A stretch of 47,005 nucleotides of DNA from Planctomycetota bacterium. GTDB taxonomy: Bacteria; Planctomycetota; SZUA-567. Positions 1 to 47,005 of the stretch are shown piece after piece. The notes under the pieces are model-generated. The model was not told where the DNA came from, did no database searches, and was given only the letters and a program-made list of their open reading frames with translations. The stretch lies in contig JAITQC010000170.1 of assembly GCA_031289115.1 (NCBI GenBank), positions 1 through 47,005 of the forward strand, written 5' to 3'. Made by a program: the position numbers and the translations under genes. How positions within the stretch are numbered: position 1 is the first letter of the stretch; each line of letters starts with the position of its first letter.

Positions 1-2
1 TG

Positions 3-296
3 ATTTCCGATGCGATGCTTGCAGCGTATCAGCAGATAATTCAAAGTGAATTTAAAACAGTCAAAGTATCGGCTGAATACGAATTCCGTGAGGAATATGG
101 TGTTTTCATCAATGCCATAGGAATACCCAGCGATAAAAGAGCTAACTTTTCAAGGTTTATCCTTGATACTCTTGCTCCCTCGCTTGAGGAACTAGGATTC
201 GAATTTATTGGTATTATTCCGTACTCTATGGAGGAAGCCGAGACGAAGTACCCTGGTGTGTGGGCTGAAATGCAAAGAGAGGGAGGGAGCTGGTAA
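3..296 (+). CDS. Hypothetical protein, 5'-truncated by window edge
   Basis: The frame stays open to the left edge, so the gene probably starts outside the window; the first in-frame ATG is at 15 and has no clear ribosome-binding site in front of it. The visible part is about 97 residues, acidic and mixed alpha/beta in character, ending in ...EMQREGGSW. I recognise no family, motif, signal peptide or membrane segment. Base composition is clearly more AT-rich than the rest of the window, which may mean recent acquisition. No partner gene is visible on this strand: the next genes run the other way. Confidence 0.55.
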   Translation: MSDAMLAAYQQIIQSEFKTVKVSAEYEFREEYGVFINAIGIPSDKRANFSRFILDTLAPSLEELGFEFIGIIPYSMEEAETKYPGVWAEMQREGGSW

Positions 297-567
297 GGGA
301 TGCTTGGTGAACACCTTGGCCAAAATCCGCATCCGGGTCAAATCACGGTTGGAAATCCTGGCCGGCCGGTAGTAGTGGGCGGTCTGGGAGAAACTAACAA
401 TTCACCTTGCCGACCCCGTATGGAGTGTCCACGCAGTCGACCTCCTCAGCCATCGCGTCGGGCTAGTCGCTCCCGCCCGGGAACGTGTCGACTAGGCCGG
501 CGCCCGCGCCGCCAGCGCCGACGGAGATAAACCTGGAGAGAATAGCCGCAGCCAAGAGTACTAGGGG

Positions 568-1605
568 TCAGCGGGAGCGCTTGGTTGGTGCTACGCCTTT
601 TTTACTCGCGACGCGCTTCTTCACCTTTTTCACCACCTTGTCCTGGCGCACGGTGTCTTGTTGTTTTTTTGCACCAGTTATACGGGATTGGCGTGGTTTA
701 CGGGCGGCCGGCGCCGGTGGTTTAGCCGTCTCCACTTTTTCCTTGGTAGTAGTCTTGTCCTTTTGCCTTTTTGGTGGTTCGGCGCTCTTTTTGGCCTCTT
801 TTTTCACTCGCGTTGGTTTTGCCGCACGGGGCGACTTCGTCTGTTTGGCTGGTTTCGCCAAGGTCTTTACTGTTGCATCCTCCTGTTCAACCAATTCGAT
901 ACCGAACATCTCGGACAAATCCACGTCGGCAAAATGCGACGTGACATCGCCGCCCTTGGCGATGACTGTCTCCACGCCGCCGTCGAGGGCGAGTTCGTTG
1001 TGGTCAACGCCGCGAAGCAGGAACAACAATTCCGGCTTTTCGTCGAGGCGGGCTCCGACGCCGTAGAACACGGCGGCGATGTGTTTGCACATGCTGGCGT
1101 AGTCGGGGCAACTGCAATTCATTTTGAATTCCTTGGGACCGGGAAACAGGCCACTAACCTGATCCGTCACCACTCGCATCACGCCGTCGGAGAGTTTGCC
1201 TCTGAGAAGATCGAGAAGCGACGCAACCTGACCGGCGCATTGCTGTTTGATCGATTCCCAACGCGAAGGTGACAAGAGTTCAACCTGAATCTCCACCGAA
1301 TAGGTTTTACTCCCGGCCACCAATGCCACAATCACGCCTTTGCCAATATCGAGATGCACGACCGAACCGTTCCTGACATACGACCGCCCGCGTGGCAGCC
1401 GGTTTGAGTAATCATGAAACGACTCCATGTGACGGCACCAGCCCTTCCCCCAGAACGAGGTGGCGATTTTACTGCCGGACAGCGTCACCGGCTGGATGTC
1501 GACTCCCTTCTTCCTGAGTTTTTCCGTCATCTTATTCGCACTGGCAATCCTATTTGCCACCGGCACATACTGGTGCCAAGCGCCATATCGTTCCCACCTT
1601 GACAT
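568..1605 (-). CDS. SWIM zinc-finger protein with histone-like basic tail
   Basis: A 345-residue protein with a SWIM zinc-binding motif of the form CxCx6CxH (C164, C166, C173, H175), a domain thought to bind DNA or protein partners. From about residue 248 to the end the chain is low-complexity and rich in Lys, Ala and Pro, like a histone H1 tail, so nucleic-acid binding is likely. It lies 15 bases downstream of the SNF2 helicase gene on the same strand, and an ideal ribosome-binding site (AAAGGAGGTG) fixes the ATG at 1605. SWIM proteins are known to be encoded next to SNF2 ATPases in bacteria, so the two probably act together in DNA transactions. The exact role is unknown. Confidence 0.88.
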   Translation of the reverse strand: MSRWERYGAWHQYVPVANRIASANKMTEKLRKKGVDIQPVTLSGSKIATSFWGKGWCRHMESFHDYSNRLPRGRSYVRNGSVVHLDIGKGVIVALVAGSKTYSVEIQVELLSPSRWESIKQQCAGQVASLLDLLRGKLSDGVMRVVTDQVSGLFPGPKEFKMNCSCPDYASMCKHIAAVFYGVGARLDEKPELLFLLRGVDHNELALDGGVETVIAKGGDVTSHFADVDLSEMFGIELVEQEDATVKTLAKPAKQTKSPRAAKPTRVKKEAKKSAEPPKRQKDKTTTKEKVETAKPPAPAARKPRQSRITGAKKQQDTVRQDKVVKKVKKRVASKKGVAPTKRSR

Positions 1606-1620
1606 ATGCGCACCTCCTTT

Positions 1621-4344
1621 TCACTCCGCCTCGGCCGCTTTCAAATCCAGGGCAACAAACCGCAGCAGTTCGGCGTTGGACATTTCGGTGAGCGACGCCA
1701 CCGCGCCTTCCTCCAAAACTCCGGAGGCGATTTCCTTCTTGCTTTCGATAAGCTTGTCGATCCGCTCCTCAATAGTACCCCGCACCAGAAATTTGTGCAC
1801 TAGGACGTTACGCTTCTGTCCAATACGGTAGGCGCGGTCGGTGGCCTGGTTCTCCACCGCCGGATTCCACCAGCGGTCGAAATGCACCACGTGCGACGCG
1901 GCGGTGAGGTTTAGCCCGGCGCCGCCAGCCTTAAGAGAAAGAATGAAAAACGGCGGCCCGTTGTCGGCCTGAAAAGCGTCCACCAGTTTTTTACGTTCCT
2001 TCACCGGCGTCTCGCCGTGCAACACCAGTCCCGCTCGACCAAAGACGCCGCCGAGGAAATCCGCTATCGGCCCCGTCATTTCGCGGAACTGGGTAAACAC
2101 CAGGCAACGCTCCCGCCGCGAAGCGATTTCCTCGGCGATGTCCCGCAGGCGCGCGAATTTGCCGCTGTCACCAGGAGCGTAGGCATGTTGGCCCAGCCAT
2201 TGGTCGGGGTGGTTGCAGATTTGCTTGAAGCGCATCAAGAAGGAGAGCACCAGCCCGCGACGTTTGACCCCGACCGTTTCAGGGTCATGTAACAACCGAT
2301 CCAGTTCCCGCACGGATTGTTCGTACAACGCCGCCTGTTTTTTCGATAGCCCGCAAAAGGCCGTGACCTCGGTTTTTTCCGGGAGCGAGGCGGCGATGGC
2401 GGAATCGGTCTTGAGGCGGCGTAAGATATATGGCCGCGTGAGTATGCGTAGCGGGCCGTATTTATCGGTTTCCCGCGATTCAAGGCGGTTGATGAATCGG
2501 TTGAATTCCTTTTCGCCCCCCAACAACCCGGGGTTAAGAAAATCGAACAGCGACCACAAATCTGACAGACGGTTTTCCACCGGGGTGCCGGTGAGGGCGA
2601 TACGGGCGTCAGCTTGGAAAGCCTTGACCTGTTTTGTCTGTCGGGTATGGGGATTTTTGATAGCCTGGGCTTCGTCAAGAATGACGAAACGCCACTTAAA
2701 TTCGGCCAGCCATTTGTTGCGAAGCGCCATGCCGTAGGAGGTGAAAACGCAATCAACGCCGGCGAAGGTCGTCTCCGGGTCATCCGCCGCCAGCTTGGCC
2801 GCCTGAGCGTCGATAAACGCCGGGTGCAGGAAAACCGCCGACAACGACGGCGCGAAACGTTCCAGCTCTGAGCGCCAGTTGCCAAGTAGCGACGCTGGCA
2901 ACACGATAAGGGACGGGCGGCGGGCTTTGCCGCCGGCGTCGTGTTGCTTTAGCAAGAGGGCAATGACCTGGATGGTTTTACCCACTCCCATGTCGTCGGC
3001 GAGACAGGCGCCGAGGCCCAGGCCAGACAGGAACGACAGCCATTTCACCCCGGTTTCCTGATACGACCGAAGCTCCGCCTTAAGTCCAGCCGGTATGGTT
3101 GAACGCACAGCGTCCGCTTCGGGCGAACGCAATTTTTCCAGAGTCTCTGCGAACCAGCCATCCGCCGTCACCTCTGACCAATCGCGTAACACCGCCATTT
3201 CGTCTTCTGTGGTCTCGCTTCCGAACGAACCTCCTCCGGCCAGCAAGCGCATCCCCGCAAGGAATGAAACACCGTCCTGGGCAAAGTTACGCTTCACCTT
3301 TTTCCAGTGGTCAAGCGCTTGTTTAAGGCGTTCCCGGTCAACCTCGACCCACTGGCCTTTAAGAAGGGTCAGACCATCCTGCCCCGCCATAATCGCCTGG
3401 AAGTCTTCTTCCGACAAGGCTTCGCCATTGAGGGACAGTTCAAGGTTAAAAGAGAGAAGAGCGTCTTTGCCCACGCCGCCGGATTTGTTTTTTCCGATTG
3501 CGGCCCGCGCCACCGGCCGGGGGCGTCTCGCCCACCAGTCCGGCACCCGTACCATAAGCCCTGCCTCTTCTAGAACCGGAATGTCCTTAAGGAAACGATA
3601 CGCCATTGCTGGCGTCCAGGCCTGGGGATGAAAGACGCGGCCCGAATCCACCAACTCTTTCGCCAGAGCGCTTTTTTCCGAGGCGGCGTGAACCGGGGAC
3701 AACAGTTTGAGTAGCGCCTTCTTGTTTTTGGCGCCGGCGAATTCTAGGAGGGCGTTCCCGAGAGGTGCGTGCCTGGCATTTCCCCGGGCCGAGACTCCGG
3801 GCGAGTAGGTTGCCAGAAACGCAAAGGGGAGTTCGGGATTCTTTCTGTTTTCGGCCAAGTGAAAACACACTTTACCCACTAGACGCCAGGCAGGATTGTG
3901 CGCCCTTAACCACCCGGTGACACCGTCAGCATATCCGTTCGCGGCGTCCCATAGAGCGCTATTCAACCGCTCCCAAAAGCGGGAGAGTATTTCTGGCGTC
4001 ACATATTCGCCCCCTGGCATTGGGGGAACCGCTGCTGCCAAACCAGCCAACCGCTCTGGTTCCGGCGGCGAGGGCGAAATGGCTTCGCCTTCGGAAGTAT
4101 GGCACAAGGCAGTAAGGTACAACTTGGTAAAATCGCTCCAGAATGCCCATGCCGATGGCAGCCCTAGCGTTGCTTCGGTCGCGGCGAGCGAGAGAAGGGT
4201 GGTTTCGGTAATGTCGGGGTAGTCGCGCCAGGTTCCCGCCGGCGCGCTCCACGTCCAGTCTTCCGCGGCGGAGACAGGTGCGGACAAAACACGTCCCGAG
4301 GGCGATACGCTTATTTCGAGGTATTCTTGGTGGTTTGTTGTCAT
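1621..4344 (-). CDS. SNF2-family DNA-dependent ATPase/helicase
   Basis: A 907-residue SNF2-family helicase. The N-terminal ~420 residues form a divergent bacterial SNF2-associated region. The ATPase core follows: Walker A at 451-457 (DMGVGKT), DEAQ box at 557-560, then a TGTPVENR motif. The C-terminal helicase lobe carries the family signatures GGAGLNLT, FDRWWNPAVENQATDRAYRIGQ and an IEERI end motif. Such proteins translocate on duplex DNA and remodel protein-DNA complexes. The ATG at 4344 has only a weak ribosome-binding site. It is the first gene of a two-gene unit with the SWIM protein and sits just beyond the tRNA-Leu terminator, so its promoter must lie in 4345-4496. A role in recombination, transcription recycling or phage defence cannot be separated from sequence. 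Confidence 0.95.
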   Translation of the reverse strand: MTTNHQEYLEISVSPSGRVLSAPVSAAEDWTWSAPAGTWRDYPDITETTLLSLAATEATLGLPSAWAFWSDFTKLYLTALCHTSEGEAISPSPPEPERLAGLAAAVPPMPGGEYVTPEILSRFWERLNSALWDAANGYADGVTGWLRAHNPAWRLVGKVCFHLAENRKNPELPFAFLATYSPGVSARGNARHAPLGNALLEFAGAKNKKALLKLLSPVHAASEKSALAKELVDSGRVFHPQAWTPAMAYRFLKDIPVLEEAGLMVRVPDWWARRPRPVARAAIGKNKSGGVGKDALLSFNLELSLNGEALSEEDFQAIMAGQDGLTLLKGQWVEVDRERLKQALDHWKKVKRNFAQDGVSFLAGMRLLAGGGSFGSETTEDEMAVLRDWSEVTADGWFAETLEKLRSPEADAVRSTIPAGLKAELRSYQETGVKWLSFLSGLGLGACLADDMGVGKTIQVIALLLKQHDAGGKARRPSLIVLPASLLGNWRSELERFAPSLSAVFLHPAFIDAQAAKLAADDPETTFAGVDCVFTSYGMALRNKWLAEFKWRFVILDEAQAIKNPHTRQTKQVKAFQADARIALTGTPVENRLSDLWSLFDFLNPGLLGGEKEFNRFINRLESRETDKYGPLRILTRPYILRRLKTDSAIAASLPEKTEVTAFCGLSKKQAALYEQSVRELDRLLHDPETVGVKRRGLVLSFLMRFKQICNHPDQWLGQHAYAPGDSGKFARLRDIAEEIASRRERCLVFTQFREMTGPIADFLGGVFGRAGLVLHGETPVKERKKLVDAFQADNGPPFFILSLKAGGAGLNLTAASHVVHFDRWWNPAVENQATDRAYRIGQKRNVLVHKFLVRGTIEERIDKLIESKKEIASGVLEEGAVASLTEMSNAELLRFVALDLKAAEAE

Positions 4345-4496
4345 GGAAAAAGTCCGGTGTTGTGCGTTCTATTTAGCCAAAGCGCCGGAAAACCCAGCAC
4401 TTCAGGGTGGGGATATGACGCTTTGGTTAATGCCTGAAAAGAAAATGGCATTCTGGCAAGACTACTTAAATATTACTCAAATGCGATGGTATGAAA

Positions 4497-4524
4497 ATCC
4501 CTTCAGCGCTATCGCTGAAGGGAT
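4497..4524 (-). terminator. Intrinsic terminator after tRNA-Leu
   Basis: A perfect 12-bp inverted repeat (ATCCCTTCAGCG / CGCTGAAGGGAT) with a 4-base loop, followed on the minus strand by TTTTC. It lies 12 bases past the tRNA 3' end and should stop tRNA-Leu transcription before the SNF2 gene. Confidence 0.8.
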
Positions 4525-4536
4525 TCATGGGAAAAT

Positions 4537-4622
4537 TGGTGCCGGGAGTGGGACTTGAACCCACACGACCTTGCGGCCACGGGTTTTTGAAACCCGCGCG
4601 TATGCCATTCCGCCATCCCGGC
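4537..4622 (-). tRNA. tRNA-Leu (anticodon CAA)
   Basis: The minus strand folds as a class II tRNA. The acceptor stem GCCGGGA pairs with TCCCGGC, followed by discriminator A and an encoded CCA. The anticodon stem CGGGT/ACCCG encloses loop TTCAAAA, giving anticodon CAA (reads UUG). A long variable arm (TGGCCGCAAGGTC region) and the T arm GGGTTCAAGTCCC are present. The long variable arm and the anticodon both say leucine. Confidence 0.96.
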
Positions 4623-5354
4623 TAAAAAACCCACGTCCCCTGTCGTTATTGCAACTAATCATTTATCAATGGGATAAATGAAGGATGCGTTTATTGCGAG
4701 GGGTCTTTAAGGGGATAATTATATTTGCGCCACCGGTAAAGTCCAATGGAATTCATTACGGGGCAGGGGAAAATCTCTCGGTCGGTTTTCCTGCTTGTCC
4801 TGGGCCCCGGGGGCAGGTGAGGCAGAGCATTTTTCGTATCCTCTGGGTATCTGGTCTTGGCTAGTTTAACTCCGGAATGCCTAGGTCAGCAGGGATGGTT
4901 TAGCCGTCACTTTTCCTGATGTCGCTAGGACCCTGCTTTAAGTGGCGCTCTCTCTGCCTTTCCACCGCACGGGTAAGGTGGTTCAGGCGGGTTTTAGCCG
5001 TTTGTTGACGGATACTTCGAGCGGCGGCGTGCCAACTGCCGCGCCGCGGTCGGCCGGGAAATTTCGCCCTGGGTTTAACCGCGTCGCGCCGTGAGGAGAG
5101 GACGCCTTGTCCCGGGAAGGCCAACAGTGAACAGTCTTGATGGAGCAGGGGGGATGGTTCCTGACTACCCGGACTACTTAGCCAAGGCGTTGGTGGAATG
5201 AGTTAAAGAAAGCGCTTGCAAATACTAGGGGCAACCCTGACAATAGGCAACTTTACGATGAAACTTGCTGGGTTTGACGGAGAAACAGGGTTGGTTCTCC
5301 GGGTAGACTAACGCGGCGGGGTCAGGCGTCGACAGGCAAAGACGGGAACGGCAA
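4623..5354. other. Gene-free stretch before lptB
   Basis: About 730 bases without a convincing gene. The left end is AT-richer (likely tRNA-Leu promoter on the minus strand) and the right part is GC-rich. The longest minus-strand frame (4900-5124) is Arg-rich and looks like chance coding. I looked for RNase P RNA, SRP RNA and tmRNA landmarks (conserved P4 pairing, the GGAAGGAAGCAGCC-type loop, tRNA-like ends) and did not find them. It should also hold the lptB promoter, which I cannot place. Confidence 0.5.
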
Positions 5355-6239
5355 ATGCCATTACTGGAGGTGCGTGGCCTGGTAAAGACCTACAACAACC
5401 GTCGGGTGGTTGACGGGGTTGATTTTCATGTCGCCAAGGGTGAGATAGTTGGGCTTTTGGGTCCCAACGGAGCTGGCAAAACCACATCTTTTCGTATCGT
5501 TATGGGGTTGATCCGTTCCGAAGGCGGGTATGTGAAGCTTAACGGCCAGGACATCAGCCGTCTGGTCACTTTCCGCCGGGCCCGTTGCGGTATGGGTTAT
5601 CTTTCCCAAGAGCCGTCGGTTTTTCGCAACATGACGGTGGAAGACAACGTCATCGCCATATTGGAGACGCAAAACCTGACCCGGGCCGCCAGTCGGGAGC
5701 GTCTGGGTGAACTCCTCGGTGACATGAACCTTACCCGGCTCGCCAAAAGCATGGCCCACACGCTTTCCGGGGGTGAGCGCCGGCGTCTGGAAATTTGCCG
5801 CGCCCTGGTGGCTAGCCCCAGCATTCTTCTCCTGGACGAACCTTTCAGCGGCGTCGATCCCCGGGCTTGCGAAGACATCCAGAAGATTATCCACAACCTG
5901 CAGCGGCGGGGGATTTCCATACTCCTTACCGACCACAATGTTTTCGAAACCTTCACCATTGTCGACCGCGCCTACATTATCCGCGACGGCAAGGTGTTGA
6001 AACACGGCACGCCTCAGGAGCTTATTGAGGACGAGGATGCCAGGCGCCTGTATCTAGGCGACAAGTTTACCGAGTATGGGGAAGCCTTTACCCGGCTACG
6101 CGAGGAGATCCGCCGCAAGGGACAGGACGCGCCGGTTATCAATATCGGCCGGGGCACCCGGATCCTTCGGCAGGAGGAAAACAAGGATGAAGGCGGGCCT
6201 CCGCCGCCGGTTGCTAGCTCCCGGAAAAAGGACACCTAG
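5355..6239 (+). CDS. lptB: LptB-type ABC transporter ATPase (LPS export)
   Basis: A 294-residue ABC ATPase. It has Walker A (GPNGAGKT, 36-43), Q-loop Q85, signature LSGGE (137-141), Walker B ILLLDEP with catalytic E162, and H-loop H194. The YLSQEPSVFRNMTVEDN stretch around the Q-loop and the short GVDP D-loop are typical of LptB, the cytoplasmic motor that drives lipopolysaccharide through the LptFG-C-A-D bridge. Usual LptB is about 240 residues. Here a charged, Pro-rich tail of about 50 residues follows the ATPase; some LptB proteins outside Proteobacteria carry such extensions. The ATG at 5355 follows a weak GGGAACGG site. No other lpt gene is in the window. A branched-chain amino-acid LivF/G-type ATPase is the main alternative but fits less well. 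Confidence 0.88.
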   Translation: MPLLEVRGLVKTYNNRRVVDGVDFHVAKGEIVGLLGPNGAGKTTSFRIVMGLIRSEGGYVKLNGQDISRLVTFRRARCGMGYLSQEPSVFRNMTVEDNVIAILETQNLTRAASRERLGELLGDMNLTRLAKSMAHTLSGGERRRLEICRALVASPSILLLDEPFSGVDPRACEDIQKIIHNLQRRGISILLTDHNVFETFTIVDRAYIIRDGKVLKHGTPQELIEDEDARRLYLGDKFTEYGEAFTRLREEIRRKGQDAPVINIGRGTRILRQEENKDEGGPPPPVASSRKKDT

Positions 6240-6290
6240 TAGGGTTTCCCGGGCGAGGGATGGATTTACCCCGGCCAAGAAGGCAGGGCG

Positions 6291-6318
6291 GCTGGCGGGC
6301 CGGTTTTAACCCGCCAGC
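6291..6318. terminator. Hairpin between convergent lptB and PelA-hydrolase-like gene
   Basis: A 9-bp inverted repeat (GCTGGCGGG / CCCGCCAGC) with a 10-base loop lies between the two converging stop codons. There is no strong T-run on either side, so this is a possible bidirectional terminator rather than a clear one. Confidence 0.4.
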
Positions 6319-6329
6319 GCAAGCGATGC

Positions 6330-7232
6330 CTAATCGTCCAGGGGCGGTAGACTTTCTATTCCGGGGAACCAGTCAAGGCTACGTATGGAAACATAGGGTA
6401 TGGTCCCGTCCTGCCGGCATTCCTGGTAAAGTTTTTCCACCTTATCCTGGTCGTTGATATAGGTGTAGTCAAGAGCGAGGATCGGCACCCCAGCCGCTTT
6501 AACCCGTTCCAGACGGGGAAGCAACCATTCCCGGTATTCCGGGTCGATGTCTCCGTAGGCGAAGCCGTCCGCATCTGTCTCCTCGTCCCCTTCCGGCGCT
6601 TTCCAGGTCGACCGCACCCCTTCGTACATCATGCCATCCAGGTAGGGGGCGGCCAGGGGCACCACTTCCAGGCCGTTGTTGGCGACAATGGTGGCGTCGG
6701 GATAGCGCTCCCGTAGCTTCCGAATCAAGTCGATGGTGGCCTGATCGGCCCCGGCGAAACGTTCCGGATCTTCCTCGATGAGAATTTCGCCGTTGTCGAC
6801 ATTATCGAGGAACAGCCCGTCGTAACCCTGGTCGAGGATGGACTGCGCCACCTGGAAGAGGAGGAGGTCCTGCCATTCAAGGCTACGGGAGTCTACCCGG
6901 TACGACTCCGGCCAGTCGGGGTTGGGGTCAAGGACCCAGCTCTGATCGGCGATGGCGGGGAAAAACCAGCGGCCGTTTTCGGCCTCGCCGATACTCATGT
7001 AACCGATACAGCGGCGGTTGCCCTTGTCCGCGGGGCGGATGCGGCCGATAGATTCCGATTCCAGGATCAAGAGGTCGTAGTCCTTGACACCTAGCACGCG
7101 GCGGTCTTCACCATAGTAACAGAGCCAGCGGGTGTTGTTGTTAATGTGTTTGGCAATTTCTTGCGCTCCCGCCACGCCGATTCCGGCTAAGAACAGTACT
7201 CCTAGTATTACCGCCAGTTTAACCATGCGCAT
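6330..7232 (-). CDS. Secreted GH114/GH166-type glycoside hydrolase, PelA hydrolase-like
   Basis: A 300-residue protein with a signal peptide (hydrophobic 4-21, likely cleavage after AGA at 21-23). The mature part is a TIM-barrel of the endo-alpha-1,4-polygalactosaminidase family: an early CYYG...YDLLILE strand, GYMSIGEAE, DGLFLDNVDN, and EGVRS near a probable catalytic Glu. This is the fold of the N-terminal hydrolase domain of PelA, which cleaves the galactosamine-rich Pel polymer in the periplasm. The PelA homologue in the pel locus at 14259 lacks this domain, so I infer this is the missing half, encoded separately. An AAGGAG site 5 bases before the ATG at 7232 supports the start. It is monocistronic and convergent with lptB. 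It could alternatively degrade another GalN-containing polymer. Confidence 0.78.
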   Translation of the reverse strand: MRMVKLAVILGVLFLAGIGVAGAQEIAKHINNNTRWLCYYGEDRRVLGVKDYDLLILESESIGRIRPADKGNRRCIGYMSIGEAENGRWFFPAIADQSWVLDPNPDWPESYRVDSRSLEWQDLLLFQVAQSILDQGYDGLFLDNVDNGEILIEEDPERFAGADQATIDLIRKLRERYPDATIVANNGLEVVPLAAPYLDGMMYEGVRSTWKAPEGDEETDADGFAYGDIDPEYREWLLPRLERVKAAGVPILALDYTYINDQDKVEKLYQECRQDGTIPYVSIRSLDWFPGIESLPPLDD

Positions 7233-7450
7233 GACATCTCCTTCGGAGTTTATCCGGCTTTCACCCGGTGGACCGGGAGTGGCCGGGGGAATGGTGATTC
7301 ACCCGTAGTTTAGGGACTAACCGCCGTCTCGGCGGGGTTGTGGTAATTTTAAGCGCCGGCGGCGGCGATACCCGCCAGCCTTGTTCTTTCCGGCTTTTCC
7401 GGTATTAATAACCCCGGAAAGGCGAAGACCGCCCATTTAGGAGGATTACC

Positions 7451-8854
7451 ATGGAAAAGAAATCCACTTTCGCGCTTTATTTCGGCAACCGGGGTTTTTT
7501 CCCCGCCAGCCTGCAACAGTCGGCCCGGGATGAATTGACCCGGGTCTTGGAGGGGCTGGGCCACGCGGTTATCGCCCTTCCGGCCGACGCCACCCGCAAT
7601 GGGGCGGTGGAAACCGCGGCCGAGGGGAGGAAATACGCCGCCTTCCTTGAGGAAAACCGGGGCAAATACGATGGGGTAATCCTGTCGCTACCCAATTTTG
7701 GCGATGAAAACGGGGCGATGGCAGCCTTCCGGGACTGCCGGGTTCCCATCTTGATACAGGCCTATCCGGACGAACTGGACAAGATGAGTCCAGAGCTACG
7801 TCGCGATTCCTTCTGTGGCAAGTTTTCCATAATGGACGTTTTCTGTCAATGCGGGATAAATTTCACCGCCCTAAAACCCCACACCGTGTCGCCGTCTTCG
7901 CCCGATTTCGCCGGAAACATCGATTATTTTGACCGTCTCTGCCGCGTGGTGGGGGGAACCCGGTGCCTGACCCTGGGGGCGATTGGCGCCCGGACCACCG
8001 CCTTCAAGACTGTCCGCTTTGACGAACTCGCCCTGCAGAAATACGGGATCACCACGGAGTGTTTTGACCTGTCCGAACTTTTCCAGCGAACCCGTTCCCT
8101 GGCGCCCGGGGAGGCGGCCGTGGCGGCCAAGCGCGATACCCTGGCCAACCTTGCCGACTGGACCGGTACTCCCGACCATGCTCTGGAAAACCTCTCTCGG
8201 CTGGGGGTCGCCCTGGACGCCATGATTGATGAATACCGGCTGGACTGTCTTGCCCTTCGCTGTTGGATGGAAATCCAGCAGGAGCTTGGCGTGTCGCCCT
8301 GCGTTCTTCTTTCTGAACTAAACCAGCGGGGAATTTCCGCCTCCTGCGAACTTGACGTTGGTAACGCCCTGGCCATGCACACCCTCGCCCTGGCCGCCGG
8401 GGGCCCGGCCACCTGCCTTGACTGGAACAACAACTACGCTGACGACCCTGATAAATGCATCCTTTTCCACTGTGGACCAGTTCCGCAGGAACTGATGCAG
8501 GGCAAGGGCAGGATAACTGACCACGCCATCCTCGCCACCAGTCTTGGCAAGGGACGCTCCTGCGGCTGCAACACCGGTCGGCTGCGTCCACAGGCGATGA
8601 CCTACGGCAGCCTACTTACCCGGGACGGGTCGCTGGTGGCCTTTATCGGGGAGGGTGAGATCACCCCCGATCCCATTCCTGACGATTTCTTCGGCTGCGC
8701 CGGGGTGGCGCATATCCCCGACCTCCAGGATGTCCTGCAGCAAATCGGTTATTGCGGTTTCCGCCACCACGTCAGCCTGGTCGCCGGGCAGGTCATGGCT
8801 CCCCTGGCCGAGGCGATGGAGAAATACCTGGGTTACGAAACCATGCTTTTCTAG
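7451..8854 (+). CDS. L-fucose/L-arabinose isomerase-like protein
   Basis: A 467-residue protein resembling the COG2407 sugar-isomerase family (the L-fucose isomerase C-terminal fold). It has an N-terminal Rossmann-like region (YDGVILSLPNFGDENG), a middle LALRCWMEIQ segment and a C-terminal part with CDWNNNY-like and GRITDHAI-type elements that normally hold the metal-binding and substrate residues. Members interconvert aldoses and ketoses in the cytoplasm; the substrate cannot be told from sequence. A strong AGGAGG site 7 bases before the ATG fixes the start. The gene is divergent from the PelA-hydrolase-like gene and convergent, 8 bases away, with the Ppx gene. No sugar transporter or kinase is adjacent, so the pathway is open. 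Confidence 0.8.
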   Translation: MEKKSTFALYFGNRGFFPASLQQSARDELTRVLEGLGHAVIALPADATRNGAVETAAEGRKYAAFLEENRGKYDGVILSLPNFGDENGAMAAFRDCRVPILIQAYPDELDKMSPELRRDSFCGKFSIMDVFCQCGINFTALKPHTVSPSSPDFAGNIDYFDRLCRVVGGTRCLTLGAIGARTTAFKTVRFDELALQKYGITTECFDLSELFQRTRSLAPGEAAVAAKRDTLANLADWTGTPDHALENLSRLGVALDAMIDEYRLDCLALRCWMEIQQELGVSPCVLLSELNQRGISASCELDVGNALAMHTLALAAGGPATCLDWNNNYADDPDKCILFHCGPVPQELMQGKGRITDHAILATSLGKGRSCGCNTGRLRPQAMTYGSLLTRDGSLVAFIGEGEITPDPIPDDFFGCAGVAHIPDLQDVLQQIGYCGFRHHVSLVAGQVMAPLAEAMEKYLGYETMLF

Positions 8855-8862
8855 AAATGGCT

Positions 8863-10524
8863 TCAGGTGGTGTCGCGGCGCACCACTACTTTCAGGCCGG
8901 TTACCATTTCCAGAAGGTTGCCTTTCTTTGGAATGGCGTCGGCGATTATCACCATATCTTCCCGGGTGTCCAGGTGGATTATGAGTTGTCCCCGGATCAG
9001 TTCCGGACGGATGTCGCGGACCGCCTGCCGGTGGGCCCGGTCAAGGCTGTCGGCGAGGCGTAGGATAGCGGCCAGCTTTTTTACCCGGGTGCGGTCGGGA
9101 GGCGGGAGGGCCATGAAGTCGCTGTGCCGGTCTGAAGGTATTTCCATACGGTGGAAGTAAGTAATCTGTGCCGCCAGGATGCGGTCGGCTTCGCTAAGGC
9201 CGACGATGTCGGCCCAGCGCACCAGGTAGGCGCTGTGGCGGTGGTGGGCGAGTTCGGAAATATGCATGCCGACATCGTGGAGAACCGCCGCCACCTCCAG
9301 AATCAGGCGGTCCCTCTCCTCCAGGTCGAGAAAACTGGTCAGAAAGTCGAAGAGGCGCAGGGAAAACTCGGTGACAATCCGGGCGTGGGCGCGATCGTAA
9401 TTGTATCTCTCCCCCACCGCCCGGGCCGAACGGACTATCTGGCGGTGGAAGGCTTTTAGCGGGGGGACCCCTCCCGCCTCTATGGCCATTTCCCGGAGTA
9501 GCCCCACCAGAAGCTCGCTGTTGGCGAAAGTGGCCTCCTTCACCCCGCAAGCCTCCAGGAAACAGTCCAGGATAAGCATGGCGGGCACCAGGAGCTCCAC
9601 GTCAGCCATACCGAGGTTGAATTGGCGGCTTATTTCAAGGTTGCCAAGAGCGCAAGCCCGTCCCAGGCGTTCGCGCAGGATATCGGCCGGGATGACGTAG
9701 TCGTGGGTGTTGCGGCGGGCCGCCGGGTCGTTCTGGAAGGTCCGGTAAAGGAGACGGTTGACTAGAAGTAGGCGGGCGGCGTTGTATTCCTGGTAGAGGT
9801 CGCGGGTGCTGTTGACAATGTTACTGGCGATTGCCCGGAGAAGCTCGGGGTTGGCTTGTCCGGAACTGCCGCCAACGGCGTGGAAAAGACGGGAGGTTCC
9901 TAGCCGCCGCGAGCCACCGCCCTGAAGGTCTTCTCCCCGTAGAAGCATTATCTCGGTGGAGCCGCCCCCGAGGTTAAGGGCGAGGGAGTAGGCGCCGGGG
10001 GTGTCGCGTAGCCAGGGGAGCAGGGCCTGGTAGACCAGGCGGCTTTCCTCAACCGCGTCCAGGACTTCCAGCTCGATATGGCAGGTGTGGCGGATACGGT
10101 CGACCAGAATGTCACTATTGGAAGCCTCGCAGATCGAGGCGGAGGTCGCGGCCCGTGTCTTTACCTTGCCGTAGCCGTCGAGGAGACGGGTGAAGTTCTC
10201 CATGCTGTGGCAGACCGAGTGGATGGTGCCGGGCAGGATGTAACCGTGCTGGAAGATGTCAGAACCGGTGGTGGCGGGACTGCTCAAATCCTCTATCACC
10301 CGCACCTCGTTGTCGGGGAGTAGCTCGGCCAGCTTCATCCGGATGGCGGTGGAGCCGATGTCGATGGCGGCGAGGAGAGGCCGGGCGCTCGAGGCCTTGA
10401 GCGCTAGGGCACTGGTTTTAGGCTGGGTCTCCGCGCTCTTTTTTTGCCTGGCCGGGGGTTTTTTCGCCACTGGCAAAGCGGTTTTTTCCCCGGGAGTTTT
10501 CCCGGCTTTTTTTTTGCCTCGCAT
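8863..10524 (-). CDS. Ppx/GppA-family exopolyphosphatase with C-terminal HD domain
   Basis: A 553-residue protein of the exopolyphosphatase / guanosine pentaphosphate phosphatase family, which removes terminal phosphates from polyphosphate or pppGpp. Visible parts: an N-terminal basic, Lys/Pro/Ala-rich extension (1-48), the actin-like ATPase fold with phosphate-binding DIGSTAIR (55-62) and LNLGGGSTE (183-191), and a C-terminal HD module with HD at 416-417 and a following HHRHS stretch. The basic extension is unusual for the family. A GGGGGAAGGC site precedes the ATG at 10524. The gene is last in the flavodiiron-GT2-ppx unit, 9 bases after the glycosyltransferase stop. Whether polyphosphate or pppGpp is the substrate is undecided. 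Confidence 0.9.
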   Translation of the reverse strand: MRGKKKAGKTPGEKTALPVAKKPPARQKKSAETQPKTSALALKASSARPLLAAIDIGSTAIRMKLAELLPDNEVRVIEDLSSPATTGSDIFQHGYILPGTIHSVCHSMENFTRLLDGYGKVKTRAATSASICEASNSDILVDRIRHTCHIELEVLDAVEESRLVYQALLPWLRDTPGAYSLALNLGGGSTEIMLLRGEDLQGGGSRRLGTSRLFHAVGGSSGQANPELLRAIASNIVNSTRDLYQEYNAARLLLVNRLLYRTFQNDPAARRNTHDYVIPADILRERLGRACALGNLEISRQFNLGMADVELLVPAMLILDCFLEACGVKEATFANSELLVGLLREMAIEAGGVPPLKAFHRQIVRSARAVGERYNYDRAHARIVTEFSLRLFDFLTSFLDLEERDRLILEVAAVLHDVGMHISELAHHRHSAYLVRWADIVGLSEADRILAAQITYFHRMEIPSDRHSDFMALPPPDRTRVKKLAAILRLADSLDRAHRQAVRDIRPELIRGQLIIHLDTREDMVIIADAIPKKGNLLEMVTGLKVVVRRDTT

Positions 10525-10533
10525 GCCTTCCCC

Positions 10534-11205
10534 CTAGCACTTTACTGGCCGGGTGCGCCATAACCGCCAGGCCATACGGAAAAAACGGATTGTGTCGACA
10601 ACTGGGCTAATAGAGCTTTTTTCGTCATTGTAGATGGTGCTGACCGGCACCGCGGTTATACGTAGTCCCTGACGCCCCATGGCGACAACCATCTCGCCCT
10701 CGAAATCGTAGTTCCGGGTGGTCAGGGTGACCGCCTTCCAGGCGGTCTGGCTAACCAGCCGAAAGCCGCACTGGGTGTCTGGGACCGCCACGCCAGCTAG
10801 GAGGCTAATCACCCGGCTGGTGAAGCGGTTGGTCATAAGACGCACCCAGGGCATTCCGGCGCTGTTAGCCATGCGGTTGCCGACCACCAGGTCGGCGGTT
10901 GGGGCAAGCTCCAGGAAACGGGGGATTTCTTCCGGGGCGTGCTGGCCGTCGGCGTCCAGGCAAACAACCGCTTCCGCCCCGGTGGCAAAGAGGTGGGTGA
11001 GTCCGCGGAAGAGCGAGGCGCCCTTGCCAAGGTTCATGGCGTTAAGCAGCACCTCGGCTCCGGCCTGGCGGGCCAGGGCGTTAGTGGCGTCGCGGGAACC
11101 ATCGTCAACCACCAGTACCCGAGGCAGGTACTGGCGGGTTCGTTCCACCACCTCGGCGATATGGCGCTCTTCCTGGTAAGCGGGAATCAGGGCAGCTATA
11201 TTCAT
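10534..11205 (-). CDS. Family 2 glycosyltransferase
   Basis: A 223-residue soluble GT-A glycosyltransferase of the dolichyl-phosphate-mannose synthase-like branch of GT2. It begins with IAALIPAYQE, then VLVVDDGSRD for nucleotide binding, NLGKGAS, and a DxD-type CLDADGQH for metal and nucleotide-sugar binding, then an AMGRQGLRI region near the end. No transmembrane tail is present, so it should act on the cytoplasmic face, probably on a lipid-phosphate or cell-surface acceptor. Its start codon overlaps the stop of the flavodiiron gene (ATGA), showing translational coupling. Acceptor and donor are unknown; the short length suggests a Dpm1-like core only. Confidence 0.9.
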   Translation of the reverse strand: MNIAALIPAYQEERHIAEVVERTRQYLPRVLVVDDGSRDATNALARQAGAEVLLNAMNLGKGASLFRGLTHLFATGAEAVVCLDADGQHAPEEIPRFLELAPTADLVVGNRMANSAGMPWVRLMTNRFTSRVISLLAGVAVPDTQCGFRLVSQTAWKAVTLTTRNYDFEGEMVVAMGRQGLRITAVPVSTIYNDEKSSISPVVDTIRFFRMAWRLWRTRPVKC

Positions 11206-12395
11206 GGATTAGTGGCGGCGAGGGCTTTTTCCGCCAACAGCCGCCCCGCTTTCCTACCCTCTTCCAATAGCGCCGGGGTGGGACGCCAGGGAAATTTCAA
11301 GGTGGGTTGGATTATGTTGTAACCGCCTTTTTTCAAGTATTCCTCCACCTGGTCAGGCCCACCCTTGGCGGCCCAGCCGTAGGAACCAAAGGCGAAACCA
11401 GCTTTGTTGGTGAGGCGCATGCCTTGGATATAGGTGAGGGTGGCCGCCATGGCTGGCATAAGCAGGTTGTTAATGGTGGACGAGCCGGCGGCGAAGGCGG
11501 CGGCGTCGAGGAATTGCGTGGCGATCTGTGTCAGGTGGGTGCGCCGGACATGGATAAGCGAGACAAAGAGTCCGGGCTGGTCAGCCCCGTCAACGATCGC
11601 CTCCGCCATACGGGTGGTGCTTTCCCACATTGAATCGTAAAAAACCACTATCCTCGGTTTGACCTGGTTAGCGGCCCAGCCTTGATAGGCCTTGATGATG
11701 GCGGCGGGGTTTTTCCGCCAGACCAGGCCGTGCGAGGGGGCGATCATCTTGATTTTAAGCCCGCCCGCCAGCCCCAGGGCTTTCTTGACAGAGTTGGCGT
11801 GCGGCGCGACAATATTGGCGTAGTAGATCTTGGCCTCTTCCATCACCACCGCTAGGTCGACCTCGTCGTCAAAACGCTCGGCGGTGGCGAAATGCTGGCC
11901 AAAGGCGTCCATGGAAAAGAGCAGCTCGTCTTCCGGGACATAGGTGAAGGTCGAGTCTGGCCAGTGGACCATGGGAGTCTCGATAAAACTAAGCGTCCGC
12001 GAACCCAGGCTTACCTGGTCGCCGGTCTTGATCGTCTTCCAGTTCCAATCCGCCCCCCCCAGATAGGAGATGATGGTGTCGCGGCATTTCTGGCTAGCCA
12101 GGATCTGGGCGTTAGGAAAGGCGCGCACCGCTTGTTCCAGGCCGGAGGAATGGTCGGGCTCGGCGTGGTTGCAGACAATGTATTTGATGGAATCCGCTTT
12201 AGCTAGACGAGTAACGTTGTCGTACCAGCGTTCGAAGAAAAGGTGCTTCACCGGATCAATGATGGCGTTTTCCCGGTCACGGATGAGGTAGGAGTTGTAG
12301 GTGGCGCCGCGCCCGGTCATATAGGAATGGAAGTCTCGTATACTCCAGTCAACAGCTCCCACCCAGTCAATGCCGGGAAAAAGTTCGGTGCGCAT
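11202..12395 (-). CDS. Flavodiiron protein (A-type flavoprotein, O2/NO reductase)
   Basis: A protein of about 397 residues with an N-terminal metallo-beta-lactamase-like diiron domain and a C-terminal flavodoxin domain. Diiron ligands are visible in HAEPDH (H77, E79, D81, H82), in the SMDAFG Asp, in MVHWPD and in SHGLVWRK. The flavodoxin part has an FYDSMWESTTRMA phosphate-binding loop for FMN. These proteins reduce O2 to water or NO to N2O in the cytoplasm of anaerobes and microaerophiles, fed by rubredoxin or a similar carrier. A longer in-frame TTG start at 12413 exists, but the GGAGG there serves as the ribosome site for the ATG at 12395 and homologues begin at that point. No rubredoxin gene is adjacent. 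First gene of a three-gene unit. Confidence 0.93.
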   Translation of the reverse strand: MRTELFPGIDWVGAVDWSIRDFHSYMTGRGATYNSYLIRDRENAIIDPVKHLFFERWYDNVTRLAKADSIKYIVCNHAEPDHSSGLEQAVRAFPNAQILASQKCRDTIISYLGGADWNWKTIKTGDQVSLGSRTLSFIETPMVHWPDSTFTYVPEDELLFSMDAFGQHFATAERFDDEVDLAVVMEEAKIYYANIVAPHANSVKKALGLAGGLKIKMIAPSHGLVWRKNPAAIIKAYQGWAANQVKPRIVVFYDSMWESTTRMAEAIVDGADQPGLFVSLIHVRRTHLTQIATQFLDAAAFAAGSSTINNLLMPAMAATLTYIQGMRLTNKAGFAFGSYGWAAKGGPDQVEEYLKKGGYNIIQPTLKFPWRPTPALLEEGRKAGRLLAEKALAATNP

Positions 12396-12518
12396 AGTGA
12401 AAGGATCCTCCAAAAGTGGTCAATATAATTATAGGTAAACTACGGCGCAAAAGATAAGATTCGGTCCGGCCGGGAGTTGGCGGATGGGATTCAGGAACGC
12501 CCTTCAACCTCTATTGTC

Positions 12519-12545
12519 ATTATAACCGCAATTGTTGTTTGGCAA
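12519..12545 (-). promoter_or_regulatory. Candidate promoter and dyad upstream of flavodiiron gene
   Basis: On the minus strand a perfect TATAAT (12519-12524) lies 15 bases after TTGCCA (12540-12545). The -35 element overlaps a small dyad, TTGTT-TGGC-AACAA, which could be a regulator site. The spacing is short of the ideal 17, so this is tentative. The leader to the ATG would be about 115 bases. Confidence 0.4.
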
Positions 12546-12761
12546 CAAAAAAACCTGACTACTTTCCGAGGCGGCCAAATTGGAGGGAAAAACTTCCGGG
12601 AACCCCTGCCTCCTCCCTGGCGTTTTCCTATTTTCAAGAAAGTTAAGCTATGGAACCAGCCGATATTATAACTAGAGTACTGTTTGGCGAGGTGTCCTAT
12701 AACGTTCCCTCCGGGAAAGGTCCGGCGCAACCTATTTGCAACCTCAAGCGGGTTTTTTTTC

Positions 12762-12833
12762 TTGACACTTGGGGCGAGATATTGTGAAATAGGTCGTAAT
12801 GCTTGACGTTAATAGCGCCAAGCAAGCTATATC
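12762..12833 (+). promoter_or_regulatory. Candidate promoter(s) for secreted repeat protein
   Basis: A perfect TTGACA (12762-12767) is followed after 17 bases by TGAAAT (12785-12790). A second TTGACG (12803-12808) is followed after 19 bases by TATATC (12828-12833). Either could drive the gene at 12919; the consensus -35 and the T-rich stretch before it fit a strong promoter. Confidence 0.45.
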
Positions 12834-12918
12834 TTATATTGGGGAGAAGGAATAACGTCCGATAATTTTACTATAACACACCGAGTCTTGTTAATCTGGC
12901 TTTACGAAGGAGGAGAAA

Positions 12919-13851
12919 ATGCGTAAGACTGTTTCCGCGATTATCATGGCACTGTCATTTTTCGGGGCGGTGGCTATGGCTGCAACTCCGGGTGATGAAG
13001 TTCCATTTAGAGAAGGCGAGCCCATGCCGCCCGCCCCCACTGGGCTGTCATGGTGCTTGATTCAGAAACCGGCGGTATACGACAACGTGACCGAGACGGT
13101 TACCGTGCGTCCGGCTGCCAACTTCCAAGTTCCGGTTCCTGGTGAGTATGCGACTCGTTCCGAAACCGTCCCCTGCATTCCCGCCTACCGGGTTGGTAAA
13201 GTGACCCCGGCCCAATTCGGGACTGAAGCGGTTCAGTATGTCTGCCAGGACGAATACACCGTTCTTGAGGTGATTCCCCCGCAGTTCGCCGACGTTCCCC
13301 AGGAAGTTGAGGTTTGCCCGGCCTACGAGCAGATCACCATCGTTCCTGCCCAGTTCCGTGATGTTCCCAAGCGTCTCCTGGTCGAGCCCGCCCGTAAGGC
13401 TTTCCAGCAGATTGCCTGCGATGACGCCAACCTTTGCTGGACCGTCTGCGAGACCCCGGCCAAGTACCGTGACGTTATCACCAAGGAACTCGTGGCTGAC
13501 GCCAAAGAACAGCGTACTCCGGTTCCGGCCAAAAAGCAGCAAATTCTGGTGCGTAAAGTTGTAAAACCGGCCCAGGTCCGCGAAGTCAAGGTTCCGGCCA
13601 AGCAAGCCACCTATCAAAAGAGCGTGGTGTCGGCCGCCGCCCGGGTTGAATGGCAGAATGTTCCCGCCCAGACCCAGAACGTTCCGGTAGTGGTGGAAAC
13701 CAAGACCCCGAGCTTCACCAACCAGGCGATTCCTGAGAAGAAGGAAACCATCACCCGCCGGGTTCTCAAGGCTCCCGCCACCATGGTTTGGCGTCTGCAG
13801 TCGGTCAGCGCCTACGCGCCAGCCGCGAATACCCGCTACAACCTGAAATAA
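12919..13851 (+). CDS. Secreted protein built of PAxF/Y-V degenerate repeats
   Basis: A 310-residue protein with a clear signal peptide (cleavage likely after AMA at residues 19-21). The mature chain is almost entirely degenerate repeats of about 20 residues. Each has a Pro-Ala-x-aromatic or PA(K/Q) element followed by an alternating Val-rich strand (for example PAQFRDVPKRLLVEPA), and the last is PATMVWRLQSV. Similar repeats occur in OmpA-type envelope proteins, where they form extended beta structure, but no OmpA or peptidoglycan-binding domain is present here. Several Cys residues are spaced along the repeats. Expression signals are strong: AAGGAGGAG before the ATG, a consensus-like promoter and a perfect terminator, so it is probably an abundant periplasmic or surface protein. 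Function unknown. Confidence 0.85.
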   Translation: MRKTVSAIIMALSFFGAVAMAATPGDEVPFREGEPMPPAPTGLSWCLIQKPAVYDNVTETVTVRPAANFQVPVPGEYATRSETVPCIPAYRVGKVTPAQFGTEAVQYVCQDEYTVLEVIPPQFADVPQEVEVCPAYEQITIVPAQFRDVPKRLLVEPARKAFQQIACDDANLCWTVCETPAKYRDVITKELVADAKEQRTPVPAKKQQILVRKVVKPAQVREVKVPAKQATYQKSVVSAAARVEWQNVPAQTQNVPVVVETKTPSFTNQAIPEKKETITRRVLKAPATMVWRLQSVSAYAPAANTRYNLK

Positions 13852-13910
13852 GCCTAAAGGTCACTCTGGTTTCGGCCTTGGGTTGGAGTTTTAAGCAGTC
13901 TAAAGAAGAA

Positions 13911-13945
13911 GGGTATCTACCTAGGTGGGTAGATACCCTTTTTTT
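13911..13945 (+). terminator. Strong intrinsic terminator after repeat protein
   Basis: An 11-bp perfect stem (GGGTATCTACC / GGTAGATACCC) with a 6-base loop is followed by seven T residues, 59 bases after the stop codon. It isolates the repeat-protein gene from the pel locus. Confidence 0.93.
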
Positions 13946-14258
13946 ACACCAGAACAAGGTATACTGCCAGTAGGTTTAAGCTTTGGCCAAGGCTCAGGCG
14001 AACCCGGAGCCCCGAGGTTTTCCGCCTGCCTCGCCTAGGGTGCCTCGGGGTTTTACCAGGTCGCCAATTACTCGGGGGCGAGGCGCCGAAGGGGAAAGCT
14101 ATTTTGCGGCGGCTTTTATTCTAGCGGTAAAAAATGAATGAAAAAGGGTTTTTCCGGAAAATGAAATATGCGGTTCCTGTTTTTCGGAACCAGGCGGGCG
14201 CTTGTCCGGGACGCCGGCCACCGGTTTAACTGTCTGACCGTAAAGTCAGGAGATGCCA
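13946..14258. other. Leader region of the pel locus
   Basis: About 310 bases with no gene. It contains GC-rich inverted repeats (a GCCCCGAGG...CCTCGGGG pair near 14011-14055) and a hairpin GGTTCC/GGAACC at 14172-14191. I compared it by eye with the c-di-GMP-I and -II riboswitch landmarks and see no match. It presumably holds the pelA promoter, which I cannot place with confidence. Confidence 0.5.
14234..14252 (+). promoter_or_regulatory. Hairpin overlapping the pelA ribosome-binding site
   Basis: CTGAC (14234-14238) pairs with GTCAG (14245-14249), and the last two bases of the stem are the first two of the AGGAG site (14248-14252). This small hairpin could tune pelA translation. The AGGAG position favours the ATG at 14259 (6-base spacing) over the ATG at 14253 (no spacing). 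Confidence 0.4.
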
Positions 14259-16442
14259 ATGCGAGTTGCTAACCAGGCGAAATTAACCGGGTTCGCCATT
14301 ATCCTGGTTATCCTGGCTCTGAGCTGGGGTGGCTTGGCTACGGCTAGCGAAGGCGAGTTTTCCCGGCGTATCATCGGCCTATGTAACTCCAAGACCTGGA
14401 TTGGGGGCGATGCCCGCTATACCCAGATTCACACCGTCCTAGAGATGCCCCTGAATTTTCTCGGTTTTAACGTCGAGTGGGTGGACATCAATGGACCCCT
14501 GCCGGATGTAACGCCTTACCGGGCAATTCTGGTCTGGTCGGATTTCTACACCGGCATGGAGGACCCGGAGCGCCTGTTTCCTTGGCTAATCGGGGCGGTG
14601 AAGTCGGGGGTGAAATTGATCTTCCCTGACAGTTTCCCCCTTCTGCAGAATCCAGATGGGTCGATGATCACTGGAGATCTCGTTATCGAGCTGACAAAGC
14701 TAATAGGCTTGGAAAACATGTCTGGGACGGTTTTTTCCTCGAATGGCATGCGGATTCGTAACAACCTTCCCGAGTACTTTTCCTTTGAAAGCGACCTTAT
14801 CGAATATCCGAAAAACCTCCCCTTGTACCGGGTGGCCGACCCCGGCTTAACCGCCTGGCAGGAGGTGGGTGATGATCGCCACCCCGACCGCTGGGGTGCC
14901 ACCGTGGTGGTGGGCGACAAGGGTGCCTGGGCTATCGACCACAACGTCATGTACTACGAGTTCGCCCTTAACAAGGAGGACTTGTTTCGCATGGCCTGGA
15001 ACATCGATCCCTTCGCTTTTCTGAACGCCGCGCTTGACTGCGCGAAAACCCCCCGGCCGGATGTCACCACTTTCTGGGGAGCAAGGGGTGCCTATTCCCA
15101 CACCGATGTCGATGGCCCAGCCAACCTGACCCAGGACTTCCCTGGCCCACAGAAATTCGCCCTGGAGAAGGTTTATGAGGGGGTGGTCCAAAAATACCCT
15201 GTGCCAACCACCTTTGGCTATGTGCCCTGCGATTTTATCACCGACCAGGTAGTGCGTCTGGTTGAACACGACGAGACGCCGGCCGAGGCTTTGGCCCGGC
15301 CCCAGCGCTCCTGGCAGGGTGACAACCGGGAAACCGGTAGTAGACTCCGGGAATTGGCTGCCAAAATCCAAGCTTACCCGCACATCCAGTCCGGTTCCCA
15401 CGGCTACACCCATCCCCTGGACTGGAAAAAACTTCGTTGTGGCTACGCGGTCGAGGGCTATGAGGCGAATTACGAAATGGAGACCCGGGGTGGGATAGAG
15501 TTCCTCAACAAGTACGTGCTGCCGCCGGACAAACCGGTGGAGCTTTTCCAGTGGAGCGGCGACTGCGAGCCGCCGCCCGATCCCATCCGCGTCCTTAACG
15601 AAATGGGCATCCCCAATATCAATGGCGGCGATCCCATGTTTGACACCCGCTTCAACAGTGTGTCCTTCCTCTGTCCCCTGGTTTTGGAAAAGGGGGGAGA
15701 GGTACAGGTCAATACCTCCGGTTCTAACGAAAACATCTACACCGACGGTTGGGTCGGCTACAAAGGTGCCTATAACAACGTTATTGGCACTTTTGTCAAC
15801 GGCGAGAGTCCAATCCGTTATTTGCCAGTCAACATTTACTACCATGTCTTCCCGGCCGAGCTCCAAATTGGCCTACGGGCGATACAAAACGCCTATGAGT
15901 GGGCGGTTAACCAGGATCTTTGCTGGATAAGGGCGGTGGAATATGTGCGGGCGGTGGAAAGCTGGCTAAAAGTGCGACTGGGTGAGACCGAGGATGGGGG
16001 TTGGTGGGTGGAGGACTATGGAACCTGTCCATCCCTCCGTTTCGACCAGGAGGAGCGTTTGGTAGACATGGCTCATAGCCAAAACATCGCTGGCTTTGTC
16101 CGCCATAATGACAGTCTTTACGTGTCGCTTATCCCGGGTGAGCGGGCTGAGGTGCGTTTCACCGACCAGCCCCTGAGTTCCCCCTGTCTCGCCCGCGCCT
16201 CCGGAACTCTACGTAACATCCAGGCCGGGGAAGACAGCTGGCAGTCGGAAATGGTGGCCTGGGGTGGCCGGCAGTTTCAGGAAATCTGGGTTCCCGGCGG
16301 AGATTGGCAGGTAGAATACCGCCTGCCGGGGGAAGAGAGGGTGGTCGCTACCCCTGAGCGCCAGGAAGACGGACGCCTACGGGTGAACCTGCCTGATTGC
16401 CAGGGGAAGTGGCTGACAGTGGTCTGGCGGCGGAACGGCTAG
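14259..16442 (+). CDS. pelA: PelA-like polysaccharide deacetylase (hydrolase domain absent)
   Basis: A 727-residue exported protein: signal segment about 10-30, a Rossmann/amidotransferase-like domain (about 35-250), a polysaccharide deacetylase domain of the PelA type (about 265-560) and a C-terminal beta-rich domain. The metal and catalytic residues are visible: HTDVDG with D283 and D285, and SHGYTH with H381 and H385 (HxxxH); WSGDCEPP, INGGDP and PVNIYYH also match PelA. The protein should partially deacetylate the Pel polymer in the periplasm. Canonical Pseudomonas PelA is about 950 residues with an N-terminal glycoside hydrolase; that domain is missing here, and a separate gene at 6330 fits it. 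The start was moved to 14259 because of AGGAG spacing. pelB-TPR follows after 20 bases. Confidence 0.9.
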   Translation: MRVANQAKLTGFAIILVILALSWGGLATASEGEFSRRIIGLCNSKTWIGGDARYTQIHTVLEMPLNFLGFNVEWVDINGPLPDVTPYRAILVWSDFYTGMEDPERLFPWLIGAVKSGVKLIFPDSFPLLQNPDGSMITGDLVIELTKLIGLENMSGTVFSSNGMRIRNNLPEYFSFESDLIEYPKNLPLYRVADPGLTAWQEVGDDRHPDRWGATVVVGDKGAWAIDHNVMYYEFALNKEDLFRMAWNIDPFAFLNAALDCAKTPRPDVTTFWGARGAYSHTDVDGPANLTQDFPGPQKFALEKVYEGVVQKYPVPTTFGYVPCDFITDQVVRLVEHDETPAEALARPQRSWQGDNRETGSRLRELAAKIQAYPHIQSGSHGYTHPLDWKKLRCGYAVEGYEANYEMETRGGIEFLNKYVLPPDKPVELFQWSGDCEPPPDPIRVLNEMGIPNINGGDPMFDTRFNSVSFLCPLVLEKGGEVQVNTSGSNENIYTDGWVGYKGAYNNVIGTFVNGESPIRYLPVNIYYHVFPAELQIGLRAIQNAYEWAVNQDLCWIRAVEYVRAVESWLKVRLGETEDGGWWVEDYGTCPSLRFDQEERLVDMAHSQNIAGFVRHNDSLYVSLIPGERAEVRFTDQPLSSPCLARASGTLRNIQAGEDSWQSEMVAWGGRQFQEIWVPGGDWQVEYRLPGEERVVATPERQEDGRLRVNLPDCQGKWLTVVWRRNG

Positions 16443-16462
16443 GAATCAAGGGGGTTTGATCC

Positions 16463-19400
16463 TTGTTCAAGTGGAGTCATATCATAGGTTTTGTCGCGGT
16501 GGTCGCCCTCGCCGTGGCATTATCCATGCCGACCCGGCTTACCCGGGCCGAGATGAGCCACGACTCCGGCCGGGTCGAGACAAGTATCGCTATTTTCCAG
16601 GAAGAACTGGACCGACAACCCGACAACCCCCAGGTAATCATCGGCCTTTCCCGCGCCATGGTGGACGATGGCCAGAGTGAGGCCGCCATCGCCCTGCTAG
16701 AGGCGCAACGCGAGGTTTTTCCCAACAATGTCGATATTCTCCACCTCCTGGCCTGGCAATATCTGGAAAAGGGTGAAATCGACAAGGCCCTAGAGGTACT
16801 CCCCCCGGAATACCAGGACGCCGACTTCCATTACGCCTGCCTAGAGCATTACCAGATCCTGGGTGACCTGGATAACGCGGAAAAACACCTCCTGCTGGCC
16901 CATCCCAATCCCGATTTCGGGGTGTGGATGGAAGTGGCGGACATGCGGCTCAACCGTTATGACATGGATGGCGAGGCTGAGGCCTTGCGAAGGGCGCTGG
17001 ATCTTGATCCAGGTGACCTCACGGTGTGGGAACGTTATTTCCTGACCCGGGTTTGGGCCCTGGACGCCCGGGAGGTGGTGCGGGCGGGGAAAATCATCGC
17101 CCGGCAGGAGGGGGGGTTAGACCGCGACCATTTGCAAACCCTGCAGATAGCGCAGATGTCGGTGGGCGACACCGAGGGGGCGGTGGATTCCGCCTTGCAC
17201 CTGACCTTGCTTCCCGATTCCGGCCCACAAGACGCGATAAATTACGCCGCCTGCCTACGGGTGTCTGGTGACGATGACACTGCCAACCGCATCCTTTTGC
17301 GCTTGGTGGAAGACGGTGACATGGCTGACTGGCTCCGGGGTGATGTTTTAACCGACTTACTGGATACGGCGGAAGGGAGGGGAGACCTGCTTCTGGTCCA
17401 CCGCCTGACTGGGATTCTGGAAAAACCGGATGAAATAGCGGAGGCGCTTGCCACCATCGCCCGCATATCAATCCAGAAGGGGCAGCTGGAAAATAACGAT
17501 CTCCAGGCGATACTGGCCAACAGTGACCTACCGGATGCCATTCTGGAAGCGGTTATCAAACTGGTCTGGAACGGGGCCAACCATGACGGCCTCACAATCC
17601 TGGCCCGCGACATGGAGCAGCAAGGTTTGCCCCTGGAAGATTTTGTCTCCCGTAATTTTGACAGCAACCTCGATTTGGACGGTTGGCTACGCGCCCGGGA
17701 CGAAAATCCCCAGGCCGCCTACGCCTGGCTAGGTCTAGCCCGGACAGCCATATCTAATCAAGACACCCTTAACGCCAGTCAAGCCCTTGACCAGGCCTGG
17801 CGGCTTTTGATGGTGGATGGCGACTCGGTGGAGCGGCTGGTGTTACTACAGACTATGCTCGACTTTAACGCCTCTCTGCCACTGGGTAGCGCGGAAGGGG
17901 CGAAGCATTTGGAGCAGGCGGGTGAGTTGGTGCGTATTGAGGCGGCGGGGGATTTTTCCAACTCCCGCTGGTTTACCCCCCTGGCGGCGGTTACCACGAG
18001 TCTACTCCGGGAAGAACAGGATTCGCTTAACTGGTGGGAGCGTTTCGCCGCCACTAATCCTCTGGCTAGCCAAGGCTGGCGGGAGGCAGCTTTGCGGGCG
18101 GGTGACTTGCGGGACGTCGACTCTTTTTCCCGGATACTCGAACACCTGGACCAAGAAGACTGGCGGGGGAGTTGGGAGGAGGATAGCCAAATCGCCCGCA
18201 TGTGTCTGGAACTGGCTAACCATTACCGCACTATCGACCCGGAACGGACCCGCGCCCTGGCTTCCGAAGGGGTGAAGCGTTTCAACGCCGGCTTTCCTAG
18301 TGGCCAGGAGTTAACCCCGGAGGATTACCGTTTTCTCGCCACCGCCTATGAGGAACTGGGGGATTGGACGCCGGCCGCGCAGGAATGGGCCGCCCTTACC
18401 CGGCTTGAACCTGACGATGCCCAGGCTTGGATTAGTCTGGCCCGGGTGAGTTCCCGCCTAGGCGACCAAGAGCGGGCCTGGGACTCGCTTAACCGCGCCA
18501 CCCTACTTCTTCCCGAGGAAGAGAGAGTGGAGCGCCAGGCCGCCGCCTGGGAGATGCTTTCCCTCACCTCGCCCCTGGATCCCAATGGGGTCAGGCGGAC
18601 CATCCCGCCGGAGCGGGAGGAAATAGCCCTCACCTACGCGATCTCGGTCCTGGATCATGAATGGAACGAGGATCTGGCCGGTTTAGTCATGGACCGGTTG
18701 GTCAGTAGTGGCCGCTTTGAACTGGCCCAGAACATGATGCGGGGGCAAGAGGGGGCGGAAGTCCAGGCGGTTCTGGCCGAAGCCCTGCTGGAGCGGAATA
18801 AACCGGAAGAGGCGCTTATGGCGGCTAGGATTGCTGTCCGGAGCACTGACCCTGGCCTACGTCTCAGGATGGCCGCCGTCTTTATCCGCTTGTCCAAGTT
18901 TGACGAAGCGGAGGTGGTGCTCCGGGAGGTGAAAAGCGGGAGAAGCGGCCTCACCCTCGACCAGTACCTGCAGTTGGCCGAGGCGTACGGGGCGGTGGGC
19001 GATCGACTAAACCAATACGCCTACATGGATCTCCGGGCCCAGAAGGGGGGACAGGTCGAGTGGCTTGAAGCGGTCGATGTCCGCACCAACTACGGCGAGG
19101 GTGGCGAAGCCATGCGCGTCCTTTCCGAGGCGATGGAGCACCTCGCCCTTTCGGAAGGGTTGATTGAACGCGCCATAAGAGTATTTTCCGACCTCGGACG
19201 CCCTGGCCAGGCCTTGGAAATATACCAGACGGCGGTCCGCGACGATCCCGGTATTTTGCAACGCCTGTCGGGAGAAACCCTGGCCGAGGTGGCGGACGCC
19301 AGCCGCGGTCTAAGAATGCCAGTTCTTGCCAAACAGCTTTACGCGCTTTCCCTCGCCCGCGACCCGGCTAACAAAGTGGCCTCGATGGGCTTGGCGCGGC

Positions 19401-19975
19401 TTTACCTGGATAATGGCCAGCTCCAAGCCGCCCTGGCGGCCTTACGCGCCTACACCGAGAAAAACGCCGACGATCCCTGGGGCTGGCTGGAACTCGCCAA
19501 CACTAAGGCGAGTAACGGCCTGTCTGCCAACCGGGAGTACCGCCAGGTAGTGGCCCTTACCGAGGGCAAGATTCCGGATGTGGTCCAGGCGGCCCGGGCC
19601 TCGGCCCTGGAGCGGCTGGGTCGAATTAACGAGGCGCAGCGTCTGCTCCGCGAGTCCATGGGGGATAAACTGGTCGCTCCGGAAACCGCCAGTGATTACG
19701 CGCAGCTCCTGATGACGGCCGGGCGTTACGAAGAGTGTGAGGCAGTGTTACGGGAAACGATCCGCCGCTTCCCCTATTTCGTCTGGGCCTACCGCCTCGA
19801 CGCCACCTCCCTGGTGCGGCGCAAGCGTTACGACCTGGCGGTGGAACGCCTTAAACAAGCCCAGCGGATAGCTCCAAATGACGGCGAGGTTCGCCGCGAC
19901 CTTGCCAACGCCTATCAACTCTGGGAACGTACCTGGCAGGCGGAAGGAAGTTGGTTGGCGGCGGGGGAAAGGTGA
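16463..19975 (+). CDS. pelB: PelB-like TPR scaffold without beta-barrel
   Basis: A 1170-residue protein with one N-terminal membrane anchor or signal (about 5-24) followed by tetratricopeptide repeats to the end (many W-x-x-L/A...A-x-x-x-Y and LDLDPGDLTVW-type units). In Pseudomonas, PelB is about 1190 residues: periplasmic TPRs that bind and guide PelA, then a 16-stranded outer-membrane barrel. Here the length is taken up by TPRs and there is no barrel; the chain ends in a TPR-like helix. A separate barrel gene at 22704 likely supplies the pore. The start is TTG, supported by AAGGGGG 8 bases upstream and by the position of the signal segment. It is directly downstream of pelA, as in known pel operons. 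Confidence 0.88.
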   Translation: MFKWSHIIGFVAVVALAVALSMPTRLTRAEMSHDSGRVETSIAIFQEELDRQPDNPQVIIGLSRAMVDDGQSEAAIALLEAQREVFPNNVDILHLLAWQYLEKGEIDKALEVLPPEYQDADFHYACLEHYQILGDLDNAEKHLLLAHPNPDFGVWMEVADMRLNRYDMDGEAEALRRALDLDPGDLTVWERYFLTRVWALDAREVVRAGKIIARQEGGLDRDHLQTLQIAQMSVGDTEGAVDSALHLTLLPDSGPQDAINYAACLRVSGDDDTANRILLRLVEDGDMADWLRGDVLTDLLDTAEGRGDLLLVHRLTGILEKPDEIAEALATIARISIQKGQLENNDLQAILANSDLPDAILEAVIKLVWNGANHDGLTILARDMEQQGLPLEDFVSRNFDSNLDLDGWLRARDENPQAAYAWLGLARTAISNQDTLNASQALDQAWRLLMVDGDSVERLVLLQTMLDFNASLPLGSAEGAKHLEQAGELVRIEAAGDFSNSRWFTPLAAVTTSLLREEQDSLNWWERFAATNPLASQGWREAALRAGDLRDVDSFSRILEHLDQEDWRGSWEEDSQIARMCLELANHYRTIDPERTRALASEGVKRFNAGFPSGQELTPEDYRFLATAYEELGDWTPAAQEWAALTRLEPDDAQAWISLARVSSRLGDQERAWDSLNRATLLLPEEERVERQAAAWEMLSLTSPLDPNGVRRTIPPEREEIALTYAISVLDHEWNEDLAGLVMDRLVSSGRFELAQNMMRGQEGAEVQAVLAEALLERNKPEEALMAARIAVRSTDPGLRLRMAAVFIRLSKFDEAEVVLREVKSGRSGLTLDQYLQLAEAYGAVGDRLNQYAYMDLRAQKGGQVEWLEAVDVRTNYGEGGEAMRVLSEAMEHLALSEGLIERAIRVFSDLGRPGQALEIYQTAVRDDPGILQRLSGETLAEVADASRGLRMPVLAKQLYALSLARDPANKVASMGLARLYLDNGQLQAALAALRAYTEKNADDPWGWLELANTKASNGLSANREYRQVVALTEGKIPDVVQAARASALERLGRINEAQRLLRESMGDKLVAPETASDYAQLLMTAGRYEECEAVLRETIRRFPYFVWAYRLDATSLVRRKRYDLAVERLKQAQRIAPNDGEVRRDLANAYQLWERTWQAEGSWLAAGER

Positions 19976-19981
19976 TATTCT

Positions 19982-20977
19982 ATGTCGGCGGGATTGATTG
20001 GTTGGGACCGCTCCTTCTCTGACCGTATGGCCAGGGCGGTGCGGGAAAAACAGAGCGTGGTGGTGGTGGGGATCGATCCGGTGGTGGAATCCCTGCCGCC
20101 TGACCTGGCGCGTCTGGCTGGTGAAGGGACGGAAGGCCTGTTCAAGGCCCTGATGGATTTCTGTATTGGTATTATCGATTCAGTATTTGACCTGGTGCCA
20201 GCGATAAAGCCGAACATCGCCTTTTTTGAAGCTTATGGGGTGGACGGTTTAATGGTCTACAAACTGGTGTGCCTGGCGGCGGAGCGCGCTGGCCTAATGG
20301 TCATTGGCGATGTCAAGCGGGGCGACATCGGCAGCACCGCCACCGCTTACGCCCGCGCCCTCTTGGACGCCCCTCGGCTCTTTACCACCGGCACGGTGGG
20401 GGTGCACGCCTCCTTTTCCGAGCGGGTGGGGTCGCTTCTTGGCCCTCACGCCGCCCTTACCCTGAACCCTTATCTAGGCTCGGACTCTATTTTACCCTTC
20501 CTGGAACGGGGTCTACCCAGGGGACAAGGCTTTTTTATACTAGTCAAGACCTCCAACCCCTCCGCCGGGGAGATCCAGGATCTCGTCCTGGCGGAGGGCG
20601 GAACCCTGGCGGAGCGGGTGGCTAGCCTAGTGACCGAGTGGGGGCGTGACACCATTAGCCCAGAGAGTGGACTGGCTTCGGTGGGGGCGGTGGTGGGGGC
20701 GACCAACCCGGGCGAACTCGCCCGCTACCGCGCTCTCATGCCAGACGCCCCTTTTCTTCTACCCGGTTATGGCGCCCAGGGGGCGGGGGCCATGGATGTG
20801 GTGGACGCTTTCCGCCCTGACGGGAGCGGCGGACTAGTGGCTGCTAGCCGGTCGATTCTTAACGCCTGGAAAAAGGTGGGTTCCTCGGACTGGCGAGAGG
20901 CGGCGCGGGGGGAAGTGGTCAACATGAATAACGATCTGCGGGACACCCTTTCCCAGGTGGGGAAATGGCGGTTGTGA
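19982..20977 (+). CDS. pyrF: Orotidine 5'-phosphate decarboxylase (type 2)
   Basis: A 331-residue OMP decarboxylase, making UMP in the last step of pyrimidine synthesis. The catalytic signature DVKRGDIGSTA (D110, K112, D115) is intact, and the phosphate-binding C-terminal strands (VKTSNPSAGE and PGYGAQGA) match the long, type 2 form of the enzyme. The start overlaps nothing but follows the pelB stop by 6 bases, with the ribosome-binding site GGGGAAAGG inside pelB, so the two are co-transcribed. It has no known part in Pel synthesis, and its position may simply reflect operon reshuffling; UDP-sugar supply is a possible but unproven link. Confidence 0.95.
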   Translation: MSAGLIGWDRSFSDRMARAVREKQSVVVVGIDPVVESLPPDLARLAGEGTEGLFKALMDFCIGIIDSVFDLVPAIKPNIAFFEAYGVDGLMVYKLVCLAAERAGLMVIGDVKRGDIGSTATAYARALLDAPRLFTTGTVGVHASFSERVGSLLGPHAALTLNPYLGSDSILPFLERGLPRGQGFFILVKTSNPSAGEIQDLVLAEGGTLAERVASLVTEWGRDTISPESGLASVGAVVGATNPGELARYRALMPDAPFLLPGYGAQGAGAMDVVDAFRPDGSGGLVAASRSILNAWKKVGSSDWREAARGEVVNMNNDLRDTLSQVGKWRL

Positions 20978-21039
20978 GGCTTGTCCCTAGAGCCCGAGAC
21001 AACACCAGGGATTTAGACAGGGACTAACAGGAGGGCAGG

Positions 21040-21507
21040 ATGACTCAGGATATCTTTGAACTCGCCAACCAGTACCTTGACGCCGGTAAGGGTGGGGAGG
21101 CGATGCGCCTTTTCCATGAACTGGCGGAACAGGGCCGGGTTGACGCCATGCACTCCATCGCCCATAGCCACCTTTACGGAGTCGCGGTGCCAGAGGACCA
21201 CAACCTCGCCTTCCGCTGGTTTACCCGGGCGGCGGCGGGTGGCTGCCCCCAGGCTATGTATCATCTGGGACTTTGCAACGCCTTGGGTTATGGAACTAAG
21301 AAAAACCCGGCCTTGGCTGTCAAGTGGTACCGGGAATCAGCCGAGCGGGGTGACGTGGACGCGGTATACCAGGTGGGTCGCTGTTATGAGGATGGGGTGG
21401 GGGTCGCCCCGGATGTCGATGAAGCCAGGAAATGGTACCGGCGGGCCGCTGCCATGGGCCAGGAAGAGGCCCGGGAGCGCCTGGCGACTGGGGAGAATGG
21501 GGAATAG
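21040..21507 (+). CDS. Sel1-repeat protein
   Basis: A 155-residue protein consisting of a short N-terminal helix pair and three Sel1-like repeats (roughly 34-69, 70-105, 106-141). The repeats show the typical A-x-x-x-L/x-G...Y-G pattern (AMYHLGLCNALGYG, AVYQVGRCYEDGVG) and the WY/WF-RRAA end. Sel1 repeats are protein-interaction scaffolds. There is no signal peptide, so it is likely cytoplasmic. AGGAGGGCAGG just before the ATG supports the start. It lies between pyrF and the STAS gene on the same strand. Partner unknown; an adaptor for Pel regulation is only a guess from position. Confidence 0.9.
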   Translation: MTQDIFELANQYLDAGKGGEAMRLFHELAEQGRVDAMHSIAHSHLYGVAVPEDHNLAFRWFTRAAAGGCPQAMYHLGLCNALGYGTKKNPALAVKWYRESAERGDVDAVYQVGRCYEDGVGVAPDVDEARKWYRRAAAMGQEEARERLATGENGE

Positions 21508-21779
21508 CTGTTCGGGGACACGGGCAAACTGGTTTTTTGTTGTTTTTGCCAGACCAGCCACCTATAATTGCCCTTTGGTAATTTATTACGCCGCTACTGG
21601 CGGCATCGCTGGCTTTTTCCAACCTAGGCCGCGATTTGGTCTTTGCTTACCTGTTCCGGGCCTGCCTGTCACGGAGCTTTTCGGCTGGGGCGCTTCTTAA
21701 GTTAAACCCCCAACCCTTTCCCTTTCACCCGCTAGGCGTCGAAACTGGTTCCATCTTTGTAGGAAAAGCAGGAGAAACA

Positions 21780-22370
21780 ATGGCTGGCGTGGGCGGTGGC
21801 GTACCCGAGGCCATGGCGGGCGACAATCATTTGAAGGTGGCCAGGGTCGACGAGACGGTGGTGGTGCAGGTGTTTGGCCTGGGCAACATGTTTCTCGCTC
21901 CTACCCTCCAGGCTTTTATTGAGTCGGAGATCGCCTCCGGTCACCTGAGCTTTATCATCGACCTCAACCACTGTACCGGCCTCGACTCCACTTTCATGGG
22001 CACTATCCTGTGTTTGTCCAAACTGACCGGCCGTAAATACGGCTGGTTCTGTTTAGTCAATGTCGCTGATGAAAATCGTCGTCTGCTCAAGATGCTGGGC
22101 GTCATCAACATGGTGTCTATCCACGATGGCGATTTCCCGGTGACACCGGGAAAAATGACGGTTCTTCTCCCCACCACGGATGTCTACGCCCGCCAGAAAC
22201 AGATTCATGGCGCCCACCGCTTCCTGATGGACGCCGATCCCGCCAACCAAGAGCGATTCGGCCCCTTTATCAAAGCGTTGGAAGAGGAAATGTCCCAGGT
22301 TCCTAAGATCCTCCCCCCCCAACCCTCTCCCAAACGAAAAAAAGACAATGGCTCCGAGGCCAAGTCCTGA
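21780..22370 (+). CDS. STAS-domain anti-sigma factor antagonist
   Basis: A 196-residue protein with a STAS domain (about 18-120) of the SpoIIAA/anti-anti-sigma type. The segment DLNHCTGLDSTFMGT carries the usual phosphorylatable Ser (S70) in a D-S-T-F context. Such proteins release a sigma factor, or control a partner, when dephosphorylated. The tail (about 170-196) is Pro/Lys-rich. A longer open frame begins upstream, but AGGAGA 4 bases before the ATG at 21780 fixes this start. No anti-sigma kinase, PP2C phosphatase or sigma gene is in the window. It is the last gene before a probable terminator inside the pel region. Confidence 0.88.
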   Translation: MAGVGGGVPEAMAGDNHLKVARVDETVVVQVFGLGNMFLAPTLQAFIESEIASGHLSFIIDLNHCTGLDSTFMGTILCLSKLTGRKYGWFCLVNVADENRRLLKMLGVINMVSIHDGDFPVTPGKMTVLLPTTDVYARQKQIHGAHRFLMDADPANQERFGPFIKALEEEMSQVPKILPPQPSPKRKKDNGSEAKS

Positions 22371-22450
22371 TTTCCGTCTTCCTGTCTTTAAAACCAACCC
22401 CGTTGTTTATCTGTCCCTGACTGTCCGCTAATATTCTTTCCCCTTCCCGA

Positions 22451-22473
22451 AGCTACCCCAAAGGGTGGTTTTT
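22451..22473 (+). terminator. Probable intrinsic terminator after STAS gene
   Basis: An 8-bp stem including two G-T wobbles (AGCTACCC / GGGTGGTT, loop CAAA) runs into TTTTT (22469-22473). If real, it splits the pel region into two transcription units. Confidence 0.6.
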
Positions 22474-22703
22474 CCGGTTTTTCCCGCTGCTTCTGGTAGT
22501 TTCTCGCCGCCATCCCTCCGAAAACCCTTACCGTGGTGGAAAATCACCTATATTAATGAAAGACTTAGCCTTTCCGAGGCAATTTATACTTGGGAAAGTC
22601 AAGCCATTCCATAGTGGGGTGGTGTCATTAGCTGGGTTTGGCCCGGTTTCCCGCTGGACTGACCGCAAGTATTATCCCTGGCGAATGCCTAAAGGGCGCT
22701 GTA
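22474..22703. other. Gene-free gap, probable promoter region of second pel unit
   Basis: The whole gap between the STAS and barrel genes is 333 bases and contains no gene. After the terminator there is a TATATT (22549-22554) in a locally AT-rich context, with only a poor -35 element upstream. A new promoter here would drive the barrel-to-pelG unit. Confidence 0.4.
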
Positions 22704-23942
22704 ATGAGCCGGAAAAAGCTTGGCCAGATAGTTCTAGTCCTCGCTTTCCTGCTGGCTGGCCTAAAGGGCGAACTGGAGGGGGTGGAAGTAACCGGCACCC
22801 GCTTCGAGACAATTGGTCAGGGGCGGGCGGAGGCCAGGGCGGGTTGGGGTGATTTCCTGCGTAGCCTTTGGAACCGGGAAGTGGACGACCAGGCGGCTCA
22901 GGGCCGGGGTATCGACTACAGTGATGTGAAATGGCGCCGACAGGCCAGAATGACTGGGATACATTTGCGCATGCTTAACGGGCCGGAGGGAGAGTTGGTG
23001 GGTGACTTCTACTCTTCGGAGGCGGAACAGATTTGGCGGGAAACGGCGGGGATAACCCTGCCTCTGAACAACCGCTGGGAACTGGCGGCCTTTGCTAGCC
23101 TGGGACAGTTTAGTCTGCGGCAGGAGTCGGGGGATGCTGGCTTGGAGTCGCTACGCTTGCGGCTTGGGGTGAACCCCAGCCGGAAATTACGGCCCTGGTT
23201 CGCGCTTAACCCCTACCGGGGAACCCGGGACAGCAAAGCCATGGGTTTAGGGATGGAAGCGGGAGTGCAAAACACCTGGCGCCTTCTCTGGCTTTCCGGA
23301 CGGGTCTTCGCCTGGGAACCCTGGGTCGACGGCTACCAAACCCTAGTGGAAGATGGTCGCCGCCACGGAGTGGAGTTGATGTCTACCCTGCCGATAAGCC
23401 GCCGCCTGTCTTTGACCGGGAGCGCCAGCCACACCTGGCTGGAAACCGGGCCCCGGGCCCGCTCGGGAAGGGCGAAAGTAGGCCGGCAGTACGGCTGGTC
23501 AGCCCGTTTTGACTATATAGCCCTGAAACGCGATGGCGCCAACATGGGAGAGGGTTTTCGCGAAGCCAACCTCTGGGGAGAGGACACCGTCCCCACGGAA
23601 TTGGGTTTTTACGGCCAAGTGTCGGGACAACGTTATTACCGGGCGCCTGGCTTCACTACTTTCGACATGGAGCCAAGAGTTTTGGATGAGCGCCTAGGGC
23701 TTCGGGCGTCAGTGGCAGTAAGTCCCCACATCGGAGTGAGCGGGGACGCCTATGTCGGCCGGGATCCCAAGCGCCGTATTGCCTGGCGCGATCTTTACGG
23801 TTATCGCTTCGACCTCAACCTGGTGGTGGATGAACATCTCCGGTTCTGGGGGGGATGGGGGTATGAGAATGCGAGTTCAGCCCTGGCGGCGGGTGGGGGA
23901 GGGGCGAGCCGGTTAACCTTCGGGCTGGACTACAATTTTTAG
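22704..23942 (+). CDS. Outer-membrane beta-barrel protein, probable detached PelB pore
   Basis: A 412-residue exported protein with a signal peptide (hydrophobic about 7-20). After an unstructured N-terminus the chain is a series of amphipathic beta strands with aromatic girdles and polar turns (for example WELAAFASLGQFSL, WRLLWLSGRVFAWEP, LRFWGGWGYENAS). It ends in LTFGLDYNF with a terminal Phe, the BAM-recognition signal of outer-membrane barrels. Size suits a 14-18-strand barrel, as in the C-terminal domain of PelB. With pelC immediately downstream and no barrel on the TPR-PelB, I infer it is the Pel export pore. AAAGGG 7 bases before the ATG at 22704 sets the start; a longer TTG-started frame would bury the signal peptide. 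Confidence 0.82.
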   Translation: MSRKKLGQIVLVLAFLLAGLKGELEGVEVTGTRFETIGQGRAEARAGWGDFLRSLWNREVDDQAAQGRGIDYSDVKWRRQARMTGIHLRMLNGPEGELVGDFYSSEAEQIWRETAGITLPLNNRWELAAFASLGQFSLRQESGDAGLESLRLRLGVNPSRKLRPWFALNPYRGTRDSKAMGLGMEAGVQNTWRLLWLSGRVFAWEPWVDGYQTLVEDGRRHGVELMSTLPISRRLSLTGSASHTWLETGPRARSGRAKVGRQYGWSARFDYIALKRDGANMGEGFREANLWGEDTVPTELGFYGQVSGQRYYRAPGFTTFDMEPRVLDERLGLRASVAVSPHIGVSGDAYVGRDPKRRIAWRDLYGYRFDLNLVVDEHLRFWGGWGYENASSALAAGGGGASRLTFGLDYNF

Positions 23943-23953
23943 CAGGATGAGTT

Positions 23954-23974
23954 TTTCCTCACCCGGTGAGGGAA
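23954..23974. other. Intercistronic hairpin between barrel gene and pelC
   Basis: An inverted repeat (TTTCCTCAC / GTGAGGGAA) forms a 9-bp stem with a 3-base loop. There is no T-run after it on the plus strand, so it is more likely an RNA-processing or stabilising element than a terminator. Confidence 0.35.
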
Positions 23975-24032
23975 GTTAGAGCCACCTGTTTAGCGGTTTA
24001 GCGGGATGGTTTAAGTATTGAAAGGGCTGGCG

Positions 24033-25025
24033 ATGAGAATTCGCTTTTTAGTGGCTTGGGCCTTAATGGTCTTGTTGTCGGCGGGTTGCGCTAACCGCTA
24101 CCAACGTGATCACCTGGCTTCTTCCCGCTACGACCAGGACAAATTTCTGATTGCGGTTCTCCCCTTCCAGGGAGTTTCCGAATCACCGGGTTCAGGGATG
24201 ATTGTGTCGGATGTCATGACTAACGAACTCTACGCCCTTGGCAGCTATACCCTGGTTACCCCGGAGGTGATGGTGGCGAAAATTGCCGCCCGGGAAGGCG
24301 AAGCCCTGAGTCCTGAGGAGTATGGACGTCTGGTGGGAGTACCTTTCATCCTCACCGGCCGGGTAACTGAATATACTTACAAGTCCGGAGTGGGTGAGCA
24401 GCCGGCAGTTGGGGTTACCGCCCGTCTTATTGATTGCCGGACCGGAGGCGTCCTCTGGAGCTCCAGTATCGCCCGTACCGGTAGCGCCAGTTGGTTCCAG
24501 GAAGACAGCCTGGGTTTACTTGTGTCCCGGGTTTGCCGCGACCTGGCACGGTCCCTGAACGGCAAGGCCCGCCGTTATGGTTACACCTCTCGGAAGAATG
24601 AATTCTCGGTGAAGGGCAGTAGCACCAGCACCGCCCCCGCCGGGCCGGCGAGAGCGCCCGCCGGGGGCGGCGCTCCTGCCCCAGCCGGCGCTCCTTCTTC
24701 CGCCCCGGCCGCCCCAGCAGTCTCGGCCACGCCAGCGGTCTCGGCCGCACCAGTTGTTCCGGCCGCGCCAGTGGTTCCGATTACGCCCTCCGGGGCGGCG
24801 GGCGCCACTCCGGCGGGCGCGGTGCCAGAAGCTCCCGCCGCCACTCCTCCACCCGCTCCTCCGCCGGTGGCCCCCACTCCCCCACCCGCTCCTCCGCCAG
24901 TGGAGAGCGCTCCTTCACCCGCCCCAGCCACGGGAGCCGGCGCTGTTCCGGCAGCCAGCGGCGCCGACGCGGCACTGCCCGCCGCTACTCCGGCTCCGGT
25001 GGATGATCCCGCTCCGGCCTCTTAG
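24033..25025 (+). CDS. pelC: PelC-like outer-membrane lipoprotein with long Pro/Ala tail
   Basis: A 330-residue lipoprotein. Signal peptide 1-18 ends in a lipobox LSAG-C with lipidated Cys19. The core (about 30-195) has the PelC/TolB-N-like fold: an IAVLPFQGV strand, ALGSYTLVTPEV, VPFILTGRVTEY and GGVLWSSS. In Pseudomonas, PelC (172 residues) forms a 12-membered ring on the inner face of the outer membrane that funnels Pel to the pore. Here residues about 198-330 are an added low-complexity tail of Pro, Ala, Thr and Gly, probably extended in the periplasm. A TTG at 24018 extends the frame, but AAAGGG 6 bases before the ATG at 24033 is the better start. Lies between the barrel and pelD, as expected for pelC. 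Confidence 0.88.
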   Translation: MRIRFLVAWALMVLLSAGCANRYQRDHLASSRYDQDKFLIAVLPFQGVSESPGSGMIVSDVMTNELYALGSYTLVTPEVMVAKIAAREGEALSPEEYGRLVGVPFILTGRVTEYTYKSGVGEQPAVGVTARLIDCRTGGVLWSSSIARTGSASWFQEDSLGLLVSRVCRDLARSLNGKARRYGYTSRKNEFSVKGSSTSTAPAGPARAPAGGGAPAPAGAPSSAPAAPAVSATPAVSAAPVVPAAPVVPITPSGAAGATPAGAVPEAPAATPPPAPPPVAPTPPPAPPPVESAPSPAPATGAGAVPAASGADAALPAATPAPVDDPAPAS

Positions 25026-25100
25026 GAAAAATAGCCGGCGTTTGGTTGACTCCGACCGGGTAAATATAGACAATTGAACCAGCTACCGCCAGGGAACGCT

Positions 25101-25141
25101 ACCCGCCTGGCCGCCAGTATTTTGCTGGTGGCCAGGCGGGT
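25101..25141 (+). other. Long intercistronic hairpin between pelC and receiver-like gene
   Basis: ACCCGCCTGGCC (25101-25112) pairs perfectly with GGCCAGGCGGGT (25130-25141). The stem continues through one G-T pair into CCAG/CTGG, 17 pairs in all with a 7-base loop. There is no T-run, so it is a candidate mRNA-processing, stability or attenuation element. Confidence 0.6.
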
Positions 25142-25169
25142 GGCTTGGTTGTGTTGGGGGCTTTCGTCC

Positions 25170-25529
25170 ATGGGACGCAAAATCCTGTTGGACCGGAATT
25201 TGTCCGGTTTCGCCGTGTTGCAACCCCTGTTGGTAGCCTTTGGGTATGAGGTGGAAACGCTGGCCGATCCTGACGCCAGCGTTGTTCCCCCGGTGGAAGG
25301 GGTGGCGGCGATCATTATTCCCATGGCTGGTTCGGGCGGCTGGGCGGCCGAGGTGGTCAACCGTTTTCGCCAGGCGGGTTACCAGGGGATTATCGGGGTG
25401 GCGGGTATTTATACCCCCGAAATAGACGCCCGTTGCCGGTTGGCGGAAAAGAACGCGTCCTTTATTCCCGCCATGTCCGGTCCCATAGACACCGCCATGC
25501 GGATACGTCGCCTGCTGCCGCCGGCCTGA
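25170..25529 (+). CDS. Degenerate response-regulator receiver-like protein
   Basis: A 119-residue single-domain protein with the alpha/beta pattern of a CheY-type receiver: KILLDRN at the start, GYEVETLADPD, a hydrophobic AAIIIPM strand, IIGVAGIYT, then SFIPAMSGPID and a final helix. The residues needed for phosphotransfer look lost: the phospho-accepting Asp position reads IIIP-M, and the conserved Lys before the last Pro is replaced (AMSGP). It is therefore probably a pseudo-receiver acting by protein contact. The ATG at 25170 follows GGGGG by 9 bases; a longer frame upstream reads through the hairpin and is less likely. It sits directly before pelD, whose start is 20 bases past this stop. 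Assignment is from pattern, not strong motifs. Confidence 0.6.
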   Translation: MGRKILLDRNLSGFAVLQPLLVAFGYEVETLADPDASVVPPVEGVAAIIIPMAGSGGWAAEVVNRFRQAGYQGIIGVAGIYTPEIDARCRLAEKNASFIPAMSGPIDTAMRIRRLLPPA

Positions 25530-25549
25530 ACCGGACTGGACAAGGAACT

Positions 25550-26920
25550 ATGCCTTTGCAAGCGAAGTCCCGCTCATCTGGCAACCGGCACGGTTTCTAC
25601 CTGTTGGAAGCCATTTTTTTCGCCTCCATTTTCGTGGTTGGCGACTACCTGCTAAATTTTACCCTCCTGGTTCAGTCTAACCCAAGTCCACTATGGTTAA
25701 TCGTTCTCCTAGGTTCCCTCCGGCATGGTTCCCCGGCCGGTATGGTGGCAGGCCTAGTGTCTGCTGCTGCCCATGTCCTGATTCTTGGTTTCACCGGAAT
25801 ACCGGTTCAGGATATTATCCATCGCGACCCCAAGCTACTGGCTGGCCCGGTCCTCTATGTGCTAGTCGGCCTGTTTGTCGGGGAAAGCCGCGAGCGCCTG
25901 GGCAAGCGCGCCGATTATCTTAGCGAAGTGGTGGGAGACCTAAGCCGCCAGCTTGATTCCAGTGAAATCAAACGCATGGGACTGGAACGGAGCCGTCTGG
26001 AACTGGAGAAACGCATCGCCGGGCAGACCGATACCCTTAAGGCGGTGCACACCAGTCTTGACAAACTCTCTGGTGCCGGCAGTGAAACGGAACTCTGGGA
26101 ACGCACGGTAGAACTGGTGTGTCGCGAACTCCTGGCCAAGTCCTGCATCGTCTGGCGGATATCGCCACCCGAAATACTCGCCTCCAACGGCTCGACTACC
26201 CCGGAAATACCGCCCCTCGCCTATGTGGCGATACGTAAACGCCGGGTGGTTACCGCCTCTGACTGGAATCCCCGTCCGGGCCAGCCTTCGCCCGGGGCGG
26301 AACTGGCGGGGGTGATCTCTAGCGACAGCAAAAACCTCACGGTCATGGTCGCCTCTGGTATTCCCTTCAACCGTCTCACCCGCAACACCGCTATCCTGTT
26401 TGGTTTGATGGCGCAAAGAGCGGGTGACCTGGCTAATGAGCTACGCCATCTTGACCAGTTGCGCCTCGCCACCGTCAACGACCCTGAGCTTGGGATGATG
26501 AGCGAAAGCTATCTCCGGAGCCGCATCCGCGAACAGTGCCTGCTCTACCGCCGCCATGGCGGGACGCTGAGTGTCGTCGCCTGCAAAAACCGCCACCACA
26601 ACGAGCGGCAGCTGGAGGAGCGCCTGTCGGTGGTAGTGGCCTGCGCCATCCGGGCGGTTATCCGCTCATCCGACGGGGTGGCTTTCTTTGCCCAGGAAAA
26701 CGCCTTTGTCATGATGCTGCCAGGATCCCCCAAGGTGGGAGGCCAGGCGGTGGTTAATAAAGTGGAAGGCTATCTGAACCGTCTTGATCTACGCGATGGC
26801 GGGGGGCACAAGGTTATCAACAATGAATGGCGGGTGGCTGAGTTCGACCCCAAGCTTGGTGACGAGGCGCTTTATCCCCAGCTTTTCCCTGAGAGCGCCG
26901 CGGGTCGGGAGACGGCATGA
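25550..26920 (+). CDS. pelD: PelD, inner-membrane c-di-GMP receptor of the Pel complex
   Basis: A 456-residue protein (Pseudomonas PelD: 455). N-terminal membrane segments lie at about 15-115, then a coiled-coil linker (about 120-175), a GAF domain (about 180-310) and a degenerate GGDEF domain (about 315-450). The GGDEF motif is replaced by AQENA, so it cannot make c-di-GMP. The inhibitory-site RxxD is kept as RSSD (R372, D375), five residues before the degenerate motif and nearly the same position as R367/D370 of Pseudomonas PelD. This predicts that c-di-GMP binding activates polymer synthesis by PelF/E/G. AAGGA before the ATG at 25550 sets the start; an upstream frame overlaps the receiver gene. 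pelE overlaps its stop (ATGA). Confidence 0.93.
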   Translation: MPLQAKSRSSGNRHGFYLLEAIFFASIFVVGDYLLNFTLLVQSNPSPLWLIVLLGSLRHGSPAGMVAGLVSAAAHVLILGFTGIPVQDIIHRDPKLLAGPVLYVLVGLFVGESRERLGKRADYLSEVVGDLSRQLDSSEIKRMGLERSRLELEKRIAGQTDTLKAVHTSLDKLSGAGSETELWERTVELVCRELLAKSCIVWRISPPEILASNGSTTPEIPPLAYVAIRKRRVVTASDWNPRPGQPSPGAELAGVISSDSKNLTVMVASGIPFNRLTRNTAILFGLMAQRAGDLANELRHLDQLRLATVNDPELGMMSESYLRSRIREQCLLYRRHGGTLSVVACKNRHHNERQLEERLSVVVACAIRAVIRSSDGVAFFAQENAFVMMLPGSPKVGGQAVVNKVEGYLNRLDLRDGGGHKVINNEWRVAEFDPKLGDEALYPQLFPESAAGRETA

Positions 26921-27972
26921 AAAACTTTTATTTCGCCATCCTCGCCCTGATTGGTTCGATAGCCAGCGTCTACCTGATGTTTGACCACCAATTACTAATG
27001 GCCCTCGGGGTGCATAGCCTGGCGGCTTTGTTGGGGGGTATAGCTGGCATCAACTCCGACAACCGCCGCTCGGGACGGCACTGGTATCCTCCCTCCCTCG
27101 CTTTTTGCCTGCCTATCATTGGTCCTTTCTTCGCCTATCTTCTTTCCGAATCGGTTAAGTGGAAGCGGACCGGCAGTCTTTCCGAGGAGTTCGCTCTTTA
27201 CCTGAACGATGCTGCCAGCATCAAGGAAAGTGTAAAGCAAAGCGATATCGAGGCGCCGCCGACAGAAGAACTGGTCTCCATGGCCGACATCATCTCCAAC
27301 CCGCTTAACGATGTGGAACAGCGGGTGGCGGTGGAAAATCTTTCCAGCATGGAAACGCCTTCGGCCATGGCGGTCCTGCGTAAAGTTATCGATTCCGGCA
27401 CCGGGGGCGAGGGCCGTTTTTTCGCCATGACCGCTATGGCCAGACTCGAAGAGCGGATTTTCTCCTCGATACAGCGCCTGGAGGAGTCCATCGCCGTTGG
27501 GCGCCAGTCGGGCCCAGACGTCTGTCTGGAGACGGCCAAGAACTACCTGGATTTTTCCTATTACCAGCTGGCCAAGGATGCCCGCCGCGACGAGTACCTG
27601 GAGAAGGCAAGAGAGTGGCTGGGCCGTTGTATGCAGGAAAACGCCTTCGATCCCGAAGCCTGGATAATGCTAGGACGAATCGAACTCCAACAGAACAACC
27701 CCCAGAAGGCCCTGGACTGTTTCAACACTTTTTTGCGTCTGATCCCCCGGAGTCGCAAAGGGCTTTTGTGGCGGGCGGAAGCCTGGTATATGCTGGGTAA
27801 TTACGATCAGGTCCGGCGCGACTGCCTGTCGGTTTTGGAGCTTGGCTGTCTGGTGGACAATTTTCACGAGACCATCATGTTCTGGGCGGAAAACTCGATG
27901 TCACCCTGGGTCGCCGAGGAGCGCGACCATGGCTACCGCCCCGGTTACACCGTTGTCAGGCAGATGGCTTAG
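26917..27972 (+). CDS. pelE: PelE, inner-membrane TPR protein
   Basis: A 351-residue protein (Pseudomonas PelE about 330) with N-terminal membrane segments (about 3-22, 28-46 and 64-83) and a cytoplasmic helical domain. The latter has a HEAT-like stretch (about 115-190) and TPRs (about 205-320, for example PEAWIMLGRIELQQNNPQKAL). In the known complex PelE binds PelD and PelF/PelG at the inner membrane and helps start polymerisation. The start codon overlaps the pelD stop by four bases, so translation is coupled. The order pelD-pelE is conserved; what follows is not, since a HEAT gene separates it from pelF. Confidence 0.9.
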   Translation: MKNFYFAILALIGSIASVYLMFDHQLLMALGVHSLAALLGGIAGINSDNRRSGRHWYPPSLAFCLPIIGPFFAYLLSESVKWKRTGSLSEEFALYLNDAASIKESVKQSDIEAPPTEELVSMADIISNPLNDVEQRVAVENLSSMETPSAMAVLRKVIDSGTGGEGRFFAMTAMARLEERIFSSIQRLEESIAVGRQSGPDVCLETAKNYLDFSYYQLAKDARRDEYLEKAREWLGRCMQENAFDPEAWIMLGRIELQQNNPQKALDCFNTFLRLIPRSRKGLLWRAEAWYMLGNYDQVRRDCLSVLELGCLVDNFHETIMFWAENSMSPWVAEERDHGYRPGYTVVRQMA

Positions 27973-28060
27973 GGCTAATTTCCTGAGCCACGCCGGTATC
28001 TGGCAATGAGGGTTTTACAGGTTGCGGCGGCCCAAGGCGCCGCCGTGGGAAAGGTTTTTC

Positions 28061-30931
28061 ATGCGGGGACTGTTTGTCGATCTGGCCCGGGATCTCCGGG
28101 ATACGGTCAGGGCCAAGCGCCAGGGTCGTATTCGCGAAATAGAACTCGCCTGGAGCGATAATGAACTCGACAATTTCCGCGTTTTCGCCCGTGGTCTCCA
28201 GCCCGCTGAGATGGCCGATATCTGTTACGCCCTTTCCGACTCCACCGCCCTGCCTCTAATGGAGTTGTTGGCTGATTACGCCGAGATGCACGATGACCTC
28301 CGCAAAATCGCCTTCCAGTCCCTGGCTAAAACCCCGGTTTCGGCAAAGATCTATATTTCGACCCGCCTTATGGCGTCCACCAACCCGGAGGTGCGGGTCG
28401 GGGCTTGCGAAATGCTTTCCAGCATTGGCGTCTCGGGAATCGAGCGTCTAACAGTGGCTTTAAGCGATCCTGACGCCACGGTGGTGGCGGCCGCCATGCG
28501 GGGAGTGGTGAAGATTGGTGGAAAAAAGGCGGCGGCAACCATAGCCGCCATGATTGCCACTGGCTCTCCTGACATCAAGGCCCAGGCCCTTAACGCCATG
28601 ATTAGTCTTGGCATTTCCGGTCCGGTCTTCGAGACGCAGGCGTTGGGGGTCTTTCAGGACAGCAAGGCCACTACGGACCTCCGTAAAACTGCCGCCCGCG
28701 CCCTGGCCGCCGGCGCCAGCCGGCCCGGGCGAGACGTTTTTATGAAAGTCGCCATCAGCGAGGGCGACCTGGAAATACGCCGCGCTGCCGCCGAAGCCCT
28801 GGGGAGTTACCACGACCCCGAAGTAGTCCGCACCTTGCTTGACCTGGCCACCCAGGATATCCAGCCCCTGGTGGTGACGGCGAGCCAAGCCATGTCTCAC
28901 ATCAAGACCGAGGTGCGTCTCGACGTTTTGCCGCGCCGCCTGGCTGACAAGCAAGAGAGGTTGGCGGTGGCGGCGGCGGAATTCCTGGGGGAAATGCCCC
29001 AGACCGCGGCGGGCGAGGCGCTGGCCCGGTTTTTGCAGGAGGAAACCCGGCCGGTGGTGGTAGCCGCCATAGCCGACAGTCTGGGCCGGAGTGTATATCC
29101 CCTGGCGTGGAAGGCTATCCGGGAGAAGCTACAGGATTCCCGTAATGACCCTCTGCCGCTCCTAAGCGCTCTGGCTGACGCCACCCCGGCCGAAAAGATT
29201 GACGATTTGGCTAGCCTGGTGGGAACTTTCGCCGGTGTCCGGGAAAACTCTTTTCTTCTCTTCCGCCTGGCCGCTTTCGCCCGGGCTGGGAAAACCAGCC
29301 ACCTGGCCGAGGACAAGGCGTTGGCTGTCATCAATTCCGGTGACAACCAGTTGGTCCCCCCCGCCATCGAGATACTCGCTCTTTCTGACCGGGAGCAATT
29401 ACGCACCCAAGTTCTTCCCGACATAGCCCGCCATATCACAAAGCTTCCCATCCGGAGAATTATCAAGTCCCTCCTAAAAATAAGCGACGGTGAACTCGCT
29501 CCCCTGTTTAGCAAAGTCGGTAAGGAAACTTCGCCTCTATTACCGGTGGCGGCGGCGGAGGGCGAGGTGCTGGGTCCGGGCGGCGATGTTTTTCTCTCCA
29601 AGGTTGCCTCTTGGGTCAGGGCGGATAGCCCAGGCGCCCGCCAGGGTCTTAAGCTGGCGGCGATACTTGATCCATCGCAATTGCGACTCGCCATGAATAT
29701 ATCTCCGGACAAAGCCATACTTCTGGAAACCTGGGCTGAAATGGACGACAAGGACCGGGTGCAGAATATTCCCGAGTGGGGATCGATATTTGACAACTGC
29801 TCCGATGCGGACAAATTGACGATCATGAAGGTTATCCGCAAGACCAAGGAGGTACGCCCGCTGCGGTCAGTGGCGATGCTGGCTTTTCTCGAACCCGATG
29901 GGCCGGTGCGTGACATGGCGGTGAAACTCACTTCCGAAATACTCGCCATCGGTCTTAAGGCGCCCGACAGTATGCGGGCTTTGCCGGTTTTGCCGCCAGC
30001 GCCACCCACCTTCGCCCCGGATTCACCGCCACCGGCTGCCCAAAAAGTCGCCCAACCTACCGGAGTTGCCGGGCCAGCTTCCGCCGCTGGTGCTACTCCC
30101 CCTCGGGTGGCGACTCAACCCGCCCGGGCGGGTTCACCGCCAGCGGCGGTGGCGCCGGGGCGTCCAGTGGCGGCGGTTTCTCCATCTCCAAGACCAAGCG
30201 CTCCTCTTCCCTCGGCTCCGGGCCAGTCACCTCCCGGTCAGGCAGTTTACCCCCAGGTGGCGCCCCAGCCTGCCCGGGCGTTTTCACCGCCAGCGGCGGT
30301 GGCGCCTGGGCGTCCAGTGGCGGCGTCTCAACCTCCAAGACCAAGCGCTCCTCTTCCTCCGGCTCCGGGCCAGCCGCATCCTGGTCAGGTTGTTTCCCCC
30401 CGGGTGGCGACCCAACCCCCCCGGGCGGGTTCACCGCCAGCGGCAGTGGCGCCTGGGCGTCCAGCGGCGGCGGTTTCTCCCTCTCCTGTACCAAGAGCTC
30501 CTCTTCCCCCGGCCCCGGGCCAGCCACCTCCCGGCCAGGTTGTTTCCCCCCGGGTAGCGACTCAACCTGCCCGGGCGGTTTCACCGCCAGCGGCGGTGGC
30601 GCCTGGGCGTCCAGTGGCGGCGGTTTCTCCTCGGGCGGCGGTTTCTCCCTCTCCCGGACCAAGGGCTCCCCTTCCCCCAGCCCCGGGTCAAGCGCTTCCG
30701 GGCCACGGCGTTTCACCGCGGATGGCTTCATCCGCTCCAGCCCACCCCGGGAGTGGCGTTCCGCTCGCCCCAGTAAGCCAGCCGGGAAGAACTGTCTCCG
30801 CCCCGGCCAAAGCCGGAGTTATTGTCCAGGCCCGCAGAGGCGTTGAACCAGCGGTGGCCGGTGTTGGCCAGGTGTTTAAGGACGGGACGGTTGCTTCGGA
30901 GCCGGCCGGTCCAGTGAAGGCAAAGACATGA
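28061..30931 (+). CDS. Large HEAT-repeat protein with Pro-rich tandem-repeat tail
   Basis: A 956-residue protein with no signal peptide or membrane segment. Residues 1 to about 650 are alpha-helical HEAT-like repeats (for example VRVGACEMLSSIGVSGIERL and IRRAAAEALGSYHDPEVVRTL), a scaffold for protein contacts. Residues about 655-940 are Pro/Ala-rich, with four tandem units of about 50 residues. The GGGAAAGG site 6 bases before the ATG at 28061 fixes the start; a TTG at 28022 is less likely. The stop overlaps the pelF start (ATGA), so the gene is translationally coupled to pelF and probably belongs to the cytoplasmic Pel complex. It is not part of any pel operon I know. Function is inferred from position only. 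Confidence 0.87.
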   Translation: MRGLFVDLARDLRDTVRAKRQGRIREIELAWSDNELDNFRVFARGLQPAEMADICYALSDSTALPLMELLADYAEMHDDLRKIAFQSLAKTPVSAKIYISTRLMASTNPEVRVGACEMLSSIGVSGIERLTVALSDPDATVVAAAMRGVVKIGGKKAAATIAAMIATGSPDIKAQALNAMISLGISGPVFETQALGVFQDSKATTDLRKTAARALAAGASRPGRDVFMKVAISEGDLEIRRAAAEALGSYHDPEVVRTLLDLATQDIQPLVVTASQAMSHIKTEVRLDVLPRRLADKQERLAVAAAEFLGEMPQTAAGEALARFLQEETRPVVVAAIADSLGRSVYPLAWKAIREKLQDSRNDPLPLLSALADATPAEKIDDLASLVGTFAGVRENSFLLFRLAAFARAGKTSHLAEDKALAVINSGDNQLVPPAIEILALSDREQLRTQVLPDIARHITKLPIRRIIKSLLKISDGELAPLFSKVGKETSPLLPVAAAEGEVLGPGGDVFLSKVASWVRADSPGARQGLKLAAILDPSQLRLAMNISPDKAILLETWAEMDDKDRVQNIPEWGSIFDNCSDADKLTIMKVIRKTKEVRPLRSVAMLAFLEPDGPVRDMAVKLTSEILAIGLKAPDSMRALPVLPPAPPTFAPDSPPPAAQKVAQPTGVAGPASAAGATPPRVATQPARAGSPPAAVAPGRPVAAVSPSPRPSAPLPSAPGQSPPGQAVYPQVAPQPARAFSPPAAVAPGRPVAASQPPRPSAPLPPAPGQPHPGQVVSPRVATQPPRAGSPPAAVAPGRPAAAVSPSPVPRAPLPPAPGQPPPGQVVSPRVATQPARAVSPPAAVAPGRPVAAVSPRAAVSPSPGPRAPLPPAPGQALPGHGVSPRMASSAPAHPGSGVPLAPVSQPGRTVSAPAKAGVIVQARRGVEPAVAGVGQVFKDGTVASEPAGPVKAKT
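30101..30715 (+). repeat. In-frame tandem repeat in HEAT protein gene
   Basis: Four head-to-tail units begin at 30101, 30251, 30398 and 30548, with lengths of 150, 147, 150 and 168 bases. Each encodes P-R/Q-V-A-x-Q-P-x-R-A, then SPPAAVAPGRP and APLPPAPGQ elements. The last unit has a six-residue insertion. DNA identity is high, so the array may vary in copy number. Confidence 0.88.
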
Positions 30932-32478
30932 TTGCTGATGTCTGCATACTCACCGAGGGTACCTATCCTTACGTCATGGGTGGCGTGTCCACCTGGATTG
31001 CCCAACTTTTTGACTCTATGCCACAAATCACTTTCAGCGTTCTCCATATCGGCGCCAGCCGCAACACTCCCCGCCAGGTGCGTTACAAGCTGCCGCAAAA
31101 CCTGGTGGATGTGTCGGATGTTTTCCTTTTCGACTATCCCGCTCCCCGCCTTGGTCATGAGGTGATGGAGGAGCATGCGCTTTCCCCGGATGAACGTAAA
31201 CGGCTACTACGGTTTTATCTGGACCTCACCACTGGCAAACCCAGTAACGCCATGAGCATAGCCAGCATAGTCAGCCGCTTTCGTAACGGCCAGGAGTTTA
31301 TCGAGGCCATGGCGCACAGCGCCTCGGCCTGGGAGGTTGTCACCGACCTTTACAAGGAGGTGGCACCTAACGGCCTCTCTTTCCTTGATTTCTACTGGAC
31401 AGTGCGGGCGCTGTTCCTTCCGGTTCTAAATCTCCTGCGTTTTCCCATTCCCAAAGCCCGGGTGTATCATTGCGCCTGCACTGGTTACGCCGGCCTTCTA
31501 GGCGCCCGGGCGGCCCAGGAGACTGGGCGGCCCTTTATCCTTAGCGAGCACGGCATCTACTCGCGGGAGCGCCGCATCGAGTTGTCCCGGGTGGAGTGGC
31601 TGTCCAATTCCGGGGCCTCCAAGTTCAACCAACTCGACCGGTCCCGCAACTGGTTCCGCGAATGGTGGATTCAGCTTTTCCAGTCACTCGCTCGCTCCTC
31701 CTATGTCGAGGCGGCGAAAATTATCTCCCTCTACCAGGGTAACAAAGATGCCCAGGTAGTGGAGGGCGCGGTGGGAGACCGGATCGATCTTATCCCCAAC
31801 GGGATAGTTATCGAACGCTTCAAGGACATTCCCCGCGAGCCCCGTAAGCCAGGTTCGCCCCTGCGTATCGGCTTTGTTGGCCGGGTCACCAGCATCAAGG
31901 ACATCAAGACTCTGCTTAAGTCCATGGCTATTCTGGCGAGCCACAACGTGCCGTTTGAAACCAAGATAGTCGGTCCCATGGACGAGGAGCCGGAATACAC
32001 GGAAGAATGCCTGGCCTTGACCCAGCAACTTGACCTTAGCGACCGGGTGGTTTTCACCGGCCCCAACCGGGATCTAAAAACCGTCTACTCCTGGTTTGAT
32101 GTCACCCTTTTGACCAGCGTCAGCGAGGGTTTCCCCTTTGTGATTATCGAAGCCAACTGTGCCGGGATTCCGGTGGTCACCACCGATGTCGGCGCCTGCA
32201 AGGAAATAGTGGCGGGGATGGGCCGTGAGGACCTGAAGCTTGGGCCTAGCGGCCTGGTGACCGCGGTGGGTGCCCCGGATCAGACAGCAGCCGCCCTGGA
32301 GAAATTCGCCCTTGATCCGGATTTGAACTACCAGTATGGCATGGCCGGACGCGAGCGGGCGCTTCGTTTCTACGACCTTCGGAAAATCATGGCGGAATAC
32401 CAGGATCTTTACGAGACCTATATTTACGCTGCTAATGGCAGTTATGGCCCCAACCGGCTTTCCTATAGTAGTAGTTGA
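30928..32478 (+). CDS. pelF: PelF, cytosolic GT4 glycosyltransferase (Pel polymerase)
   Basis: A 516-residue GT-B glycosyltransferase of family GT4 (Pseudomonas PelF: 507). The N-terminal domain starts IADVCILTEGTYPYVMGGVSTW with the GGVSTW acceptor loop (18-23); the C-terminal domain has RIGFVGRVTSIKDI and the GT4 EX7E motif (E400, E408 in SEGFPFVIIEA). PelF is thought to polymerise UDP-GalNAc into the Pel chain on the cytoplasmic face. Its start overlaps the stop of the HEAT gene, and pelG follows after 50 bases. The conserved SEHGIYSRERRIE stretch is typical of PelF rather than general GT4 enzymes. Confidence 0.95.
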   Translation: MIADVCILTEGTYPYVMGGVSTWIAQLFDSMPQITFSVLHIGASRNTPRQVRYKLPQNLVDVSDVFLFDYPAPRLGHEVMEEHALSPDERKRLLRFYLDLTTGKPSNAMSIASIVSRFRNGQEFIEAMAHSASAWEVVTDLYKEVAPNGLSFLDFYWTVRALFLPVLNLLRFPIPKARVYHCACTGYAGLLGARAAQETGRPFILSEHGIYSRERRIELSRVEWLSNSGASKFNQLDRSRNWFREWWIQLFQSLARSSYVEAAKIISLYQGNKDAQVVEGAVGDRIDLIPNGIVIERFKDIPREPRKPGSPLRIGFVGRVTSIKDIKTLLKSMAILASHNVPFETKIVGPMDEEPEYTEECLALTQQLDLSDRVVFTGPNRDLKTVYSWFDVTLLTSVSEGFPFVIIEANCAGIPVVTTDVGACKEIVAGMGREDLKLGPSGLVTAVGAPDQTAAALEKFALDPDLNYQYGMAGRERALRFYDLRKIMAEYQDLYETYIYAANGSYGPNRLSYSSS

Positions 32479-32528
32479 GGCGGGCATGACGGTGGTTTTA
32501 CCAACACCGAAAAGCGAAGGGATGGGAA

Positions 32529-33914
32529 ATGGCGGGTATTGGTTTTCGCTTGCAGAAGCTGCTTAACTCCGGCAGTTATCAGGGGCTTCTTCTCGGCTAT
32601 GCCTATTCCGCCATTATTTCCTCCGGGCCCTGGATGCTCGCCATGTTTGGTATCGCCGCCATCGGCGTAGTGGCCCGGATGGATATCGGGGGTGGGGTTG
32701 ATAAACAGGGGGGCGATCTTTTCCGGGCGGTAGTGACCTATGTCTATGCGGGTTCCCTTCTTTTCGGAGGGTTCTCCCACCTGGGTATTTCCCGCTATAT
32801 TTCCGACCGACTCTACTCTGGCCAAATGGAGAGGGTTCTTCCCTGCTTCATGCGCACGGCCGCCGCCACCCTGATCGTTGGTCTGATTGTCTCCGCCCTG
32901 TGGTTCTATCCCTCCGGCCTTTCCATAGTCCAGGCGACGGCTGGCATCGCCCTCTACCAGGGCCTGTCCCTGGTGTGGTTGTGCATGGTGTTTCTTTCCG
33001 CCGCCAAAGGTTACGACACCATAGCCTGGGGCTTTTTCCTGTGCAATGTCCTCGGCTTCGTGCTCGCCTTGTTTGGCAACCGGTTTTTTGGCCTGGACGG
33101 ACTTATGTGGGGCTACGCCACCGGGCAAATGGCGCTGGGAGGCTGGCTCAGTTTACGCATATACCGTGAATTTCCTTCCTACGCTCCCGAGGAGGGGGAG
33201 GTGTTTCCTTTTCTCTGGGGAAAACGCGCCCTTATCGGAGTGGGTTTTCTTTTCAATTTCGGGGTGTGGGTGGACAAGTTTGTTATCTGGTACAGCCCGA
33301 TTGGCAAACAGCTGTCTGGCTGGTTCCACTGCTCTGACATCTACGACACCTGCCTCTATGTATCTTACCTCACCGTGCTTCCGGCCATGACCATGTTTCT
33401 CATCCGGATCGAGACCTCCTTCTATAAAAACTACAGCATCTATTTCAACGCCGTGACCTGCGGCGGTGATTATGAGGCGATAAAACTGGGGAAGAAGAAG
33501 ATAGGGGAAAGCCTGGAGCTTTCCGCCGCCCGCATTGTCAAATTTCAGGGGGGGCTTAGTCTTTCCCTGATTCTAGCCGCGCCGCTACTGGCGCCGTACA
33601 TTGGCATCCCCCCTGACGCTGTACCGCTACTGCGTTTCGGTTTCCTGGCCGCGCTCGCCCAGGCGATGCTCCAGTTTCTCCTGATTTTTTTCCTCTATTT
33701 TGACTGGCAGACCAAGGCTTTGAAGCTGGCGATTTTTTTTGTTGCCACCAACGCCATTTTTACCGTCCTGACTATCATTTTTGCCAGGGACTGGTTGGGA
33801 CTGGGCTATTTGGCCGCCTGCGTCAGTTCTCTGGTTTTCGGGGTCTTTATGTTTAACCGCGGTATGGTGCTTCTGGAGTTCGAGACCTTCGCTAAACAGG
33901 TGGGGGAGAACTGA
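32529..33914 (+). CDS. pelG: PelG, polytopic inner-membrane Pel transporter
   Basis: A 461-residue integral membrane protein (Pseudomonas PelG: 456) with about twelve hydrophobic segments and the start motif MAGIGFRLQKLL. Other PelG-like stretches are ISSGPWML, ISRYISDRLY, and FFLYFDWQ near the end. It belongs to the polysaccharide-transporter/flippase-like superfamily and is thought to move the Pel chain across the inner membrane with PelD and PelE. AAGGGATGGGAA just before the ATG supports the start. pelG closes the conserved D-E-F-G block; a small secreted protein follows. Confidence 0.95.
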   Translation: MAGIGFRLQKLLNSGSYQGLLLGYAYSAIISSGPWMLAMFGIAAIGVVARMDIGGGVDKQGGDLFRAVVTYVYAGSLLFGGFSHLGISRYISDRLYSGQMERVLPCFMRTAAATLIVGLIVSALWFYPSGLSIVQATAGIALYQGLSLVWLCMVFLSAAKGYDTIAWGFFLCNVLGFVLALFGNRFFGLDGLMWGYATGQMALGGWLSLRIYREFPSYAPEEGEVFPFLWGKRALIGVGFLFNFGVWVDKFVIWYSPIGKQLSGWFHCSDIYDTCLYVSYLTVLPAMTMFLIRIETSFYKNYSIYFNAVTCGGDYEAIKLGKKKIGESLELSAARIVKFQGGLSLSLILAAPLLAPYIGIPPDAVPLLRFGFLAALAQAMLQFLLIFFLYFDWQTKALKLAIFFVATNAIFTVLTIIFARDWLGLGYLAACVSSLVFGVFMFNRGMVLLEFETFAKQVGEN

Positions 33915-33998
33915 ACCCCCGCGGGGCTGGCGACTAGTCTTAGGCGGGCGGCCTTTCTAGGGCACGGGACCGTACTGGCTGGGAAAGGGTGGACGGTA

Positions 33999-34523
33999 AT
34001 GGCAAAAGTTGTTTGCGTGCTGGCAGGGCTACTGTTTTTCTCCTTCGTGGCGTCAACTGTCGCTGTAGAGGTGAGCGAGGCGGCGGCAAAAATACCGGTG
34101 CGCCTGCGGGTGGCGGAGAGCGGGGAGTGGGCGCTTTACAGTATGACAGGAGGGGCGGAGCAGCGGCAGACTATAACCCAGGTGCGGGAAAAGGACGGGG
34201 ACCGCCTGTTCACCGTGTTGTTCGAACTGGTGATCAACGGGGAAACAGTGCAAAGCCGGGAAGAGGAGTGGTCGCTCCGGAACGCCATAAGGGATCAGGA
34301 GGAGTTGCCGGCCGACACGCGGATCGTGGGTATAGAAAGCGGGCAGGAAAAATTTGGCGGGCGGGAGTTGTCCACGGTTACGGTTGACATGATGATGTTT
34401 GATGACACCATTCACACGGTTTTCTCCGAGACTATACCGGTGACCGGGGTGTTGCGGGTGGAGGTTAACGGCGGGGAGATTCTTAACTTGGTGGACTTTG
34501 GCGGGTCTATCGCCGCCCCCTGA
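33999..34523 (+). CDS. Small secreted protein downstream of pelG, unknown
   Basis: A 174-residue protein with a signal peptide (hydrophobic about 5-20, cleavage near VAVE). The mature part looks beta-rich, with alternating strands such as GDRLFTVLFELVINGE and TVTVDMMMFDD, and ends in a GGEILNLVDFGG strand; a lipocalin- or immunoglobulin-like sandwich is possible. I recognise no family. It lies 84 bases after pelG on the same strand and converges with the FHA-kinase gene 20 bases on. It may be an extra periplasmic Pel component, but nothing beyond position shows this. Confidence 0.7.
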   Translation: MAKVVCVLAGLLFFSFVASTVAVEVSEAAAKIPVRLRVAESGEWALYSMTGGAEQRQTITQVREKDGDRLFTVLFELVINGETVQSREEEWSLRNAIRDQEELPADTRIVGIESGQEKFGGRELSTVTVDMMMFDDTIHTVFSETIPVTGVLRVEVNGGEILNLVDFGGSIAAP

Positions 34524-34543
34524 GGCGGACGGAAGTTTTTGGG

Positions 34544-35893
34544 CTAGATCAACTCCCGCAGGGCAAGAAGCAATTCACCGGCATTGGCGAAGCGCTGTTC
34601 TGGTTGATAGGACAGCGCTTTATTAATTGTTTCCGCCACTCGACCGGGGAGTTCGGGACAGTGGTCGAGAATAGGAATGATATTGCCATCCAGAATGACG
34701 CTGATCTGGTCGGGACCAGTAAAATCATAGAGCAGGTGTCCGGAGAGCATCTGGTAAAGGGTGGCGGCGATACTGAAAACGTCGGACTGGGGGATGGAGT
34801 TGGCGACGTCAACCAGCTGTTCCGGTGGCATATAGGCGGGAGTGCCGCCGATGGCCATCGGCGGTATTTTCCGGTCGCCCGGGCGGGAGATGTGACTGGT
34901 GAGGCCAAAGTCGGAGAGTTTGGCGATCAATTTCCCGTCGCTCTGCTGTTCCAGGATAATGTTTTTGGGCTTAATGTCCTTATGCACCAACTGTCGGCTT
35001 TGCATATAACTGGTGGCCGAGGCGACATGGCAGATCAGGGGTATGGCTTCCTCAAGGGGCATGCGTTGTTCCGGGAGTTTGTCCAGATATTCGTGGAGAT
35101 TGCCGCCGTTAAGAAATTCCATCGCTAGATATGGACTGCCGTCAACCATGCCATCCCCCAGGTAGTGGATCAGGTGGGGATGCTCCAAGTGGCGGGAAAG
35201 CTCGATTTCATGGAGGAACCCCTCAACAATGCGGGGTCGCTTGACGCTTTCGGGGAGAAGAATCTTGATGGCGGTGAGGACACCCGTTTCGTTGTTTATG
35301 GCGCGGTAGACCAAACCCTTGTTGCCGGTGTGGACACATTTCTGGATGGTATAGTCGGACATACCAGGATACAGGGTGGTGGCGCTGGGGTCATTGCCCT
35401 CTTTTTTCTCTTTTACCTGAGGGACGGGGGGTCTATCGGACGGGGCGGCTAAACCAGCGGGAATGTCGTGGGCGATACGGACAGTGTTACTCGAACTCCG
35501 TTGTGGGGAGGGGAACCCCATGTGTTTTTGACGGTTACTTTCGCTAGTCTTCCCGTCGCCACTTTCGCTAGCCTGAAAATTTATTTTTATCAGGGTGTTG
35601 CCAGCAGTGATAATGTCGCCGTCTTTCAAGTGCACAAACTCGGGCGGCTTGCCAAACCTTCCCCCGTAAAGCCGTTCATTGACAGCCAGGCCATTAGTGG
35701 AACCGAGGTCGACTACCCGGGGAAAGTCGTCAGAGACATCAACCAGAAAATGAATCTGGCTGATCAAGGGGTCGCTACCTAGATTGATATGGACCTTTTC
35801 ATGGCGGCCGAAAATGAAAACAGGCTTTCCCTCAAGAACGAAAACCTGATGTTCAATGTCGCCAGAAAGGCCAGTTAAGGTAACTTTAGGCAA
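34544..35893 (-). CDS. FHA-domain Ser/Thr protein kinase
   Basis: A 449-residue soluble protein. The FHA phosphothreonine-binding domain (about 22-105) has GR at 29-30, S45/H48 of the SxxH motif and DLGSTNG (62-68). A linker leads to a Hanks-type kinase (about 180-448). The kinase has a Gly-rich loop GNKGLV, ATP-binding K210, catalytic HKDIKPKN (D306, with K in place of the usual R, so not an RD kinase), DFG at 328-330 and PPE in the APE position. No membrane segment or sensor domain is present, so it is a cytoplasmic kinase that may bind phosphorylated partners through FHA. The second FHA protein at 38502 is a plausible partner. Confidence 0.94.
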   Translation of the reverse strand: MPKVTLTGLSGDIEHQVFVLEGKPVFIFGRHEKVHINLGSDPLISQIHFLVDVSDDFPRVVDLGSTNGLAVNERLYGGRFGKPPEFVHLKDGDIITAGNTLIKINFQASESGDGKTSESNRQKHMGFPSPQRSSSNTVRIAHDIPAGLAAPSDRPPVPQVKEKKEGNDPSATTLYPGMSDYTIQKCVHTGNKGLVYRAINNETGVLTAIKILLPESVKRPRIVEGFLHEIELSRHLEHPHLIHYLGDGMVDGSPYLAMEFLNGGNLHEYLDKLPEQRMPLEEAIPLICHVASATSYMQSRQLVHKDIKPKNIILEQQSDGKLIAKLSDFGLTSHISRPGDRKIPPMAIGGTPAYMPPEQLVDVANSIPQSDVFSIAATLYQMLSGHLLYDFTGPDQISVILDGNIIPILDHCPELPGRVAETINKALSYQPEQRFANAGELLLALRELI

Positions 35894-36542
35894 AGCAACT
35901 TCTCCGGCTAAACTTTGGCCCTAAAACAGTGAGGGGTAATTTTTGCAGAGATAATTATGCCTTTTTTCCATTACAATTTCAAGAAAAACGAAAAAACCAA
36001 GGGGGTTTTTAAAAAATTTTCGGTTTCCGGAAAGCTTGGGGTAAATCTGGGAGATCCAGCCCGAGTATAAATCTCTGATCTTGTTTTTTCAATTTCAAAC
36101 ACGAATTCCATGGGAGTTAACATCCTCCGGCGCGAAAAAACGGCCAATAGATACCAAATGTATCAATTTAACTGTGCCTGAGCTCTTCGCGGTAGCGGGA
36201 GTAGTGATTCAGCCAGGATCAAGGGATTGCCAGTACCTAAGCAGGTTCAAACATTGGTGGTAAAGTATGTTAGGGAAGCGGCTAGGTCTCTGGCATCTTG
36301 GCGTGGGGAAAACCCTGTGGAAAAGGGCGCCAAGACACTCCTTCTGGTTTTACCTCGAGTGCCTCGGCTCTCTCCCTCTCCCTCTGGAGATAGGGAGACC
36401 TCTAGAGAGTGAGTCCCGGCTAACTCACCGGGGGTTGTTAGCCAGGTGTTTCAAAAACGCCCTGCGTCGGGGCGACCGGGGCGGTCTAAGTCCAAAGCTA
36501 TTTTACTCCCGCCAGCCGGGGAAAACCCTTTGGATAAGGATA
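35894..36542. other. Gene-free stretch with several inverted repeats
   Basis: About 650 bases with no convincing gene on either strand. The left half (35900-36090) is AT-rich and may hold the promoter of the FHA-kinase. The right half contains a run of hairpins: TCTTGGCG/CGCCAAGA (36296-36335), CTCTCT...TCTCCCT/AGGGAGA...AGAGAG (36368-36409), GGCTAAC/GTTAGCC (36418-36443) and CGCCC/GGGCG (36458-36474). This could be a structured RNA, but I match it to no known family. Confidence 0.45.
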
Positions 36543-36577
36543 TAAAAAACGCCGTAATCCTCTCTAGGATTACGGCG
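36543..36577 (-). terminator. Intrinsic terminator after tRNA-Arg
   Basis: A perfect 12-bp stem (CGCCGTAATCCT / AGGATTACGGCG) with a 4-base loop runs into TTTTTTA on the minus strand, 8 bases past the tRNA 3' end. Confidence 0.93.
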
Positions 36578-36585
36578 ATTAATAC

Positions 36586-36662
36586 TGGCACGCCGGAGAG
36601 GAGTCGAACCCCTAACCTACAGATCCGTAGTCTGTCGCTCTATCCAATTGAGCTACCGGCGT
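36586..36662 (-). tRNA. tRNA-Arg (anticodon ACG)
   Basis: The minus strand folds as a standard tRNA. Acceptor ACGCCGG pairs with CCGGCGT, with discriminator G and an encoded CCA. The D arm is GCTC...GAGC. The anticodon stem ACAGA/TCTGT encloses loop CTACGGA, giving anticodon ACG; A34 is expected to be edited to inosine to read CGU/CGC/CGA. The T arm AGGGGTTCGACTCCT is normal. Confidence 0.96.
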
Positions 36663-37082
36663 GTAAATTGAGTCAATCATTATATTATCCAGCTTTGACA
36701 TTGCAATGTTTTTCACCACAAGGTTTACACTGGCTCCAGGGGAAACGCATCAATTTATTTCTCCGTGTAAAACCTTTGATCTGGCCAGGTTTTTTTTGCG
36801 GTCAAGCCAAGGATTAATAGATTGATGGTAAAAAATCAGTCTTTCCGCCGTTTTTGCCCAATTATGGGAGGAAAACGGCCCAGTGACTCCACCAGCCTGA
36901 TTTTTCAGTCCTTGACTCCAGGTGTTTTTGACCTACCCGGGGTTACGCCGACAGGAGTCTCGGCAAGGCACTTAAACGTTCACCATAGCAAGCATCTGGA
37001 ACAGAAAAACGTATCATGGAACTGGGTTCAATAAGTCCCATAACCCTGGCAATGGTGTCATGCGAGGGGATGCTGTTTCCCA

Positions 37083-37197
37083 TTCCATCAATTACCCATC
37101 AAGTAAATTTCCTTGAGGTAATCATTGGAATTTTAGTATGTTATAATGGTGTAGCCTGCAAAAAACAGTTTTCCGTCAATTCCCCATCAAGTAAATT
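37083..37197. repeat. 27-bp direct repeat pair
   Basis: TTCC[A/G]TCAATT[A/C]CCCA then TCAAGTAAATT occurs at 37083-37109 and again at 37171-37197, with 25 of 27 bases identical. The copies are 88 bases apart from start to start. No transposase is nearby. Origin unknown; it may be the footprint of a lost mobile element or a regulatory pair. Confidence 0.7.
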
Positions 37198-37378
37198 ATG
37201 CCCAGGACGGAACATATTTCATAAGTTTCGGTGGCGCGTCTTCGCTAAAGAGCCTGATAAACTTCTCTTCTAATGCTTCACGGATTAGCGGGAGAGCGTG
37301 GACATATTTTTTCTCCACCCCAAAGCGCTCCCTCAACGAGTTAAAAGCTTCCTGACGCACCAGCGGAAAAACCACCAA
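37196..37378 (-). pseudogene. Possible gene remnant (C-terminal fragment)
   Basis: A 60-codon minus-strand frame has a believable protein composition (alternating charged and hydrophobic residues, ...LIREALEEKFIRLF..., ending ...KYVPSWA). It has only TTG/GTG start options and no ribosome-binding site. The same frame runs upstream without a stop into the stop codon of the thioredoxin-fold gene, past its terminator. I read it as a possible 3' remnant of a lost gene rather than a functional one. Its stop codon sits at the edge of the second direct-repeat copy. Confidence 0.25.
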
Positions 37379-37401
37379 AGAGACTACTTGCCTCGGGAGT
37401 A

Positions 37402-37426
37402 TAAAAAGGGGGTTAGTGAAACCCCC
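37402..37426 (-). terminator. Intrinsic terminator after thioredoxin-fold gene
   Basis: On the minus strand GGGGGTT pairs with AACCCCC around a 5-base loop and is followed by TTTTTATA, starting just after the stop codon at 37433. Confidence 0.88.
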
Positions 37427-37432
37427 TGGTCC

Positions 37433-38467
37433 TTAGGGAAGGTACTCCACATCCGGGTTTTCCCCTATCTTACGGGATTCGTGATAGAAGTTGCTGATGG
37501 AGGTGACAAGCTCTTTCTCCCCATCGGTAGTGGTGACACCCTGCAAACTCTCGATGGTTTGGATAGCCAAATCCAGGCGGCCGATGTCTTTGTATACCTC
37601 AGCCAGGGTCATGCCAGCCATCAGTTTGTCTTCCGCCGCCAGGGCGAAAGCCCTTTTCGCAGCGGTGAGGGCGAGGATGGGGTTGCGCTGAGCCGGAGCG
37701 CCCTGCTCAATAGCGGTTATAGCCAGAATCATCAGTCCATCCGGGTTGTCCCGGCAACCCTTGTACCAGGTGGAATAAAGTGAAACGATATCGCTGTTGG
37801 GACTGTCAAGCTGCCCGAGGAGGCGCAGATGAATCTGGTAGTACTGGGCGTTGTCCGGCTCCAATAGTTCCAGCTCGGGCAGGGTGGCGAGTATGACGTC
37901 GATATTCTGCTCGGAAAAAGCGACTTGCAACCGGCTATAGGCGGCGAGAATGGCTTTGGCGTGTTCTCCGTTAAGGGTGCCGGCGACTACCTGCTTAATC
38001 TTGCTTTCCAGATTGTCCAGGGGGTTGCCGATCCAGACTAGTAGTCCGGAACGGTCGAAAAGGAAGGCGTGCGGGATGGTGTCACGGTTGTCCGCCGCCA
38101 TGTAGTTTATAAAGGTGGCTGCCTCCTTGTCGATAAAGGAGGCGTACTCTATGGGGTGTTGGGGGAGAAAGTCTTCCACCTCCTTGATGGTGTCGGTGGT
38201 GAAGGAGACGATTTTTAGCCCAGCTTCGGCGTAACGTTTCTGGAGACTGTTAAGAAGGGGGATGGACCTTAGACAAGGTGGACAGGTGGTGGACCAGACC
38301 TCGATAAGGTAAAAAGATTTGCCATCGACAATTGTCGGGTCGCTAGGTTCTCCCGTCACCCATTTATCCGGGGAAATGGCCGGAGGGGAATCGCCCAGGT
38401 CAAGGGAGAGGGCGACAGGAATAATGCTGGCGAACACCAGGACCAGAGCGAAAAGAAAGTTTTTCAA
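37433..38467 (-). CDS. Exported thioredoxin-fold (TlpA-like) protein with helical C-terminus
   Basis: A protein of about 344 residues. The N-terminus is a signal peptide or single anchor (about 4-21). A TlpA/AhpC-type thioredoxin domain follows (about 30-165) with redox motif STTCPPC (C62, C65) and a conserved cis-Pro in TIPHAFLFD. From about 170 to the end the chain is helical and TPR-like (AKRAFALAAEDK, IGRLDLAIQTIES). It probably acts in the periplasm as a disulphide reductant or sensor. The frame also opens at a TTG at 38479, but GGAG 5 bases before the TTG at 38467 makes the latter more likely; both are non-ATG. It follows the large FHA gene closely on the same strand, so they form an operon. 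Confidence 0.85.
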   Translation of the reverse strand: MKNFLFALVLVFASIIPVALSLDLGDSPPAISPDKWVTGEPSDPTIVDGKSFYLIEVWSTTCPPCLRSIPLLNSLQKRYAEAGLKIVSFTTDTIKEVEDFLPQHPIEYASFIDKEAATFINYMAADNRDTIPHAFLFDRSGLLVWIGNPLDNLESKIKQVVAGTLNGEHAKAILAAYSRLQVAFSEQNIDVILATLPELELLEPDNAQYYQIHLRLLGQLDSPNSDIVSLYSTWYKGCRDNPDGLMILAITAIEQGAPAQRNPILALTAAKRAFALAAEDKLMAGMTLAEVYKDIGRLDLAIQTIESLQGVTTTDGEKELVTSISNFYHESRKIGENPDVEYLP

Positions 38468-38501
38468 AAGCGGCTCCAAATGGGGAAAGAGTGGTTAACG
38501 C

Positions 38502-41381
38502 TTATTTTCGCAGCAGTTCGACGCCTTCAGGCATGTCGAAATACTTGCCAATGATCTTTTCGTAAAAGTCGTAGTTGCGGTTGTAAAGCTTTTTCCCGGC
38601 GTCCAAGGCGGTGGTGATATAAGCCTCGTAGACCCGCCGCCAGTTGGTGCGGTCATTTTGCTCGTTGTAGATCAAACCTTTTTCCCGCCCTTCCTTGGAG
38701 CGTTTACGCCAATCCCAGCGCACGGTCATAAAGGCTGAGACAATGGTTTCCGATGTCATGAGATCCATGCCGGCCGCTTCCTTGGAGGTATCCCAGCGGA
38801 AGTCCGAGAAGAGGTAGATAAGTTGGCGCTCACGTATCCGCTGGCGTATGAAGCAGGTGGGAATGGCTAGCCGGCCATTTTCCTGCCCGCCCCTGGGATT
38901 CCAGGAGAAACAGAGCATCCCAGGAGAGGGCACGATAACAATGGAAGGGGATATCCGGAGATCAACCCGGTCTTTTTTCTTTTTGGACGCCACCAGTGTT
39001 TCCAGAAACAGGGCGGGGTCGCGCCTCTCCATTTCGACAATCTCGCTGTTCATTGAGCCACGGTCATTCATGGCATCGGTGTTCAGCTTGTAATCGCGGA
39101 CTACCAGAGGAAGGAAGCGCTCCTTGAGGTTGGCGAGAAGACGGGTGATGCGGTGAACCGCGTCGCATTCGCGGCGGATAAGAAAATCGACGCTTGGCCG
39201 CGGCAGTTCACCTGACTCAAAGCGGGCCTCGGTATCGGTAATGGCTTCATCAAGCTTGGCGATGGTTTCGTTATTTATCTTGTCGCGTAGCTTGGTGAGT
39301 TTACTCATTTCTATTTTGACTGACTGTTGCTTCTGCTGTAACTCGCGTTTGACTTGCTTGGAGTTTCGGGAACCCGGGAGCACTTTTTCGATCTGGATCT
39401 CTAACTGGTCAAACTGTTCCTTCATGACGTCTATGCGTTTTTCCAGGGTGGCGATGATGTCCAAGAGCTGCTTACGCTGGCGACCGGAGTAGATAAGTTT
39501 TCGTAGGGCTTTGTCCGCTTTCCAGTTGGGGGAGTTACGTTCGTTAAGCTCAAGGTTTTCGTCAAGGGCCGGGGTACACTCCATTTTGGAGACGGCGGCT
39601 ATGTATTCATCGGCGTAGTAGAGGTCGGTGAGGGCGGCTTTACGCACCGCCGGGGTTCTTACCTCGGTGGTGCAGTCCCACTGGATGTGTTTCTGCAGTT
39701 CTTCGTTCATCCACCAGGGTTTAAAGGCGATAGCGCCGTGACGCAGGAAGGCGCGTATCGACCAGTCCATATTGTCTTCTTGGGGAAGGTAAGTGGCGGC
39801 GACGTCGAGGTATATCTTCCAGAACTCGGCGATCAACTTCTTTTCCAGTTCCAGAAGCTCAAGGTTGATCCAGCCAATGCGATTGCCCATGTTCTGTTCA
39901 CGAATGGCGAGTTCGTCAGAGGAAAGGCTGGCGTCGGGATCTCTATCCTCGTCGTCGTCCTCGCTATCATCCTTCACCGGCTTGCCCTTGTTCTTTTTGC
40001 GGAGGTCCTCCTCCGCCTTGACGGTGGCAAACAGGGCCTTGTAACGCTGGCGGTCTTTGGTCGCCTCATCCAGAAGAACTTCCAAGGCCAGATAGAAGGC
40101 GCCGCCACCCATGAGGAAGCGGAGGTCAATTTTATCGTTGGCCAGGGCCTTGACCAGGGGTTCTTCGACAGTAAGTTGGTAAGCCAGTTTGGTGATGTTG
40201 GGAACGGCCTCTTCTTCGGACTGGATGATGAAGCGCCATTGTGACTGCGCCATTTCTTCCGCTTCCCGCATTTTCTTGGATGGAGAGGGCGGTGGCGGGG
40301 TGTTGTTTTTTTGCGCTTCGGCTATTTTCTCTTCCAGGGCTTTGCGTTTAGCCTCACGTTTCTCAATCATGCCCCGGGCCTGGGCGGCGGTGGGTTTTTT
40401 CTCCAGTTCCCGGTCTTGCCTCGCCAGTTCCGATTTGATCGGGTCAGGAAGGTTGGGGTTGCTCTCCAGTATTTCCTGGCGTTCCTTGGAAAGGTCGGAG
40501 AGGAAAGAATAGAGGCTTAACCTGGTTTCAATAGCGGCGCGGAAAGAATTACCAATGGGTATTTGGTTGGCTGGTCCAATCGAGGTTGGCTGGTCCCCCT
40601 CCGCAACGGCCGCGCCTTCCGACTCAGTGTCCACCTCAGGGGAGAATTCTCCTACCAAACCCGCCTCGGCGGCGGCCTTGCTCAGGGCAAGGTTTGCTTT
40701 TTCCTTTTCCTCTTCCGCCTTTTCCATCTCCTCGGGATCAGTCATGTCAATGCTGTCTGACTCGACGGAAGCTATATCGGGGGTGTAGTAACGCGCTGAA
40801 TCCCGGGACTGGCGGGGCCGGAATTCGGCTTGGTCTTCTAGACTGTCGGTATCGGAATCTTCCGCTTCCGGTTCGCTATCAGCGTCTGGGGCGAAAGAAG
40901 CGCCACCTGTATCGGAAGCCACTTCCCTTTCCGGGACAAGCATCGCCGGGTCGGATTCCGGGGTAGACTCTGGCTGGGTTTCTTTCAAGGCCGGATGGGA
41001 CGCGGGTGGGGGGGAGGGAGGCAGAGTCTGGGCGCTAGGCTGGTGCGGCAGGGGTGACATGACGCTGGCGGCTACGCCATCTTTCTCCGGCATGTATTTT
41101 AAAATAAACTCGCCGATTTGAATCACATCCCCGGTTTTTATCCGGTGGGAGCTACTGATGCGCTCCCCATTGATGTAGGTGCCATTGGCGGAACCAAGGT
41201 CTTTGATGCCACAAACGCCGTTTTTCTCGAGAAGAACGGCGTGTTGCCGGCTCACCGCCGGCGACTGCAGATGGATGTCACAGTCAGGGATTCGCCCGAC
41301 GAACAAGGGTTTGGCCGAGTCCAGGGGAATCACCTGCGGCTCGGTGCCGTCCTTGATGTGGGTTATGACCAATAGGGACAT
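38502..41381 (-). CDS. Large FHA-domain protein, unknown C-terminal region
   Basis: A protein of about 959 residues. The N-terminal FHA domain (about 20-95) is complete: VGRIPDCDI, SRQH and DLGSANGTYINGE. Residues about 105-250 are an acidic, Pro/Ser/Glu-rich linker. The rest is highly charged and helical with coiled-coil stretches (about 300-380 and 640-740), then a compact C-terminal part of about 250 residues with FSWNPRGGQENG, IYLFSDFRWDTS and VRWDWRKRSKE. I do not recognise this part. No signal peptide or membrane segment is visible. FHA implies binding to a phosphothreonine, perhaps made by the kinase at 34544. The ATG at 41381 is chosen over 41393 because it directly precedes the FHA start. 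The thioredoxin-fold gene follows. Confidence 0.88.
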   Translation of the reverse strand: MSLLVITHIKDGTEPQVIPLDSAKPLFVGRIPDCDIHLQSPAVSRQHAVLLEKNGVCGIKDLGSANGTYINGERISSSHRIKTGDVIQIGEFILKYMPEKDGVAASVMSPLPHQPSAQTLPPSPPPASHPALKETQPESTPESDPAMLVPEREVASDTGGASFAPDADSEPEAEDSDTDSLEDQAEFRPRQSRDSARYYTPDIASVESDSIDMTDPEEMEKAEEEKEKANLALSKAAAEAGLVGEFSPEVDTESEGAAVAEGDQPTSIGPANQIPIGNSFRAAIETRLSLYSFLSDLSKERQEILESNPNLPDPIKSELARQDRELEKKPTAAQARGMIEKREAKRKALEEKIAEAQKNNTPPPPSPSKKMREAEEMAQSQWRFIIQSEEEAVPNITKLAYQLTVEEPLVKALANDKIDLRFLMGGGAFYLALEVLLDEATKDRQRYKALFATVKAEEDLRKKNKGKPVKDDSEDDDEDRDPDASLSSDELAIREQNMGNRIGWINLELLELEKKLIAEFWKIYLDVAATYLPQEDNMDWSIRAFLRHGAIAFKPWWMNEELQKHIQWDCTTEVRTPAVRKAALTDLYYADEYIAAVSKMECTPALDENLELNERNSPNWKADKALRKLIYSGRQRKQLLDIIATLEKRIDVMKEQFDQLEIQIEKVLPGSRNSKQVKRELQQKQQSVKIEMSKLTKLRDKINNETIAKLDEAITDTEARFESGELPRPSVDFLIRRECDAVHRITRLLANLKERFLPLVVRDYKLNTDAMNDRGSMNSEIVEMERRDPALFLETLVASKKKKDRVDLRISPSIVIVPSPGMLCFSWNPRGGQENGRLAIPTCFIRQRIRERQLIYLFSDFRWDTSKEAAGMDLMTSETIVSAFMTVRWDWRKRSKEGREKGLIYNEQNDRTNWRRVYEAYITTALDAGKKLYNRNYDFYEKIIGKYFDMPEGVELLRK

Positions 41382-41570
41382 AAAACATTCCATCGGCAGG
41401 CAGCCAGATACTGGCGGCTGGTTTAAGAGGATCGGGTTTAAGGAATAAAATTAAGGATGTATTTTGCCATAAGAGATAAGTAAAATCAATAGTCAAGCTG
41501 GTTAAGAAGACAGGAAAGAGCCAGAGAGATTGTCAGGCGGGTCTGCTAGACTGGTCAAGACGGTAAGTTG

Positions 41571-41598
41571 TTGACAAAAGTATACCTCGGGCCAAAAT
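41571..41598 (+). promoter_or_regulatory. Candidate purC promoter
   Basis: A perfect TTGACA (41571-41576) lies 16 bases before CAAAAT (41593-41598), a four-of-six -10 match. It sits in the divergent gap between the FHA gene and purC, about 60 bases before the purC start. Confidence 0.45.
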
Positions 41599-41659
41599 CA
41601 AACACTGACCGCGGCGGCGGAATGCGCCAGGCGGCTAGTCAAGAGGTTAAGGAGAGGCG

Positions 41660-42565
41660 ATGTCGATATCAGCCAGCCAACCGCTATTTGAGAGCAGTAT
41701 TCCCGGAATTCCTCCCCCTCGTCGAGGCAAGGTGAGGGATGTCTATGATTTCGGTGATCGCTTGCTTCTGGTGGCTACAGACCGTATCAGCGCCTTTGAC
41801 GTGGTTTTTCCGACCCCGATTGCTGACAAGGGGAGGGTGCTTACTGGTCTGACCCTATTTTGGTTGAACCGCCTGGCCGGGGTTGTTGCCAACCACCTGA
41901 TCTCAGCCACCGACTTTGGCCTGACCCTGGCGCCCGAGGTGGGAGCTATGCTGGCGGGACGCAGCCTCCTGGTCAAGAAGACCGAGGTGTTGCCCTTTGA
42001 GTTTATCGTCCGGGGTTATATCATTGGTTCCGGCTGGAAGGAGTACCAGCTTAACGGCGAGGTATGCGGCATTCCCCTTCCTTCCGGGCTTAAACTGGCC
42101 GACCGCCTGGCCGAACCAATTTTCACTCCGTCGACCAAGGCTGAGGCCGGGCATGACCAGAACGTGACCTTTCCCTATGTGGCTAACCATATTGGCGCCG
42201 AATTAGCCGGGCGATTGCGGGATGTGTCGCTCGCCTTGTACCGCCAGGCGGCTTCCTTGGCGGAAAGCCGGGGAATAATTATCGCCGACAGCAAGTTTGA
42301 ATTTGGCCTCCACCAGGGGGAACTCACCCTGATTGACGAGGTGCTTACCCCCGACTCTTCCCGTTTTTGGGCGAGAGACCTCTGGAACCCCGGGGGCTCC
42401 CCCCCCTCTTTCGACAAGCAGTACCTGCGGGACTGGTTGGAAAAAGAAAGCGGCTGGAACAAGGAGCCGCCTGCCCCGTCCCTTCCGCCAGCGGTGATAG
42501 ATGAAACGCGGGAGCGTTATCTCGACGCCTATTTGCGCCTTACTGGTTCGCCATTGGCTACTTGA
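41660..42565 (+). CDS. purC: SAICAR synthetase (purine biosynthesis)
   Basis: A 301-residue phosphoribosylaminoimidazole-succinocarboxamide synthase, which joins CAIR and aspartate with ATP. The family landmarks are all visible: GKVRDVYD at the nucleotide-binding start, TDRISAFDVVF, KKTEVLPFEFIVRGYI, FTPSTKAEAGHDQN, IADSKFEFGL and DEVLTPDSSRFW. Length fits the longer (about 300-residue) bacterial/yeast-type form. AGGAGAGGCG directly before the ATG supports the start. It heads a plus-strand run with the acyltransferases and thiL, though a functional link is not expected. Confidence 0.97.
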   Translation: MSISASQPLFESSIPGIPPPRRGKVRDVYDFGDRLLLVATDRISAFDVVFPTPIADKGRVLTGLTLFWLNRLAGVVANHLISATDFGLTLAPEVGAMLAGRSLLVKKTEVLPFEFIVRGYIIGSGWKEYQLNGEVCGIPLPSGLKLADRLAEPIFTPSTKAEAGHDQNVTFPYVANHIGAELAGRLRDVSLALYRQAASLAESRGIIIADSKFEFGLHQGELTLIDEVLTPDSSRFWARDLWNPGGSPPSFDKQYLRDWLEKESGWNKEPPAPSLPPAVIDETRERYLDAYLRLTGSPLAT

Positions 42566-42608
42566 TAGTTGTCCCCGTCCCCTCAAGAGGAAAGGCGCCC
42601 GGCGTCGC

Positions 42609-43523
42609 ATGGCCAGTACAAAGGGAAAGACATCCATCTACGCCGAGTATATGGCGTTCCGCCTGGTTCAGCTGCTTCTAGCCTATCTCCCCTTTGCCCT
42701 GGCGCTTTGGCTGGGGGAACGGTTGGGGGACCTGTGGCGAAGGCTGGACCGCCGGCATCGTGAGACGGTGCGCCAGCAAGCGGCGGAACGGCTGGAACTG
42801 GACGCCAAGGCGTTGGCCGCCTTTACCACCGACAATTTTCGCCATTATGGCCGACTTCTGGCGGAGTTTTCCCGTCTCGACCGCCTGGACTCGCGGGCGC
42901 TTGCCGCCCGGACGGATTTTGGCACCACGCGGGAGTTTATCCGCCACGCTAGACAGGAAGGACGCGGTATCCTGGCGGTGACGGCACACTTTGGCAACTG
43001 GGAATGGTGCAATTCCCTGGCCCCCTTTTTGGGGTTGGAGGATGGGGTGGCCATAGCCCGCCCTTTGGACAACCAACTTCTGGATGGTTTCACCCGTCGC
43101 CTGCGGGAACGTAATGGCCTGCGTATTCTTGACAAGCAGGGCGCTATACGCGGAGCGCTGAAAGAACTAAAAAAAGGCGGGGTCCTGGCGGTGCTTCTTG
43201 ACCAGGATGCCGGGCCGGAGGGATTGATGTCACCCTTCCTTGGCAAGGACGCCAGCACTTTCGCTATTCCGGTGGAACTGGCGCGGCGGGCCGGGGCGTC
43301 ACTGGTGATGGTGTTTGCCCTGCGCGACCGAAACCGCGCTGGACACTTTGTCATCCGGCATTGGCCGGAGGTTTTTCTCCCCGCGCAGTTGTCAGTAGAG
43401 GAACAAGTGGCGAAAATTAACGCCGCGCTCGGCCTGATGGTCAGGGAAGATCCGGGACAGTGGTTTTGGGTTCACCGGCGCTGGAAGACAGGAAACGGGC
43501 GGACTGACTGGGAGTCAAGGTAA
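42609..43523 (+). CDS. Lipid A late acyltransferase (LpxL/HtrB family), copy 1
   Basis: A 304-residue membrane-associated acyltransferase of the lysophospholipid/lipid A family. A hydrophobic N-terminal segment (about 15-38) is followed by the HX4E catalytic motif in HFGNWE (H127, E132), then ARPLDNQLLDGF, KQGAIRGALKELKKGG, LDQDAGPEG and WFWVHRRWK at the C-terminus, all typical of LpxL/LpxM. It should add a secondary acyl chain to lipid A at the inner membrane. The ATG at 42609 is the first good start; a ribosome-binding site (GAGGAAAGG) is rather far upstream. The next acyltransferase begins right after its stop. Confidence 0.9.
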   Translation: MASTKGKTSIYAEYMAFRLVQLLLAYLPFALALWLGERLGDLWRRLDRRHRETVRQQAAERLELDAKALAAFTTDNFRHYGRLLAEFSRLDRLDSRALAARTDFGTTREFIRHARQEGRGILAVTAHFGNWEWCNSLAPFLGLEDGVAIARPLDNQLLDGFTRRLRERNGLRILDKQGAIRGALKELKKGGVLAVLLDQDAGPEGLMSPFLGKDASTFAIPVELARRAGASLVMVFALRDRNRAGHFVIRHWPEVFLPAQLSVEEQVAKINAALGLMVREDPGQWFWVHRRWKTGNGRTDWESR

Positions 43524-44465
43524 ATGGCGCGGGGCAGGGGTCGAACCGGGTATTTCCTACAATACATGGGATTGTGGCTGTTGTATATCCTCCTGGGGTG
43601 GACGCCCCTTTTTTTCGCCACCTGGTTGGCAGGCGTCTTGGGGGAACTGTGGTGCTATCTGGATGCCCGCCACCGCCGCCGGGCGGAAGAAAACATGGTT
43701 CGCCACCTGGGGGTGCGAAAGGAAAGAGCGCGGGAACTGGGGAAAAGCAACTACCGTCACTACGCCCTTACCCTGCTGGAAATCGCTCGTCTGGCGCGAA
43801 TGGACCGGCGGACCGCGGAAACTTATATTGACGCCACTTCTTTTGCCCAGGTGGTGAAAGAGGGATTGGCCGCCGGCAAGGGTCTGGTGGTAGTGACTGG
43901 CCACCTGGGTAACTGGGAATGGGGTTCGCTTCTTTTGTCGCTAGGCGGTGCGGCGGTGGGGGTGATCGCCAAGCCTATGGACAACCCCTGGATTAATTCC
44001 TTTCTCGACCGGATCCGGAACAAGGCTGGCATGCAGGTGTGGAGTAAGCAAGGGGCTATTCGCCGGGCTATGCAAACACTTCGCCAGGGACAGGGTTTTG
44101 CCGCGGTTATCGACCAGGATGGTGGGACCAAGGGATTTGTCTCAACCTTTCTGGGAGCGCCTGCCAGCACCATGTCGCTACCAGTGGCCCTGGCAATCCG
44201 AATGGGTTCCCCCATATTGGTGAGCGCCCTGATCCGCGAAGGCGGGGCTCTTTCCTTCCGGGCGGTGCAGAACAGCCTGCACTGGCCCAAACCTGGTGTG
44301 CCCGAGGAGGAAGATTTGGCCCGGCTGGTCCTGGCGGTCAACAATGATCTTTCCGAGATAATCCGTTCCTATCCCGAACAATGGATTTGGATTCACAACC
44401 GCTGGAAGACAGTATCCCTTGCTACAGCGACGCCGGCGGCGCCCCTTTCGCCTCAGGTTGGATAG
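43524..44465 (+). CDS. Lipid A late acyltransferase (LpxL/HtrB family), copy 2
   Basis: A 313-residue paralogue of the preceding gene with the same plan: N-terminal hydrophobic segment (about 14-36), HX4E in HLGNWE (H127, E132, the same positions as copy 1), AKPMDNPWINSF, KQGAIRRAMQTLRQG, DQDGGTKG and WIWIHNRWK. Its ATG directly follows the TAA of copy 1, so the two are co-translated. Tandem copies suggest two secondary acyl transfers on lipid A, with this enzyme acting either before or after its neighbour. Which is LpxL-like and which LpxM-like cannot be told by eye. Confidence 0.9.
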   Translation: MARGRGRTGYFLQYMGLWLLYILLGWTPLFFATWLAGVLGELWCYLDARHRRRAEENMVRHLGVRKERARELGKSNYRHYALTLLEIARLARMDRRTAETYIDATSFAQVVKEGLAAGKGLVVVTGHLGNWEWGSLLLSLGGAAVGVIAKPMDNPWINSFLDRIRNKAGMQVWSKQGAIRRAMQTLRQGQGFAAVIDQDGGTKGFVSTFLGAPASTMSLPVALAIRMGSPILVSALIREGGALSFRAVQNSLHWPKPGVPEEEDLARLVLAVNNDLSEIIRSYPEQWIWIHNRWKTVSLATATPAAPLSPQVG

Positions 44466-44467
44466 CC

Positions 44468-45130
44468 ATGGCCTGGAAAAGTTTCTACCTGGCGGCGGGA
44501 GTCGTCTCAACCCTGGCTTTGCCCCTCTATGGTGGTTCCAGCGGGGAAAACCATCTTCCCGATGGTCCCACTCTGGTGGCTGCCTGCCACACCAGCTTTC
44601 TGGACGGTCCCCTGATCGCCCTGGCCTATGCCAGGACAAAACTCCGTCCGCTGCACATGATCGCCTATTCCGAACCCTTTCGGCATTGGTTGATGGGCTG
44701 GATACTGCGTTCCGGCGGGGCTATCCCCTTTTCCCGCGGGGACCGCGTCGCCCAGGGGGGGATGTTGACTCAGGCCTTGGGATGGCTGGCGGCGGGGGAG
44801 GCGGTGGGAATATTTCCTGAAGCCCATATCAATCCCCGTCCCACCCTGGGACGCCCGCGGCGCGGGATGGCCCTCCTGGCTTTGGAATCCGGACTCCCGG
44901 TAACGCCGGCGGTGGTGGACGGCTCGAGTGACCTGTTACCCCTCGCAGCTAGCTGGCCAAGGTGGGGGAAGCTGGCCCGGGTCAGGTTCGGCCCACCGGT
45001 CCGGCTTTCGCCCCAGGAAGCTGACTATGCCAGTCTTCCCCAAGCGGAGCGGCGAGTTTTGCTTGGCAGTCTAACCGGAAGGGTCATGCGCGCCCTCTCC
45101 GAACTATCTGGCCGCCCTTTGCCGGGTTAG
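44468..45130 (+). CDS. PlsC-type 1-acylglycerol-phosphate acyltransferase-like protein
   Basis: A 220-residue acyltransferase of the PlsC/LPLAT family. The catalytic HX4D motif is HTSFLD (H41, D46), and the later motifs are IPFSRGDR, GIFPEAHIN (the EGT-like block) and LESGLPVTPAVVDG. A short hydrophobic stretch at the N-terminus may touch the membrane. It begins 2 bases after the stop of the second LpxL-type gene, so the three acyltransferases form one unit. Phosphatidic-acid synthesis is the default role, but an envelope-lipid substrate is possible given its neighbours. The frame extends further upstream inside the previous gene; the ATG at 44468 is preferred. Confidence 0.88.
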   Translation: MAWKSFYLAAGVVSTLALPLYGGSSGENHLPDGPTLVAACHTSFLDGPLIALAYARTKLRPLHMIAYSEPFRHWLMGWILRSGGAIPFSRGDRVAQGGMLTQALGWLAAGEAVGIFPEAHINPRPTLGRPRRGMALLALESGLPVTPAVVDGSSDLLPLAASWPRWGKLARVRFGPPVRLSPQEADYASLPQAERRVLLGSLTGRVMRALSELSGRPLPG

Positions 45131-45286
45131 GAGTTCCTGGGCGGGGGTTGGTAATGGCGCATGGGGCACCGGCGCCACGAAAGGCCCCGGAAGGTGAAAA
45201 ACAAGGGCGGTATTGCCAGGCAGGCACGTGGTAAATTGCCTAAACCCTGCCCGCTCCGCGAAAGCTACTGGTTTACTGGGGGGGGA

Positions 45287-46246
45287 ATGGCGGAAGAAGA
45301 CTTTCTCGTTTGGCTAAGGGAACGCTTGGCCCCCGACGACCCCGCGGTCATCCTGGGGGCTGGCCCAGATGATTGCGCCTATGTCAGTTTAGCGGCGGGT
45401 GACCTGGCCTTTACTAGCGACACCTATGTCGAGGGCAGCCATTTTACCTCGGAAACCCCGCCCCAGATGGTGGCGGCGAAAGTCGTGGCGGCGACCCTTT
45501 CGGATCTGGCGGCTTCTGCCTGCCGCCCCCGCTGGGTTATGCTTTCACTGTGTTTTCGCCGGGGGATTGGAGAGGCCTGGACCCGAAGTTTTGCCGAGGG
45601 AGTGGTCGAGTCGATCCGGCGCTTCCACATAACGGTGATCGGTGGTGACACCACCTCGGGTGAAAACGCGACAACCGTGTCGGTTTTTGCCGTGGGTCAA
45701 CCCCTGCCAGGTGGACCGCTGACCCGGGCTGGGGCTAAAGCCGGGGACGCGCTGGTGGTAACCGGTTCCCTTGGCGGGTCGATACTAGGTAAGCATCTTA
45801 ACCCTGAACCTCGTTTTGCCGAAATGCAGGCACTGCTAGACTATAAATTAAGCCAGGCGGGGCGGCGCACCCTGGGAGCGGCGATGGATATTTCCGATGG
45901 GCTCGCTCTTGACCTCCACCGGCTGGCCCGGGAGAGTGGGACAGGAGCGGAAGTGGTGGCGGGGCAGGTGCCGCTTTCCGCTGCCGCCCAGACGCTCGCC
46001 GGAAAATCGGGGAATTCCCCCCTGAGCCACGCCCTGTCCGACGGGGAGGACTTTGAGCTTCTTTTTACCCTTGATGCCGAGGCTTGGGAGGGTTTTGGTA
46101 AATGGCTGGCAACGTACCCTGGGTCAGCCTCTCTCGCTCCTTTTACCAGGATCGGAACTTTAACCAGCGCGGCCGGGCTTTACCTCCTTGGACCGGGGGA
46201 GGCGAGGGAGGAATTGACGCCTTCTGGCTATTTGCACCAATGGTAG
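45287..46246 (+). CDS. thiL: Thiamine-monophosphate kinase
   Basis: A 319-residue ThiL, which phosphorylates thiamine monophosphate to the active pyrophosphate. Family motifs are intact: GPDDCAY, TSDTYVEGSHF, AATLSDLAA, the metal-binding GGDTTSG, DISDGLALDL and SDGEDFELLF near the C-terminus. Length is normal. A longer frame opens at 45161, but the run of G residues just before the ATG at 45287 and the family N-terminus (AEEDFLVWLRERL) support this start. It follows the acyltransferases on the same strand after a 156-base gap. Confidence 0.95.
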   Translation: MAEEDFLVWLRERLAPDDPAVILGAGPDDCAYVSLAAGDLAFTSDTYVEGSHFTSETPPQMVAAKVVAATLSDLAASACRPRWVMLSLCFRRGIGEAWTRSFAEGVVESIRRFHITVIGGDTTSGENATTVSVFAVGQPLPGGPLTRAGAKAGDALVVTGSLGGSILGKHLNPEPRFAEMQALLDYKLSQAGRRTLGAAMDISDGLALDLHRLARESGTGAEVVAGQVPLSAAAQTLAGKSGNSPLSHALSDGEDFELLFTLDAEAWEGFGKWLATYPGSASLAPFTRIGTLTSAAGLYLLGPGEAREELTPSGYLHQW

Positions 46247-46399
46247 AAAGACGGAGGAGTCGGTATTGACCGCTTAAGCCAAGAGTTTACCGCTCTTCCC
46301 CCTGTGCCGGATAGAGTTGAAAAATCTTGACAAAGACGGAATTTACCGGCATGATGGTGGCCGCTTTTTACTTTACGAATTTGCGGAAAATTAAGAATC

Positions 46400-46489
46400 G
46401 GAGAGATGCCGGAGCGGCCGATCGGGCACGCGTGGAAAGCGTGTGTACGGGAAACTGTACCCAGGGTTCGAATCCCTGTCTCTCCGCCA
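46400..46489 (+). tRNA. tRNA-Ser (anticodon GGA)
   Basis: A class II tRNA. Acceptor GGAGAGA pairs with TCTCTCC, with discriminator G and an encoded CCA. The anticodon stem CACGC/GCGTG encloses loop GTGGAAA, giving anticodon GGA (reads UCC/UCU). A long variable arm (GTACGGGAAACTGTAC region) and T arm CAGGGTTCGAATCCCTG are present. Confidence 0.96.
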
Positions 46490-46507
46490 ATTATTGAAAA
46501 CTCCTTA

Positions 46508-46546
46508 TCCCGCTAGCCCTTATAAGGCCAGCGGGATTTGGATTTA
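46508..46546 (+). terminator. Probable terminator after tRNA-Ser
   Basis: TCCCGCT pairs with AGCGGGA, and inner GCC/GGC pairing closes the loop. It is followed by a T-rich stretch (TTTGGATTTA), 18 bases after the tRNA. Confidence 0.55.
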
Positions 46547-46684
46547 CCTAGACGCCGTATCCGCCACCCCCCCTCGGTATTCCCTTACTCATGCAGTTAT
46601 ATTTGCTCGCCCTGGCGATCTAAAAAACCAGACGCCAGCGGACTGTCACCGTGTAGGAACGCCACGGCTGTTTGCGGGGCTTTT

Positions 46685-46720
46685 GAAATAAAAGGCGCTT
46701 GGTGACGGCATCACCAGCGC
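46685..46720 (-). terminator. Probable terminator after small minus-strand gene
   Basis: On the minus strand GCGCTGGTGA pairs with TCACCAAGCGC (one bulged base) around CGGCA-type loop sequence and is followed by CTTTTATTTC, about 50 bases after the stop at 46772. Confidence 0.55.
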
Positions 46721-46771
46721 TTCGCTGTGCATGGATTCAAACAAATATTGACCTAACTGATACAGGAGATG

Positions 46772-46951
46772 CTACCGCGCCGCCGTTTCCGGTTCGGGGC
46801 GCTTCAGCGGTATGCCTAGTTCCGCCATGGTTTTTTCCGCGCCTTTTTTAAAATACTCTGCCTGTTCTTCCGGGGTCATACCGTCAATTTCCTCAGATAC
46901 TCGTTCCCGGATGGCATACAGTTCCTGCAGGGTTTTGTCATCAGTCGACAT
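46772..46951 (-). CDS. Small antitoxin-like protein, 59 residues
   Basis: A short minus-strand gene starting at an ATG at 46951 with GGAGG 9 bases upstream. The product is acidic and helical: TDDKTLQELYAIRERVSEE, then MTPEEQAEYFKKGAEK, ending ELGIPLKRPEPETAAR. Small proteins with this E-L-x-x-I-R-E-R...T-P-E-E...K-R pattern are often found beside PIN-type or other toxins, so an antitoxin is a fair guess from memory of such proteins. No toxin gene lies downstream on this strand inside the window; it would have to be upstream, beyond the right edge, or be absent. A probable terminator follows. The gene is real on ribosome-site and composition grounds; its function is not shown. Confidence 0.65.
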   Translation of the reverse strand: MSTDDKTLQELYAIRERVSEEIDGMTPEEQAEYFKKGAEKTMAELGIPLKRPEPETAAR

Positions 46952-47005
46952 ATTCGATAACCTCCGTTGGTGAGAAAATCCCTACTTTAGCTGTACCAGG
47001 CAACT

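Follow-up and report, generated by a model that had tools for sequence, protein, structure and literature searches.

How does a diderm bacterium equip a Pel exopolysaccharide machine when PelA and PelB are each encoded as two proteins and other genes lie among the pel genes? The question is raised by a locus of an uncultured Planctomycetota bacterium, analysed here within a window of 47,005 nucleotides, the whole stretch of DNA under study. All seven Pel functions were found in the window, with two proteins for PelA and two for PelB (Table 1). PelF, PelG, PelC, PelD and both halves of PelA were identified by sequence; domains and gene position served for PelE, and predicted structure for the PelB pore. 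A preliminary description of this DNA had proposed seven Pel functions in a diderm with separate halves of PelA and of PelB. This is borne out, and every gene that it named, including the HEAT/Pro-rich, receiver-like, secreted, pyrF, Sel1 and STAS genes, was found in its place. The homologies, the catalytic and c-di-GMP residues, the predicted folds and the conserved gene order are direct observations. A complete Pel exopolysaccharide machine of Planctomycetota type is the best overall explanation (probability about 0.8), and that the locus encodes a Pel machine with split PelA and split PelB is hardly in doubt.

Table 1. Pel genes and associated features in the window, with the basis of each assignment
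Feature	Position	Strand	Basis
PelA hydrolase (PelAh, GH114/GH166-like), stand-alone, secreted	6330..7232	-	PDB 5tcb (best match, E=6.9e-20), 5tsy, 9cgy; PF03537 (2.4e-14)
PelA deacetylase (PelAda, CE21-type: mixed alpha/beta domain and deacetylase)	14253..16442	+	PDB 9cgy PelA (E=4.3e-44)
PelB periplasmic TPR scaffold, 1170 aa, N-terminal signal/anchor	16463..19975	+	TPR families (to 4e-35)
pyrF-like OMP decarboxylase, apparent insertion, not a Pel part	19982..20977	+	PF00215 (1.2e-16)
Sel1-repeat protein, apparent insertion	21040..21507	+	PF08238 (2.4e-30)
STAS-domain protein, apparent insertion	21636..22370	+	PF01740 (9.3e-7)
PelB outer-membrane beta-barrel (predicted), separate; likely ATG 22704	22638..23942	+	AF2 model; Foldseek (top PDB match PelB 9h80_M, E=1.9e-12)
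PelC, putative outer-membrane lipoprotein, Pro/Ala-rich C-terminal tail; likely ATG 24033	24018..25025	+	PDB 9h80_C (1.9e-10), 5t11/5t10 (2e-10); lipobox LSAGC
Degenerate receiver; likely ATG 25170	25074..25529	+	Phospho-acceptor Asp replaced by Pro
Inverted repeat, 20-bp stem, upstream of receiver/pelD	25098..25144	+	Terminator-like scan; single copy in genome
PelD c-di-GMP receptor; likely ATG 25550	25433..26920	+	Family profile to PelD structures (4euv, 2.6e-22)
PelE, N-terminal membrane helices and TPR	26917..27972	+	TPR families; place
HEAT-repeat solenoid, 319-aa Pro/Ala-rich tail; likely ATG 28061	28022..30931	+	HEAT_2 (2.8e-21)
PelF GT4 glycosyltransferase	30928..32478	+	NF038011 (E=1.2e-126)
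PelG membrane exporter	32529..33914	+	PF16933 (5.4e-113)
Small secreted protein, end of run	33999..34523	+	Signal-like N-terminus

The arrangement had been described as rearranged and unlike the pelABCDEFG operon of Pseudomonas, which proved overstated. Apart from the hydrolase, situated about 7 kb upstream of the main run on the opposite strand, the genes follow the canonical order A-B-C-D-E-F-G and are collinear with the Pseudomonas operon. The locus also shares with P. aeruginosa the seven functions, the catalytic, c-di-GMP-site and lipobox residues and a predicted PelB-type 16-strand pore. It differs in the division of PelA and PelB and in the displaced hydrolase, and it adds the HEAT and receiver genes and the pyrF, Sel1 and STAS insertions. 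Relatives with a PelG sharing just 38% identity with the window's have this order too, so the arrangement is not due to chance. In G007 and G056 it reads pelAda-TPR-barrel-pelC-(receiver in G007)-pelD-pelE-HEAT-pelF-pelG. The Gram-positive pelDEADAFG locus of Bacillus cereus resembles the window in its separate deacetylase and hydrolase and in a hydrolase gene outside the main run. Unlike it, the window has PelB and PelC functions, and its deacetylase gene starts the run beside the PelB parts and not between pelE and pelF. With pelAda before pelD, the Gram-positive core order D-E-Ada-F-G without pelB and pelC is not found here.

Both halves of PelA retain the active-site residues of the hydrolase and the CE21 deacetylase, judged against those named in PMC12022489. 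D143 and E204 are invariant in the hydrolase alignment, and H283, D285, D287, H383, H387 and H531 are present in the deacetylase. The latter has no hydrolase domain; in the alignment to PDB 9cgy, its residues 175-324 match PelA 380-518 and its residues 363-626 match 533-809. Presence of the hydrolase follows PelG in the phylum (23/28 genomes with PelG, 25/365 without; p=2e-19) and in the family (4/4 with, 0/12 without; p=5.5e-4), both p values being uncorrected for relatedness. The preliminary description had cited separate PelA proteins from Gram-positive Pel loci, but they are not peculiar to Gram-positives. Among the sampled pel loci, split PelA outnumbers fused PelA by 12 to 2 in Planctomycetota and by 9 to 0 in Bdellovibrionota, so that distinct genes for hydrolase and deacetylase are the norm in both phyla. 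In a recent account the PelA of diderms appears as a single, conserved protein of full length, its homologue searches having required >85% coverage (PMC12022489). PelAH tunes the amount of biofilm in Bacillus cereus (PMC7112168), and two diderm phyla that mostly encode hydrolase and deacetylase separately make an independent role of the hydrolase testable in diderms.

The PelB halves required different kinds of evidence. The TPR protein has a hydrophobic N-terminus, and in G007 and G056 too a TPR gene is flanked by pelAda and the barrel gene. The TPR, PelE and HEAT profiles cross-match, and profile homology of the TPR protein was discarded as evidence; its assignment as the PelB scaffold is therefore limited to position and repeat type. 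For the barrel, single-sequence and profile searches against PDB sequences gave nothing useful, and structure comparison alone resolved the pore. The AlphaFold2 model (mean pLDDT 66, N-terminal helices weak) comprises a signal peptide, two helices and 16 strands. Behind PelB, Foldseek ranked BcsC at 2-4 and the polysaccharide secretin 4y25, which we take to be PgaA, at 7. A profile built from split barrels alone matches the C-terminus (residues 774-1039) of a protein from another Planctomycetota pel locus in which TPR and barrel are fused (1.2e-9), and profile-profile comparison of split barrels with fused PelB C-termini gave 97-99% probability. The separate barrel is accordingly modelled as a PelB-type 16-strand pore. 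Structure and profile searches assign the pore and the deacetylase to Pel and not to the unrelated systems that would have refuted the preliminary description.

Could these Pel-type parts belong to a related synthase-dependent system that makes a different polymer? PelC, PelD, PelE and the pore have diverged widely from their Pseudomonas counterparts, and the 2020 survey warns that strongly diverged loci may give differently composed exopolysaccharides (PMC7112194). However, PelF, the deacetylase and the hydrolase retain family identity and active-site residues. The BcsC (cellulose) and PgaA (PNAG) pores are likewise 16-strand exopolysaccharide barrels after TPR, but the window pore is closer to PelB than to either in the structure search and its neighbour genes are those of Pel. 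A different polymer is unlikely, though not far-fetched, and a Pel machine remains the preferred reading.

The combination of split PelA with a detached pore in a diderm had looked new in the preliminary description. Fission of PelB is not new: it recurs in other Planctomycetota (G007 and G056), where the TPR and barrel genes overlap by 4 bp and pyrF, Sel1 and STAS are missing, and it was reported, with locus gain and rearrangement, for 'aquatic thermophilic species' (Bundalovic-Torma 2020, Fig. 5iii, PMC7112194). Those loci belong to other lineages, and the part of that survey used here describes neither a split PelA nor a HEAT gene in them. The Bdellovibrionota pel loci found here resemble the window in the separate PelA hydrolase and deacetylase and in a HEAT gene between pelE and pelF. 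They differ in mostly having one PelB-sized protein (917-964 aa; no split barrel was seen among them), a hydrolase usually directly 3' of pelG, and a run free of pyrF, Sel1 and STAS. Searching the genome, which is 82.7% complete, for second copies revealed no further PelA deacetylase, hydrolase (the only GH114 found), PelB pore or PelG. PelA and PelB are thus encoded by separate genes and not as single chains, and the full-length copy elsewhere that would have undermined the earlier description was not found in that assembly. Since many relatives show the same, we regard the split as variation among Pel systems that does not enter into their definition. A sequencing artefact as the cause of the splits was ruled out, the halves being parted by intervening genes or 4-bp overlaps in several lineages.

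PelD is composed of membrane helices, a GAF domain and a degenerate GGDEF domain, in which the aligned RxxD I-site, a putative c-di-GMP binding site, reads RSSD. The place of PelE after pelD is conserved in relatives. A search of the genome collection with PelG alone returned no relatives, and an alignment query did find them.

The HEAT-repeat gene between pelE and pelF is the least expected part of the locus. Its AF2 model (mean pLDDT 91.9, about 40 helices) predicts a cytosolic solenoid, and Foldseek with this model returned generic HEAT proteins at low TM-scores and no specific relative. A HEAT gene occupies the same slot in 10/28 Planctomycetota loci, two of them with the HEAT part fused to PelE (G109, G126), and in 14/14 Bdellovibrionota loci; HEAT_2 was detected in all 17 aligned HEAT proteins. 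Identity between the window and the Bdellovibrionota proteins is only 11-15% and HEAT repeats also cross-match, which leaves shared position and length as the main grounds for linking them. The gene is not universally needed, since 18/28 Planctomycetota loci lack it. This absence, and the generic scaffold nature of HEAT proteins, would suit HEAT and receiver genes that merely hitchhike and have no part in Pel. The identical slot in two phyla, the PelE-HEAT fusions and, in the window, the 4 bp by which the HEAT gene overlaps pelF speak against it, making hitchhiking decidedly improbable.

That the HEAT protein is instead a genuine Pel subunit appears likely. It probably scaffolds the PelD/PelE/PelF/PelG synthase, and a scaffold of PelE and PelF in particular is slightly favoured. 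No published description of a HEAT partner in Pel was found in the literature searched. We lean, by a small degree, towards the HEAT solenoid being an eighth member of the Pel synthase complex, so far overlooked, in Bdellovibrionota and a good share of Planctomycetota. On this reading, Pel in these two diderm phyla would usually come with a split PelA and, in some lineages, a split PelB, and a stand-alone receiver beside PelD would in some lineages give a second input next to c-di-GMP. The HEAT partner, being conserved in place, hints at a component still lacking from the picture of the synthase complex.

From these parts we infer the polymer, its assembly, the role of the HEAT protein and the regulation as follows. 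PelF would polymerise GalNAc when activated by c-di-GMP bound at the RxxD site of PelD, the product of a diderm Pel system being a partially deacetylated alpha-1,4-GalNAc polymer, and PelG would carry the chain over the inner membrane. PelD, PelF and PelG would be kept in one complex by PelE, with the cytosolic HEAT solenoid as added scaffold. Once in the periplasm, the chain would follow the TPR half of PelB, on which the stand-alone deacetylase may dock and strip acetyl groups, and would leave by way of the detached 16-strand pore, itself surrounded by a PelC ring. The two helices before strand 1, which the pore protein has kept, could nucleate this ring; TPR protein and pore would have to associate non-covalently. 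As for the secreted hydrolase, it may act apart, trimming or releasing Pel, analogous to PelAH of Bacillus cereus (PMC7112168). Both cuts lie at domain borders that should tolerate separation, because in P. aeruginosa the PelA hydrolase domain on its own shows no binding to PelB, and it is the remainder of PelA that makes the modelled contact (PMC12022489, PMC12141448). With the TPR and pore proteins encoded apart, loci of this kind lend themselves to studying handover of the polymer from scaffold to channel.

The preliminary description had grouped several extra genes together. HEAT and receiver genes are conserved in place and not incidental; only pyrF, Sel1 and STAS look like local insertions, in keeping with that description. 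No pyrF or Sel1 homologue was found in the examined relatives' pel loci and no STAS homologue inside their pel runs, and no evidence of a Pel role was found for the Sel1 and STAS genes. The pyrF gene as sole OMP decarboxylase of the genome was ruled out by a second OMPdecase-family gene on contig 196. A decaying or silenced locus that has lost its function, as the three inserted genes, the displaced hydrolase, the receiver without its phospho-acceptor Asp and the finding of PelG in just 4/16 genomes of the family might hint, is very unlikely given intact core frames across the run, retained catalytic and I-site residues, tight spacing with 4-bp overlaps at pelD/pelE and HEAT/pelF, and the HEAT-pelF-pelG order kept in the close relatives G011 and G012.

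A promoter scan gave no more sites than shuffled sequences. For the small secreted protein encoded last in the run, no Pfam match, no homologue in relatives' loci and nothing tying it to Pel was found. Between the hydrolase and the main run lie four unrelated genes (7451-12413; isomerase, Ppx/GppA, GT2 and flavodiiron protein), followed by a secreted protein without assigned function (12919-13851). In G007, G032 and G063 the corresponding place, after pelC and before pelD, is taken by receiver genes that retain the phospho-acceptor Asp, and the inverted repeat upstream of the window's degenerate receiver is a possible attenuator.

The pel locus of the window encodes PelA and PelB as two proteins each. 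From 14253 to 33914 the genes are ordered as pelA (deacetylase), pelB (TPR), an insertion of pyrF, Sel1 and STAS genes, pelB (barrel), pelC, a receiver gene (REC), pelD, pelE, a HEAT gene, pelF and pelG. All of them share one strand; the intergenic gaps measure 6-144 bp, except 333 bp before the barrel gene, and pelD/pelE and HEAT/pelF overlap by 4 bp. The run is collinear with the Pseudomonas pel operon, the hydrolase gene being the sole Pel gene out of place, and the order was thus wrongly considered unlike that operon in the preliminary description. For the secreted product encoded just upstream, neither a Pfam match nor a homologue in the loci of relatives was found. The inverted repeat upstream of the receiver and pelD genes is possibly an attenuator dividing the transcript. 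A second OMPdecase-family gene of the genome (contig C196, 28363-28971) scores better than the pyrF-like gene of the locus.

Positions of the pel genes and associated features in the window
Position	Strand	Feature	Remark
6330-7232	-	PelA hydrolase gene	
12919-13851		gene of secreted product	repeated Val/Pro-rich motifs
14253-16442	+	PelA deacetylase gene	
16463-19975		PelB TPR gene	
19982-22370		pyrF, Sel1 and STAS genes	insertion
19982-20977		pyrF-like gene	starts 6 bp past TPR gene
22638-23942		PelB barrel gene	
25098-25144		inverted repeat	20-bp stem; single copy in genome
25170-25529		receiver gene	phospho-acceptor Asp replaced by Pro
25550-26920		pelD	
28022-30931		HEAT gene	

The system is Pel in every testable feature except single-chain PelA and PelB, and the earlier recognition of a split PelA and PelB was borne out by matches to solved structures, profiles and a barrel model. 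PelF and PelG were identified with certainty, and PelC was confirmed by sequence search. The PelD family profile retrieved P. aeruginosa PelD structures (2.6e-22), and the alignment placed RSSD at the c-di-GMP site. The deacetylase protein aligned to the mixed alpha/beta and deacetylase domains of solved Pseudomonas thermotolerans PelA, and this comparison found no hydrolase domain in it. It retains H283, D285, D287, H383, H387 and H531, which, as read from conserved motifs, would be equivalent to the active-site residues H526, D528, D530, H600, H604 and H761 of P. aeruginosa PelA (PMC12022489). The separate hydrolase matched the solved PelA hydrolase and retains D143 and E204, which probably correspond to D160 and E218.

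Sequence search against known proteins gave no identification of the barrel protein. In its AlphaFold2 model a signal helix and a pair of helices (70-89 and 94-113) precede sixteen strands, and structure search placed PelB of the PelBC complex as top PDB match (E=1.9e-12, TM 0.58/0.64), followed by BcsC, with the polysaccharide secretin 4y25 at rank 7. Independently, a profile from split barrels alone (three genomes) picked up a fused TPR-barrel protein of another pel locus at its C-terminus. In P. aeruginosa, co-purification of PelC requires the stalk helix and TPR and is not achieved with the barrel on its own (PMC12141448), so the two helices retained on the split barrel may be of functional weight.

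The window corresponds to contig C106 in a metagenome-assembled genome (2.4 Mb, 82.7% complete), and its named relatives are also Planctomycetota MAGs. Of 392 Planctomycetota genomes, 28 had PelG above the cut-off, and 28 loci in 27 of those were examined. The gene order was compared in relatives as had been proposed: G007 (contig QKCJ01000011.1, isolate SZUA-421) and G056 carry the run of the window without the pyrF/Sel1/STAS insertion, their TPR and barrel genes overlapping by 4 bp. The barrel gene of G032 and G063 is immediately before pelC with no adjoining TPR gene, while in G206 and G181 the TPR-barrel proteins are fused. Among loci where both PelA halves were visible, PelA was split in 12 and fused in 2 of Planctomycetota, split in 9 and fused in none from the phylum of a Bdellovibrionales MAG (Bdellovibrionota), and fused in 4 of 4 from that of a Syntrophaceae MAG. 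Split PelA, reported for Gram-positives in PMC7112168, the companion paper of PMC7112194, is therefore not peculiar to them, and the split combination is a lineage-wide variant and no one-off. Full-length PelA was described as conserved across Gram-negative phyla on the basis of searches demanding >85% coverage (PMC12022489). The hydrolase gene of the window is distant from the other pel genes, but proteins of the GH114 type were found in 23 of the 28 PelG-bearing Planctomycetota genomes vs 25 of ~365 others, and in the family of the window in exactly the four PelG-bearing genomes of sixteen; p-values for this co-occurrence ignore shared ancestry.

The combination had also been thought new. 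PelB fission and PelA rearrangement were already published in 2020 (PMC7112194); among the new elements, the HEAT protein is the most interesting. In G000, G007, G032, G051, G056 and G063 its gene (~650 aa) occupies the position between pelE and pelF; G011 and G012 have it immediately ahead of pelF, on contigs that stop short of pelE. In G109 and G126 it is fused to the PelE end. Including these, HEAT is present in 10 of 28 Planctomycetota loci and in 14 of 14 examined Bdellovibrionota loci. The protein lacks a signal and any consistent membrane helix, and its predicted structure is a confident all-helical solenoid. PelE is described as a predicted hub for protein-protein interactions within the PelDEFG complex (PMC13254593), so the fusion of HEAT to PelE points to a scaffold at the cytosolic face. 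No description of a HEAT gene in pel loci was found in the literature searched, many subscription papers being outside its reach. Only the copy of the window, among those examined, bears a repetitive C-terminal tail of 319 aa (26% Pro, 21% Ala). A Pro/Ala-rich tail is also present on PelC of the window.

In the PelF+PelG tree, the window joined G011 and G012 (support 100), and this group joined G007 and G056 (support 100). G007, G011 and G012 belong to the family of the window; from sample names, our guess is a termite-gut origin for G011 and G012. HEAT-bearing loci did not form one clade on its poorly resolved backbone, which would fit either gain or loss of HEAT.

A receiver domain gene with phospho-acceptor Asp was found between pelC and pelD in G007 (L013), G032 (L017) and G063 (L063). 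The I-site motif (RxxD) is missing from the aligned PelD of G032 and G063, while in the window the I-site is kept and the receiver is dead. These sequences, from four loci only, hint that receiver and c-di-GMP inputs could replace one another.

In a large Planctomycetota clade of pel loci (G041, G055, G069, G124, G139, G154, G189 and G207) PelD is longer and PelC was undetected, and export may be different there. Two tandem PelA deacetylase genes per locus were observed in G154 (L050, 2490-6892) and G069 (L052, 2940-7135), and G055 has two separate pel loci (L022-L023 and L024-L025). PelF occurs as two adjacent frames in G189 (L060, 12187-13692) and in genome B435 (L102, 10713-12206), representing either a frameshift, an assembly error or a real split.
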